From Sinohyriopsis cumingii (lineage: Eukaryota; Mollusca; Bivalvia; Unionida; Unionidae): 64,000 bases of DNA. Location of the stretch: contig CM068831.1 in assembly GCA_028554795.2 (NCBI GenBank), positions 32,228,644-32,292,643 of the forward strand, given 5' to 3'. The notes under the pieces are model-generated. The model was not told the origin of the DNA. It searched no databases and saw only the letters and a program-made list of their open reading frames with translations. A program made the translations under genes and the position numbers. Shown here piece after piece: positions 1-64,000 of the stretch (within the stretch, counting starts at the first letter, position 1; the number at the start of each line of letters is the position of its first letter).

Positions 1-3000
1 AGGTTCAAATATTTTAAGTCAAAAACCGTTGGTATGCATGTTTGCTGATTATGTCGAATTCATGATAATCAGAATCTCAATTTAGAATGTTGTCTTCTTT
101 TTTGCCATTATGGAGGAGGCCAAATAAAACTTTCAGGGATTTTTCGACCATAAACTAACTTTTCTTGCATATATTAGACATGTCAGGGACAAATGAAACA
201 AAACAGCAAACAAACAAAACAAATCTTTAGTTAGTATTGGGTGTGGCAAACATCGATTGTGGAACAGGTCGCAAGGTCGTAGTAAAATCTAAATTTCACT
301 GCCTTTATTGAGTGTAGACCAGCTTGCAAATCTTACTTGCAGATATTTGATCTTATAAACTTATACCTTGAGTGGATTTATAACTTCCCCATCAGATAAT
401 GTGTATGTTGAGGCAAATGACCCATCACTTTATCTCAGACGAAAACACTGATTATTTATTATACTACCAAATTATCGTTTCATCTGTCTAATCCCTGATA
501 CGATATAGGAATAAAATACCAAAACAATTCTTTTCAAAAACAAAATTTCATTCCACTCTTTGGCATACAAATTCGTCCTTACTTAGAAACAACAGAAGCT
601 GTTGTTGGAAATACTGCCTAATTTATGTTAAAAAATCACGGCTATAGTTATAAATTCTCCCCACCCACCCACCCACCCATAATATTAGGTCTTTGCCTGT
701 TGAAAACCTCAACAAAAATCCTCCCATTTTTTTTTCAGAGCAAATTATATGAAATCAGAGCCACCTAGTGTGATCAGATGTCTCTATACATAATTCATTC
801 AATGTGGCGGAAAAGGCTCGAACTTCCATTTCAACAGCACATATCGCCGTCTCAAGCTTGTTGCTGGATATATTCGTCCTTTCACCTTATTCAAGTCTCT
901 GTACTATACTGAAACCTTTCAAGAAGCAAATATCACCATCTTTCAGCATCTCTTTCCACAATGAAAGCTTTGCAAAACCTTAAATGTGATAACATGTCAG
1001 TATTCCAGATCTTACACAAACGTCATTTGCTCATTCAAACTTTGAAAGACATGCTGTACTGTTGGTGGACTTAGTTATATTGGTATAAAGGTGTGTGAAA
1101 GGGAAGATAAATCAGGCAAAGCTGCTCTACAATGACCGTCGCAGTTTGCTGGAAGTAATCAGCAGGAAGAACAACATAAACCCTGATCTGCTTGCGCATT
1201 AAGGGGCGGTAGGTCAGGGTCTATGTTATTTGCCTTACGTGCGAGTTTAATCATTAAATAATTTTACACGTATGACTTTGGATGTTATATGTTTACGTTC
1301 ATCTTTTATTCATATAAACTTTACAGACTCTTTAACAATGTTACCTTTATATATTATCTTGTAATTTATGCTAAACGTTATTTATGAGGGGTTTATCTTT
1401 CTAAAGCTTTCATGATATTCGTCGTCTTTACATTGTTAGAACATGACTCATAATGGGCATCACATAGCCATTACTGCATACAGGTATTGTTGAACATTAA
1501 TACATACACAAGTTGGCCGAATCCCATTATAATTTGCTGAAATTAGCAGATTAAGGCTGGCAGATAGTCATATTGATTTGCTGAAGATATCTCTTAATCT
1601 TTCATCATATTTCGCTGCCATTTTTCTGTTCTAACTCCTAATGTTGGTCCATCTTCACCGTGCACCTGCATGTTGACTAGATTCTGCCCCACGTATCTTA
1701 TTACATGTTGAAATTCAATTAGAAGCAACAGGAAAAGAAACAGACTATGTATGCAGCCCAGATGTACTTCACGTTGGTGTCACAGATGTACTGTGATGTC
1801 AGATGTGTGCCACCTTGTACCTTCGTCATCCTTGTGTTCCATCAGTACAATTAAAGAATTCCCGACTTATCTTGCCAAGTATATTCCCATTTTGAACAAA
1901 AGCCATTATAATAAATATGATCGCAACAGTTACAGTGGTGTGGCGGTAGTATTATTCTATCCATGGGATATAAGGTCACCTGGGGATTTTGTGATTTTGA
2001 AAGAGAAACTAGAACATCTGTAAAGTGTCATGGATTTCCTATTCCATCTGTTATGTGGAAGACAATATATGAAGGAATCTGAATAATGATGATGCCTAAT
2101 TAACTAGAATAAATAGCATAAAAGCATCGTGAGAAATTTTATTTTCCATGGCATATGTGAAATTAACAATCAGAAGTCCTTTCAGTATTATAGATCGATA
2201 TGTAATAATAATGGTTTTATTGTTTTCGCAAGCTTCAAAACTCATGTTCACATTACTGAGCAAAATTATTGAAAGCAATCCAAAATTCAAACATTTTAAT
2301 GCTACCGGTAATATGTGTATGGCAATGTTAGAATATATAATACATAATTGTCGATGCTACTACTTGAATCTTATTAAAGGTAGTTAGGTGCGTCGAAGTT
2401 GAAGGAAAGCCCACGTGCACATTATGAACATTTTTAAAATTATTCACATCTTGGTACATAAACCGGAAGCTCGACCATACATATAGCTGCTGTAACTGGA
2501 GGCTCAACAATAAATTTAGGAGCTGGAACTAAAGGTTAAACACTATTCCTTGACACCAGAACTGGCCGTCGCCCCTATACGTGCCTTAGTGTGCATGTGA
2601 CATATAACAGTGCCTATTCTGGGGGTTAAGAGCTTTTTCAGGAAGTCAAAATATGGGATTTTTACCACTCCAATATTTAACGCATGTGCAATCAACAAGG
2701 GTAACTTTTCAGCGATTGTCATTAACATAGTGTATATTCGTGAAGAAAGTTTCAAACAAATTTGCAAAGGTTTGACATCTGTACACCCTTCACAGAAATA
2801 GTGTACTTAAAAATCATGAGTGAATAATTCAGTAATCTGCCTAAAACAGAAAAGTAGATACGAGTACAAAAAGCATCAGATAGGACCAGAACAGTGGACA
2901 GGATTTGTGGGCCCTAGATAAAATTATCCAATAGGCCCCACTGAATCACAAATTGAAACAACCGTGGACCCCCTGGCCGTTGTGGTCCTCCGGAATGTGT

Positions 3001-4089
3001 CCTACCCTGTCCGTGGTTCTGAATAGGACTTACAAAGTTGGATTATCCATTTCTGAAAGGAAAGGGGTGGGTGGACGATTTTCCTAAGTGACCAGAATTA
3101 CAAATTGTACAAATCTACGTGTATTTAGATGACTCTTCAAGACTTTATACTCGCGAAAACATGAGGACTTACAAATCTCTTTGTTGCATATAATTAATTT
3201 CATAGTGGATGGATGCATACAAGTGAACAAAGCACTATCAATGCCAACGTAATCAGATCCCAAACCCAATCCGAGAAGTCACACCAGTTGCACATATCTG
3301 ATAGTACCGATGCAACTGTCCATTGCAAATGTATCGCAGGATGAGTTAACTCATCATTATTGTCCATATTTGTTCAAGGAGTTAGCAAACTAAGGAGAGA
3401 GAGAGAGAGAGAGATATATAATAAATTTAGCAGCCAATCCAATGTATCATAAGCATTTTTGGGATTCACGTTCATTCCCATTTAATTTATTAACTAAATG
3501 GCAAATCTTAGAGAAATATGCTTGATATGTGACGTGCCGCCTTTGGTGTTCATTCTTTGATGCTAATTAGACAAGTTAGCTTGTTTATTTTTGGATTATT
3601 CATTACCATGTAATCGGGGGGGGGGGGGGGGCGAGTTAACATGAGAGTAACGATGCAGTAACATAAAGCAATATATATTAATTTATTGTTAAAAATACTT
3701 GATGAAAACGTACAGTTCAACTCTTATACTTGTGGGCTGGCATATTATTGTTTACTACTATCTGCGGCGATCTAAAATGACAAATGTTTTATTCATGTAA
3801 GAAGTGTAGGTCACTTGAGTTGTCCTACGTCAAATGCGCATGACCGTACCGGATGCGGCTCTAGGATAGGTTTGGCCCGCAGAAAATAGTATCTGAAAAT
3901 GATCTATATGCTATGTAATGTGCCTGTAACAGGCACTCGAGTACGTATCACGCATACATATTTCCCACATCAGCCTGTACAGCACCCGAGTCTTCCTTTC
4001 ACTGCGCTGCAGCCTGTCCCTCGGTTTGTCGCCACTGTATGCCCAACACAAGCACGCCAGTGTAAGTGTCGACTTTTTACATGAACGGC
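1..4089. other. Non-coding flank with short simple repeats
   Basis: I see no supportable gene here. The open frames present are short, lack recognisable domains and are interrupted. Small landmarks are a CCCA-repeat tract at about 659-679, a GA run at about 3394-3414 and a G homopolymer at about 3616-3631. The stretch 1140-1220 resembles the inverted-repeat element at 13195-13318 (shared GCAGTTTGYTGG and GTAATCAG words) and may be a degraded relative. Confidence 0.6.
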
Positions 4090-5690
4090 GCAGCACTGTT
4101 TGGATGAAGAATGCCAGGCTCTTCTCAAGGAGTACGAAACATCTGGAAACCCTGACAAAGCAGATCACCTGATCGACTCCCTGGACACTGCCAGGCGTAC
4201 TAAATGTGAGTAAACTACAGGATCACTCAACTTTATGCGCTCCAGCCGTAAATGCTAGAGCTAGATTCAACAACTTGTCACCGCTCTGCAGCCACCAGAT
4301 CAGGCTCACCGCGTTGTCAAACCAAATACTGTCGCTATCCATTTATTACAAATGGCAAAAGTACCCCTGCAGAAACAGTATCGTCGTCAAGTACGAGATG
4401 AGTGGCGAAAATACTGCCATCGGAAGTTAGATGAACTAGATCAAAATACTCCAGTGGCATTCACAAGAACAGAACTTGAAACGGTGCTATGCAATATCAA
4501 ATCAGACAAAGCAGCAGGATATGATAACATTCTGCCTGAGTTCATGAAGCTTCTTTACCCAAAGGCAAAGGAATGGCTTGCCGCTTTTTACACCTGGGTT
4601 GTTAGGGAAACGTGCATGCAGACTTAGCGGCTCCAGGCAAAGATTATTGCGATCCCAAAGCCTGGCAAAGATCCCCACAATGCGGCGAGTTATCGGCCGG
4701 TAGCCTTGATTTCAGTCTGTTTTAAGGTAATGGAGCGCCTGATTCTCCAAAGCATTGGTCCAGACTTGGAGAGCATCGTAACTGTTGAGCAGGCAGGATT
4801 CAAGCATGGAAGCAGCACTTGCAATCAAGTCCTTGCCCTGACTACCTTTGTGGAAAACGGGTTTCAGAGGAACCTTAAAACTGGAGTTGTTTTTCTGGAT
4901 CTAACAGCTGCATATGACACAGTCTGGCGTGCAGGGCTGTTGTTGAAAATTTCCAGAGTATTGCCGCGCTGGATAGTTGATACTATTGAACTGTTCCTTC
5001 GCGACAGGCTATTCTGAGTGCACATCAGAAACAGCTGCAGCTCGTGAAGGCGTCAGACAGACTATTGGACTCCCACAAGGGTCTGTTCTTTCGCCAAGTT
5101 TGTTCCATGTCTATATGAATGACTTACATGTAAAACAGTCGCGCAAGTTCATGTGTGTAGATGACATTGCTCTCGGGACCCTCATTTACTGAGCTTGAGA
5201 GGGTACCGAACAAGGGCCTGGAGGATATGACGGACTTCTTCAAGAAATGGCGTCTACAGCCAAGTGCAACAAAGACAGTCTCCAGCGTCTTCCACCTCAA
5301 CAATGCAAATGTTAACCGGAAGCTTTGCATCCTTCTCAATGGGCAGCAAATAAAACACAACCCGACAACAACATACCTTGGTGTGACTCTGGACAGATCA
5401 CCGACATTCTAGAAACAAGTGAAGAACAACTGCAACAAAACTTTGCACTCGAAACAACTTACTCCTCAAACTGGCTGGCTCAACATTGGGTGCTAGTGCT
5501 CAGACACTCAAGACATCACCATTGGCCTGCAATTCGACAGCCGAGTATTTTGCTCCTGTCTGGGCTCAATCATCCCACACATTGGAAAGGTTTGTCAAAA
5601 ATACCAGAAAATGTAATTTTCATGGCATGGCATCACAGGTGTCGACATTTCCAACAATATACAGATTTATAGCTGATGACCTTTGACCAC
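4090..5690 (+). pseudogene. Degraded non-LTR retrotransposon reverse transcriptase
   Basis: This is a relic of a LINE-type (Jockey-like) reverse transcriptase read in several plus-strand frames. About 4352-4625 carries the N-terminal RT region (DKAAGYDN motif, ending at an in-frame TAG). About 4640-5017 carries the IPKPGKDP and SYRPVAL motifs and motif A (FLDLTAAYDTVW). About 5040-5190 carries the GLPQGSVLSPSLF motif and a catalytic box changed to CVDD from the usual Y/F-A-D-D. About 5190-5690 resembles the post-RT region. Stops near 4627, 5017 and 5192 plus frame changes make it non-functional. A segment upstream of 4352 (from about 4090, with EECQALLKEYETSGNPDKAD) appears to be the pre-RT linker. 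No endonuclease domain is visible, so the copy is 5' truncated. The assignment to RT is firm; the clade is a guess. Confidence 0.85.
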
Positions 5691-5699
5691 TCAGAATGC

Positions 5700-8600
5700 A
5701 CATTTGTTTGTGTGATAGAACATGAACTAAATGTCCAATAAAGGGATCATATTTTTTAGAAATGGACATATAAATGGTTTCTACTTAGACCATATATTTG
5801 TTTTTCCATGTACAATATCATTCAACTCAATAAAAATTTTCATTTCATTATCAATACAGATATAAAATAATTTCAAATACTCTTAAGTCGTTAACCTTTA
5901 ATATACAGTTTCCATCACTTAAGTTCTAAAGCAGCTCATCAAACCATCTTGAATATTGGAAAAAGCTACTTAATGTACCATATTTGAATACAACAGAGAT
6001 TTAATGATTCAAGTTACTTTATTTGACTAGAACACAAAAGTGGTTTGCAAAAAACAAAGACAAAAGAAGAAAAAGAATGAAATCCATAATCCGTACTTGA
6101 CAGAAATTACAAAAAGAAATAATATGGATATTAATCATGATTATAACAACAGGAATTATTTAGTCAGTAACAAAGATTATCAACTCAGCAAGAAATCTTA
6201 AACTGAAACATGAATACAAGTTATATGTAGAGAATGAGACACAAGCATTATCCGATTTAACCCTTACTCATAGGGTTTAAGCCAGATAATGCCTGTGCCC
6301 AGTTCTCTATATGGCTTGTAAATAAAGAGCTTCAGTCGTATTCAAACACTACCCATCTGCTCCTGCTTATGTCTATCAGTGCCACTTTCCTCACAAATGG
6401 GAGGCATTCCCACGCTATTATCATCAATCTGTGTCTTTTTGATGTGACAAATTTCTGCAAAAACCTCTAACTCCTCCTACTTCACTGGCAAAATTTATTT
6501 ATTATGTCAAAATTTTACTGAATTTTTCCATTATGACAATTATTGATAACATTCAGTTTGACCCAATACCTTGCAAGAAATTTGGGCCTTACTGTTGTTT
6601 TTTCCAAAGACAGTGTAAATTCAAAATAGCTCTAACTCAACTGAAGCATGGTAAGTTGGTTAAGTGACTATGGCTTCTTAGTTAATTCATTTTATCAGCA
6701 ATCAGTTCTTAGATGGAAGGAGTGACAATAGGGTCATAAAGTGAACTCATGCTACAAAAGATTGTGTGTGATGTTCTCAAAAATATGTGCAATTCTGGTT
6801 AAGTTTCCACAACTGTACATTCAGCTTTAACTGACTTCTGTTCTGCATTTGTTGGTGCAGGGGATTTTGAATTTTAGCGATCAAAAGTAATAATGGGAAT
6901 TTATTTATGTTTTAAAGGATTTACAGATTGTACTATTCTGTTCACAGATTTAAGCATTTGTTTACTGGATATTTCAGAGAAAACAGAATTGTTCTCACCA
7001 GAATGGGGCCATTTTTGCAAGTTCACATTTGACTAATTGTTTACATGAGAGGAACTAATTTTTGTACACCAAAGAAATATTAAACAATAAGCAATACTAC
7101 TCATACTTATCTTTAAGTCCTAATTTCAATGTCTTAACAATGTAACTGACATATTCTTGCTTCGTTTGATTGACAAAGTAAACTATTTTCCTTACAATGA
7201 TTGCTCTATTTTTTATTTGTTTTAGGGAGAGGAGCAAACCTGTACTTCCAAAGTGTAGGAGTCAGATTACAACTCACAAGCTCTGCTATCAAAACTATTC
7301 TGAAATATGAAATTTAACATTATACTATCATCAAAGTTACCTTCATTGTCTCATATTACAAGCTTGATGATCTTCTGCATGAGGTTTACAGTATGCTAAA
7401 ACTCAACAACCACCAAAACAAGAATGGCCTCAAAACATATGACTATGATGCAACGAGTTCACTAAACATATTGTATGCATACTGACTACTAATTAAATGG
7501 ATTAAATCTGGCATTCTGGCAGAAGTTTAAAATATTTACATTGTTTTGAACAATCTGATCTGTTTCAAAAAAATTTCATTGCCTCAGTTGGAATATGTTC
7601 CACCACAATCCAAATAATGTTCATTGCTAGAAAGTTCTTTGATGCCAATTCAAATCAGTAAATCCATTTTATTTGTTCAAGCATGTGTCAATGAAAAATT
7701 TCACTAGTGAATATCCTTATTGGCTTTTCAAGTGTATATATGAAACTGCAACATTGTAAAGGTTACTGATAATCAAAGTAGGAAAAAAGATCACATAGTT
7801 CATATGAATCTGAGAACACGATAACAATTCATTTTAAACTTATAGTATCAGATCTTGATATTACACATTATGCTAACTTTAACATAGTTTTACAGGAAAA
7901 GAAACCAATTTTATTTTATATAAAAAGTAATTAAAATTTATCAAAGATTTGCAAGTTACTTGCTTTGTACACTTTTAAGTGGAATAATTTCTTCATTTCA
8001 TTTCCAAAATCAATGACGTTTCTAATGCACAGGATGTTGCCATATTTGTAAGCTCTTTATCTCTGAAAGCAATAATTGTCCATAACTGTATACTAAGACA
8101 TTGTTTAGTCCATTCCATTTACGCAACAACATGACAGTTGAAAGTGACTCAGAGTTTTGACAGTTATTAGTAACTTTGGATTTAAAAAGGATATAATTTG
8201 AGAAAGTGCTTATTTTAGCAGTATCTCAATCAGTACATGATAATTTATTTATTGACTTGTTGCTGCAGTGAATAACTATTTGTTCTTGGAACAAACTGTG
8301 CAAATCTGACAGCCTTAAACCAATTCTCTTTTATCACCAAAATCTGAATTCACCTTATTATTACCTATATAATTTAACAATATTATTCTGAGTTTTTTTT
8401 TACAGTTCCAAAAGGTATATTATGGCAACAGCAAATTCCTAAATCAATGTACCATAGACTCAATGGCATAAAAACTATATCCATCATGGCAACATTTGTA
8501 GCCCATTCACATGGATGTTTGATTGTAATTGGCTGCATCTTCAGAGGACTTGATAACATTTTAGTATACATTTCCATTTAATTGGCACGTTCATTCAAGA

Positions 8601-11600
8601 TACATGTGAAAATAATAGTTTGCTTTCCTTTAAGTAAAATTATCTCTCATCTGATTAATCAAGGATTTGGCAGTACCCAAGTCTCAGTATGAGTGTAACA
8701 AATCTGAATGCAATCTTGTGGTCAAAAAAATATCTTTGCACTTTAAATTCATACAGGAAATATTCAAACACTGATATTACTGCAAATACATACACATAAA
8801 CATCTAAAAACTATCCCTACAAATACTTGTGTCAAAAATACTAAAATGTCACACTGAAAACTCAATGCAAATAAATCTGTACAAAAAGACAACTTTAAGT
8901 TATCAGAAATGTAACTAAGTTACACATGAAAAGTGTATACAAACATCACAATTTCAATGATTGTCAGTACATGGTAAGATAAAATGGACATTACTTATCC
9001 TATTGTATTGTGAAAATACGTCAAGTTTAAATGAATCGGTCTTGTTTTTTTTAAATGTTTACATTAGCACTTTAACTGGTTTAAATAACACACTACCGAT
9101 AAAAAGCAATAAATCTGTACAAGTAATGATCTGACTAGTCTGAACTTGTGCCAAAAAATGACTTGAAAATTAAGTACAAGTTGGAAGAATATGCTGAAAA
9201 AGTCAAAAATAATCTCTCAAAGTGAAAAATACACAGCAAAAAAAGGAAAAATAAATGATGGCAGGATGATCTACCCTGTAGTGTTACATGTACAACACAA
9301 TTTCTTTCATAATTAGAATAAAATATCTTACATGGCTGATATAATCTGCCAAGAGAAGTACAAAGAAAATCATTAAAAACTAACAACTAAAGACAACATA
9401 GTTGCTTCTGCCCACAATCTAATTGTATCAGTTTACATCAGATAAATATCACCCTTATTTGCATGGATGCACTCCTCATTACCCTTGAAGAAAAATGCAC
9501 ATAACCTCATGGAATTTGCTTTCTTAAGGCAATATTTCCATATTTGTGAAGTGGGGGAAACTCCACATTTGTATGTTCGCTGTGGAACTGAAACAACCAT
9601 TTTAGAAATCAATTTAAAATTATAGCACATCTCTGCAAAAACAAATCTGTGCAGACAATTTGAAGAATTTTTCACATCAGTAAAAATTGCGTTTTGCAAT
9701 ACCATGTTGTGTTTTTCACACCAAAACAATTACTAACTTTAAAAATTTTCCTTGAAAATTACATTAAGGACAAAACTTTATCACATAATTAAAAAAAGTT
9801 TCTAAAGATGACTCAACTTGAAAAAGATGTGTGGTCATCCCTTACGTATGAATGATTCTGCATACATCCACATCATTCTATTGAAAGTATGTTTGTTAAT
9901 TCAAAATGTATAATGTATATTCATGTCACTGGACCAAGAGAAAACATTTGCAGCAGGAAACAACTAATAATAGGGTTAAATACAAAAAAGATACTAATCA
10001 ATTAAAAAGTATGGCAGTCCAGGGTATTTATAATTCATCTTCATATCACGAGATACCTACAAGGTTGAATTGTGAACTCCCCTATGTAAAAAGACTAATA
10101 TAATTCATAAAAGTCTCTTGTTTGTAATAAATTGCAGAATATAATTTAAATATGTATTTCTTCAAATAATCAAACTTGGAGAAAAGGACTAGATGACAAT
10201 GTAACTGTGTAAAAGCAAAAATTGTGCATTAAACAAGTGTAATCATAGGAAAACAGCTAGACACATCTCATTGGTACACAACCAATACTGTTAAATTTGA
10301 AAATAAATGTACAGAGGAAAAAACAAAAAACTCCAAAGAAAAAAAAAACAGCTACAGAACTATATAATCTCAGCAAGAAAAGTCTCATGGCAGTATAAAT
10401 CAGTATAAATACTAACTGCGAAAACAAAATAACAGAACAGGTTAGCTAAAACAGTCACTCAAATGATAGATGCCCTATGGTGTTTTTTAAAAAAACTATC
10501 TGATTGTCATATGATACAAATCTGCAATGTGAAGAAAAAAAAATAATTCATCCACTTGTCAACTCCTATGTTGTTTATCTTTGTGCATGGTTTCACTATC
10601 TGAGAAATAAATTTAACCAAATGTGAGCTTACGTACAAGACAAACACAGATGACAGTCCTAAACCATGTATTCAAAAGCCCTCTGATTGTCATCATACAT
10701 GTATGATACAAATGTGGCAGTGATCCATATTATACCAGAATGTTTTGGTGTTATAGTCACAATAAAAAAAAAAGATATTTTCAAGAATCAAGCAAGACTG
10801 CTTTATGTGTACAAGAGTTTGCAAAAAATAAATTTAGCAAACATTACCAATTTCAGATACATCCAATACTGTAAATCTCACAAGATATGCTAGAACACTC
10901 AAAATGATCTGATGGTGGGATTGTAATCCACACCATTTTAGTCACAGCTACAGCTCACTAACCACTGATCCAAAATGGCTCCTATGTTGGATTAAGTCTT
11001 GTACAAGTTTTAGGTAAAAAAAGTTGTATACTTGGTGTAAAATTGATGCAAACCTTCTAAGAAACAGACAGTGGACCTGCATATGCACACCTTTTATTTT
11101 CTAAACTGCAACTCCTTGGTTGCCATCTGAGATCATATGATAACAAAGGAATATACATGATCCATATAACTCAAATTTACAATCTCAATTTTTTTTCTAC
11201 TATGCTGATTTTTGGGCATTCTAAAAATGTGATGAAAACTACAAGATTTCCTCAAGGTTAATGCTTTATCTTATTTGGCAAGATGCTCATGGAACACAGG
11301 TGAGTCTCTACAGTCCCAGAAAAGTGATCTCTAACTACAAAACTTAGACAGACCAATGGATGAACAGATGGAAACATGTAACACTATGTCCACCCCCACT
11401 ATTGCAGGGAATGATAAATAGATGCACCGATACTGAAAACATCCTGATATAACGAGTACACCTAGCTGAACAACTATATCACTACCTGTATCTATCTAAC
11501 TGTACTAAAAAATCATACCAATGCACACATTATCAGGGTCTTTACAGACCACATTGTGACCATTCCAGCAAGTACTTTTAAATAACAAAACAAGGATGAA

Positions 11601-11915
11601 GTGAATGGGTCTACCTTAACCAATATTACATTTCCTAAATGAGTGACTGAGACTTAATGATTGATTTCTGAAAATTCCTTTAAGTAATAACAATGAAGTA
11701 GATTTCCATTCTAAAGTAAATATGGTCTTGCACATGCTTTTTCCCTCATTCAAATTTGGAAAAGTTAATCAGTTGAGTTACATGGAAATCTAAGTTTAAA
11801 CACTTACAGCAAAGTAAGCGAACAATGGGACACTTCAATATAAGTTTAAGTTTTTATGCATCTTTGAAGAGAAAAACATAACACAAATAAATAAGCAAAA
11901 TTTACCACATCTACT
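5700..11915. other. AT-rich non-coding region
   Basis: There is no open frame with recognisable content for more than 6 kb. Base composition is uniformly AT-rich with many short A runs. The region lies downstream of the 3' end of the minus-strand TLNRD1 gene and could contain a long 3' UTR or simply intergenic DNA; the sequence alone does not decide. Confidence 0.5.
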
Positions 11916-12030
11916 CATTAATCCAACACAGTCATGTCTAAGGGCTCATTTCCCAGCTCTAAAACACCACATTAATCCAACACGGTCATGTCTAATGGCT
12001 CATTTCCCAGCTTTAAAACACCACATTTAT
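11916..12030. repeat. Two-copy ~55-bp direct repeat
   Basis: The words ATTAATCCAACACRGTCATG, GGCTCATTTCCCAGCT and AAAACACCACAT occur twice in tandem with only a few substitutions, the second copy beginning near 11971. This is a local duplication with no coding content. Confidence 0.85.
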
Positions 12031-12845
12031 AAGAAACAATGAGCCATCCAAAACTTTGAAGGGGCCATGAACAAAATTTGATTACCAAAGTTTGATCTTT
12101 AACTAAACAAGTACCATATCTGAAAATGATCATGCATGGGATTCATATGATAGTGAATAATGTCTGACAGTGTACGTTGTTTATTTCTTGCTGACTGACA
12201 TACGCCAATCCCAGAAACAGTCCTGAATGGGTAAAATCATATTGTCAAGTATATGAATGAAAGAGTATGTATGCCATATTTATGCTAAAAAGCATCTTCA
12301 TTTGCACTTCAAAAAAAATCTATATAGAGATTTCTTGCACTTCTCCCAAAAGATATTCAATGAATAGTTGACAAAAAAATGAGCATATCATATGAAATCA
12401 ATCCCATAAATCATATGAAATCAATCTCATAATGACAGAATGAAAAAGTATATTTTCAACCTATGAATCAAAGTATAAAGACTTGAACACTAATATTCAA
12501 CTAAATACCAGTCAACTCATTACAGCAACTCATTCTTTACACAAAACAAAAGTATAAAAGTCACCCTCCAATGTGCATTACACTATTATGTATCAGACTA
12601 ATCAATCAAAACCTTCAAGCAGTATAGCTGAATCTGTCACCATCTTGCTGTTACTGGACATTACCTTCAGTCCATTTATAACACAACTGCATTTTTTATG
12701 CCAAAATTACTTTCTGACACTAAAAGAAATGATGTAATACAGAGAACTATATTTTTCAAAAGTTATTAAAACTTTGTAACCTGTGTTACAAAAAAATAAC
12801 AACTGTGTATGCTAGTACTAGAGTAGTCTGAGCAAGCTGACATTG

Positions 12846-12969
<124 letters not shown>

Positions 12970-13194
12970 TTCATCTACAGCTCCATCAGGCAAAACTGCC
13001 ACAGCACATCTGGGCTCAACTACTTCAACCATTTGCATTTCATTATCACCTTATGTATGCATATTGTAAGCTACGAAGAACTTTTTAAGAACCAGTTGAA
13101 ATTTAGTTGATTTAGAGCACTTGTGACTGACAAATTACTTACAAGACCCTGGTACTACTATATATATACACAATTACTTATAAAGTGCAACAGT

Positions 13195-13318
13195 GAACGG
13201 CAATGAACCAGATCTGCTATCATATAATGCAGTAGAAGATCCAGGTCTATGCAGTTTGTTGGGAGTAATCAGTAAAACAAACAACACATTATGCAATGGT
13301 AGATCTGGATCAATGTTT
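13195..13318. mobile_element. Short inverted-repeat (MITE-like) element
   Basis: The left arm near 13200-13229 (containing CCAGATCT and ATAATGC) is repeated in inverted orientation near 13286-13314 (GCATTATG reading back as CATAATGC, and AGATCTGG). The spacer contains GCAGTTTGTTGGGAGTAATC. Similar words recur near 1140-1220 and 60690-60770, which suggests a dispersed family of small non-autonomous DNA elements. Target-site duplications were not identified. Confidence 0.5.
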
Positions 13319-14094
13319 GCAGTTGAACTCATAAACAAGTATGTAGTATGTATGAACTAAGATCATTAACAAGAACATTTTATCAAGTATTAATATATGA
13401 CTGCAAAATTGTAGAAAACTGATTTTTTTCTGAAAGTAATTAACCTTCTAAATGTACCTGTACATTTGAAAAGCTTAGTTTTGAAGGAACTGTAATTCAA
13501 ACTCAACATTTTCCTAAAATTGAAATTATGTGGTGATAATAATACACTCTTAATTACATGACATCATTGTGATTATACATAAGGTCAAATATGGTGACAA
13601 AAATTTGCAAACTGTTATTGCCTTTTGTAGAACAATGTGAACATTACAAATTTGTTGCTCTAATACAAACGACTCCAATAAATTTCTAAAAATAAGAAGC
13701 ATTCAAATTAGTGAGGAGTTAAATGGTGCAAAAATTATTACAGACTGTTTTACAGTTCATGGTTGGGTGGGTTGGGAAGGTGGTGTTACATCATTTTAAT
13801 ATGTTAATATCACCATTCATAGAGAAGTAGCATTAACAAGTTGAATAAGAAGGTTACTGTGGCAGATATGTTAGACATTTTCTTTTAGAACCAACTAGAC
13901 ATCATAAGAAGTCTTCTGGTGAAATACATGTGTCAATATGACTTTCTGATGAGAAGCAAAGATGATTTTTGTTCTGGTGAAAACCCCTTATCAACATGAT
14001 TATGTTCAGGATTAGTAGCGATAACATTTTACAGATGGCTGCAATGGAGGCCATTCTGGACATCAGATCTTCAACAATTTCGTTTGGGTTTGAT

Positions 14095-14327
14095 CTGATT
14101 TTGTGGGATTTAACATAATTTTTCACCAAATGATATGCTATACATGGTGGCCAGTATATTTTGGTGGAGAAAGAGCATGGGAAGACCCCAGGAAGAACCA
14201 CTGGCAAGCTTTCTTGCATACCCATGTTGGTCAAGAGATGCTTGAATCCATGCTGACAGAGGCAAGATCTATGATTGATTTGTAAGGGCACGCACCTTAA
14301 ACCACTCAGCCAACTGTACCCCTGTGT
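14095..14327 (-). mobile_element. Degenerate tRNA-derived SINE (family A)
   Basis: On the minus strand this matches the family A consensus seen at 16410-16661: a diverged tRNA-like head (complement of ACCACTCAGCCAACTG), then a body with the complement of GGTGGCCAGTATATTTTGGT and GGCTATACATGG-like words. It lacks a clean AAC tail and has many substitutions, so it is an old copy. Flanking it (about 13885-14090 and 14328-14380) is another dispersed repeat also seen near 26340-26600. Confidence 0.65.
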
Positions 14328-14330
14328 CAC

Positions 14331-15921
14331 CTAGAACCAAGTAGACATCATAATAAGTATTTTTAGTGAAAATCCCTTCACAATTTACATGACCACTTAA
14401 ATTAACTATACTGCATTCTCACACAATTACTGGAAATAATATTAACTAAAATATTTGACATATTTGCTTTCTATTTGTGACTTACATAATACAAAGATAA
14501 GAAAATATATGTAAATACTTAACAAACACTTATTATTCTAATGCAATGGAATGAACTACATCTTTCAACACATTAACCCCTGGAGTATTTTGCCCTTTTC
14601 GCCTGAAAATCGAGTAGGAAACACATTTTGAAAGCTATTTCTGAACAGACTCGAAAACACCAAATCCCCAGCCATCTTTCAATAACATACTGCCTAGTTG
14701 TGTTAGAAACATTGTTTTTTGCTGGCTATTTGACTCGCGCATGAGCAGAAGGGTAAAAGTTGGAGTTCGTTTATTTTTCTTTTTTTTTTGCTAAACGGAG
14801 TCATTATTTTTGTATAGAGACCACTCTATATTCCAAATGTCCATCTTATGCTACTTTTTGCAAAGGCTCATCTGTCTGTTTGCAGTTCATACTGGTTTGC
14901 CTTAGATCTGAGACCAAAAAGTCTAAAATCCGGACACAAAATCAGATTCCGACCATGGGCGAATTTTGGGTTAACAAAAGTCGGGTTCAAAAAATGAGTT
15001 TTTTCTATCTGTATTTTGTAGTGCAACTAGATATTCCAGATTATTTGGTATCACTGTAGAGCTACATCTGTCTACCTTTCTATAATACCACCCACTTTAG
15101 TGTATCATGCATGATCATGACACTACAGAGCTCGGCAGTATGCTACTACCTCCTGCCCCATAAAGTCGTCGCTAGGGGTTAATTTGTTAAAATTCCTCCC
15201 AAGAAATTCATTTTTCAAAGTTTTCCCATTAAAAACTATTCAGACTGAAGGTGAGTATTCTTTCATTTCCACAGGATTAATGCTCATTCCATAGCCTTTT
15301 GTGAATCTTTTATACCATAGTTATTCCCTGACATATCTCTTCTGTGCCTGCTCCAATTTTAATTGTGATAATACTTTTAAATGCAACACTTTATAAACAA
15401 TGCCATTATTTTAAATGAATAAATAATGTTAGATTTTAAGGTATAAAGGATATAAAAACAAGTGCAAACAGAATCCTCCTTATATGTTCTTAAAAGTCTG
15501 TAATTAATTGATTCCCATGCACACTGATTTATAACACATCTCAATCTGAACATGTCATCTCAAAACTTGATCCCTGCACATAATTTTCATACAGCCCAAT
15601 TCATAAACATTTTCCTAATGGTACTACTTCAAATGACTAGCTTGCTACACATAATAAATTAAATTCCATGTTCCTTCTTTTACTTACTAAAAATCAGAAT
15701 CAAGTCCATGAGTATTAGCCAAGGCTGAATGTTTTCATCAAACAGAAGATTTATTAATGACAAGACTAGCTTTGGCTGTTACATTCATAATTTATTCACA
15801 AACAAGATGATCATCCCTAAATTTTTTAAAACTCACTGATAGAAAATGAAACTCACTGATAGAAAATGAATTAAATGACAGTAGAGTGGTAATTACCATT
15901 TATACATCTGACTTTAAACAT
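14331..15921. other. Non-coding stretch, possible TLNRD1 3' flank
   Basis: No gene is recognisable. A 20-bp direct duplication (AACTCACTGATAGAAAATGA) lies at about 15830-15868, just downstream of the TLNRD1 stop codon. Some of this region is probably the 3' UTR of that gene. Confidence 0.45.
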
Positions 15922-16286
15922 TTATCTTGACAGTGTGGATAATGTGGATACATCTGAGCCGGAATTAGAGGTTGGTGATGAGGTATTACGTATTCTCTCC
16001 TGATCCACTGACACGGTATGGATGTTATTTGCTGAGACTTCATGCTGGTCTTTTTCTGTTGGAGATGAATCTCTCTGTGACGGAGGTACTGAAGACATGG
16101 AATCTGGTGTACTGACTAAAACTGGATGAAGCCGGATTTCTTCAATGAGGTGGTTAGCTGATCTCTGTATCGACTCGAAGCAGGCATGGATTCGTTGTAC
16201 TAGAGAGGGATTGGTAGAATCATGTATATATTCTCTAATGGCTTTGCATATCTGAACACATCCAGACACTATGTTCATGCATGGAC
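15922..16286 (-). CDS. TLNRD1: TLNRD1 ortholog, last coding exon
   Basis: This exon encodes the C-terminal helix of the talin-rod-like bundle and a polar, Ser/Thr-rich tail. It begins after an acceptor (minus strand TTGCAG, then GTCCATGC) and completes the split glycine codon left by the 21451-22192 exon: 742 nt leave one base, and two bases are supplied here. After the junction comes NIVSGCVQICKAI, which aligns in character with the MSVVSACVLLTQCL segment of vertebrate TLNRD1. The frame ends at TAA at 15922-15924 after the residues STLSR. The tail, about 70 residues rich in S, T and P, is longer than in vertebrates and looks disordered. Confidence 0.85.
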
Positions 16287-16409
16287 CTGCAATGATATAT
16301 ATACAAATATAACCCTATCTCATTATATTGGCACAAATTGTTTGAAGCATTCAAAATGTTATATTGTTACCATATTTGCTTACATGAACAAGGTTATTCC
16401 AACTGCTGT

Positions 16410-16661
16410 TGGGGGCCCAGAGTGGCCGAGTGGTCTAAAGTGCTCTCTGTTACGGATCACTGCCATCTCACCTTTGTCTGCGTGGGTTCGAGTCTCGGAT
16501 TTGGCTAATGTGAGTATGTAAGAAAGCTTGCCAGTAGCCTCTCATGGTCGGTGGTTCTTTTCAGGGTTTTCTGGGTTCTTCCTCCATCATTAAAACTGGT
16601 CGCCATGTATAGCCTATCGTGTGCTGAAAAATGGCGTTAAATCCTACAACAACAACAACAA
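16410..16661 (+). mobile_element. tRNA-derived SINE, family A, with 11-bp TSD
   Basis: The head is tRNA-like, with an A box (GTGGCCGAGTGGTCTAAAG) and a B box (GGGTTCGAGTC). The body includes GGTGGTTCTTTTCAGGG and CGCCATGTATAGCC, and the tail is (AAC)n. The 11-bp word CCAACTGCTGT occurs at 16399-16409 and again at 16662-16672, a perfect target-site duplication that marks a fairly recent L1/RTE-style insertion. Other copies in the window are at 16748, 29699, 57169, 57550, 61307 and 14095. Confidence 0.93.
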
Positions 16662-16747
16662 CCAACTGCTGTAAATGATATAGAGCTAAAACTGGCTACA
16701 CAGAACTTGGTGTAATTTCCATGCATTCAATCGATTTAACTCCTCAT

Positions 16748-17003
16748 TGTTGGTGGTGTTGTTGTTGTAGGGTTTAATGCCATTTTTCCGCACAAGATAG
16801 GCTATACATGGCAGACAGTATTAATGGTGGAGGAAGAAATCGCGGAAAACCACAGAAAGAACCACCGACCCAGGAAAGCGCTAGTGGCAAGCTTTCTCAC
16901 ATACCCACCTTAGCCGAATCCAAGACCTGAACTCATGCCAACAGAGGTGAGATGGCAGTGATCCATAACAGTGAGCACTTTAGACCACTCGGCCACTCCG
17001 GTC
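16748..17003 (-). mobile_element. tRNA-derived SINE, family A
   Basis: This is an inverted copy of the neighbouring SINE, beginning with the complement of the (AAC)n tail (GTTGTTGTTGTAGGG) and ending with the complement of the tRNA-like head (TTAGACCACTCGGCCACTC). The pair is arranged tail to tail within 100 bp, so a transcript through the intron could form a long hairpin. Confidence 0.92.
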
Positions 17004-18749
17004 ATCGTAATGAAATAAATATGGGATCAATGTGAGTCTGACAAACAAACTAGACTTGGGACTGATATCTGCCAACAAGTCTAGACTGGTTCTCAATCTG
17101 CAAACAAAACTAGACGGGGATTGATATCTGCAAGATAAAAAAAAATTATGTTCAATTTACAAATTCCAGATACATTTTTTGATTAAAACAAATCTGTACT
17201 CCATCTATGCCAAAATGACAAAAAAGTGACACTGAACACTGAAATTACACCCAACATCAGTAAGGAGATAGGATAAACAGGCATCCCCTCACATATGCTG
17301 GGGAGCCTAATCATCCCAGGTCACTGACTAGTTTTGTTATCTGTGTAACTCATCAGGGAGAATTGGTCTTGCTGAATCATTTTTTTTTCAACAGATCATT
17401 GTCTTGACAGTGCAAAGTTTATATACTCCTACCCACCGGTGTTGCCACTTTTTGGCCATGTGACATCTGCTTTCTCCTATTTTAGGTTGTTTGTATTATC
17501 ACAACCCATTGTTGCAGCCAGTGTGCTGTTTTTTTTACATCAGTGTTTAATGCAGCAGGTTTCAAATGACATTATTGTTTCATGCAGCCAGGACTGAAAT
17601 AAATAGCATTAGAACATAAAAACCAAATTATGGTTTTTTGCAAACTTTAGGGGTAACAATTTCTTGGCTAGAAACTCTTTCGAAATATTTATTTTATAAT
17701 TGCAGGTACTGGTTATTCTATATTGTATGTGAATAAACACATAGAACTGCCATGGAACTGCCATGGAATCATATATGTTTGTGGTTATTTCTGTGTCTGA
17801 CTGGGTATCAGATTGTTTATGTAATATCAATCCTGGTGGGATCAAGAGACTGTCCACATGATTTACAAATAGACCGATGGTCTCTTTCCCAAAGCTGTTT
17901 GGCAGATACACAGTCCAAATTGTATAAAATTGTCTCGACTGGCATTAAATTATTGTAGGACTCATTATGTCCTCAAAAGAGAATCCTTCATTAAAGTGGA
18001 TTTGTGTAGTATCTGAAATATCAGACACAGTAGGATGCAATTGTATCGGTATCCAAATCAATTTAAAAAATGGGGTTCAAGTCATGAAGCACTGACTGAA
18101 CTGTGATGTTATTCTCATGTTTTATGAGATCTTCCTTACTTCTGCAGGTTTCCTGGCACTGTTAGCAAGATACCTTCACTCCTATATTTATAATATTTAT
18201 GTGTCACTTTAGAGACTGACAATTATTTATATCATGTTTTACATATGATACATCAATGGTTCATTTTTTTTCTGTCTATGGATGATATAGACAAAAGGAA
18301 GTAACTCATCCTGATTACCTCCCATGTTCCCATTAGGTGATCATCTGTATACAAGATATAACCAATTGAAGAATAAGCAAAACATACAACAAAAAAGCTC
18401 GCATCTGCTGGAAATGGTGAAAGGGACTAATAATAATGTGATCAGTTAAGTATTTTCAGAGCCACATAATTTACTAAACAAATTCCTTTCGCTGTCCAGT
18501 ACATTACCTGATGACATCAACATTAGGATAATTGATAAGAGAAGGAAAGACATGAGCATACAACCTCTACCTATGTCACCCTGTAGGAGCATGAAGACTG
18601 TTCTACAGAAGGAGCAACCTGCTCTAACAAGAGGTTAGCATGACTGAAGACTGCATTTATATACATGCATGGATGATCCCTGTGGGATCCCACACCTGGT
18701 TATTGCCTGGCAGTCAAAAATGAATATGGCTAATCCAGCGAAAGTTGCA
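17004..18749. other. Intronic non-coding sequence
   Basis: No gene is seen. Around 17030-17130 a short phrase (CAAACTAGAC and ACTGATATCTGC) is repeated two to three times. Nothing else is supportable. Confidence 0.5.
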
Positions 18750-20530
18750 ATGTCATGCTGAGGGCTGAAGCTGCGCTGTTTTGAACAGGACATGGTAAAG
18801 GGCAGCTATTGGTAACCAACAAGATTCAGCTCTCTTGTGCAAGGCCATGTCATGCAAATAGAAACTGGAGAAGGTAGACTGTGTGTGTCCAGCCAATCGA
18901 CTCCAATATACTAAAATAATACATTCAAATGACAGGTTTGTGGAAATCACTTCTATTTCGTGAGCCAAAATCTTCATGAGATATACGTCATCCTGTACAA
19001 TTTTAGAATATACCACTCTAATAACCTCTTTTAGACAAGTGGCCAGTGTTTTGATTTTCTTAGATATGTCTAGTGCCCACTATCACATTAAGCAGGTCAA
19101 GTTGAAGAATTCCTGCCAAAAATAATGTTGATGTATTTTGGTAGATAAACTAACTTGATGAGTTAGAACCTCCTCAGCTGCATAAATAAAACATGGAAAT
19201 AGGACAAAAGATGACTTCTCCACATGGATTATCCCCCTAAACTGTGAATGCGGTAGAAGGTTATTCATATCACAAACCTAAATTGAACTTACTGAATGGT
19301 TCTGCGGTATATCATCCAAGTATGCCACCATTACTGTGGAGGACATGCTGCATCCATCATCTCAGTAATGGCCCAAGGACTGAGACTGTGGCAGAATGGA
19401 AGGTCATGGAATTGTTACACTATCCAGCATTAGCCAAGGCGAAGGTATTTGCATGACACCATGTGATAGGGTGCATGTAAATATACATCAGATAAGTTGA
19501 GAGTGATTGTGAATTTATCATACTGCATGGAACGTTGCCATCATCATTTTAAATTTCAAACAATAATAAACTCTACTGAGTGTGCTCAAATCTATGACAG
19601 GTCTCAATTTTCCCTTGGATATCATAATTAGCAAAAGTCTGAAACAGAAACCTAGAAAGTCCATATATTGGACTACCTTCACTGCCCACTTTATTAGCAA
19701 AAAATCTATCTCCTTCCATAAAATGTGCATCTTCAAGGGATCGGCTTGGACCACAACCATGAAGGAGGACAATGAAAGTGGATGGGGCTGTATGAATGAG
19801 ATCCAGAAGCACTCCAAAATGACTTGGATGTCCCAATTGTTTGTTTGAAATAGGTTAATTAAAGTCTGGTGAAACAGAAGGAGTCTGGTCCCCACTGGGG
19901 GGGGTGCCAGATGGCGGGAGGTACAGTAAGTCACAAATGTTATCCAACAGACACCCAGTAACTTCTTCAATCTTTGATGATTGCGGTAAAATTCTTAAGC
20001 ACACACACCTGCCATCATTAACATCAAACTCTGCTGAAGCTTTGACCTTGTATGTATTACTGACTGCTGGTGGAGGAGGGCATTCAGATGGATGCAGAAT
20101 TTTGTATTTGTCCTTGATTGGTGCCTTAGAACTAATTTCCATCCTCTCAGTTCAGTTCGGAATGCTCTGGCAAGTCTTTGCCAATCCCTTCATCCACTAG
20201 GAGATTTTTAATCTCCTGTAAACACTGTCCAGGAATATAGCTGTCCAGGAGTATAGCCATACATTGATTGTCCATCTGGCTACAACAGTTGGTAGGTAGC
20301 TGCAATGGTATATGGCCAATCATATACATCTTGTGGGGCAGTCCAGCCGGCTAAGTAGGATGGTAATCCAATATATCCAGCTTCAATATTTCTCAGTTTA
20401 TGCATGGGTGTGAATTGGGGCTGATGCCCAGTGCACTGCCGAACTGGATTAAACATGGTCCTATTTTCGACAAACTCACTTGTCGAGATTCTAGATGCTA
20501 GTATGCATTGTTGGAAGCAATTCATATATA
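18750..20530 (-). pseudogene. Degraded DIRS/Ty3-type retroelement reverse transcriptase
   Basis: On the minus strand, fragments of a reverse transcriptase can be followed across several frames. Near 19570-19600 is GKLRPVIDLSTLS. Near 19330-19350 is a catalytic box VMVAYLDD. Near 19100-19200 is a post-catalytic HVEKSS and VSLSTKIHQ segment like that of DIRS1-type elements. Upstream pieces at 19855-20525 may be gag or linker sequence. Every frame is broken and no integrase or tyrosine recombinase is recognisable. It lies inside TLNRD1 intron 2 on the same strand as the gene. The YLDD and RPVIDLS motifs make RT likely; the DIRS assignment is tentative. Confidence 0.6.
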
Positions 20531-21208
20531 GCTTTTTAAGTGGAATTACTTGGTGTAACTTTGAACTGATCTGAAGTGATCATCACCATAGGTGTTGTTT
20601 TACACATCTTTGTTTGGGGCGGAAGTGGCACATCGATGTCATTAAATGATTCTGAATTCAAATGAAGATTTAGAGCATGCCTGTTTTTTTTCACATCACT
20701 TTAATTGCAATTTCAAGATACTGGCCTTCTGCTCATGTTGCATGCAAGCTACAGAGGTAAAAAAGAACAATTTGTGCAGGCCAGGCATTCCTCAAGTTGT
20801 CCTCCATGACCTTAAAGCATCTGCACCAACTGCACTTGACTGACATTGTTTAATGAAAGAAAGAAGAAAAAAACAAAGAGCATGCAACAGATAAACAAAT
20901 TGTTAAAATAACTCATGTTATTGGGAAGACATAACAAGTGCATAATAACCAAATTTTAACAATACAGTTACAATGGTAAAAACATTAGTGTTACCCATTG
21001 ATATTACACAGACAATAACAACCAATAAATGAATTGTATAAATACAAATAAATTCATTGGGAAAAATTAAAATGTTACATATAAATTGTAATAGATTCTT
21101 CAGATGCAATGTTCAGTTATAACTAAAAGTTTAAATGGTTACATCTGGGATATGGGTAATTACCAAGTGAGAGCAAGGAGAGTTAATTTGCAAAGGTTAC
21201 TTCCCTTA

Positions 21209-21310
<102 letters not shown>

Positions 21311-21450
21311 CAAGACTTTTTATAAAATCTTTCAAGGGCTGCAGTTTAAACATCAGAGAGTAATTTTCAGATGCTAATGTGATCGGGTAATGTATACTTT
21401 ATAAATATTTTTCTAATAAACAGATGCTTTTAAACTGTAAATGTCTTTAC

Positions 21451-22192
21451 CAAATATATTTCTCTGTATTTCTTTTGCATTCTCTGACAACTCTATAGGA
21501 GGTCCACAAAATGCATCCTCTGTAGCGAATATAACCAAGGCTTGACTTGAAGCGAGGACTGGTTCACAAAACACCAGCACCCTGGAATGATGAGTGAGAG
21601 TGTTCTCCATTTTGAAAGACTTGATGCTGGCTATTAGGCATCCAGCTGCACAAGTGACGCTCTTGATACAAAGCTTAAACTGATCACGCACTGCTGGATC
21701 ATCAGCCTTTTCACTGGCATTACGACATATATCTGTCAAAACCGATATGTATTTAGATATATTTGAGCAGAGTTCCATAATAAAGTGAGGTGACAGTTCA
21801 TCATACCTTGCCTTCTTCAGTCTCATACAACTAAGACGTATTTCTAACCCGGCATGTGCGGCATCATATTTATCTATAAGTCCTTCTTTAGGTGGATCCC
21901 AGTCATCATACGTGGACAAAAGTTGATACATACAATTGGAGCAAGTTTGAACAAGCAAAGTAACAGTATCACCCATTAAGTTCAAAGAATCGCAGACACT
22001 CTTCCATTTTACTTTGAAATCATTCACACATTTGGCAATATGACTGACATGGTCAAGAACACGATTGACTTGAACAAGTAGTCTATCATGGGGACTTCTG
22101 TCATGGTTGACAGTGTCATCAGCTGTACTATGCCTCACAAATGTGACATTACCAGACAGTAACAAGAGCTCTGCCACAGTATGAATCTTCAC
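21451..22192 (-). CDS. TLNRD1: TLNRD1 ortholog, main coding exon
   Basis: Human TLNRD1 (MESDC1) is an actin-bundling protein made of talin-rod-like helical bundles. This exon covers most of that fold, about 247 residues. Matches to the family in order are VAELLLLSG near the start, GLIDKYDAA, a stretch with LTDICRNASEKADD followed by REQFKL-like RDQFKLCIKSV, and CEPVLASSQALVIFATE near the end. The exon starts right after a minus-strand TTTTCAG acceptor (22193-22195) with GTGAAG. It ends at a GGTAAAG donor, leaving phase 1 into the 15922-16286 exon. Vertebrate TLNRD1 is a single-exon gene, so the introns here are a lineage difference. The frame is open throughout and shows no decay. Identification rests on sequence character and length, not on a search. 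Confidence 0.88.
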
Positions 22193-23128
22193 CTGAAAAA
22201 TGAAACACTCTTGAGTTACTGGTCAACCATACAGTACAATATACAGACCCAAATCCCAAATATTAACTCAATAAAACTGCAACATAAGGATGTACAAAAA
22301 ATTGTCAACTTAAATCCTTCAAACTGATGACTATTCATCTGGACTGTACTCTAAATAAATGTGTTTCACAATTACCAAAGAAAAAACAAATATGGCTTCC
22401 TGTTGTGTCTCCAACCTATAAATAAGCACAATTTTTAAGTACTGATCTTAATGTTTAATATAGTGAGATCAGTTCCTTTGTTTTCCATTACCAAAGAATC
22501 ACAATATAAGTTTAGTATTTTCAGTATTACCAACTTTGCAGAACAAAGGCCCCATTGGTTTCTCACATTACTTCTTTTGCTGACCAAAAAGGTTCACATT
22601 TTTTTATACAGTATCTGTATAGAACTATCTCAGTTGACATGCTAATAAATTGCATCTAATTGGGTGTTTAAAAATTAAGAAACGAGTTATATGTTTGGAA
22701 AACTTTGCAAATAACATGAAGTTTATGACATCACATTCTGTACTAATTTTCACAGATCATCACATGCTGTGTTTGCACTTACTAAATATAAATTCCAATT
22801 AGTACATGTTTGTCTTATTCAAAGATAACAGCCTCTATCCAAATCATGTAGCTATGTCTTGTATTATTTTGTTCCATTTCTTAAGGTAAGACCTTTTCTC
22901 TATTGTGGTTAGTTTCAGTTCAAAGTGTGTGTATAGGGGTGGGGTGGGTGGATAGGTAGATGGATGTGTGTGGGGGATTGGGTGTGTGTGTGGGCGTGTG
23001 CAACGGACAATATTGTGGAAATACCAAATAACGGCATTGAACTGAAAGTTGCAAATGCTTACATATACTGGTATGTGTCTAAGTGATTGTGTAAATATAT
23101 ATATACGAAACTTTATATGTATAATTAC
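22193..23128 (-). other. TLNRD1 intron 1
   Basis: This phase 0 intron of 936 bp has GT at its 5' end and TTTTCAG at its 3' end on the minus strand. It holds GT-rich and TA-rich stretches near 22920-23105 but no recognisable element. Confidence 0.8.
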
Positions 23129-23191
23129 CTGATTATGGTCACAGATGCTTGCTATTGTGCGAGCATAGTTTGAACACATGGTGAGCTTCAT
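23129..23191 (-). CDS. TLNRD1: TLNRD1 ortholog, first recognised coding exon
   Basis: This short exon encodes about 21 residues ending ASICDHNQ and stops at a clean donor (minus strand AATCAG, then GTAATT). Joined in phase 0 to the next exon it matches the family's SVCDHCKGK region, just before the first helix. I start it at the ATG at 23189-23191. The frame stays open about 24 bases further upstream to a TAA, so an acceptor near 23217 (TTTTAAG) and an additional 5' exon are possible. No promoter was identified. Confidence 0.7.
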
Positions 23192-24654
23192 GGATTGTTT
23201 CCCTTTTCCAGGCCCTTAAACCTTTCTGCATGCTGTTGTAGCAGAACTCAGAGATTCACCTGATCATTTCTGTCTGAAAGCAAGGTCAAAAATTGGTCAA
23301 ATACAGCTAACTGGGCATATTTTTGCTAGTTTTAATGACACTTTTAACACAGTACTGGCACCTTTCCCACAATTACACCATGCTAGCCAAACCCTGGCTG
23401 GCACAGGTGAATATAAAACCCATGACCCTTGGATTAAGAATCTGACGCTCAATCAAGCTACTATTGTTCTCCATTCCATGTAAGCTATAACTTATAGTAT
23501 CACCAAAAAATAAAACACTAAGGTAAAACCAGACTTTAAAAGCTCACAGTTTTAGGAGACCAACTGTTATTTAAGGTGAGATACTAAATGCCTGGATCAA
23601 TGTTGTTATACAATGCACAACATAACTGTCTCTACTGAGACATTATCTGCCTTGGAAAGACTGATTTTAGTCAGCAGACAGAGTAATTGTTTTATTATAC
23701 TTCATCAAAACAAATGGAAACTCCCAGTAATGGTATAGAAGGATTGCAAAGATTTTATTCCGTCCGAATAATCTAGTACTTCTACGATGCATAAAAATCT
23801 CACCCCAAGACAAAAGGCTAAACCAGGTCAATGTTAAATGCAACTGAAAAAGATGGAAGTACTCTTAATGACACAGCTACATACAAAGTTATAAGACTAT
23901 GCAGGAAATAGTGTCAAGAAAACTTAAAACAAAGGTTAATACAGCCCACTACATGTATATAGGTCAGAGTTACCTAGCTTTGATAGAATGGTGTATTAAT
24001 CCTCAGATTGCATCTAAATGAGTTACACGAAAAATTGAGCTAAACACAAACCTAAGCCTAGAAAAAAAAGGTAATTTTAAGGTAATTGTATTTCAAAGTA
24101 GTGAAACACATAAAGTGTGGGCATGGGTCTTGAACACAATTTCTTTGTGAGGTGGATGAGGAGCTACTTACCATCAAACATTACAACTATATGAGTTTGT
24201 ACAGTAGCAATGTGGAGCAGCTTTTCCTTAATCTTCTTAACTGGTAGTAATCTGTTCATATATAAATGAAACTGGAACCGAATTTACATCTGACAGAAAT
24301 TAAAGATGCAACAAGCTGTAAGGTCTAAACAGATGATATTTTATTGAATTTTGTACCGGTTTGTTTGTGTGATAGACAAGAATATGAAATTATTTATTAT
24401 ATACCCAAGTCTTGATGGCTGCCTGCATGTTCAACATCTGGCAAACTCTCTGGCTGATTCAGACTGTTTGGTATTGTTTGCCAGCAATTACAAATAATAT
24501 CAACTTTTTTCTCCTATGTACAAGTTATTTCTTAAGCCAACAGGCTCACTTTCTTTCCACTCTCCACTTACAATGTAGACAATACTCTTCCAATACTTCC
24601 AAGCAAAAGTGACATTTGATACTTCCATTCTCAGTTTCCACTGTGCATGTAACC

Positions 24655-25219
24655 AGACATAAATCCAACTGCTATAGTCTAAATAACCAATGCACACAAT
24701 CTGACAAAATCAGACATAAATCCAACTGCTATAGTCTGTCTAAATAACACACACAATCTGACAAAATCAGACATAAATCCAACTGCTATAGTATGTCTAA
24801 ATAACACACACAATCAGACAAAATCAGACATAAATCCAACTGCTATAGTCTGTCTAAATAACACACACAATCTGACAAAATCAGACACAAATTGAAAAGC
24901 TATAGTCTGTCTAAATAATGCACACAATCTGACAAAATCAGACATAAATCCAACTGCTATAGTCTGTCTAAATAATGCACACAATCTGACAAAATTAGAC
25001 ATAAATCCAACTGCTACAGTCTGTCTAAATAATGTACACAATCTGACAAAATCAGACATAAATCCAACTGCTATAGTCTGTCTAAATAATGCACACAATC
25101 TGACAAAATCAGACATAAATCCAACTGCTATAGTCTGTCTAAATAACGCACACAATTGGACAAAATCAGACATAAATCCAACTGCTATAGTCTGTCTAAA
25201 TAATGCACACAATCTGACA
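24655..25219. repeat. 57-bp tandem repeat, about ten copies
   Basis: The unit contains ACATAAATCCAACTGCTATA, GTCTGTCTAAATAA and CACACAATCTGACAAAATCAG-like words. Copies differ by a few substitutions such as TAATGCACAC versus TAACACACAC. Because 57 is a multiple of three, the minus strand reads as a 19-residue peptide repeat (FVRLCALFRQTIAVGFMSD) for about 148 codons. I regard that frame as a by-product of unit length, since there is no upstream start context or domain. Confidence 0.95.
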
Positions 25220-25548
25220 AAGACATCGACAGTTCTATGTGAAGACCTGATGAATACCAATCATTTTCTACTGGCCTTGTGGTTTCGCAAATCATATGAC
25301 AACTTTTACATTTCTGAAAGTGACACACGTCAATCGGGACATATTATTACTAATAATAACTCTCCCTAACATGGATCTGGAATGCTTATTCTGACATACT
25401 ATTACAAATAAGTGGATTAGGAATTCCAAAGGTCATTAAAACATGAATATATATATCGCTCTATCAGATCTCCACATAAGACAGTGGAGACCTGATTTTA
25501 ATCAGATTGAAAATGCATATATACTCTGCACAAGCATACTGAGAAAAC
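25220..25548. other. Unassigned sequence
   Basis: No gene, RNA or repeat is recognised in this stretch. Confidence 0.4.
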
Positions 25549-25860
25549 GTGTGTGTGTGTGATTATAATTTTTAATGTAGGTTTAAAAAAATTTCAGTCA
25601 TAGCACTATGATGTCTGCAGTGTGACAGTATACAGTGATGTCTAGCACTGGGGCATCACGCTGCAGACATGTAGCATCATGTCCCACTCAGTCACATTAT
25701 CCTGACACCAGGCCAACCAGTCCTAGCACTAACCTCTTAGTGCATAGCACCTAGCAAGGCAGCTGACAGTACCATTTTATAAGTCTTTGGTATGACTTGG
25801 CCAGGGATCAAATCTGCGACCTCCCACATCTGAAGTGGACACTCTAACAACTCAGGCCAC
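25549..25860 (-). mobile_element. tRNA-derived SINE, family B, (CA)n-tailed
   Basis: This is an inverted copy of the element at 26669-26989. It begins with the complement of the CA tail (GTGTGTGTG), passes through the body (complement of ATGTCTGCAGTGTG and GACACCAGGCCAACCAGTCC), and ends in the complement of a tRNA-like head with an imperfect B box (AGGGATCAAATC). It differs from copy 26669 by scattered substitutions. Confidence 0.85.
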
Positions 25861-26668
25861 ATGTATAAATGACAAAGTAATATTATTTAACAGCCAACAG
25901 TTTTATATTAGAACTGACCCTTAAGTTGTCAAGCTTTGGTTGTCACATTCAGATTTGTAGACATTTATGGTGATAGTTGATATTGCATCACAATAGACTC
26001 ATATCTACAAGTACATAATGCACTGATGCTGGTCTATGATGTTCTCTTTGAATCATGTGTATACAAGAGTCCCTTGAAGGGACTGGTGCTCTCCTGGGCA
26101 AAAATGATCAGGAATTCAAGACAAGATCATTTCTTTCTTTAAACTGGCAAATGCTGAAACATCTCTGATATTCTTCAACAATAACAAGATTTTCACATTA
26201 GCTGTTGTGGTGTATAAAGAAAAAAAAACATGAATGGAAGTATTATGTGAAAACCCTATGTAATAATGATTATCCATTATGGGGAAATAGTGACAACAAA
26301 TTTTTTAAGATATGGAAGTTGTCATGGCAGCCATATTGGATGTACAACTGGCACCATTTTCATTTAGGGCCAACTTGGCATTATAATAAACCTACTGGTG
26401 AAAACCCCATGCTGATACAGACATCAATTTGGTAGGCATAAAGATAACAATATTTTTAAGATAAGACTTTCTATTTAGGAGGAATAGCAACAACAAAGTC
26501 TTCAGTGCTGTGGTGGTAATATTGAACATCAGACTGGCACCATTTTCATTTAGGACCAGCTAGAAAACATAAGAAGACTTTTAGTTAAAACCTCATAGAA
26601 GAAGAGATACAGACAGAAAAGAAAATATACTAGCCATTGTGATTACCATAATTAAAACAAGCCAGTAT
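25861..26668. repeat. Non-coding, with an internal dispersed repeat
   Basis: Between about 26230 and 26620 phrases such as GGCACCATTTTCATTTAGG and GGTGAAAACCCC occur twice. Related phrases appear on both sides of the SINE relic at 14095-14327, which suggests a dispersed repeat family of unknown type. No coding content is supported. Confidence 0.4.
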
Positions 26669-26989
26669 TATTGTTCTGGAAGCCTAGTGGTTTGAGTGTC
26701 CACCATGGATGCGGGAGGTCGTGAGTTCTATCCCCGGCCGAGTCATACCAAAGACTTATAATAATGGCACTAACAGCTGCATCACTAGGCACTCAGCATT
26801 AAGAGGTTAGTGTTAGGACTGGTTGGCCTGGTGTCAGGATATGTAACTGGGTGGGACATCATGGTACATGTCTGCGGCATGATGCCCCTGTGCTAGACAT
26901 CACTATAAACTGCCACACCACAGACATCGTAGCTATATGACTGAAAAATTGTTAAAGCTATATTAAAAATCCAAATCACACACACACAC
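26669..26989 (+). mobile_element. tRNA-derived SINE, family B, with 10-bp TSD
   Basis: The head has a tRNA-like A box (CCTAGTGGTTTGAGTGTC) and a B box (GTCGTGAGTTCTATCCC). The body ends in (CA)n. The word AAGCCAGTAT at 26659-26668 recurs at 26990-26999, giving a perfect target-site duplication. Ending in a CA dinucleotide run rather than poly-A is notable and common to all three copies here (25549, 26669, 62371). Confidence 0.9.
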
Positions 26990-26999
26990 AAGCCAGTAT

Positions 27000-29382
27000 G
27001 TGGCAATTCAATGAAGGAATTGGTTTAAATCTCATAATTCATTGTAAAGATTTTTTTCAACAAAATCCACAGGCATTTTTAGTTTCATTCCCAAGATCAC
27101 TAACTGGTGAACACTGATGACACTGATTCTTGAGGAAAAAGCTTCTGAGTTGGACATGAGATGTAATCATGACTTTCATATTATTAGCCAGTGTGTTGTT
27201 TAGCTTTGGGAGAAAGATTATGCTTTGGTATTGTGACATGAACTGATCTACAACATATAAAATGCCCTTACTTATTCCACTTAAAACATACCGAACAACA
27301 AAATAAATAAACAAACAAAAGAATTAAAAAAATACTCAAGTGATGCCAACAAAATCATATTTTTATTTTTTTGTTAGTCTCTCCTTTTATCTCAGTTACA
27401 AAAAGGTCAGCGGACATTTATTAAAAGCCATGACCACCTCTGATCCCTTTATTACTTATGAGGCACTCATGAATATAGTGCATTTGGCCTTAAACAAATT
27501 ACAATAGTAAGGTCACCAATTAAAAAGCGTCTTGAACACATGTCAGCCCTCATAACCCAATTCCGCATCCAAGCATCAATGCAATTTTATTTTCAGTCTC
27601 CAGATGACTGGTTCCCACTGATTTCTGCAGTGTTTTGAACACATAATAATAGGAATCTTGTATAGTTCAAGGGCATCTGGATCAATTTCAGATATAGAAT
27701 GGTATGTGTGGTACACATCAGTTAAAGTGGTATTTTTGTCCTACCACTGTTGGAATCACATATATATTGATAGGCAAACAAATGCAGATATTTGATCAAA
27801 AAGTTAATCCAATCAAGCCATCACTGATTCCTTCTTCCTCTATCATCAACATCAAAGATAATCTCAAAATAATCTAACACAGATTCCATTATGCCTATCT
27901 GACTGCAACCTGTTACCTCTGCCCAGTTCATACTGATGCATGATGCGAACTGTTGTCAATCACTAACGGCAAAGTCAATGGACACAACATGCTTATATCA
28001 CATTATATCAGAGGTGAAATGTGGATAATCAAGACAAGATATGGTCCAAATCAACACACATCATAAAAACCCAATGGCTGGAATTTCCAGGTAACATAAA
28101 TTGTTACAATTAAATTCTAAGCATCAAAAACCTGAGGATATGTCTACTGAGAACCCTTCCCCAGAATCTGAACATATCAAGACTCCGAGGACATAATAAC
28201 AGTGACATATTCAAAATGCTGCTTTGTTTTTCCATGGTTTCTCCCTAGTCCTATATTCCAATTACTCTTTTAGGACTTTGATTTAAACATTTTTATATTT
28301 TTTTATGAAAAGTTATACTTTATACTTTAAAATTAATCTTTACTTATTTTATGAAGAAGAAAAAATGATGACTTCAATAACAACCAACTTCTGAACACTA
28401 ATGGATTTCAAAAATGTACATTTGTGAGGGTCTTAATATGTTTAGATATAGCACCATTTGAGATGCCTTTGTAATTATCCATAGTTTTACATCTTAAATT
28501 TCTTTCTTTTTTTTAAATGGTGAAATTTGTTTCATTACTGTCATTTTTTAATGTTTTAAATAAAAAAAATTAAACCAGAAGGCCAATCCCACTAATTTAA
28601 CGACAAATCTGCTGCATACATTTTGTAAAAGCTCGCGATTTGACCTTCTGAACTGTGATATGCATGCTCATGGGTGGGGTCTGCGACAGATACATAGCGT
28701 TTGCAATGTGATTAATACGATCATGATTAGAATAAATAACAAACATGTAGTAAGATTTTTACAACAATTGCAATAATGAAAGAAAAATAACAAACAGTAT
28801 TTTAAACAATATCATGCACTGCTTGAAGATTTGAAACCTCGAAAATATATAACACAATTCGCAGCTTTAAATTGTTCTGCTGGAAAGCAAAATACAGAAC
28901 TACACCCTTTCATACAAAACTACATCGTTCTATTGCATACTGTAATAATGTGCACAAAAAAATGTTACTGAAAAGATAAGTTTCACACCTTACTTCGAAA
29001 ACAGCTGCGCAAGTAGCCGTCTGCAAAGACTGGATTAGGTTACGAGATAATTAGCGACTAAAACGTTCAAATATGATCGTATTCCGGAACATCAAACATC
29101 TTAGTGACCTAGCACATAATTCTGGAGAAGAAAAAAAAAAAGTAAAGAAACCCAGCAACAAATAAAATCACCGTGCATATGCTGATGTACACAACTTTGC
29201 CTTTGTACCTTTTCAAATTTGAGTTTAACATTCAGTTTGGATTCTTTGGTTAAAAATAAATTTGAAAAATTAAAATAAATCTCCGTGATGCGAAATAAAA
29301 AATGTGTACGAATATTCAAAATGTTCTTCACTGCACAGCAAAATATAAACATATTTTCTGTTTCTCCCATTAAACCGTTTAA

Positions 29383-29383
<1 letters not shown>
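27000..29383. other. Non-coding region
   Basis: No gene or repeat family is recognised. The sequence is AT-rich with short homopolymers. On the minus strand near 29000 a GTAAGG donor-like site lies downstream of a moderately GC-rich stretch. It could be an untranslated exon of TLNRD1, but nothing confirms this. Confidence 0.4.

Positions 29384-29427
<44 letters not shown>
29384..29427. repeat. (TG)22 microsatellite
   Basis: This is an uninterrupted TG dinucleotide tract. A second cluster of TATG and TGCG tetranucleotides lies at about 29580-29636. Confidence 0.97.
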
Positions 29428-29428
<1 letters not shown>

Positions 29429-29698
29429 CATATATTTTGCATGCGATATAATATTCATTCGTTGTAATCTTTGTTAGTAAAGTGTCGCTGAGCCACTTCG
29501 TTCCGCGTGAATCGACGTGGACTGACAACCCTTATCTAATGAAAATAACTATAAATCCGTTTCAATGTATTTCATTGCAGTATGTATGTATGTATATATT
29601 CGTGCGTGCGTGCGTGCGTATGTATGTATGTATGTAGTTATGTATATATTAGCGTTTAACGGCATAGAGCGAAAATCTGCATCATGGCGTCTGTTAAA

Positions 29699-29877
29699 TG
29701 TTGTTGTTGTTGTTGTGGGGTTTAACGCCATTTTTCAGCACACGATAGGCTATACATGGCAGCCAGTATTAATGCCACATTTGCCGAATCCGAGACTCGA
29801 ACCCACGCACACAGAGGTGAGATGGCAGTGATCCGTAACGGAGAGCGCTTTAGACCACTTGGCCACTCGGGACCCCC
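29699..29877 (-). mobile_element. tRNA-derived SINE, family A, internally deleted
   Basis: It begins with the complement of the (AAC)n tail and GCGTTAAAC core, and ends with the complement of the tRNA-like head (TTAGACCACTTGGCCACTC). The roughly 70 bp of body between GGCAGCCAGTATTAATG and the head, present in the copy at 16748, is missing. Confidence 0.9.
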
Positions 29878-30084
29878 GTCTGTTAAATGTAAAGTTGCAA
29901 AAGTATAAAAAGAACAAATTGCACAAAATGATTAGGAAGGTAAAAATTTCCAAATAAAGATGAAGTACTTCAAAATAAAATACAAAAGGTAAAGATACTA
30001 AATTATATATGCAAATCTCCTTCACCCAAAAAATTCAACGACTTCTCGGTTGGTACATCATAAAGTTCTGTAACCGAGTTCGCA

Positions 30085-30336
30085 TTAAATAATTATGTTC
30101 TGCGGGGCAGACTTTGGTACAAAAGACAAAATGTATTCCAAATCACATTGAATAGTTCTGTTCTGCAGGTTAGCCATTGGTACACAAAACAAAAATGTAT
30201 TCCACAATCATATTAAATAATTCTGTTCTGCAGGGTAGACATGGGTACACAAGACAAAAATGTATCCCATAATCATATTAAATAATTCTGTTCTGCAGGG
30301 TAGACATTGGTACAATATACAAAAATGTGTTCCAGT
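30085..30336. repeat. ~66-bp tandem repeat, four copies
   Basis: Each unit contains ATTAAATAATTCTGTTCTGC followed by AGGGTAGACATTGGTACA and CAAAAATGTATTCCA-like text. Four diverged copies are visible, starting near 30085, 30149, 30214 and 30281. Confidence 0.85.
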
Positions 30337-30479
30337 GTCAGTGGACATAGTAAAGTATCCCAAGGTCTTGAATACAACTTTTTGGAAGAAAAAAACGTTT
30401 AAAACCTTTAATAAATTGTTTTAAACATTATGAAAGCTACTTAGAAAACCGCTAACAGAAATTTCTATCGAAACTCACT

Positions 30480-30872
30480 ATCAACACAACATCAGCTAAC
30501 TGCTGTGATTCCGCAAGGTTCCTTGCTAGGCCCTTTACTAATTCAACTTTATGCTAACAATAAAGCAGATAATTTGAACTCGCTTGCAATGCTATTTACT
30601 GATGATACTTATCTTGCAGTTTCTTCAACATATCCTTTACAAATACAACGGATCATCGATATTGCTCTTAAAATCTTAAAGCACGGGCAAACGAATGACA
30701 TGTTACTTTTAACACTTCGAAAACATGCGTTTTATTAATTACAAAGAGGCACGTGGACATTCCGTTTTCAATTTCTTTTTGATTATATGAATTCGCTTCC
30801 TGTTAAAAGTCATAGTCATTTAGGACAAACATTTTCCTCTGATTCTAAATGAACAAATCATTATTAGTATAA

Positions 30873-30956
<84 letters not shown>

Positions 30957-31440
30957 CTAAGAACTCTTTTCGCAGGACAATTTTAGCCAAACTATATATA
31001 AATCAAATTTTAGAATATGCTTCTGAAGTCTTGGATTACTGCTCTGTTGAAGATTAGAAATGATTAAAATAAAATCAAGCGTTACTGATTTCTCCATATC
31101 TAGCCATTTGTTGCTCTCGCGAGTATTTCTGTGCAGACACTGGTTGGGAAACTCTGCGAAATGACAAGAACAGATTACGCATAACGTATTCTATTATAAA
31201 TTGCAAGTTATTAATTATTTAAGCGTCCTCTTTCAACAAAAGAGATGTGAGTGATTACATTATCGACTACGTAGCTTACAAAGGAAAAACACCAGTCGAT
31301 GCAAGATTTAATATTTTTCAGACATCCATTCACCCATCTACGATTGGTCTTATGGAATTCTCTCCCTGAAGATATCCAAAAACCTCATAATATTTCAACC
31401 TTAAAATACACATTTATACAATTCCAATAACGTACCACCC
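30480..31440 (+). pseudogene. Degraded non-LTR reverse transcriptase, C-terminal half
   Basis: About 30505-30735 reads IPQGSLLGPLLIQLYANN and then LFTDDT, the motif B' and catalytic (xDD) boxes of a CR1-like or related LINE reverse transcriptase. A 72-bp (TA)n tract at about 30879-30950 interrupts it. After the tract, about 30985-31060 reads ILEYASEVLDYCSVED, the conserved post-RT segment, and about 31130-31440 continues with GWETLRNDKNRLR-like text and a WNSLPEDI-type ending in another frame. Stops and frame changes are frequent, so this is a dead copy distinct from the one at 4090. Confidence 0.8.
30879..30950. repeat. (TA)n microsatellite
   Basis: This TA dinucleotide tract of about 36 units lies within the LINE relic. 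Confidence 0.98.
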
Positions 31441-32845
31441 CCGTATTATATTAACCAGTGTTACCTTAACATCCTCGGTACTAACCTTGAAGACGCATCT
31501 AGTCTCCACAGATTCTATATTTATAGAGGGATAAAATATATTCGACATTTATAGAGCAAATGTAATTAATAATCCTATATATGCACGTGGTTATGATAAT
31601 GAAGACGTTTAGCACTATTTTTTCTACTGCCCCTTATTTAATAACCAAAGATCACAGCTCTTTCGCCCTATCTTTCAACACAGACCTTGTGCAACTCTAG
31701 GGATTTTACCTTGTGAAAAATACACATATATACAGAACGGGAGGGGGGCAAACCTATATACGAACGTTTTAAATTTTCGATCAAAGGAGGTCATCATAGA
31801 AGCCTCCTGGTTCATCATAGCCAGAGGTCGGAGAGCTGTCCACACAACTAAAACAAATCTAAGTGTATAATGTAAAGGTGAAATCGAACCATGTAAAAAC
31901 ACAAACTCTGTCATACTCCTAAATGTCCTGAAATATATCCACGAAAATGGATGTTTTTTGGGGGTTTTTGGTTTTTTTTTTTTTTTTCTGTAGTTATGTA
32001 TCGCTATTGAGCGTGCATTACTTGTATCCATGATTGTATCTAAGGTAGAATTAAACAAATATTATTCATTCTCAGATTAACATCAGCCTGTAAGATAATG
32101 GTCATTTGTAAACAGCTTGTTTGGATAGCTAACTTTTGTTTATGGCTGTATATTGTAATTTAAGATAATGGTAATTTTTAAATATGTTTGCATGGCCTTT
32201 TGACCTTAGAGTGGTCTGAAAGAGAACTTGTGTCTCACAGCCTGTCTTAGTTTTTATCTAAGGTAGAATTAAACAAATATTATTCATTCTCATCTTAACA
32301 TCAGCCTGTTGAATTATTTACTGTTGTGTTCAGAGGAATTATTTAAATCATTCATTTGAATTTCTACGGTGCTCATTGACCTGATAAACAATATTTTGGG
32401 TTTATTACGAATTCGTTCAAAGACATTCTGGATTAAATCATCGTGGCACATCAAAGCATTCAGGACTATTGGAATTCATTCGGAACATTCAAAACGTTTG
32501 TACTTTTAGGATTATTTGGGATTTAATTTACAATAATTTAAGTTCCTAAAATATACAGAAATTATAGATATACATAACACTTCTAACATACAATATTTTT
32601 TACCTTGATTCTTGGACGTCCTCGAATTGTTGTAAAATGAATGTCGTTTTTGCATCAATTTTTGCATGTTTTGGTAAAGAACCTAGACAAGTTAGACAAC
32701 TCATGTCCTATCCCATATTATTGAATAAAATTGACAATAAAATATGTATAAAAAAATATTGCAAACATATGTGATGACCAATGGCATTGGATCCCGTAAA
32801 AACAAACCCAAATAAAGTTTGGGATTTCTGCAACAACATTATAGA

Positions 32846-32880
<35 letters not shown>

Positions 32881-33535
32881 ATGAAGTAACAAATAAATAG
32901 ATAAATAAATAAATAAATAGATAAATAAATAAATAAATAACACGGTAAAAAATTTCCTAAATAAGTAATATGGTAGAAAATTTCCCATATATATAAATAG
33001 ATACATAAATAAATAAATAATACGGTAGAAAAACTATGTGTGAGAGGTCATACGATCCAAAACTAAGTATTCACATAATCTGCGTCATCTACGTACCTGA
33101 AATAAAAAATGATTAAAGAAGGAAAGAGAGAAGAAACGAAAGAATCGAGAAATCAGTAAGTTAACAAAAAATATTTATGACATTGCAATTACATCATTAC
33201 TTGCAATGAAACAATCAGAATCCACGGATTTACTTAATCATTTGATAAATGTGATTTACTCGGACTTTATCCACGAAAGTTCCATTGACTTCATTGTTGA
33301 ACTAAATCCTCCACTAATGTCGTAGAAAAGATGCTTGGGAAAACATTACGACATTTAATTATACCATTTAAACAGGTTTGGTTTTGAAAATGAAATTGAT
33401 TATAGTACTTTTTAGGGCACAATCAACCATAAGCCAACATAACACCAAAGTTTTCATCTATCGGAAAGAAAATTAGACCCAGCACACAAATAAACGAAGG
33501 AACGAATGAAAGTACGCACAAATGAATGAATGAAA
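31441..33535. repeat. Non-coding, with direct repeat pair and AAAT tract
   Basis: A ~55-bp phrase (ATCTAAGGTAGAATTAAACA, then AATATTATTCATTCTCA, then TAACATCAGCCTGT) occurs at about 32037-32092 and again at about 32258-32310. An AAAT/AAATAGAT tract runs from about 32845 to 32943. No gene is seen. Confidence 0.75.
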
Positions 33536-33587
33536 GTACGCACAAATGAATGAATGAATGAATGAATGAATGAATGAATGAATGAAA
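33536..33587. repeat. (AATG)n microsatellite
   Basis: Tandem AATG tetranucleotides follow a slightly longer duplicated phrase (GAAAGTACGCACAAATGAAT) at about 33505-33550. Confidence 0.95.
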
Positions 33588-34069
33588 ACAATCCCTATAG
33601 TTTTATTTACGATAATTACGCACTCACCCAACGCGCTTTCGTTATTCATACAATCTCAAAAGTCAAATTGGTCAGAAGTTCTATATTGTGAGAAGAGGAG
33701 TATTAAAATCGGGCCAATTACGCAGGGGAAAATAGGTACATTGTTTTAGTCGTGTACACAAGTTACGACTATTTCGTCATTGCATTTATATGGTAGGATA
33801 TATAAATGGTACATTGGGCCCGATATCACTCGTAAAAGTAATGACCATGTGTGGTATGCCTAATTTGAAATAATCACTTTTAATATCCAGCAACAACTAC
33901 GCCAGGAAAAAAACAGCGTGACCCTTGTCTATCCATTCTCGGATTCGACTGCCTTCGTAGAGTTTTGCTTTTAGGTCTCTTGGGCATTTCTCGCCGCCAA
34001 ATAATACAACTTGTTTATGTATGCGTAATGGTAAGTAAAACAATCTCTACAAAAGTAATCACTGAAACT

Positions 34070-34198
34070 CAGTGGTTCCCAACCTGTGATCCGCGGTTCC
34101 GGAGCGGAGATTCCAAGGGGTCAGCGAATTCACGTAGCTTCGGAGCCCTAAAGGTACAAATAAGGGGTCCTCATACTCGAAACAGGAGGGAACCACTG
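34070..34198. mobile_element. 129-bp hAT-type MITE
   Basis: The terminal inverted repeats are CAGTGGTTCCC and GGGAACCACTG, the typical ends of hAT-superfamily non-autonomous elements. The flanking 8-bp words CTGAAACT (34062-34069) and CTGTAACC (34199-34206) match at six of eight positions, consistent with an aged 8-bp target-site duplication. It has no coding capacity. Confidence 0.85.
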
Positions 34199-34206
34199 CT
34201 GTAACC

Positions 34207-35080
34207 TAAGCATTATACCTAGTGACGTTGATTAATTGTTAGCGACATTCAAGGAAACTGCGTTAGATCAGTGGTTTTAGGGCTGTAGAAACACCCTGTG
34301 TCTCAGGCCATCCCTGGTCGGCTTCCTTGCTGTGTCTATGACCTGAACAAAGGACCTAGCTCTCGTTACCTCCACATCGTAGCAAGTAATGGGTTGAAAA
34401 TGCAGCTAAAACAACCTGGTTCAGAGCATTGTGCTCAACAAAGTCAGTGAACTCTGTGAATACTCTTTGGTGAGTGCAACATCATCTATACAAAGGTATG
34501 TCACTGCCGCCGTTCAGTCGAGTTGTATGACCGCGCCAAGTAGAACTTTTTTTTATTTTTTTTACTTCTGACATTCCTGACAGCGGGGATCAAACGGGCC
34601 GGGCTGTATTTCACCCTCCTATCAGTTCGGACAATCGGACGCTCGCCGGTAATTAATAAGTTTATTTCGAGTGACCTTTGTATGCGGATGGTAAGTAAAA
34701 TACCTCTTCTTTCTATCCATAGCATTAAATCATTCAGACCACTCATTTTTTTAAAAATTAATCCCTGTCAGAACAGAACACGTGTGTGAAGTGTCGAATT
34801 TTGAATTACAGAAAATTTTAAAGTTGAATGCATTGAGCAATTAAAGTCTAATCACATTTAAGCCAGAAAAGTCTTTGTGAAGAAGTCACTTCGACTTTTC
34901 TTCGTTCATCTCCCCCCATGTCAGTGTAAACTTCAAAGGAACAGCATCCCGATCCAGTGAAATTGACCGGGGTACTTTAACACGGTTCTTAGAAAGTAAA
35001 CATTTGAGCTACCAACCCTAACCGTTTGGTAGGAACCCATGTCCACTTATCATATTTTCAAAGGGAAATTGTCATGCGCT
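34207..35080. other. Host flank of the Polinton, left
   Basis: No gene is recognisable. The segment ends in GTCATGCGCT immediately before the Polinton target-site duplication. Confidence 0.5.
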
Positions 35081-35086
35081 GTCGTA
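35081..35086. repeat. Polinton target-site duplication, left
   Basis: The 6-bp word GTCGTA sits directly outside the AG start of the terminal inverted repeat and is repeated exactly at 54161-54166. Confidence 0.95.
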
Positions 35087-35106
35087 AGTAGTGAATGGGG
35101 ATACAT

Positions 35107-35385
35107 TAGCCTCAATGGGAATTAGCTTTACGGAACCCCTTGGGAACGTTTAGCCTCAATGGAAATTTAACATGGGGAAAATCGTGGGACAATATAGCCT
35201 CAAGGGGAATTTAACATGGGACAAAAGTCTTGGGTCACTCTAGCCTCAAGGGGAATTGAACATGGGGAAAAAGTCTTGGGTCATTCTAGCCTCAAGGGGA
35301 ATTGAACATGGGGAAAAAGTCTTGGGTCACTCTAGCCTCAAGGGGAATTGAACATGGAAAAATAAAAACTTTGGGTCTGTTGAGT
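35107..35385 (+). repeat. Six 44-46-bp subrepeats in the left TIR
   Basis: Units start near 35107, 35151, 35195, 35241, 35287 and 35333, each beginning TAGCCTCAAKGGGAATT and most continuing GAACATGGGG and AAGTCTTGGGTCA. The mirror set is at about 53872-54140. They may act as binding sites for a terminal protein or replication factor, which is inference. Confidence 0.9.
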
Positions 35386-35405
35386 GACAAGGGAAAATGG
35401 AACAG

Positions 35406-35437
35406 GGTCGGGACCCTATTTTAATAGGGTTCCGACC
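35406..35437. repeat. TIR hairpin
   Basis: The arms GGTCGG-G-ACCCTATT and AATAGGGT-T-CCGACC form a near-perfect inverted repeat of 15 bp with one mismatch and a 2-base spacer. The same hairpin is in the right TIR near 53814-53845. Confidence 0.85.
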
Positions 35438-35536
35438 TGATGGGTCTATGAAAAGGGAACATACGAAAACTGAAACAGGGAGGATTCTCTATTTTTTTAA
35501 AAAATAAAAAAAATAAAAAAGGGTAGGCAATTGAAA

Positions 35537-35579
35537 GTCTATCTCTTTTCGAGAAATGTGGGTGGCCCTGAAAAGGGCC
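35537..35579 (-). promoter_or_regulatory. Histone-type 3' stem-loop cassette, unit 1
   Basis: On the minus strand, 15 nt beyond the stop codon of the 35595-35825 gene, is GGCCCTTTTCAGGGCC (35564-35579): a 6-bp stem with a TTTC loop. It is followed by ACCCACA and a purine-rich CGAAAAGAGATAG. This matches the metazoan replication-dependent histone mRNA 3' stem-loop, the downstream ACCCA and a U7-binding histone downstream element. It lies inside the TIR, so its sequence is maintained at both ends of the element. Confidence 0.8.
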
Positions 35580-35594
35580 TTTGCGTTTCTTCTT

Positions 35595-35825
35595 CTAATT
35601 TCTTCTATTTCTCCACCAGCTTCTTATTTTCTGTCCTACACTTTTTCTCTTCTTTTCTTTCTTTTCTTCCTCCTTTTTCTCTTCTTTCTGCTTCTCCTCC
35701 TCTTCTTTCTTCCTCTTCTCATTTTCTTCTTCTTTTTCAATTTTTTCGTTCCATTCTCTCATCCTTATCCTTTCCTCTTCATCCTCCTTCTCCTCCTTTA
35801 TTTCTTTCATCAGAGCACTGATCAT
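35595..35825 (-). CDS. Small charged coiled-coil protein, unit 1
   Basis: The product is 76 residues, almost entirely Glu/Lys/Arg coiled coil (residues ~8-60), with a basic end KIRSWWRNRRN. I recognise no function. It is the first of three related transcription units at the left end: the promoter cassette is at 36019-36042 and the histone-type stem-loop lies 15 nt past the stop. Just upstream, 35861-35932 holds a separate short open frame (MKTLQEILDNLGMMEA). It resembles the helical N-termini of the sister proteins but is out of frame, so the gene may be frameshifted and the true start may be at 35932. The charged repetitive frame alone would not prove coding; the shared flanks are the better evidence. 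Confidence 0.55.
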   Translation of the reverse strand: MISALMKEIKEEKEDEEERIRMREWNEKIEKEEENEKRKKEEEEKQKEEKKEEEKKEKKRKSVGQKIRSWWRNRRN

Positions 35826-36006
35826 GTAAATTGTTGATCTCCATCTTCACTCGATGGGGACTATAAGAATAGTGATCCTCGTTTAGCCTCCATCATACCC
35901 AAATTGTCCAGGATTTCTTGCAATGTTTTCATTTTATCAAGTTGGTTTGAAGCTATCTTCTTTTTTATTCTCTGTAGAATGGTTTGAACGACGAATACTG
36001 TGGGTT

Positions 36007-36042
36007 CTTATACGAAAAGCGCGGACGTGATGGAAAACATCC
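36007..36042 (-). promoter_or_regulatory. Left-end promoter cassette, unit 1
   Basis: The plus strand reads GCGCGGACGTGATGGAAAAC (36019 onward), so for the minus-strand gene it is a GTTTTCC..TCACGTCCGCGC element followed 5-12 nt later by a TATA-like CGTATAAG (36007-36014). A second, weaker copy is at 36089-36111. The same element precedes units 2 and 3. Confidence 0.65.
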
Positions 36043-36134
36043 CCCTAAAGCCCAAAAGTTATATTACCTAGATCATCTCTTAAAACGTGCGCACGTGAAG
36101 GAAAACATTCCCTACTTTTCTCATTTCATATGAT

Positions 36135-36285
36135 CTACTATCCACATACCTTAATCAACAATAAACAAACCCAAAATCTACTATCCACACACGCAAAACA
36201 TTAAAATCAAACCCCAAATTTACTATCCACACAAACCAACTTAAGCTTTTACATAACCCAATAATCTACTATCCACACAAAGGTA
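36135..36285. repeat. Iterated CTACTATCCACACA motif, block 1
   Basis: Copies begin near 36135, 36178, 36221 and 36266, spaced 43-45 bp, each with (C/T)TACTATCCACA. A second block is at about 37004, 37040 and 37091. The blocks lie upstream of units 1 and 2, so they may be enhancer-like. A (CA)11 tract follows at about 36299-36320. Confidence 0.7.
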
Positions 36286-36379
36286 CGTGATCGCTTACAC
36301 ACACACACACACACACACACGGAAAAAAGAGTCAGTGTTTATATTCACACTACTCTACATACACACATTGGCAAATCGA

Positions 36380-36423
36380 TTGTTATTTCTTTTCTAAAGG
36401 TTTGGGTAGCCCTGAAAAGGGCT
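36380..36423 (-). promoter_or_regulatory. Histone-type 3' stem-loop cassette, unit 2
   Basis: On the minus strand AGCCCTTTTCAGGGCT (36408-36423) forms the same 6-bp stem and TTTC loop, followed by ACCCA and then AGAAAAGAAATAAC. The outer stem pair is A-T instead of G-C, a compensatory change that keeps pairing. The stem lies 28 nt past the stop of the 36452-36808 gene. Confidence 0.8.
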
Positions 36424-36451
36424 GTTTGTTTTTGAACTCCATGGCACCTGG

Positions 36452-36808
36452 TTAATGATGGCACCTTCCAGGCCTGGCACCACACACACATCTTCTTCCC
36501 CAGTCTCTTTTCACTCTTTTTGGGGGGAGAGCAGAGGCGGGATAAGTGGCTTCAGAATCCCAATTTTCTGTCTCTGGGATTCTGAAATTTCCTCTCTCTT
36601 TTTCTTCCTCTTCTTTGTTTCTTCTCTCCTCTTCTTCTTTGTTTCTTCTCTCCTCCTCTTCTTTGTTTCTTCTCTCCTCCTCTTTCAATCTTCCCTCTTC
36701 TACTATGGCCTCTGCAGCCAGCTCATTCACTATACGCCTGGCATATTCCAGGTGTACATGAAGTTCAAGCAGTTTTGCTAGTCTGGTGTTCATTCTGGTG
36801 TTGATCAA
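36452..36808 (-). CDS. Charged coiled-coil protein, unit 2
   Basis: The product is 118 residues. An N-terminal helix (residues ~7-28, with TRLAKLLELHVHLEYARRIV) resembles the unit 3 N-terminus. It is followed by Glu/Arg-rich repeats of EEERRNKE (residues ~42-70) and a C-terminal segment with CVCGARPGRCHH. The function is unknown. The promoter cassette plus TATA (minus strand TATAAATT at 36843-36850) lie about 35 nt upstream of the start, and the histone-type stem-loop lies downstream. The frame is intact. Confidence 0.7.
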   Translation of the reverse strand: MINTRMNTRLAKLLELHVHLEYARRIVNELAAEAIVEEGRLKEEERRNKEEEERRNKEEEERRNKEEEEKERGNFRIPETENWDSEATYPASALPPKRVKRDWGRRCVCGARPGRCHH

Positions 36809-36842
36809 TCAACAAGGGTAGCTAGACTGCCGAGTGATTTTC

Positions 36843-36880
36843 AATTTATAGTGAAAGCGCGGACGTGAAGGAAAACATCC
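36843..36880 (-). promoter_or_regulatory. Left-end promoter cassette, unit 2
   Basis: GCGCGGACGTGAAGGAAAAC begins at 36857 on the plus strand and a minus-strand TATAAATT lies at 36843-36850. A degenerate second copy is at 36922-36945, about 65 bp further upstream. Confidence 0.7.
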
Positions 36881-37182
36881 ACTAAAACAAACTTGATATT
36901 ACCTGGATCATGACCAAACAACGCACGGACCTAAAAGAAACATTCACTGACTTTTTTATACTACCCATTACTAATTTAAAAATTTTCATTACGCACTTCA
37001 ATATACTATCCACATACGCAAAGCAATCAAACCCCAAATCTACTCTCCCCACACGTCAAACACCAAAAAAAAAAAAAACATGATCTTAATCTACTATCCA
37101 CACAAACGTACGTGAGCACTATAAAAAAGAGAGTGAGTGTTTATATTCACACTACTCTACATACACACATTGGCAAATGGAT

Positions 37183-37226
37183 TGTTATTTCTTTTCTAGA
37201 GTATTGGGGTAGCCCTGAAAAGGGCT
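37183..37226 (-). promoter_or_regulatory. Histone-type 3' stem-loop cassette, unit 3
   Basis: AGCCCTTTTCAGGGCT on the minus strand (37211-37226) is followed by ACCCCA and AGAAAAGAAATAAC. The stem begins 13 nt past the stop of the 37240-37635 gene. About 50 bp downstream of it (to ~37134) is nearly identical to the corresponding unit 2 sequence (36335-36384), showing the units arose by an ~803-bp tandem duplication. Confidence 0.8.
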
Positions 37227-37239
37227 GTTTTTTTGTTTG

Positions 37240-37635
37240 CTATGGCAATCTTTTAGTTTCTAAGAATGCGACGTCCTCTGACGATAACTTTCTGACGATA
37301 GGTCTGCTTCTTCGGAAAGAGAAGAAGAACTCTTTGGTGTCGATACGACAATCGACAAAGCCTCTGTCAGCTTCAGGTTGTTGCTGCTGTTGCTGCTGTT
37401 GCTGCTCTCTCTGCTGTTTCTGAAGTCTGTACTTCTCTGTCCATTCTTCTTTCTCCATGTTCACTTCTTCTCTGAAGAGCTCTTCTATCAGGTCTTCAGT
37501 GACTTTTAGCATTCTCACATTCTCTATCTCTTCTGGCTTCGGTATCAGACTGTGTCTCACCCTATGCAAATTCACGTAGGCTTCGTTTAGCTTAGCTAGT
37601 TTGGAGCACATCTTCGTAGGAGGATGAGTCGACAA
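37240..37635 (-). CDS. Q-rich coiled-coil protein, unit 3
   Basis: The product is 131 residues. An N-terminal helix (KMCSKLAKLNEAYVNLHRVRH, residues ~8-29) is shared with unit 2. An acidic middle leads to a poly-Gln run (residues ~80-90), then a basic tail with FRRSRPIVRKLSSEDVAF. I recognise no function. It has the full promoter cassette, with a weak TATA-like TTTAAAT at 37664-37670, and the histone-type 3' cassette. The frame is intact and this is the most conserved-looking of the three sister genes. Confidence 0.75.
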   Translation of the reverse strand: MSTHPPTKMCSKLAKLNEAYVNLHRVRHSLIPKPEEIENVRMLKVTEDLIEELFREEVNMEKEEWTEKYRLQKQQREQQQQQQQQQPEADRGFVDCRIDTKEFFFSFRRSRPIVRKLSSEDVAFLETKRLP

Positions 37636-37663
37636 TGGATGGTTAGACTGGAGGCTACCCCGG

Positions 37664-37700
37664 ATTTAAAGTCAGAGCGCGGACGTGAAGGAAAACATCC
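37664..37700 (-). promoter_or_regulatory. Left-end promoter cassette, unit 3
   Basis: GCGCGGACGTGAAGGAAAAC starts at 37677 on the plus strand. A minus-strand TTTAAAT lies between it and the gene, which starts 28 nt further on. Confidence 0.65.
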
Positions 37701-37828
37701 CTCCACGGTTTTCGAGCCGGAACGTTCAATGAGTGTCATGAGAGGGATAGTAAGAAGTCAAAGAGCATGAATCAAGATTTCTATTGTCAAACAAACCACA
37801 AAGGCATTTTTTTCAAAACACAACATTT

Positions 37829-37834
37829 TTTATT
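37829..37834 (-). terminator. Polyadenylation signal after the protease gene
   Basis: A minus-strand AATAAA lies about 105 nt beyond the protease stop in an A/T-rich 3' flank. It marks the probable end of the capsid/protease transcript and contrasts with the stem-loop ends of the neighbouring units. Confidence 0.6.
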
Positions 37835-37937
37835 CAAAATCACATAACACTAACAAACAACTCTAAGATTTTTTAACAATAATCCAACAATATAACATCA
37901 AACATTTTGTTTCAAATGACAAACATTTTTTTCCAAC

Positions 37938-38656
37938 TCACACATTATTTTGGACAGGGCTGACAACGTTGTGAAGAAATTGCGATTTCCACTGTTGGAA
38001 GTCATTAGGCCGTTTCCCAGCTTGAGACAAAAGATAAGCATAATGGTCACAAAACCATTGATCTACTTTCACATCGTTTCTAGAAGAAGAACGAGGATCA
38101 AAATGAGTCACTAAATGTTCTAAGGAATAACCCAGACTGCGATGATGCAGAAAATACACACAGTACTGTCCACACACCAAGGAATCTGTGCCTTGTAATT
38201 TCACATTATTGAATCGGGTGGTCTGAGCATTTCTTCTCATAAAGTCAATGATATCGTCTTCCAAAGGGGGCAATCCATACGAATCAAAATATTCCACACA
38301 TCTTTCTTGAGGAAAGTAGACGGCTACCAGTGGGTTCCTGGGAGATGACTGTCGTCCGTGTTGATCACATAAACTAGATGGTCTTGAGGTTTGCGATGAG
38401 GTAGTTCATCTTCAGCACAGACGACAGGATTCCAAGAAGCCGTGTACGAACTGTGGTTCAAAAGGTAATAAGTTCCCAGGTATCCATGTTTTGTGTGTTT
38501 TTTTTTCTTCTTCACAGGTAATAATAAGTCATCAATTCGATCCTGACTTTTTGCTTGAAAATGTCTGACAAATAACCGTTTCTTCGCTTCGTCTCCACAC
38601 TCTGATTCAGGAGAGCTTCGATACGATGGATCTCTTGAGTGGTTAATGGTGGACAA
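37938..38656 (-). pseudogene. Adenain-like cysteine protease, frameshifted
   Basis: This is the maturation protease of Polintons, related to adenovirus proteinase. The catalytic His lies in the motif GTHW near 38330, the acidic residue in YFDSYG near 38270, and the catalytic Cys in CGQYCVYFL near 38150. The frame carrying the His ends at TAG at 38324-38326, directly after GTHW. The rest continues in a different frame to the stop at 37938, which means a one-base loss at that point. The start is uncertain because no ATG precedes the conserved YLGTYYLLN segment in frame; the gene overlaps the 38512-39015 gene. This break should inactivate the enzyme if it is real rather than a consensus error. 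Confidence 0.85.
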
Positions 38657-39015
38657 GAATGTTCACGCAAGTCTTTATACCACTGATGTAACACGACTTC
38701 GTCCGAGATGAGACTCCAAGCTTCGTCCAGATACTCGTTCAATTTTTCTTCTTGACTTAACATCAGACATTTGTCGTGTTGAATTTGACTGGTATGATCG
38801 TTTTGACATCCATAGCAATCTTTCTTGATCAATTCCGTCATTTTTTCGACCAAGTGTTTGGCAAAACAGGGGACTAAATGGGCTTCTTGTTCTGGCCATC
38901 TTGACTTCATCATGATAACTTCTTCGTCTTTGTCTTGAGATTCTTCTTCCCCGGTCTCCTCACATTCCATTTTCAAAGTTTCTCCACTAGGTAAAGAGGG
39001 ATAACAGTCTTCCAT
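38512..39015 (-). CDS. Conserved Polinton protein with Cys/His motif
   Basis: The product is 167 residues and starts at the ATG at 39013-39015, six bases after the capsid gene's stop. The acidic N-terminus (residues ~15-35) leads to a C-x2-C-x3-H-x5-H-x2-C cluster (CYGCQNDHTSQIQHDKC, residues ~67-83) that looks like a zinc-binding site. The C-terminal half is helical. I do not know its function. Its position between capsid and protease suggests a virion or assembly role. The open frame is intact, and its last ~50 codons overlap the protease reading frame. Confidence 0.7.
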   Translation of the reverse strand: MEDCYPSLPSGETLKMECEETGEEESQDKDEEVIMMKSRWPEQEAHLVPCFAKHLVEKMTELIKKDCYGCQNDHTSQIQHDKCLMLSQEEKLNEYLDEAWSLISDEVVLHQWYKDLREHSCPPLTTQEIHRIEALLNQSVETKRRNGYLSDIFKQKVRIELMTYYYL

Positions 39016-39020
39016 GGCTT

Positions 39021-40345
39021 CTAATAGTCTAGAATGACTTCTCTCAAACTTTTGATTTCTGTGGTATTGTCAAATTCTGCATACAGGATGACGTTCACTG
39101 TGTGATCTGGAGGTGGATTTGCAAACTGAAGTTCCACACGAATCTGACCGGATTTTATAGGGTGGAAATGTCCCTCGTCGCTGCCTTGGTCTGGAGTGAA
39201 ATCAAAACCCCACAAAGCGTAGCCTCTGCATAATCGTCGTACGAAATACCGTGACTGGTGTTGGTTCCTAACTGTCCGGTGGCTTCGTACAGGGACAAGT
39301 ACGATCTCAAATAATTCTTCGCGACACCAACGTTCGGCTCAAAGGGTCGGGTACACAAGGTCTTGCCGTCGCGACTGACTTCGATCTTGGACACATTGTA
39401 ATGTTGAAACTCAAAAGGATTTTGATCGTGGGTTCCGTTGAAGGCTGAATTCCTGACGATACCAACAATCAAACGCTTGGGTAACTGTCCTTGGAACAGA
39501 TGATTTTCGATCATAGATCGCTCTCTAGCGGGAATGGTGAACGTTTTCACTTCTATGCGTCGTATCGGATACTTGGCGGTCGTTCTGCTCAACGTCTGAC
39601 TGACGTCGTTTCCCACTTTAGGTAACACTTCCACACGACGCACGTAAAGTCGGGCTTCTTGAATGATAGTTTTGTATTCATTGGCATGGGCCATCAAATG
39701 GAAAGCGGCACTGCTACGATTCAGTCTCAGACGGATATCCACCCCGTTCAGCAAATACTTTTCTTGTAACCACATGTCCAAATGCAAACGATCCATCAGT
39801 TCTAAACTTCGCCCTTGCAGAATTTTCTTACGACGGCCGTTAAACCCCACACTGTGAAGATTTTCGTCTTCTGTCAGGACTGTGTCGTTAAACGTGCCTA
39901 CACCTACCGTGTCAGGTTTCCATACCACGCAAGCATCCAGATGAGTATTCTTGGCTTCTTTTCCGTACGTCAAGAGATTTTCCAGGTAGGCATGATATGG
40001 GTAAGTATCCATGCTGCTGCTGACCAGTTTGTTATTCAAGTACAAGTCCACTTTGCTGAACTAGGAATGCATGAAATTGTTGACAGGAGCTACTCTAGCA
40101 TCGCCTCCTGGATTGGTGATGTCCGTTTTGATCACTTTCACTTTCAAGTACAGGTAACTGCTATTCAGATCGATGTAATCTTCGGGCTGTCCTTTGATTT
40201 CAAACTCGATGGGAGCGGAATCCGTCAAAGAGGAGACCGGATGAAATTCCACCCACTGGGATTCTTGCATGGTCATCAAGGTGGGGGGCATGGCAAACAG
40301 ATCCAGTTCCGACTTGGAACAAGCGCAAGACTCTCGGTGCATCAT
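39021..40345 (-). pseudogene. Major capsid protein (double jelly-roll), broken
   Basis: This is the Polinton hexon-like capsid protein, about 440 codons. Recognisable segments are DYIDLNSSYLYLKVKVI near residue 55-70, PVNNFMHS at residue 87-94, then DLYLNNKLV and PYHAYLENLLTYG, and a C-terminal WGFDFTPDQG and YAEFDN region. It has two lesions. An in-frame TAG at codon 95 (40061-40063) truncates it. A frame change near 39210-39225, consistent with a 2-base insertion since the whole length is 3n+2, separates the last ~65 codons. It starts 14 nt after the preceding basic protein's stop. No capsid would be made from this copy as it stands. Confidence 0.92.
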
Positions 40346-40358
40346 TTTTTTCTCTTTC

Positions 40359-40784
40359 TCAATAATCGAAAACGTCTAAGTCTCGAACGGTTCTTCTTTT
40401 CTTTGCCTTTCTAGCTTTAGACGTGTGAAGTCTGGTGAAAGGGTGTTTTCTTCGTCGTCTCTTTCTGCCTTGTCCTTGCTGAATGCCTGACTCGGTAGCG
40501 TGCAGGGCATTTATAGGTGTGTCTCGTCGGCCCAAAAGGTCTTTGCCCGTTTGCAGCAAGACATTTTTGCCTGCCCTCATGAAGGCTTCTTTAGGATTTT
40601 GTTTGTCGATGATGACATTTTGGAGAAATTCTTTGCCTTGTGTCAGTGCCGCATCTTTCAAGGCGTGCAATCCGCGTGTCACCATCGGTTTCAACACCGG
40701 GGCCACCGAACGAAAGGCCGATTTTAACATATCTCCTAAACCGTGTCCTCGCTGTCGTGCAACCCCTCGGTACACTGGATACAT
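40359..40784 (-). CDS. Basic virion-core-like protein
   Basis: The product is 141 residues, strongly basic and intact. The N-terminus (YRGVARQRGHGLGDMLKSAF) leads to an amphipathic helical region, and the C-terminus has GRKRRRRKH and KARKAKKRR clusters. By position (between penton and hexon) and composition it resembles the adenovirus pVI/pX class of minor virion proteins, which bind DNA or disrupt membranes and are cut by the viral protease. Homology is not proven. It ends 14 nt before the capsid start and begins 3 nt after the penton stop. Confidence 0.75.
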   Translation of the reverse strand: MYPVYRGVARQRGHGLGDMLKSAFRSVAPVLKPMVTRGLHALKDAALTQGKEFLQNVIIDKQNPKEAFMRAGKNVLLQTGKDLLGRRDTPINALHATESGIQQGQGRKRRRRKHPFTRLHTSKARKAKKRRTVRDLDVFDY

Positions 40785-40787
40785 GAC

Positions 40788-41720
40788 TTACGAGTCGTGA
40801 GAGAACCGTTTTCGAAAATGGAGTTTGACCGTGACTTTTCCTTTGGTGAATGGAATATTTTGTCCCAGGTCTCCTTTTATAGCAATGTTGACCGTGTCCA
40901 AATACGACTTGCTGACAGGCAAATAGTGAGGATGTACAAATTCGCGGTGAACGTGGTAAGTGTTTCCACTTTCCTCGTCAGTGACCGTGGCAGAATCCAC
41001 TTTGAAAGGAATGACACGCAGTAACGGCACAGAGGTGTGTCCCACCACGTTATACTCAACCACATCGGAGTACACAAACATCAAATTCAGTCCTTGGTTC
41101 AGTTCTACCGGGGCACGAAATAACTTGCTAAAAGACTCGTTGTCGTAAATGATTGGTAATTCGTTTTTCTTGAGCATGGCCTTTCTTATGTCCATGTCTC
41201 CGCCCAACATGTCAAACAATTCAGGACAAAATAAAATGGACACGATTTTACCCCCGTCAAATTTCATCAAGAAGCGACGAGCTGCTTTGTGGTATTCCAT
41301 GGTGACACTTTTTTTGACACTTTCCAAAGCTTTCAGAAACACGACATTAAACCTGGAGGTTATGGTGCTCACCAAATGTTGACCACTAAAATAATAGCCT
41401 GGGGGAACGAACAAGTGATAGGTGGTGTACTTTTGACTTTTTGTGCCAGGGGTTTTCTTGTCATATTTGCCATAGGTATCCAAGTACTGTTGCAATTGTT
41501 CGTCATAAACTTCCACATCAAAAAAATTTTGATGTGGAAGGACATTGAGGACTTGAGTCGGGTGAATGATTTCTACTAAAGCCACTTCCTAATGGGCTTC
41601 GTGGTCTAGTGTGATGGTCTGAGGTAATTTGGCCGTGTAACAGCACAACGTGTTCTTGGGAAACACCTCCATGGAACTGTCACTGGGTAAGGTTAAGTAA
41701 AATTGGTTTTGGTGACTCAT
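40788..41720 (-). pseudogene. Penton (single jelly-roll minor capsid protein), one nonsense codon
   Basis: The gene has 311 codons from ATG at 41718-41720. The opening MSHQNQFYLTLPSDSS is the conserved Polinton penton N-terminus, and later segments include ITSRF, FDGGKI and a PLLRVIPF strand near the C-terminus. An in-frame TAG at codon 44 (41589-41591) lies where related proteins usually have Trp, so one G-to-A change would explain it. Apart from that the frame is open. The start overlaps the stop of the membrane-protein gene by ATGA. Confidence 0.9.
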
Positions 41721-42130
41721 AATTCCAGAGTTCTGTGGCTGTCCGAGGGGTTACTGGACGTCAGAGGCGTGTCTCCGCCCAAAATGGGGTTGTTGTTGTT
41801 GTTATTGGAGTGGTGACTGACACTGGCACTGGACACAAGGTTCCCGTGGTTCCCGTTGGAAGAGAATTTCAGGGAGGGATTGGGAAGCAGGTAACCGATG
41901 TAACTGCTCAATAAAATGGTCCACAATTGTTTGTCTCCTTGTTGCAAACTTAAATTGACGATGGCTGCCCCGATGACACAATGCACCACGAAGATTTGGC
42001 AGAAAAAGACGATTTGTGTTTTAGGCACACGTTCTCCACACCACACCCACAAAGGTTGTTTTTGTAAATCTTGCAGAGAAGAACTAGGTGAAGGAGTGGT
42101 CGACGTAGCTGCGTCTGTATGAAAGGGCAT
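41717..42130 (-). CDS. Two-helix membrane protein, Polinton-conserved type
   Basis: The product is about 137 residues from the ATG at 42128-42130. A short Ser/Thr/Pro-rich N-terminus is followed by a first hydrophobic helix (about residues 38-60, IVFFCQIFVVHCVIGAAIV) and a second (about residues 70-86, LWTILLSSYIGYLLPNP), then a low-complexity tail with a poly-Asn run. Proteins with this layout sit beside the penton in many invertebrate Polintons; their role is unknown. The gene is intact and overlaps the penton start (ATGA). It lies only 5 nt after the integrase stop. Confidence 0.75.
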   Translation of the reverse strand: MPFHTDAATSTTPSPSSSLQDLQKQPLWVWCGERVPKTQIVFFCQIFVVHCVIGAAIVNLSLQQGDKQLWTILLSSYIGYLLPNPSLKFSSNGNHGNLVSSASVSHHSNNNNNNPILGGDTPLTSSNPSDSHRTLEL

Positions 42131-42135
42131 GATGG

Positions 42136-43245
42136 TCACTTCTTTTTATAGTCGATGACTTGCGAAGCGTCAATCCAAGAATCAAAACTGGGTGGATATC
42201 CTTTCCAGCGTACTTTGACTTCTTTGACACGTCGTTTGCCCACTTTACGGGTTCTGCGTTCGAGAATGCTTTCGATGTCGTACATGTCGTCTTCTTTTTT
42301 GGTGACACGTTGTAACTCGGGTAAGTAAAACGTTCCTTTGAGCACTTCTCCGTTCATGTCTTCCAATTTATAGACGGCAGGATGACGGCCATGCACTCGT
42401 CCAGTGACACGAAACAATTCGGTCGTCCAGCTAGGTAAGTAACCTTTGTCGAAAGTGCGTTTGGTTTTGCCAATGCGTACCCAATCTCCTACGGTCAACA
42501 CTCCACTTTTCTTGGGGGCAGCCCTCGTCGGGGACGTACCAAACAGGCGCTCAAACACCAGCACTTCGTTCTTGGGAGTCACTTCTTGCGGGGCACGTCC
42601 GATGCTTCGATGGTAAGATTGGTTGTACGCTTGCACCAGGTGCGGTAAGATGTCGATGTACTTCAGAGTGTGGTGATGCGTAAAATATTTCCACATATGT
42701 TCTTTCAATGTGCGTTAAAAACGTTCCACGATGCTGGCTTTGGTTTCGGGATTCTCGGTGGTAAAAAAATGAATGTCACGTTTCTTTAATTCTTTTTGGA
42801 AAGCTTGGTTCAGAAATTCGGTGCCTTTGTCCGTTTGCCATCGAAGAGGGTGACGACCGCTTTGTTTCAACACTCGTTGCAGGGCTCGCACTAACTCGCT
42901 GCTCGATTTGGAAGTCAAGGGTACGACCCAGGCAAATTTGGAAAAGACGTCGATGACACAAAACAAATATTTGTAGCCACGACTGTAGCTGGCCAAATGA
43001 GAGACATCGGCTAAATCGGCTTGCCATTGATGATCGATGCCTTCCACTTGGGTGCGACTTCTGGCAAACTTGCGTCGAATGGGTTTGTGTGAAGTGTAGG
43101 TAGCTTGTTCTTGTAACCATCGTTGCACTTGAGGTAAACGGAGACTTTTCGGTCGCATTTTGGCAGCACGATACAATTTTTGAACTCCTGCGTAACCTGC
43201 AGGATGCGAGGGATCGTAGTAAATGCTGGCTAAGACTTTTTCCAT
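42136..43245 (-). pseudogene. RVE-type integrase with chromodomain, one nonsense codon
   Basis: The gene has about 369 codons from ATG at 43243-43245. The catalytic triad residues are Asp77 (WQADLAD), Asp139 (WQTDKGTEF) and Glu174 (SIVERF). An in-frame TAA at 42715-42717 comes two codons after the catalytic Glu-Arg-Phe. The C-terminal half still has the SH3-like region (GDWVRIGK) and a chromodomain (YDIESILERR and VRWKGYPPSFDSW), as in Polinton and chromovirus integrases. Chromodomains bind histone tails and can direct insertion. The enzyme joins element ends to host DNA, giving the 6-bp duplication seen. The nonsense codon would remove the C-terminal domain. Confidence 0.93.
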
Positions 43246-43259
43246 TTTGTGTTTGTGTG

Positions 43260-43889
43260 TTAATAAGGCACCCACTCTTGGAAGATGCTACTCTGTTTCT
43301 CTTGGGGTACTTTCTTGGATTGCAATGCTTTGCGTGTGCGACCAGCAATAGGTGTCGCAGAGGAGGATGTCGGAACAGGCGATATCGGTTCTTGTTTCAC
43401 TTCTGTCTTCACTTCTGTCTTCACTTTCTTTTTCTCTTGTGATGAAGAAGGGGTGGTCATCATCTTTTTAATCCATCCAATTCTGGAGGTAGGTGGTGTT
43501 GTTAACTTGCGTACTTTTTCTGGTGGAGTTTGAAACCCTTCTTCTTCTTCTTCTTTTTCTGTCTTGGTCACTGGTAGTGGTGGTGGTGGTACTGGTGATG
43601 GTGCTGGACTTTTCATCAAGGTCTTAAAATCTTTCAGAGTGGGTAGAGCTGTTTCGTCTAAAGCTTTCTGGTGAAAGAGTTGTAGTCGTTGCAAGAGTTG
43701 ACCGTACTTTTGCGATTTTTCTGTTTCGGATAAATCTTGGCGATCCATCAAGGACTGCAATTCGTGTTGTAACTGGGACATTTCGCTCAAATGGGGATTG
43801 GGAGGTAAATGCGGGGTGCGTTGTTCTTGCCAACGATGGTATTCCATCCATCGTTTGTAAGGCACTAAAGCTAGTTTTCGTCCTTCCAT
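43260..43889 (-). CDS. Polinton protein, Pro/Lys-rich, function unknown
   Basis: The product is 209 residues with an intact frame. The N-terminus has RKLALVPYKRWMEYH, then a helical, Gln-rich region (residues ~35-85), a proline run (about residues 97-106), and a C-terminal region of short basic repeats (KTEVKTEVK). An N-terminal helical and C-terminal disordered arrangement is common in the gene upstream of Polinton integrase, but I cannot name it. It ends 15 nt before the integrase ATG. Confidence 0.65.
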   Translation of the reverse strand: MEGRKLALVPYKRWMEYHRWQEQRTPHLPPNPHLSEMSQLQHELQSLMDRQDLSETEKSQKYGQLLQRLQLFHQKALDETALPTLKDFKTLMKSPAPSPVPPPPLPVTKTEKEEEEEGFQTPPEKVRKLTTPPTSRIGWIKKMMTTPSSSQEKKKVKTEVKTEVKQEPISPVPTSSSATPIAGRTRKALQSKKVPQEKQSSIFQEWVPY

Positions 43890-43938
43890 AGGGTTGTCAG
43901 GGGTAGATTCTGAGATCTTGGGACTTCCGAGGGCCTTT

Positions 43939-44344
43939 CTATCTTGCTCCCACCAGTCCTCCCAACATGGTTCCCAACACTCCTTTCAGCAAGGGGCCTA
44001 ACAAGACGGGTAAAATGCCTCCACGTTGGACCAACATCTTCTTCTTTTTGACGAAGGGGGATTTTCTTTTGAACCATTTGGCGAAGAACGTGACGATGTT
44101 TGCCTAAGCATTGTTTCTGGTGTTTGGACAAAGGGATCGTGCCTTTCAAGACGTTCAAACAACATTCGCACACGGTATCGATGACCTCTTTGGAAGCTGA
44201 ATGAATGAGTTTTTTTCGTAGGGGTGGATAAGCTTTGGACAGGACAGATAACATGTCCCCATGTTTGACTAAACGTGGTGGCAGTCCTTTCCTTTTCTTT
44301 CCTTGGGGTTGTTTAGAAGAGAGATGTTTTCTGGAGGGTGACAT
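43939..44344 (-). pseudogene. Basic/Gly-rich Polinton protein, frameshifted (paralog 1)
   Basis: It starts at the ATG at 44342-44344, 43 nt after a TATA box (minus strand AGTATAAAAAAGG, 44387-44399). The N-terminal domain has PPLRKKLIHSASKEVID and NVLKGTIPLSKHQKQCL. At a C5 run (44056-44060) the frame changes. Past it, a different frame encodes a Gly/Leu-rich hydrophobic tail (QRGGILPVLLGPLL) to TAG at 43939-43941, which is how related Polinton proteins end. The unshifted frame instead runs to 43871 without that tail. A homopolymer indel, real or technical, is the simplest account. Possible role: a membrane-active virion peptide (inference). Confidence 0.7.
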
Positions 44345-44392
44345 CTTCAGGAGCACCAAAACACTGATACCCTACTTGGTCACAGACCTTTT

Positions 44393-44695
44393 TTATACTG
44401 GAACGCATCGCCACTGATTGTCTTTACGTCGTATCAACTTCAGGACATGCATGACACGTCGTGCAGGGGTACGCAACGGACTAAATCGAGCCAGTTCTTG
44501 CTTGGACAATTCCAGTAAACTTTGTAACATGCCCGATCTTTCTTGGACTTTGATTTTGGGAGAAGGTACTTTGTGAGCAGCAGCCACTGCCACTAAATTG
44601 GAGGGTCCTGCTACTGGGGAAGTTCTTGGGGTCATCAACGGAGAAGTTCTTGGTGTGATCAACGTCTCCAAGTACTCTTCAGTTCTTGGTGTCAT
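44393..44695 (-). CDS. Hypothetical protein with TPRT repeats
   Basis: The frame is about 100 residues from the ATG at 44693-44695, and stays open upstream to about 44740. It begins with repeats of MTPRTSP and SPVAGPSN and ends with a basic helical segment (ARRVMHVLKLIRRK). The phrase TSPVAGPS also occurs in the tail of the upstream gene (44753-45337), so the two may be fragments or duplicates of one coding region. The function is unknown. Confidence 0.45.
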   Translation of the reverse strand: MTPRTEEYLETLITPRTSPLMTPRTSPVAGPSNLVAVAAAHKVPSPKIKVQERSGMLQSLLELSKQELARFSPLRTPARRVMHVLKLIRRKDNQWRCVPV

Positions 44696-44752
44696 CAACG
44701 GAGAAGTGGATGAACTTGAGGCTGCCGGAGACACAGTCACCGCCGTGGCAGG

Positions 44753-45337
44753 TCATGGTTTGCGAATGTAAGGTTGCGTCCTGGCCGAAGTGCCTCTCTT
44801 GCGACTAGTTTTCTTCTGTGGACTTTTCTTTTTCTGGGGACTTTTTCTCTGTTTCTTTTTCTGGGGGCTTCTTTTCTTTTTCCGGGGTGGTGTCTGGTAA
44901 GAGGAGGGTCCCGCCACTGGAGAAGTTCTCCTTGGGGACCTGGTCTTTTTCTTCTTCTTGGAGCTTCGTTTGACTTTTTTCTTGGGGAGAACTTTGGGGG
45001 CATTAGGATCCCATCTTAAGAGAGAGCGAATGATGACCCCTCCTAGAGTACCGCTCCCTCCAGGTTTCAAAATGATTTGTTTTTTGGTTTGAGTGTCGAT
45101 GCGGGGATCGGCCAGTTGGGTCAAAGCGACTTTGTTTCGATCAAAAAAGCGTTTGGTTTGATGAGGAATCTGAATGATCCCTTGCAGTAATTGGCGTGCT
45201 GTCACCGTGAACCATCGTAAGACTTCTTTGAGACTAGCTTCTAAGACACGAGCTCGTGTTTGTGGATTTTTTTCTCGACTGATGCCATACAAGGCACGAA
45301 TCAATTTGACGGGAAGATGCGACTGAAGGGACGTCAT
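44753..45337 (-). CDS. Basic/Gly-rich Polinton protein (paralog 2)
   Basis: The product is 194 residues from the ATG at 45335-45337, placed 35 nt after a TATA box (minus strand CTATAAAAACC at 45373-45383). The N-terminal ~110 residues follow the pattern of the 43939-44344 protein: EASLKEVL, a QGIIQIP segment matching KGTIPLS, then LKPGGSGTLGGVIIRSLL matching the GGILPVLLGPLL type. The C-terminal ~80 residues are very basic low complexity with SPQKKK and SSKKKKK. It is likely DNA- or RNA-binding in its tail. The frame is intact. Confidence 0.65.
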   Translation of the reverse strand: MTSLQSHLPVKLIRALYGISREKNPQTRARVLEASLKEVLRWFTVTARQLLQGIIQIPHQTKRFFDRNKVALTQLADPRIDTQTKKQIILKPGGSGTLGGVIIRSLLRWDPNAPKVLPKKKVKRSSKKKKKTRSPRRTSPVAGPSSYQTPPRKKKRSPQKKKQRKSPQKKKSPQKKTSRKRGTSARTQPYIRKP

Positions 45338-45402
45338 GTTGACGTTGTGTGAGACAGACGAAAAGTGTCTGAGGTTTTTATAGATTTTTTTGTGGAATGA
45401 AA

Positions 45403-46073
45403 TTATGTCGAGGACGGAGACGTGTACAGGACAGGCCCTCCGTCTTGGCACCAGTGGTGAAACAAGTGGGTACGAAATCGCAAATCATCGGGGGTCGTAG
45501 GTTTCAAATCGACGAGTAAATAGGCGTGTGGAGTTTGAGTGGCATCGTCGTACGCCTGAGCCAGCCAAGGCGTCCCTAACTGTTTGGCTAAGACTTGCAC
45601 TTGCGATTTATCTCGAGGGCTTTTAAAAAGACCACGTAATGCGTATTGAGACTGATGGTGCGATGGGCTTTACTTTGTTGAAACAAATTTTGGGTGATGT
45701 AAACGACACTTGCATTACGGTGATGCCCTTTGCGCGTGAACCACAGTTTAATTTCTTCTTCGTCTTCTCCTAACTTGTCGTCGAAAATGACCAAATGGGT
45801 TTGACGGGAGTCAGAGACTATGCCTTCGTCTTCTTTAAGAATGCCTTCCACAAACACGATGGAATCGCCTTGACTTTCTCGCAAGAGGCTGTACGCCGAT
45901 TGCCACTCTTTGTAACACCACACGATGCGTTGAGGTGGATGATCGATCAAATGATGTTTATGTTCGATCAAACGTTTGCGAAGATACAAAGCCTCCCAAC
46001 TGGCACGATCTAAGTGTTCGTCGATGACTCTGACAGTAGAAGAAGAGGGAGCAGAGACAGCAGAGGTAGCCAT
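45403..46073 (-). pseudogene. FtsK/HerA-type packaging ATPase, frameshifted, Walker A not visible
   Basis: This is the genome-packaging ATPase of Polintons. It starts at the ATG at 46071-46073, 48 nt after a TATA box (minus strand AAGTATATAA). Conserved pieces are PPQRIVWCYKEWQ, a Walker B (HLVIFDDK), GHHRNASVVYITQNLF and HAYLLVDLKPTTPDD. The usual glycine-rich P-loop, expected just before the RKRLIEHKHHLI helix, is absent: the sequence runs from a Ser/Thr-rich N-terminus directly into RASWEALYLRKR. In addition the frame changes at a short T run (about 45623-45630) after HYVVFL, so the C-terminal ~65 residues are in another frame. The total length, 3n+2, fits one lost base. Confidence 0.9.
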
Positions 46074-46133
46074 AGTGTCAGGAATGTCACTTGTGACACG
46101 AAAACAAACAAGACGATAGTTTATATACTTTTT

Positions 46134-46490
46134 TCAGGACACGTTTATTGATTGTTTCAAATATGAACAACACGAAAGACAAAAATACATAAAAGCCAAA
46201 TAGTTATGTACAGGAATAAAAAACACATCAAAACAATCAAAGTCGAATAGAAACAATGTCTCTGTACAATATGTTTTGGGTAACCAAGAAGTCCTAGGGA
46301 CAGTGTGTAATGTTCTTACAGTCTCTACATGAGGTATTGTCACATAAGTGTCCTCCCGGAATGACCTTTCAGGAATGTCCATGACAGTCCTGTCCTGAAG
46401 CGAGTGGTTGTTCTCGGGGACTGGTTCTTCTGGCACTGTCACTAACACAGGTTGAAAAGTAACTTTTTTCCTTGAACAATTCTCGTGCAT
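46134..46490 (-). CDS. Hypothetical protein or frameshifted tail
   Basis: The open frame is about 118 residues from the ATG at 46488-46490, overlapping the end of the 46369-46710 frame. It has no recognisable domain. The last third is hydrophobic and Phe/Cys-rich (near FDCFDVFFIPVHNYLAFMYF). It could be a separate gene or the continuation of the upstream frame after an indel near 46470. An AATAAA overlaps the end of this frame on the minus strand near 46144-46149. Confidence 0.35.
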   Translation of the reverse strand: MHENCSRKKVTFQPVLVTVPEEPVPENNHSLQDRTVMDIPERSFREDTYVTIPHVETVRTLHTVPRTSWLPKTYCTETLFLFDFDCFDVFFIPVHNYLAFMYFCLSCCSYLKQSINVS

Positions 46491-46710
46491 ACTCGGCCAC
46501 TTCTTGGGTCCAAGCCTCAAAACCCCCCTTTTTCCAGTCACGAACATCTGTCCAGTGGGGGTGTAAGTCACAAGCTACACACACATCGTCATACACGTCT
46601 TCGGTAGCTAAAAGTTGACGAATCTTTTTTTCCCGTTGAGGTCGAGAAGTATCCAGATGAAAACGCAAGGCTTTGAGCAAAAGGAGTCTTTCGTGACCAT
46701 TTAAGGCCAT
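46369..46710 (-). CDS. Helical hypothetical protein B
   Basis: The frame is about 113 residues from the ATG at 46708-46710, starting inside the last codons of the 46701-46925 gene. It is predicted to be mostly helical (ERLLLLKALRFHL, then QREKKIRQLL), with a Trp-containing stretch HPHWTDVRDWKKGGFEAW. No family is recognised. Together with gene A it could form one helical-bundle protein split by a frameshift. Its place next to a BIR-domain gene makes an apoptosis-related helical fold conceivable, but no motif supports that. Confidence 0.45.
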   Translation of the reverse strand: MALNGHERLLLLKALRFHLDTSRPQREKKIRQLLATEDVYDDVCVACDLHPHWTDVRDWKKGGFEAWTQEVAEYARELFKEKSYFSTCVSDSARRTSPREQPLASGQDCHGHS

Positions 46711-46925
46711 TGAGGTGGTAAGTACTGATCGTAAAGAGTCCACAAGGAATCGGCTGGTAAACGAAATCCCAGAAAACAAGTCACTAAGACACACACCACT
46801 TGTCGACCCAAATTGAATGGATACAGTTCTTGTAATAATCGATGGTAATGATCCACGGTTTGAATAGGGTCATTGAGTTCCTTCCATGGAATCTGTTCAA
46901 TTACATGTGACATAAGTCGTGGCAT
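46701..46925 (-). CDS. Helical hypothetical protein A
   Basis: The frame is 74 residues, with MSHVIEQIPWKELNDP followed by alternating amphipathic helices (DHYHRLLQELYPF, RQVVCVLVTCFLGF). No family is recognised. It overlaps protein B by 10 nt. Between this gene and the BIR gene (46926-47061) there is an open stretch with acidic coding-like text (EEETRLARSEMLD) out of frame with both. Confidence 0.45.
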   Translation of the reverse strand: MPRLMSHVIEQIPWKELNDPIQTVDHYHRLLQELYPFNLGRQVVCVLVTCFLGFRLPADSLWTLYDQYLPPQWP

Positions 46926-47061
46926 GGCAGCCTGTTTTCATAGTCTCTTTGTTTCGGAAACAATACACGTACTTTCAAGCCAGAGATCTTCGTTCTCGGT
47001 GATGTCCAACATTTCACTCCTAGCCAGTCTGGTTTCTTCTTCAACGACATGGTAAGTTACT

Positions 47062-47697
47062 TCAATGTCTCGGTCCCACTAAGGGTAAGTAATGACAATT
47101 CGGTGACCATCGAGCATGTTCTAGGTAGGCCGAATCTTGCGGTTCCCAGTGGTGAAGTGACACACCGCAACTGAAGCACTTGACTTTATCCCTTTCACCC
47201 AAGTAGTAAAATCCGGCTCTGGCTAATTCTTCGGGGGTCGGTCCTCCCAGATACTTAGGCCATTTTCCTTTGAACGATTGAAGACGATTTTCAAAGTCGC
47301 AGTATTCCGACAAACGCACACGAAACGAATATTCGTCTTTCACAGGTTCGTTTCGATGAGGGTTGGGTGACATAGACAGGAGTTTGCTCAGGGCTGGATG
47401 ACATCCGTAGGGGGGTAGACGTGAAGGTGGATATTCATCTTTAAAACGAAACCCAGTAAAGTGTCCAAGAGGACAAGCGGCATCGCTTTCGCATCCCTCA
47501 GGTTTGGCACGCACAGCATCACTTTCCATGATACGGGCAGGGAAAACAAAGTTCCCATGATGCTTTACGGCATCGCTAAGGTCACAGCGTACAGCATCGT
47601 TCCCATCGCAAGGCTCACAATCGCATTCCACTTCAGAAGCCCCACACTTGAATTGTGCCTTTCTAAATTTGTTTTGTGTTTCTCTGAAAGTATTCAT
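47062..47697 (-). CDS. BIR-domain (IAP-like) protein
   Basis: The product is 211 residues with an intact frame from the ATG at 47695-47697. The C-terminal BIR domain spans residues ~130-206: it opens ENRLQSFKGKWP, has a GFYYLG turn, and carries the zinc ligands in CFSCGVSLHHW, H of YLEHARW and C of SPNCHYL. BIR domains bind caspases or other apoptosis and immune proteins. The N-terminal ~90 residues are Cys/Asp-rich with short SDAVR repeats and no known fold. A TATA box (minus strand GTATATAAAAAGG, about 47751-47764) lies inside the last codons of the polymerase gene, giving it its own promoter. There is no RING domain. The role, such as delaying host cell death, is inferred from the family only. 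Confidence 0.9.
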   Translation of the reverse strand: MNTFRETQNKFRKAQFKCGASEVECDCEPCDGNDAVRCDLSDAVKHHGNFVFPARIMESDAVRAKPEGCESDAACPLGHFTGFRFKDEYPPSRLPPYGCHPALSKLLSMSPNPHRNEPVKDEYSFRVRLSEYCDFENRLQSFKGKWPKYLGGPTPEELARAGFYYLGERDKVKCFSCGVSLHHWEPQDSAYLEHARWSPNCHYLPLVGPRH

Positions 47698-47729
47698 CTT
47701 GTTCGCTTGGTCTTGGTAGTCACAATGAA

Positions 47730-50700
47730 CTATCGATCTTGCCTAGGGTTCCTTTTTATATACAGACCAATACCGACGTATCCATACGGTAAGGTGAAAT
47801 GATTGGGCAGTCTTATTCGCTTCTGGTACACGATTTGATAGACTTTTTCCAAGGGTCGACTGACGATGTGGTGAGTGGGTAAACGTACAATCTTGTTGGG
47901 TTGATAGGTGGTCACTTTAAAATGTTGATCTTTTCCAGACTGCAAAGCTTCTTTCAGTACCCCAAAGTTGACCACTCGACTGGTACGATAATTCAGAGTC
48001 AATCCTTTCACTTTACACGTCGTGTGCTCTTCTCCTTGTTTGTCCCGGTATTCGTAGCCGTAATTTTTAGGACCGCCACTGGCGAAACTTAGAATCTTGT
48101 CGTCGGGATGCTCGTCTGTCCAGGCTCCTAAACGGTCTCCTTCGATGTCAGGGTGCTGTTGACTCGGGTGATGGATGTAAATGCATCTATCCGTGTCAAA
48201 ATACAGGACACGTTCCCCTAACAGTTCTAAAGCTTCGTACAATTTTAAGCGAGCATGGGCTGTCACGTAAGCCGCAATGATTAAATTTCCAAAGGGATCG
48301 TCTTGTACAAAGTCCACATCTTCTTCGTAATTCACTAAGACCAAATCCTCGCGAACGACGTCCACGTGTTTCATGTATTTGGTTTTGTCGTGAATCATCT
48401 GGAAGTAGCGGGAAGGTTCTGTCAAATATTCCGTCTTGGGTAAACACGGTCGTTGTGCCATTTTTCCCCACAAGCAATTTAACATCACTTTGGCAAACGA
48501 TCGCCTGCCTTCGTTTTTCTCGATGTGGTCTAAATGGATGCCTTCTTGTGCCCAGTACTTCTCTTTGAATGTCTTTTGGTCTTCGGGAGTGTGACACCAG
48601 GACGGATAGCCTCTGGCTTCTTGCTCCAGTTTCAAAAAGGCATCCACGTAGTCGGCGAAAATGCCTTTCTGAGTGGGGTCACCCTTGTGATATTGTTCTG
48701 TCTTGGGAAAGTGACAAATTTCGTACACTTGTAACAGTTGATATCCCATGTCCAGAGCTTTGAACAATTCTACGCTGACCCACGTCCTCGTCAAGGCCCG
48801 TTCTTCCTGGGTGTGATGGCAAGGTTTGGTTGCACGTTTCGGCACAAGTACGACACAAAGGAAACATCAATTTGCCTTGGCAATGGTGAGGTAACACAGG
48901 ATGGTACAAGTCCGTGGGAGGCAAAACTTTACATTTGATCAGACCTTCGTATTGTCGAATGTTTTTCACTTCGATGTGTTCCGTCAACAATTGTGGGTGC
49001 CCTACAGGAAAGCGACAATATTTGCACACGTAGGGATACAGCGAACACACGTCCAAGTATTTAATTTCTTCTCCTTTCTCTTCGTCGGCTTGGTACAGCA
49101 AACAGGTGGCATTGGTCCTTCCTCCGTACAAACTATCCCTCGGATTCAGCGGGTCTATGAACTGGTAACTTTCCACGAGGCGTTTAAACTCGGGATCGGT
49201 TTTCAAACGGTGATCGTACTCGTGTTCCCACATTTCCACCACTTGGTATCCTTCCTGTTCTAAATTTAGGCGTCGCTGACAAGTGGCCTGGTACAAGTCT
49301 TCCATGGTTCGTTGTAAAAACTGATTTTTAGTACCGCGGTCAGGGTAGCAGACGGGACATCCGTGAAATAAGCAACCGTTAAACTCGTACACGATCTTGG
49401 GGTTTTCTAAGTCCCAGCCATCGACCGAAAGCGTTCCGATGGTCTTTTCACCTCCTCCGTTGCGGGCATGCTAAATCCATTTGTCTTCCTTGTCGCACAA
49501 GTAATGTAACCAGCGTAGGGCTTTGACCGAGTAGTGACGTTTGACATAGTTGGTCGTTTGAGGACTGATGACAGCCACGGTGTTTTCAGGCATGAATGGT
49601 TGTCGGTACACTACGAAACACGCTTTGGCAATGGTGCAAGCTTCTTTCAAAGGATCGACCCCTCCGTGCTCCATGAACAGTTCTCGAAATTTTCCACAGC
49701 ATCGCCGTAAAATGTCCACATCGGAACGACAATACTTTAGCATTTCTTCCTGAAAGTCGAAAGGGTCGGAGGCGTGAGCCTGGTACCAAGCGTAGAAAGC
49801 TTCTCGATGTTCGGTACGCATGTTGTCGGGGTCGTAATAGTGAGCCTCAGGCAAATGGGGTAGAACGGCGTGTTTATTGGCCTCGGTATTGAAAAAGTGT
49901 GGAAAGTACCCTTTAGCCATTTCTGTCATTCCAAACGTTTTAGGCATTCGACTCATAGGCATGGCTAAGTAACTCATCGAATCTTTAAACTGCACTTGTC
50001 CCACTTGCATGAAAATGATTTTGGCTCCGTTCAAAGTGACTTTAGGACGTTCGGTGCCATGTTCCGTATAGTACCTCAAAAGAAACTGTCCATCGTATCC
50101 GGAGAAATTGTGAGCCATCACTGTGGCATGACGATGACAATCTCCGTAACGTTCGATGTCCTCTTGGCTCCACGTCTTGTCGATGGGGTCTAAGACCCAT
50201 TGGGCAAAATCGGCTAGCGTGTTCTGTCCTCGAAAGATCTTTTCACGCCCTCCAGGAATCTTGCTGCAGTGAGGGCAATGACTGAAGATAGGTTCTTGAA
50301 TACACTTGTCGCACGCTCGATGAGCCACGCAGAAATTAGGAATGTGAATACCGGTCTCCTGCATGCATTCGAAATCGAAAAAGATGAAATTGCCTTTCTT
50401 CTTGTGTCCATCCTCTTTCTCTGGTGGGGATTGGTATTTTTGCACGTAGCATTGGTGTTCCAAGTCCACGATGTGGTGACAAATGTGACATTTTTTCTTT
50501 CCTGAACATACGTGTGCCTTGGCACTTTTGGTACGTATGCCTTGTCCACACGTAGGCCACAATCTCAGCAGTTGACAAGCGCATTTCTTCTGTGAACCTT
50601 GCGTCTTCAGATGTTGTTGGTAACAGGCAGGGCTGACAAACGTGCCCAGACAAGTTGAACAATGCACTGGTTCTTACCCTTCGTTCAGACAGGGTGGAGA

Positions 50701-51793
50701 GGCCAAACATCTTGAGCATTTCGATCCACAATGCTTGTGTTGCTCTCGATTGTTATAGCCATAGTCACATTTCTCACAGCAATAACCGTATCCCAGGAAT
50801 CCAGTGATACTGGTAATGGTATCGAAATAGACATCGTGATGATAGACATGAATGTATTTTCCGTCCTTAAAGTATTTCCCTCGAAACAACAGAGGCCCAC
50901 GCATTTCTTGAGGATGCACTTTCAAGGTGTATCGTGGAGCTAGGGCATCTTGCAATTTTTGCATCTCAGGAATGCCACAGGGTGTATCTTTGGGCAAGCC
51001 AGCTTGTTGTAACAGGAGTTCTGCTTCGTTTCGTTGTTTGGCTCGGTCCGATTGTCGAATAGTTTTCCAGGCTCTTTTAAATTCTGCCGTGTCGTTCTTA
51101 TCGGCATAGGTTCGTCCCACCACGATGGCCCTGGCTAAACACATCTGGTCTTCAGGGTTGTGAATTCGGACGAGACTCTTTTTGGTGCTGCGAAGCTCGT
51201 CCACCAATAACATCTTTTTGCGTTCATTCCCTTGAGGAGGAGAGACGTGGGTCATGTCCACTGTGGCTTTTCCATCGGTGATGTCAAACTGGTCATTGGA
51301 TTGTTGTACGTGTTGAATTTTGTCCATGACTTTGGAAGCGGTCAATTCTGCAGGGTTGCTAAACTCGATCCAAACAGGGGATTTCAAACCGTCGTGTTGT
51401 ATGGAAAGTCTCAAGCGATCGTCTTCTTTGGGTTGACATTGTCGCTTGAGTGTGGTGAGTAAAGAATCCCACACCCCGGTGATGAACCCTTCTGCTTTCT
51501 CCAACGGTACTTCGGACTTGAAAATCTTTAAACTTCACCGTGTATTTGTAAGCCGTGGTTCTAAATTTTCTAGAGGAGCGCTTTTCCATCTCTCGAATGT
51601 CATAGGACTTTTCAGGGTTAACTAAGGGTGGTGAACTTGGTTTAGAGGGTTTGGATTCTGGTTCACTCATGTCCTCTTCAAAATCACTGGCATGAATTTG
51701 TGCCAAGACTTCAGCTCTGGTACGAGGCGATGGATCACGTTTCTGCCTCTTACTTTCTTCGTCTTTCTTCTCAAATGAATTGGATCGTTTCAT
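47730..51793 (-). pseudogene. Protein-primed family B DNA polymerase, multiply broken
   Basis: The gene has about 1,354 codons from the ATG at 51791-51793 to the stop at 47730. The N-terminus is basic/Ser-rich, followed by a region with paired Cys (CEKCDYGY and CSRC). Exonuclease motifs are FDFECMQET (Exo I), HNFSGYDGQFLL (Exo II) and YCRSDVDIL (Exo III). Polymerase motifs are LDVCSLYPYVCKY (A), KVMLNCLWGKMA (B) and YFDTDRCIY (C). It has four lesions: a frame change near 51505-51530, an in-frame TAA at 50674-50676, an in-frame TAG at 49471-49473 (a CAG-to-TAG change would explain it), and a frame change near 48815-48845. The active-site motifs remain readable. The protein would copy the element from a protein primer at the TIRs. 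Confidence 0.95.
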
Positions 51794-51840
51794 CTTGAGT
51801 GCAAAACGTCAAATGACTCAAGTTTAAACACCACAGACTA

Positions 51841-51875
51841 ATTTATAGTTCTGGCAGACCAGCGTATATAAAAGG
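51841..51875. promoter_or_regulatory. Divergent TATA promoters: polymerase and zinc-knuckle genes
   Basis: A minus-strand ACTATAAAT (plus-strand 51841-51849) lies 48 nt before the polymerase ATG. A plus-strand GTATATAAAAGG (51864-51875) lies 53 nt before the zinc-knuckle ATG at 51928. The two TATA boxes are only ~15 bp apart, so the genes share one compact bidirectional promoter. Confidence 0.8.
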
Positions 51876-51927
51876 GTATGTGTCTTGTCCTTTCACTATT
51901 CATTTCACTCTCAAACCGAGCACAACG

Positions 51928-52368
51928 ATGGAAGAGACTACCCAAATCGAACATTTCATCAGAGCGTTGCGAGGGGTCATTAGAAAATTTTCTTCAGACC
52001 AGCCGACGGACTACTCTCCTTCCTTTCGAGATAAAAGTCAAGGTACTTGCTATATCTGTCAGAAGAAAGGGCACTGGTCTTCAGAGTGTCCAGACCGTCA
52101 AAAAAGAAAAAAAGGGGTTAAAAGAGACAAAAGTCAAGATACCTGTTATTATTGTCAAGAAAAAGGACATTGGTCTCCAGATTGCCCAAAAAAGAAACAA
52201 GAGGAGTCAGAAGAAGAGAGGGATTCTTCAGAGGAAGAAGAAGAGGAGGAAGAAAGCAGACAGGTGAAGAAAAAGAAACAGGAGAAGAAAAGAAGAAGGG
52301 AAGAAAGTGAGGAAGAAGAGGAGGAAAAGACTGTGACGGTGAAGAAATTCAAAAAACAGAGAGACTAA
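51928..52368 (+). CDS. CCHC zinc-knuckle protein
   Basis: The product is 146 residues from the ATG at 51928-51930, in the context CACAACGATGG. Two retroviral-type zinc knuckles are present: CYICQKKGHWSSEC (residues ~47-60) and CYYCQEKGHWSPDC (residues ~80-93). Each is C-x2-C-x4-H-x4-C and follows a KSQ(G/D)TC repeat. The C-terminal ~50 residues alternate Glu and Lys runs. Such domains bind single-stranded nucleic acid. A Gag-like knuckle in a Polinton is unusual and could serve packaging or replication; that is inference. AATAAA at 52450-52455 gives a poly(A) signal. The frame is intact. Confidence 0.85.
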   Translation: MEETTQIEHFIRALRGVIRKFSSDQPTDYSPSFRDKSQGTCYICQKKGHWSSECPDRQKRKKGVKRDKSQDTCYYCQEKGHWSPDCPKKKQEESEEERDSSEEEEEEEESRQVKKKKQEKKRRREESEEEEEEKTVTVKKFKKQRD

Positions 52369-52766
52369 AGAATGAGACAGAAGAAGTCTATGAACTTTTT
52401 AAAGTGCTCTGTTGTGAATTGTGAATTGGATTGTAACTATTGATAAAAGAATAAATTAGGTATAAAAAGGTAAGTGTCTTTGATTTTAAAATAAGAACGT
52501 ACACTCACACATTCATACAAACGTACTATAGGGGTAAAATGTTTTTTTTTGTTTTGTTTTGTTTTTTTGAGTTATTGGCAATTGAAAGTCTATCTCTTTT
52601 CTAGAGATGTGGGCCTTTGGTTTTTGGTGTAGGGGTGAGTTTAAGCAATCAACTTTAACTGCCTTAAGCCTTTGCCACGGCCGAGGCCTACTTCTGATGA
52701 TGATGATTGGGTTGAAATCACTAAGGGTGGTACGGTAGGCTTAGTCACAGGGTTGGCGTGTTTAGC
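52369..52766. other. Intergenic region with a cassette remnant
   Basis: It contains the poly(A) signal of the zinc-knuckle gene (52450-52455) and a T-rich tract (about 52545-52570). It also holds the remnant histone-type cassette at 52577-52620. A plus-strand CAATTGAAAGTCTATCTCTT stretch is identical to the inner part of the left TIR. Confidence 0.6.
52577..52620 (-). promoter_or_regulatory. Histone-type cassette with its stem-loop deleted
   Basis: On the minus strand AAAGGCCC is followed directly by ACATCTCTAGAAAAGAGATAG. Compared with unit 1, exactly the bases from the loop through the 3' stem and ACC are missing, about 15 bp, between two CCC trinucleotides. This suggests a microhomology deletion. 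The purine-rich element remains. The site lies about 150 nt past the stop of the 52767-53192 gene, in sense. Confidence 0.7.
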
Positions 52767-53192
52767 TCAGGAAGGTCGTATTCTCTTCGGTCGTGAGAAA
52801 GAAGTCTGATACATTTGTTTCAGACTTCTTAACTCCGCTAAAATGTCTAACAGTACCATGACCGTTTGATTTTCACCCTCTTGTTTCTTTGCTGCTGCTT
52901 CTTTTGTTGTTGTTGTTTTTTTTCTTACCTCTTCTTGCTGTTGTTGCTGTAAAAGAAAATCTTGTTCCGCTTCCTTTTGTCGTTGTATAAATTTCTCCAA
53001 TTCTTCTTTCTGTCTCTGTCTAAAATTCTCCACGTGTGGTAATGAAGGTGACGAAGGTTCCGGAACAAATTCTTGCGAGGTAAGAAACTCCACAAAATCC
53101 CAATATACCTCTTCTGAAAGTAAGTCCGGGTTCCCTTGTGTAGTCTCCACTGCTGGTGCACCCCAATGGATCGTTTTCTGAGTTTCCGTCAT
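52767..53192 (-). CDS. Q-rich coiled-coil protein
   Basis: The product is 141 residues with an intact frame from the ATG at 53190-53192. An acidic/Trp-containing N-terminus (EEVYWDFVEFLTSQEF, residues ~27-42) leads to a long coiled coil (residues ~55-110: RQKEELEKFIQRQKEAE, then poly-Gln and TTTTKEAAAKK). A short Leu-rich helix follows (MVLLDILAELRSL) and then a basic end (SRPKRIRPS). The function is unknown. In style it resembles the left-end unit 3 protein. The TATA box is TCTATATAGA (53241-53250), and the promoter carries CACGTG/TGACGTCA. Confidence 0.7.
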   Translation of the reverse strand: MTETQKTIHWGAPAVETTQGNPDLLSEEVYWDFVEFLTSQEFVPEPSSPSLPHVENFRQRQKEELEKFIQRQKEAEQDFLLQQQQQEEVRKKTTTTKEAAAKKQEGENQTVMVLLDILAELRSLKQMYQTSFSRPKRIRPS

Positions 53193-53240
53193 GTTGAATC
53201 ACTGTCTCGCATCGATTGACTGCACACAGGCGGTAGCGAA

Positions 53241-53263
53241 TCTATATAGACCACGTGACGTCA
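53241..53263 (-). promoter_or_regulatory. Promoter with TATA, E-box and CRE
   Basis: A palindromic TATA (TCTATATAGA, 53241-53250) is immediately preceded in the minus-strand direction by CACGTG (53252-53257), which overlaps TGACGTCA (53256-53263). These are consensus E-box and cAMP-response elements. The left-end promoters also carry an ACGT core (TCACGTCC) beside their TATA. Confidence 0.65.
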
Positions 53264-53360
53264 CAGACTGTTCTCTTCGGATTGGATGCGAGCTGACTGA
53301 ATTTTGTAACGCGTGTTTGGATTGGTCAATGAACTCAATCCGTTTCAATCCTTCCTCTAC

Positions 53361-53372
53361 CTATAAATAAGC
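53361..53372 (+). promoter_or_regulatory. TATA box of the right-end small gene
   Basis: CTATAAATAAG lies about 45 nt before the ATG at 53414. A CCAAT-like ATTGGTCAAT lies at about 53323-53332. The 53193-53413 interval serves as a divergent promoter with the coiled-coil gene. Confidence 0.6.
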
Positions 53373-53413
53373 GCAGTTCACTGCATTGATTTACCTGTTT
53401 TCGTCGCCTCAGC

Positions 53414-53644
53414 ATGTGGACTGACGTTGAATCTTCCACCCTTGTGTCAACAATGATGTTCAGGACGGACATGCTAATGTATGGCCGATCCAAGTGGACA
53501 GTTGTCCACAAGTCAGACACCAGTCTGTGGATACGAAGAGTGTATGTGGAAAGACAAGGATGCCTCAAGAGGACTCTAATTTATGGCCCTGCAGTAAGAC
53601 GCAGCTTGAGGACAAGAAGATGCCACAGATGCCCTTTATGTTAA
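53414..53644 (+). CDS. Small basic protein, right end
   Basis: The product is 76 residues, Arg/Cys-rich at its C-terminus (RRSLRTRRCHRCPLC), with Met/Thr-rich N-terminal text. I recognise no family. Support for a gene comes from the TATA box upstream and the histone-type stem-loop 23 nt past the stop. The gene ends just before the right TIR, mirroring unit 1 at the left end. Confidence 0.55.
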   Translation: MWTDVESSTLVSTMMFRTDMLMYGRSKWTVVHKSDTSLWIRRVYVERQGCLKRTLIYGPAVRRSLRTRRCHRCPLC

Positions 53645-53663
53645 GGGCATGTTAACATAAATC

Positions 53664-54160
53664 CAAAGGCACTTTTCAGGGCCACCCACACCTCTCGAAA
53701 AGAGATAGACTTTCAATTGCCTACCCTTTTTTATTTTTTTTTTATTTTAAAAAAAAATAGAGATCCTCCCTGTTTGAATTTTCGTATGTTCCCTTTTCAT
53801 AGACTCATCAGGTCGGAACCCTATTAAAATAGGGTCCCGACCCTGTTCCATTTTCCCTTGTCACTCAAGAGACCCAAGATTTTTTTTTCTATGTTCAATT
53901 CCCCTTAAGGCTAGAGTGACCCAAGACTTTTCCCCCATGTTCAATTCCCCTTGAGGCTAGAATGACCCAAGACTTTTTCCCCATGTTCAATTCCCCTTGA
54001 GGCTAGAGTGACCCAAGACTTTTTTCCCATGTTAAATTCCCCTTGAGGCTATATTGTCCCACGACTTTTCCCCATGTTAAATTTCCATTGAGGCTAAACG
54101 TTCCCAAGGGGTTCTGTAATGCTAATTCCCATTGAGGCTAATGTATCCCCATTCACTACT
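53664..54160 (-). repeat. Polinton terminal inverted repeat, right
   Basis: This is the inverted match of 35087-35583, also 497 bp, ending ...CACTACT at 54160. By eye it carries about 15-20 differences from the left copy, mostly in A runs and the subrepeats. Confidence 0.95.
53668..53710 (+). promoter_or_regulatory. Histone-type 3' stem-loop cassette, right end
   Basis: GGCACTTTTCAGGGCC (53668-53683) is followed by ACCCACA and CGAAAAGAGATAG on the plus strand, in sense for the 53414-53644 gene. One stem position is mismatched (A opposite G) compared with the perfect left-TIR copy, so pairing is weakened here. Confidence 0.75.
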
Positions 54161-54166
54161 GTCGTA
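54161..54166. repeat. Polinton target-site duplication, right
   Basis: GTCGTA directly follows the terminal CT and is identical to 35081-35086. Confidence 0.95.
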
Positions 54167-54427
54167 CACAGATTCTGAGCTGTCTAAATCTGATGAAAGG
54201 AATTATTTCTTTGGGAAAGATTAGGGACCACCGCCCACGATTGGGGAGAATAAATTAGGGTATACACTTTAAAGCAATCTGACTTTCAAGTGACGACCCT
54301 AGTCGAATTTCTTTAGTCTGAAAGAAACAGCGACAAGTTACGCAATTTTAGTTTCACGTAATATTCTAGTATATGATTGTTTGTTTTTATGATAATGTGT
54401 ATGCTATGACTAGGTTTCCATTTTATG

Positions 54428-54580
54428 TATCGTTTATTCAGTTCGTGGGAATGTGCTGATGCTAGAGATACTATGTAATTTATTTTATTCAATTTCATGG
54501 AAAGTGTTGATGCTAGAGATGTTATACAATTTATTTTATTCAATTTCATGGAAAGTGTTGATGATAGAATTGTTATGGAA
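54428..54580. repeat. ~51-bp tandem repeat, three copies
   Basis: Units contain TTTATTCAATTTCATGGAAA and GTGTTGATGCTAGAGAT-like text, with anchor phrases near 54456, 54507 and 54557. Confidence 0.85.
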
Positions 54581-56054
54581 TTTACCTTTTTAATTATACA
54601 GTTATTGATTCATTGGTGGAATTGACTGCATGCGATCCAAATGTTCATATGTGCAGGATTTCATATGGTTATGTGAAATAACTTCCTTTTGTTGTTAGGA
54701 CGGTACAGATCATCGTGAGTTCACGATAATTACCTAATTATATCTGATTTTGTAATGCTTGGATAATCTTGTAATTAAGGAATGCCATGAGTTATATTTC
54801 TTTTGAATTTCATGCAATAGTAATCGAACATGTAGTAGCATATGTAAAATAATACGGCAATATTTGGTAGACGTTCACGTGGTAATTTAAGACCTGCCGC
54901 TGGAAAGCGAGGTCAATGTCCTACCGTACTAAGTCAGAATTTACGCAGTGTGTGGATAACAACATGATCTGAATAACATTAAGTGAATTGTATGTACCTC
55001 TAAATAGTAGGCATACATAATTATGGGGTAAATATGCCATTTAACGAACAGCATTCTGAGAGGAAGACGAGACAGTCCGAGGACAGGAGTACGGGGAAAA
55101 GAGAGAAAGAAGGACGATGTCAGAATAAAGGACCAGGAAGTCCATGAAGGGGCAGAAAATGGAGCTTAGGACGGATGAACTAGGAGACGTTGATATACGG
55201 TCAAAGTGAATGAAGGTGATGCAATCGATCATGGACATTGCGCTCTTTTCACCTCTCATTATGATGATGTAATAAATCTATATTGGACACACCAGATAAA
55301 TTCTACTTAGATAATCTAACTTGAATTGGAATTGGCGTTATTAATTTGTTCTGCCTAAATTTGTTGTTTTCTTGTCAAAATGGAGCTCGTATTGTTTATT
55401 TCTTCCAGTATTCTCGTTCAGTTCTCTGTTGAAATTCCATTCTTCTTTCACTCCCGCCGGGCTATAATATCGCGGGAGGTCATCCTCTGGATAACGCCAG
55501 CCAAACCCAATTAACCACCCCTCTTACTAAGAATGTGACGTTACACTGTGTATCCATCATTTACAAACCTTTATTTTTCAATTGCTACGATCCACATACA
55601 AAGGTCAATTGAAATAAATTTATTCCTTTCTTGCAAGCGTCCGACAGTCAGAACTGATTAGAGGGTGAAAACTTTAGTATGAAATACGGCCTGGTCTCCG
55701 CTACCAGTAATGTCAGAAAAAGTGGGAATATACTTGTTGGTCTATATCGAAACAAAAGGACAGATGCACAAGAAAAGCACATTATGTCGCTCATTCTGTC
55801 ATTAAACTGAGGCATGCAAAATAGCCATAATGAGGTGGCGAGTTAGGATGTATGTTACAAACTATTATTAAGTCGAGGACAAACGTTTACGTCAGCAGAT
55901 GATGAAAAACAACTTGCAAATTTCATATTTGGTTTAGACGTGACAACACTGGACGTGACGGTAAAAGTAACATTTCACTCGACCGACAGTCCAAGGGCAG
56001 CATATGACATAGCGTTGTCAGTCAACTAAGATACAAAGATACAAAGTACTACAT
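54581..56054. other. Non-coding host flank, right
   Basis: No gene or recognisable repeat family is seen in this segment. Confidence 0.45.
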
Positions 56055-56561
56055 CTTCGCTAGCCAAGGTTCGATTATGACAACCCTATTTACACTTTGG
56101 CGTATCGAGCAGATATATTTGTGCTTCGGGTCTGTGAATTTCATTGGATGCGGCGGCAAGCCACCGTATTCAATCAAAATTACGTTGTTCAAACTGAACA
56201 CTGTTCCTACATGATCGAGACAAGGAGAGCACACAACCTGAACGGACTGATAAATAAGCAATTTTCCAGTGCCTGTCCGTCTGTGCACAAATACGTTTCA
56301 CGCAAAAACACATGTAATAGCTTCCCTTTGGTACTCAGCCATACTTTCGATGTTAAACTTCCAAAGTATCCTTTTTAGGCCAATTGCCCCCACCATTTTC
56401 GACCGATGTACAATGCGCCACGTTACTGGTTAGTAGGCGTTACATACAAAGAGATGCAACTCATGAAATCCAATAGCTGTCGCTAGGACAAAACACCAAT
56501 ATATATGTTCGATCCGCCAATGTATAGATAGGATTATAACATCGGAACCTTGGCTAGCGAA
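56055..56561. mobile_element. ~507-bp inverted-repeat DNA element, copy 1
   Basis: It starts CTTCGCTAGCCAAGGTTC and ends GGAACCTTGGCTAGCGAA, giving ~17-bp terminal inverted repeats. The interior aligns along its whole length with 60792-61276 (for example TTTCATTGGATGC, CCTACATGATCGAGA and CTGATAAATAA). No transposase is encoded, so it is a non-autonomous element. Target-site duplications are unclear. Confidence 0.8.
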
Positions 56562-57168
56562 AAAGCAAAGTAGCTCTGGCCAGGAACGGCCTAAGCAAAC
56601 GTGGGGCAAAATTTGGATCATTTTGGCGGGGCCCCTGGATTTACGCGCGGGGACCTGTGAGCACGGCATTTAAAAATAAACGTTTAAACAAGTTTTATAA
56701 GATACTGTACTTAAATTTTCTTCCATCGCTTTAAAACTGATTTCTCTTTCTATATATATTTCTAAACTTTATACTAAGGCACGGGGCCCCTGTGAGCGCT
56801 GGGCCCAGTTGGGCCAAATCGGTTCAATCGGTCTAAGGCCGGCCCTGTCGTTGCCCGTCAAATGTTTTGTATAGCTGTTGTTCCGTTTATGCCGTCTCGG
56901 AAAGATTCAAAAATCGCAAGTTTTGTGTTTTATCCTTCATCATGCCACCCAAATTAAAAAGCAGCTGTCCAACCGCTGACTGAGGAAACCTGTCCGTTGT
57001 GCTATCACTGCGTAACTGAACCTTCCAAAATCGAACACTATCCAACCACTGATTTGGTGTTAGTAATTTGTAACTTCTCTTTAAAGCCAAAGTCAAAACT
57101 GTTATCCCTGGCAGTTGCGATCTCGTTAAAATGCTAAAATTAAAAATTTGTATTTGTCCGCAATATTG
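56562..57168. other. Non-coding sequence
   Basis: No gene is recognised. Around 56600-56850 there are GC-richer phrases (GGGGCCCCTG and GGGCCCAGTTGGGCC) like those near 2905-2990, a possible dispersed repeat. Confidence 0.35.
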
Positions 57169-57410
57169 TGACCCTGGGTGGCCGAGTGATCTATAGCGCT
57201 CGTCTTTACCGATCACTGCCGTCTCACCTCTGTCCGCGTGGGTTCGAGCCTTGGTTCGACTAATACGGATATGTGAGAATACTATCAGCAGATTCTCGTG
57301 GGTCGATGGTTCTTATCGCGGTTTTCCCGGGTTCTTCCACCACCAGTTATACTGGCCGCCTTGTACAGCCGACCGTGCTGAAAAATGACGTAAAACCCCC
57401 AAACAACAAT
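57169..57410 (+). mobile_element. tRNA-derived SINE, family A
   Basis: The head has GTGGCCGAGTGATCTATAGC and GGGTTCGAGCC. The body shows GGTGGTTCTT-like text, and the tail is a short AACAAC. It is about 20% diverged from the 16410 copy by eye. Confidence 0.88.
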
Positions 57411-57549
57411 CCGCTATCTTGCCATAGAGTTACAGTAGCTATCTAAATATCGCCGGCTCATGCGACCTGTCAGTCCAAATGTGACACTGCAAATTCCAAC
57501 TGCTGGTTTTGTGCATTTAATTGTTTAACTTACAGCGCAAGTCAAAGTA

Positions 57550-57750
57550 GTGGTGGTTGTTTTGGCTCAACGCCATTGCGCAGCACAATATAGGCTAGGC
57601 ATGGCGGCCAGTATAACTGGAGGGAGAACCCGATAAGAACCACTGACACACTGGAAGATAGATGTAAGCTTTTCACGTACCACATTGGTAGAGCCCGTGC
57701 TGGTAGTGTTCTTTTAGGCAAACGCTTTAGACCACTCGTCCACCCCTGGA
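57550..57750 (-). mobile_element. tRNA-derived SINE, family A, diverged
   Basis: This inverted copy begins GGTTGTTTTGGCTCAACGCC and ends with the complement of the head (TTTAGACCACTCGTCCACC). It is shorter than full length. Confidence 0.75.
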
Positions 57751-59635
57751 ACCGAAAGAAAGTCGAAATTGTGATAACAACATGGGTTTTGAATTGCAAT
57801 CAAAGAATTTAGGCACCAGCTTGTAACATGAATTTGTTTGTATTATATTTGGTCTATCGTTTCAAAGAGAAACAATAATCGATTGCAAGCATTTTGCTTA
57901 TACATTGTTATGTAAATTTGTTTGCATTTGTTAGGCTTTGTTCATTATTATATTTAATTGTATTAAGTACTTGACCTTGTCCAAAATCAGGTTAATTGTG
58001 TATCTGAATATTAACTTTTAATTTTGCAAACAGATAATACATAGCTAATATTTTCCATATGAGTGTGGGTTAAATATTAGGATAATTATCAATAGAAGTA
58101 AACGTGTTAATTTGGGTCTGCGTCTAGATTAGTGAGTTCCCCCATCAAAATACCAGATTACCAGATGTTTACGACATTTTATATAATAATTTTAGTAACA
58201 GATTTTATCTTGTAAACAACTTGGACTGTTCTTGAAATGGAACGTTCCATTAAGTCATGGTATTTCCAGAAAATGCGAATTGTGACCTAGATCAAGTTGA
58301 GGGTTTTTATAATCTTGCTTATCTAAAAACTATTAACTCTTGCCGTAACATCTTGAGGCAGAATCATTTCTATTGTTGTGTTCAGCATTTAATTTGGGTG
58401 AATTATCTATTTAAAGTAATATTCAATGGAAATAAAAAGCGTTCTTTAGTAATTTTAGTAAATTTAGACAAGGACTTCTTAGATTATCCTTTTGTGATTA
58501 ATTAGAAGAATGTTAGCACATCATCACACTTCCGGTCCCTGGTACATTAGTACACTCAAGACTACAGGCACGTCAACACCATCAGCGGTGGATCTTACTT
58601 CAAACGCTACTGGAATTTAATTATAACCTTATTCACTAGGACTGGTGATATAATTTTTGGACTATTTGGGATTCAATTCGCAATACTGTAAGTTCTTTTC
58701 CAATTTTCACTTTGTATCATAGGGATATAAACTATTTGTTGAATTTTAAAAAACATGCTGGTTTTCGCTCTTTTCTATTACTCAGTTTAAGATCGTAATA
58801 TCACAATCCAGTTTATGTCCCAGGGTTAAATTGGTGCCTCTTCCCTAAAGCAAGATAAATGGGAATGTATCCTTACACGGATCTGGCACTCGTCACGATA
58901 CAATTTTCGGTACAGCCTATATATTTAAACATCTGCTAAATGGATGCGACTGATCTGGCACTGTTCGTTTATGCCATTTCGATTTTAGCATTAGCTGGAA
59001 CTTTCGAGACATAAGCTTCGCAACATCGAGCATTTTCTTTAACATTCAAATTGCCATCAACATAACTGATGTATTAATGCCATTTGAAAGTTTTTTGTTT
59101 TCCACACCCACAAATGTTCAAGTTGCATATAATGTTACAGCAAATTTTCTGTTGGTTCTATAACGATGCCTTGGAGTCTACCTGTTTCGTCAATGGGCGC
59201 ATAGCTATGCAATGCTGGCGCATAGTTATGCAAATACGCGTGTAGGGGCGTCTTGTTGGGTACTTGCCCCATTTCGACACTGTGGATTATATTCCACATA
59301 TAAGTGCTTTTAGCTAGGTCAGTATCACTGAGTTGCTGGCTGCTGAGTCACGTGGTTTCTAGATGTGTCTATTTAAGTACAAAACCATTCTATCCATAAT
59401 AAGTAACTTTTACGGAACCACCGACGTATTCCATGAATACATTTCAAGCTGATATATAGCTTACTGGAATTATTGTCACAAGGATTTTAAAATCTTCTCA
59501 GGTATTGTTTATTTGTCATTTCTTCAAAAATAAAAGTAAACAAGTAACAGTTACAAACAGTTGTCCTAATATTCATTTCTTGGTCGGGATCGAGCTTCAT
59601 CGGGAAATATCTATCTTGATGATACATGTTTTGAC

Positions 59636-59638
<3 letters not shown>
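57751..59638. other. Non-coding region
   Basis: No gene is recognised. A phrase near 58670-58700 (ACTATTTGGGATTCAATT, AAGTTC) resembles one near 32510-32550, suggesting a dispersed repeat tail. Confidence 0.4.
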
Positions 59639-59688
<50 letters not shown>

Positions 59689-59690
59689 GG
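59639..59690. repeat. (GT)n(GA)n microsatellite
   Basis: About 14 GT units are followed by about 11 GA units. Confidence 0.97.
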
Positions 59691-60791
59691 TCTATAATAG
59701 GACATAATCTAACAGCCTCCTTCAAATCCCGATACGTATTTTTCTAACTGTTTGATCAACATATATCAAATGGCTGCGGAAAAGATACCAAATAAATTGA
59801 TCTGATTTAAGTATCAAAAATGCATTACATTGAGACTAAATAAATGTGTTCGAAAGCACTCAACGTAATGTCTGCTAGTCATTTTGATTTTCAATTCTCG
59901 AGATGACATTTTCACTTGGAAAATTAAAACATTTTAAACTGGAAAAGATAAAACATTTTAGAACATAAAAAATTTGGCTAACTAATTTTCACAAGAACAG
60001 TAATAAAATAACACGAATAGCATGGCAGAACAAAGAATGTCTTTATAAAACACAAACATGAAACTGAAATGCATTCATATATAATAAAACGATGTGTATC
60101 GTTTGATTACAAAACAGATGTGAAAAACAGATGTGTATCTTTTGTGAAACATGGCCAGTTCTGTTAGAGAAAATGAAAAGAAACGAAGAAAAAAAAAACT
60201 AACATAATTACTGGGCCGATACTGCGGGGCAGTTGGCAGAATGGAATTATGCACCAACTTGAAAACGAAACTAAGCAATTTTTTTTCACGACGATTTTGA
60301 CTGCTGAATATAAATGGAAATAAAAGTGGGCCTTCCTCTAACATTATATTCTGTTTCACGTATGAGAATTCACATGATATACCAGTATTGATACTAAGTC
60401 CGCAAGCCAACAGCAAAACAGGTTAAATTTTTACCGCGTAAACGGGGGCGCAGGTGGTTTGAATAGTCGTCGTGTGTCATTACAGCATATTATACTATCA
60501 GGCAAATTAAATTTAATTTCTGAATACTGTACTATGCAATTTATGATTCAGAAAGTTGCACATCGCAAAGAAATTCTAAATTAGGTTAGAATCGTTTTAA
60601 CGGAATTGTGTAAGGTTTCTGGAATACTCATAATGATGACGAACGAAACTACCGTATATACTAGCCAACAAGTCCAATCCAACTGCATACATCATAGACC
60701 ATGACCTGTCGTCGCATAATGCACCGGCAGATCAGGTTAAATGTAGTTTGTTCCACTTATTAGTCCAAAGAAGCTGCATAGACTGCTCCAT
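59691..60791. other. Non-coding region
   Basis: No gene is recognised. The segment 60690-60780 shares words with the inverted-repeat element at 13195-13318. Confidence 0.4.
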
Positions 60792-61276
60792 CTTCGCTAG
60801 TCAAGGTTCCTATCTAAACCTTGGCATATGGAATATATGTGTGCTTCGTTTGTGCATATTTCATTGGATGCAGTGGCAAGCCATCGCATCCAATCAAAAT
60901 TAAGTTATTCAAATTTGAACCCCGTTCCTACGTGATCGAGATAATGGAAGCATACAGCTTGAATGGACTGATAAATAAACACTTTCCCAGTGCTGGTTTG
61001 TGTTCAAACAAATACCTTTCATTTAAATAGACCCGTAATATCTTCTCTCTGGTATATAGTCATACCTTCGATGTTAAACTTACAAAGTACCCTTTTTAGG
61101 TCCAATGCCACAACCGTTTTCGGCGAATTTCAATGCACCACGAAACTGGTTAGTTGGCATCACATACTAAGGGAGGCAACACACGAAATCCAGTAGTTGT
61201 TACTAGGACAAAGCACCGATATAGCTATTCGATCTGCCAAGGTGTAGATAGGGATATCGAAACCTTGGCTAGCGAA
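60792..61276. mobile_element. ~485-bp inverted-repeat DNA element, copy 2
   Basis: It is bounded by CTTCGCTAGTCAAGG and CCTTGGCTAGCGAAG and is homologous to 56055-56561 across its length. The inverted similarity extends a few bases beyond (GACTGCT on the left, AGACTGC on the right), so the true TIR may be longer. Confidence 0.8.
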
Positions 61277-61306
61277 GTTGAGACTGCTTGCGCATTATGC
61301 CACGGC

Positions 61307-61395
61307 GGGGCCCCGAGTAGCCGAGTGGTCTAAAGCGCTCGCCTTTACAGGTCACTGACACTTCACCGTAGTCCGCACGTGTTCGAGTCTTGGGT
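61307..61395 (+). mobile_element. SINE family A, tRNA-like head only
   Basis: It contains GAGTAGCCGAGTGGTCTAAA and GTGTTCGAGTC, then loses similarity to the family. It is a 3'-truncated or interrupted copy. Confidence 0.8.
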
Positions 61396-62370
61396 TGGAT
61401 CCTAATTGCACGTTAGTATATACGGTACACACGTGTCGCCAATGAAGGCATACCTCAGGTAGATCATACGGTATCTAATGCTATATTTCCTTACATTAAG
61501 GAGTCTCATGTGCCTTGTACAAATGAATGAGTAAATTTCCCTTTAGAGAACGAGTATACATTTAGCTCCGCTGACTCTTCAGTAAACGATCGGAGTGGGA
61601 ATGGAGGTGAGGGCATATTCCTTAAGTTCATTTGTAACGAAAGTCAAAAATGTCACTTTGTAGTCACTTTTCAGACAAGATTCTTCATTATGCGTGACTA
61701 AATATATGATACAGCAAGCAGCACTTCCAAATTTAGGAAAATTGGCTCAACAGAAAATATACAGAGCAATTCAGAATGTGCACATAGGTGTAAAAATGTA
61801 TGCAAACTTTACAAAATACATCTATGAAATAAACACAAGGAAAAACTTTCTGATTCCAGACTTAATCCAAATTTATCTTGAAATATATTAATGTAATTGA
61901 ACAGGGGTTGCAACACAAATAATAATTTTGGCATGCACAACAAAGTTTACAAAACCCAAACAAAATATTTTGAAATGGAGGGTTTCTGTCACAGAGCAAA
62001 ATATAGTATTACAATATGGTGGACCCTCTATATCTTTTATATAAATATACAGGGTTTGTTTCAAACCCTACACCATCACCACAATCTGAAATGGACCCTG
62101 GCGAAAAACAATGTCTGGCAACAGTAGGAACTAATTATATTATTTCAATCAATAAAACACAACGTAAATTAGGATAATTTTCCTTGGTATATTTCTTCAA
62201 ACTGTTTTACGTTATGGTAATGACAGAAATATGGGATTAGAAGTATGCACCTGGAAATGAAATAATTCAAAATCACATATACAGAATGATACTGAAATTG
62301 CAATAAATGTATCCTCTATTATGGTTTAAAGTGAATGTGGTGAATATTAACTTTTTCTTTCTTATGTAGT
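61396..62370. other. Non-coding region
   Basis: No gene or repeat is recognised. Confidence 0.4.
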
Positions 62371-62545
62371 ATATGTGTGTGTGTGTGTGTGTATTTTTTA
62401 TGTAGCTTTAAAAAATTTTCAGTTATATTGTTACAATCTGCAGTGTGGCAGTTTATAGTGATGTCAAGCACTGAGACATCATGCCGCAGACATGTAGCAT
62501 GATGTCCCATCTGGTCACAATATCTTGACACCAGGATAACCAGTC
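62371..62545 (-). mobile_element. SINE family B, 5'-truncated, with TSD
   Basis: It begins with the complement of the CA tail (GT repeat) and covers the body to the complement of GACTGGTTATCCTGGTGTCA; the tRNA-like head is missing. TTCTTATGTAG occurs at 62359-62369 and at 62546-62556, an 11-bp target-site duplication. The truncation therefore happened at insertion. Confidence 0.85.
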
Positions 62546-62776
62546 TTCTTATGTAGGAAGATGCACACAATATTGGATTACATTAATTTTAATGAGCAGG
62601 ACGTGATAACCTACACATTTATATCCTATCCTAAAAGACAGGATGGTGATGGCATAATTAATTAGGTACGTAAAGTTAAACATGCTTTATTTATATATGT
62701 CTACATTTGTATTGCTTAAAATGCAGGCAATAGATTAATTTAAACATTAACAATTATTTAAACAATATATCAAGGA

Positions 62777-63063
62777 TAATATTCTACACTAGATATCACA
62801 TGATCTGGCTTAACCTAGTAATGATTCAACTATGGACACTTGAAATTCCATCAAAACATACCCTAAAATGGGAATGCATGACAAATACAGAAGGCTTCAT
62901 TCCAGTTAGGATGGTTTCTTCATATCTTCATGACATTTGTTATGTAAGTATAGCTCAAGAGGTGTAGAAGATGTAGATATTTGTGTAAGAATAATATGCT
63001 ACACTAGATGTCGGATGATCTGGCTGACTCTAGTAAGGCTTCCAATTATAGACACTTTAAATC
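62777..63063. repeat. ~72-bp direct repeat pair, 213 bp apart
   Basis: ATAATATTCTACACTAGAT with ATGATCTGGCT and TAGTAA at 62777-62848 is repeated in diverged form at 62990-63063. The intervening text is unique. Confidence 0.75.
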
Positions 63064-63589
63064 CTAACTGGGCATTGAATTGTACCACAAGATGTAATTG
63101 TGTTATATATACCTATGTCAATACCAATCATGTGGTATTTGCCATAAACTTTTGAAGAAAAAGTTTAATTTTGTTCACGATTCATCCTACAATTAACATT
63201 TTAAGGAAAGTGATCAAATTTAAACAAAATATCTAAGATTATGAACATTATAATATTTGTTCACATACATAAAGTTTGTTTCACAACATATTTGAATAAG
63301 ACAATTGTGGATATTTTTCTTTTTGTGTTTTATAGAAGTTTTCGTAAAGGTAGCACGGGATTGATTCGGACACAAACTTAACTTCGACACTGATAAAACC
63401 AGTCTAGAAACGTATAACAGAGCGAAAAATAGTTCCAATATTTTTAAGCATAATTTCCACCAAAAATTACTGAATCGTCAACTTCATGTCGTAGTTTTTG
63501 GAGCATGTACCATATTTAAAAGAAAACAAACATAGCTGCGTCTAAACCAATTAAGATGCTCTCAAAAAGTTAGGAACAGACGTAAATGT

Positions 63590-63870
63590 TGCTCCATAAT
63601 ACACTTCCGGTTACCGCTTGAAGCCTAATAATTGGCTATAGAATCATTTAGGTCAATGTACACGCCACAGTTATGAATCGGTATAGAGCTTTTACTTAAT
63701 CTGACAGGCGTAGACCCTGAACGGCAAGGAAAACAGGTAACTTTTAAAGTTCTGTATGCTAGCTCACATGTTGCACGTGTATTTGAAACGGAAGTTGTTA
63801 TCTTGCGACGCCCTTTCCGCTCATAAGGGATTTCCACTTCCGTTTCAAGTTGTAAACAAATGGCGGAAAC
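63590..63870 (+). promoter_or_regulatory. Possible TATA-less promoter at the window edge
   Basis: The segment contains ETS-type sites (ACTTCCGG near 63602, CACTTCCG near 63836, and CGGAAGTT near 63788). A YY1-like AAATGGCGGAAAC at about 63858-63870 includes an ATG followed by a very short frame. This combination is typical of housekeeping promoters. No exon can be confirmed before the window ends. Confidence 0.3.
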
Positions 63871-64000
63871 TTACAAACATTGAAAGCTTACAATATTTCG
63901 TTTCAGAATAAAGAAAATACCAACGCATAATATATGGATCTCTCATTCTTATCAAGAACTAATTATCTAAATGTTTTAATTGAAAATCTAAGCGGATCTT

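Follow-up and report, generated by a model that had tools for sequence, protein, structure and literature searches.

Histone-type 3' signals behind the small terminal genes of a Polinton in Sinohyriopsis cumingii

Introduction

Why should the small genes at the ends of a Polinton, a mobile virus-like DNA element, be followed by hairpins of the kind that end animal histone messages? The question is raised by one element in the window, the whole stretch of 64,000 nucleotides of Sinohyriopsis cumingii DNA that was analysed here. To our knowledge the histone-type 3' end is almost unused outside histones, and we are aware of no mobile element or virus in which several genes have it. Nor do we know of any Polinton or adintovirus described with such ends, and a literature search found no report of them in Polintons.

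We find that the signals lie in sense just past stop codons, are conserved in diverged copies of the element and agree with the signals of the host's own histone genes. Three features are new relative to the preliminary description of this DNA: the terminal-repeat origin of two of the hairpins, a fifth gene that has lost its hairpin, and a core gene array that ends in AATAAA.

Results

The element is a Polinton

Polintons (Mavericks) are defined by a 6-bp target-site duplication, inverted repeats beginning AG and a protein-primed type-B DNA polymerase; further hallmarks are an rve integrase, a double jelly-roll major capsid protein, a packaging ATPase and a cysteine protease. The element in the window has GTCGTA on both sides and inverted repeats that start AG (Table 1), with inner repeat arms (35486-35588 and 53659-53761) that are 91% complementary. 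A type-B polymerase is present, split over several ORFs in this copy; one piece matches PF03175 with an E value of 4.1e-16 and a second, at 2e-4, falls below the PF03175 cut-off, the type-B class being taken from the Pfam match and protein priming only as a trait of the family. The rve integrase matches PF00665 with an E value of 2e-14. The capsid piece is 87% identical, over 92% of its length, to the protein P0001, whose predicted model (mean pLDDT 83) matches the capsids of iridovirus, PBCV-1, Sputnik and mavirus (best E value 6.5e-16); as judged from this model, it is a double jelly-roll major capsid protein. A packaging ATPase and a cysteine protease were sought in the pieces at 45588-46073 and 37938-38240, for which a Pfam search gave no family.

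At the protein level the capsid has 275 relatives, of which 120 are listed, the fifth gene has 19 and unit 2 has one. Searches of IMG/VR with the polymerase, capsid and fifth-gene proteins, and of GTDB genomes with the capsid, gave no relatives.

Table 1. Features of the Polinton element in the window
Feature	Position	Strand	Details
Polinton element	35087..54160	.	19,074 bp; ends AGTAGTGAATGGGG; 6-bp target duplication GTCGTA at 35081-35086 and 54161-54166
Left terminal inverted repeat	35087..35588	+	Includes 46-bp tandem repeats
Unit 1 downstream element	35539..35553	-	CTCGAAAAGAGATAG
Unit 1 histone-type stem-loop	35564..35579	-	GGCCCTTTTCAGGGCC; 15 nt past stop; RF00032 40.0 bits
Unit 1 gene	35595..35825	-	76-aa ORF in window copy; 128-aa ORF in L067 and L068
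Unit 1 upstream element	36019..36041	-	Second copy, 3 mismatches, at 36087-36109
Unit 2 downstream element	36384..36398	-	TTTAGAAAAGAAATA
Unit 2 histone-type stem-loop	36408..36423	-	AGCCCTTTTCAGGGCT; 28 nt past stop; RF00032 31.1 bits
Unit 2 gene	36452..36793	-	113 aa
Unit 2 upstream element	36857..36879	-	
Unit 3 downstream element	37185..37199	-	CTAGAAAAGAAATAA
Unit 3 histone-type stem-loop	37211..37226	-	AGCCCTTTTCAGGGCT; 13 nt past stop; RF00032 29.3 bits
Unit 3 gene	37240..37611	-	123 aa
Unit 3 upstream element	37677..37699	-	GATGTTTTCCTTCACGTCCGCGC
AATAAA of core array	37829..37834	-	104 nt past last stop of core array
Core gene array	37938..51793	-	Polymerase pieces, BIR-domain gene, rve integrase piece, major capsid protein piece, other ORFs
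Fifth-gene signal relic	52577..52613	-	Hairpin lost in window copy; downstream element and flank remain
Fifth gene	52767..53192	-	141 aa in window; 183 aa in L014, 193 aa in L023
Right-hand small gene	53414..53644	+	76 aa; 77-aa relative in L014, calculated pI 11
Right terminal inverted repeat	53659..54160	-	
Right-gene histone-type stem-loop	53668..53683	+	GGCACTTTTCAGGGCC; one broken pair; 23 nt past stop; RF00032 29.4 bits
Right-gene downstream element	53694..53708	+	CTCGAAAAGAGATAG

Histone-type signals follow the small terminal genes

Four terminal genes had been described as followed in sense, 13-28 nt past the stop, by a hairpin, and the measured gaps (15, 28, 13 and 23 nt) agree. The sequence GCCCTTTTCAGGGC is exact in the three leftward hairpins and has one mismatch in the right-hand hairpin, breaking one stem pair; the four matches in the element compare with a mean of 0.24 in shuffled sequences, none of 100 shuffles reaching four. 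Behind each of the four hairpins stands ACCC(C)A and then a GAAAAGA element, as the claim of ACC(C)CA followed by a purine element had it. The proposed histone-type architecture stands in that the Rfam Histone3 model (RF00032) matches all four signals (E values 8e-9 to 8.1e-5 in a 19.3-kb search), with the reservations that the right hairpin has its broken pair and that, at the curated cut-off of 34 bits, only unit 1 of the four window signals passes and three fall below.

All four signals are real, but those of unit 1 and the right-hand gene do not count separately: both lie inside the terminal inverted repeats, each hairpin being a copy of a single terminal-repeat stretch, and they are therefore not independent but one sequence by descent. 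The fifth gene bears the signal in relatives and has lost the hairpin in the window copy, where the remaining relic is 95% identical to the inner terminal-repeat stretch. Immediately past the hairpins of units 2 and 3, a stretch of 84 nt is 93% identical between the two.

A Pfam search (up to E = 1) of six small proteins of relatives found no histone family and no match over its cut-off. A weak TAF4 match (E value 0.001, 19.3 bits, cut-off 33) was obtained with the unit-1 protein of L068. No exact copy of the core of the units' upstream element was seen in those host histone stretches that were examined, of which that for H3 is just 70 nt long.

The core gene array ends in an AATAAA motif

No histone-type stem-loop was found within 300 nt of the tested ORF ends of the core array. 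The AATAAA past its last stop is kept in all 33 loci whose alignment covers the site, representing 29 distinct copies with the window's own included. Other AATAAA motifs were noted behind the CCHC gene (52450), where it is kept in just 7 of 16 loci, and 220 nt past the end of the ORF at 46369, inside the core array.

The small genes might use their signals only in part: most of their transcripts would then receive poly(A) at sites further on, and the stem-loop would serve stability or translation control. An ATTAAA does lie 170 and 179 nt past the unit-1 and right-gene stops, and there is a precedent in a human H2A gene that PMC9756948 describes with both kinds of 3' end. Against this, units 2 and 3 have neither AATAAA nor ATTAAA within 300 nt of their stops, and the U7-type element is kept together with the hairpin, so that we regard such partial use as unlikely.

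The signals are conserved among relatives in the same genome

Conservation was assessed in a blind sample of ten loci, picked by their capsid gene without consideration of the hairpin. The hairpin is kept behind the gene in 22 of 23 unit-gene copies, which upholds the earlier expectation for related Polintons, here within the same genome; the exception is one unit-3 copy (L064). Rfam gave 23 hits spread over nine of these ten loci, six above the 34-bit cut-off and 17 below it. Among loci picked by one hairpin, the other genes also carry it in 11 of 12 cases for unit 2, 13 of 15 for the fifth gene, 4 of 4 for the right gene and 1 of 2 for unit 1, leaving four gene copies without it.

In the blind sample the hairpin has an identity to the majority sequence of 0.98-0.99, as against 0.75-0.97 for the other stretches compared (coding ends, the 40 nt before the hairpin, and stretches from +23 on), the contrast being slight in unit 3 (coding 0.974, hairpin 0.979). 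The unit-1 slot holds two proteins that are similar mainly over their last 10 residues, and the same signal follows both.

Across 22 sequences the hairpin has a 6-bp stem and a 4-nt UUUC-type loop, with 99.2% of 132 stem cells paired and the single broken pair in the right-hand copy of the window. The outer pair is G-C in 12, A-U in 10 and broken in none, in keeping with the claim that the swap of A-T for G-C at this position preserves pairing. The A-U outer pair of units 2 and 3 is probably a single inherited change, and the covariation therefore rests on few events.

In a Histone3 scan of the host genome, the best 30 of 75 scored matches all lie inside relatives of the window Polinton; these 75, the best candidates, all pass the cut-off. 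Across the 2.9 Gb of the genome there are 53,880 exact matches to the pattern of hairpin plus element and none to its reversed control; 330 of the 53,880 matches have the mismatched A..C form of the outer pair.

The signals agree with those of host histone genes

The comparison was with a single host histone repeat and its five genes. At 27-38 nt past its stop each of the five has a stem-loop, of the form GGYCCTTTTHAGGRCC, and each has a (C)TAGAAAAGA-type purine element closely similar to that of the Polinton. GAAAAG begins 13-14 nt past the stem in all five host genes and in all five Polinton classes, so that the comparison of the purine element with host histone genes, as had been proposed, gives agreement in both core sequence and spacing. 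With a matrix derived from the host element and its flank, none of 2,000 shuffles reached the scores of four Polinton classes, and 11 reached that of unit 2. Support for another shared motif, beyond the purine element, is weak (19-150 of 2,000 shuffles).

So close a resemblance to host signals would also be expected if these had been acquired from host histone genes and were carried as functionless relics, and the right-gene and fifth-gene signals of the window have indeed decayed. The higher identity of the hairpin than of its surroundings (slight as it is in unit 3), the retention of one signal behind different genes in the unit-1 slot and the preserved distance from stem to purine element all speak against relics, and we consider this reading very unlikely. 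We give even less credence to the idea that the hairpin acts as DNA within the terminal repeats, for example as a replication or integrase site, and stands behind genes only because these abut the repeats: the unit-1 and right-gene hairpins do lie at the inner edge of the two repeats and the fifth-gene relic matches that edge, but units 2 and 3 have the hairpin some 0.8-1.6 kb inside the repeat, all five signals are in sense just past stops on both strands, and hairpin and purine element match host histone genes.

Searches for a host U7 snRNA and for signals elsewhere

The U7 model RF00066 gave no match in the host genome and none in any of 14 control genomes, which makes the host result uninformative. 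The pattern TCTTTN{2,14}AATTTGTCTAG had 87 host matches against 129 in the control; 20 of the 87 were examined, none of which we would take for U7, and the 45 nt downstream of these 20 fold at 0 to -10.4 kcal/mol. With the pattern TCTTTTCTAGN{0,8}AATTTNTCT there were 2 host matches against 4 in the control, and by eye neither is U7-like.

A first search of IMG/VR with the stem-loop pattern gave no match. Two IMG/VR contigs with a pattern match were taken as chance, since both matches lie inside ORFs, and nine GTDB contigs with bacterial record titles that match the pattern were likewise taken as chance.

Discussion

Taken together, the sequence evidence makes it very probable that these are histone-type 3' ends, functional in the Polinton lineage and partly decayed in the window copy. 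The RNA signal is the same as that of host histone messages, which suggests that the element borrows the host's S-phase message-making machinery. Most likely the small genes give histone-type, non-polyadenylated, S-phase-linked mRNAs by way of host SLBP and U7 snRNP; we infer the RNA processing, the lack of poly(A) and the S-phase timing from the signals themselves.

In the mechanism that we propose, the Polinton lineage would make mRNAs of two classes. Polymerase, integrase and capsid lie in the long core array, which would end at its ordinary AATAAA. The five small terminal genes would end in the host histone signal, made up of a 6-bp stem, a UUUC or UUUA loop, an ACCCA-like flank and then a purine element, (C)TAGAAAAGA or CTCGAAAAGA, with GAAAAG beginning 13-14 nt past the stem. 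The stem would be bound by host SLBP and the purine element paired with the U7 snRNP, the proposed targets of the U7 5' end being CTAGAAAAGA and CTCGAAAAGA, and the site cut by the histone cleavage complex would lie between the two. This would yield short mRNAs lacking poly(A), which would build up and be translated in S phase, the period in which they could be of most use to an element replicated in the nucleus. This fuller scheme, in which a captured histone pathway with a host-matched U7 site times five accessory genes to S phase while the core remains polyadenylated, we consider likely.

If true, it shows in concrete terms how a DNA element in the nucleus could couple gene expression to S phase, and it offers a natural set of non-histone genes for asking what the histone 3' signal does alone. 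Given the 53,880 exact sites, mobile elements may in this host be more numerous than histone genes among the clients of SLBP and U7, and tens of thousands of sites in one genome may also load the host supply of both.

In stem, loop, spacing and purine element the Polinton signals resemble the 3' ends of animal replication-dependent histone mRNAs, which depend on SLBP and the U7 snRNP (RF00032). They differ in that the genes are not histones and belong to a mobile virus-like element and, relative to the five host histone genes, in the A-U outer pair of units 2 and 3, unseen in those genes. With Polintons (Mavericks) and the related adintoviruses the window element shares the 6-bp duplication, the AG-starting inverted repeats, the type-B polymerase, the rve integrase and the predicted double jelly-roll capsid fold; it differs from them in the histone-type 3' ends of its five terminal genes.

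The element and its two kinds of gene-end signal

The element is 19,074 bp long, with inverted repeats that start with AGTAGTGAATGGGG and a 6-bp duplication, GTCGTA, flanking it at both ends. Its coding sequences include pieces of a type-B DNA polymerase (PF03175; split in the window copy among several ORFs, taken as they stand), an rve integrase (PF00665), CCHC zinc knuckles and a capsid protein piece 87% identical to a relative, P0001, whose predicted fold is that of the iridovirus, PBCV-1, Sputnik and mavirus capsids. We class it as a Polinton. Oysters (Crassostrea, Ostrea and Saccostrea) are the source of those relatives that bear an animal name among the 120 capsid matches listed, and one further relative is labelled as a Thiodiazotropha MAG. 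From these relatives we infer a molluscan host.

Four small genes, units 1 to 3 at the left end and the right gene, had been described as followed by a histone-type stem-loop 13-28 nt after the stop codon. Both points held: Rfam Histone3 matches all four stem-loops (one above the curated cut-off), their core occurs four times in the window against 0.24 expected, and the stop-to-stem distances are 15, 28, 13 and 23 nt. Two of the four signals are copies of one terminal-repeat stretch. The right-hand hairpin has one broken pair, and 31 of 200 shuffles fold at least as well.

No stem-loop was found within 300 nt of the ends tested in the core array of polymerase, integrase and capsid ORFs. An AATAAA lies 104 nt past the last core-array stop, just ahead of the unit-3 gene, and is kept in all 33 loci with an alignment over the site, which represent 29 distinct copies (four loci repeat a copy already counted from another cut, and the window copy is included). 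In the 300 nt after the stops of units 2 and 3 neither AATAAA nor ATTAAA occurs; an ATTAAA follows the unit-1 stop at 170 nt and the right-gene stop at 179 nt. Each unit has one 23-bp upstream element, GATGTTTTCCWTCACGTCCGCGC, with an extra degenerate copy at 36087 and no others in the window at up to three mismatches. Each small gene thus has the look of a transcription unit of its own with a histone-type end, and the core that of a polyadenylated array.

Homologues of a fifth gene, on the minus strand at the right end, also end in the signal in relatives. It is present in 13 of 15 copies from loci chosen by another hairpin and in 3 of 3 where its own hairpin was the basis of selection, with one broken pair tolerated and gene copies too close to the locus end excluded. 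The window copy has lost the hairpin and still has the purine element and its flank.

Features of the window and the element
Feature	Position	Strand
Two adjoining ORFs resembling non-LTR reverse transcriptase by eye	4265-5017	+
Polinton	35087-54160	
46-bp tandem repeats in both terminal repeats	35151-35357, 53871-54096	
Purine element, terminal-repeat copies, lying within a small predicted hairpin	35539-35553, 53694-53708	
Unit-1 gene	35595-35825	-
Upstream element, unit 1	36019-36041	-
Upstream element, unit 2	36857-36879	-
Upstream element, unit 3	37677-37699	-
Integrase end resembling a chromodomain by eye	42136-42696	-
BIR (inhibitor of apoptosis) domain gene, PF00653	47062-47697	-
Purine element and flank, fifth gene	52577-52613	
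Fifth gene	52767-53192	-
221-bp common divergent origin of fifth and right genes, with TATA-like, CCAAT-type and CACGTG sites	53193-53413	
Right gene	53414-53644	+

Conservation of the signal

All evidence of conservation comes from relatives within the host genome (a 2.905-Gb assembly of 1138 contigs). The best 30 of 75 scored Histone3 matches there all lie in relatives of the window Polinton, loci selected by the hairpin itself. More telling is a blind sample of left ends adjoining a capsid gene, whose selection was independent of the hairpin; its ten loci were hand-picked across different parts of a list of 136 scored capsid matches. Rfam gave 23 Histone3 hits in nine of the ten, six reaching 34 bits and the others 24.7-33. 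tblastn located 23 unit-gene copies (nine of unit 3 and seven each of units 2 and 1), and by coordinates the hairpin stands behind the gene in 22, the exception being unit 3 of L064, a further Polinton copy. Related Polintons of the same genome thus keep the hairpin. Locus L062 gave no tblastn match to a unit gene and no Rfam hairpin; L061 shows a single hairpin for which tblastn located no gene.

Identity to the majority in this sample was 0.98-0.99 in the hairpin, 0.97-0.98 in the purine element, 0.86-0.97 both in the coding ends and in the 40 nt upstream of the hairpin, and 0.75-0.89 from +61 to +130, the unit 1 figures excluding L063 (a partial match). The contrast between hairpin and surroundings is clear in unit 2, smaller upstream of the hairpin in unit 1 and slight in unit 3, where the copies differ little from one another. 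The unit-1 slot holds two different small proteins across copies, as observed in the window and at loci L017, L004 and L064; the L068 type has 128 aa and the L017 type 204 aa. The BLASTP alignment between them is confined to the ten C-terminal residues (E 0.009) and one segment of 13 residues (E 0.71), and despite this slight likeness both types are followed by the identical kind of signal.

Abundance and stem pairing

The exact pattern RGCCCTTTTMAGGGCYN{11,15}GAAAAGA has 53,880 matches (26,669 + 27,211) in the host genome and its reversed control none; some are expected to be host histone genes, since H2B of the host histone unit L091 fits the pattern. The first 100 matches listed, covering 3.1 Mb of one contig, include 11 complete five-signal sets in the order and orientation of the window element, 17 divergent pairs with a spacing of 1086-1124 bp, and 13 left-end triplets. 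The total suggests a very large Polinton load, by extrapolation about 10,800 elements if all matches sat in five-signal elements. Unit 3 and the fifth-gene side lie 13.3-14.0 kb apart in roughly half of the 11 sets and 16.5-18.1 kb apart in the others, suggesting size classes; in the window the distance is about 15.4 kb.

Across 22 aligned signals, hand-picked (5 host, 17 Polinton), 99.2% of stem positions pair. Twelve signals have a G-C outer pair and ten an A-U one, so the swap noted earlier does preserve pairing, and the host H1 stem has one compensated inner pair. The A-U pair of units 2 and 3 probably goes back to a single common origin, which leaves few events. Genome-wide, the mismatched A..C outer form makes up 330 (162 + 168) of the full-pattern matches.

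Likeness to host histone genes

Histone mRNA 3' ends are processed through SLBP and U7 snRNP, which bind signals of this type, and the products are non-polyadenylated S-phase mRNAs (established background; compare PMC9756948 and PMC12775136). Transcripts of the Polinton small genes would be processed likewise, by SLBP and U7 snRNP, to non-polyadenylated, S-phase mRNAs. Searches of the host genome did not find the host U7. Among the papers listed by literature searches on Polintons, Mavericks, adintoviruses and transposable elements (subscription papers and bioRxiv lying outside their scope) we found no report of a histone-type 3' end; in one adintovirus paper the passages on histones concern histone-like proteins.

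PF00125 gave at least 150 scored histone matches in the host genome, many of them in tandem arrays with a unit length near 8.3 kb. One unit, L091, served as reference; it encodes H3, H4, H2B, H2A and H1 (names assigned from translations), each with a Histone3 hit of 35.0-39.4 bits 27-38 nt downstream of the stop. Four of the five genes have CTAGAAAAGA as their purine element and H2A has CCCGAAAAGG; the Polinton counterparts are CTAGAAAAGA in unit 3, TTAGAAAAGA in unit 2 and CTCGAAAAGA in unit 1, the right gene and the fifth gene. The distance from the stem to the start of GAAAAG is 13 or 14 nt in each of the five host genes and each of the five Polinton classes, the fifth-gene class being represented by locus L014. 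A scoring matrix built on the host genes of L091 ranks four Polinton classes (units 1 and 3, the right and fifth genes) above all 2,000 shuffles, and unit 2 above all but 11; a AATTTTGCCA-like match further downstream is weak (19-150 of 2,000 shuffles). Set against these five genes, as had been proposed, the purine element agrees in core and spacing, and the Polinton resembles the host replication-dependent histone genes in its hairpin, its purine element and the placing of GAAAAG.
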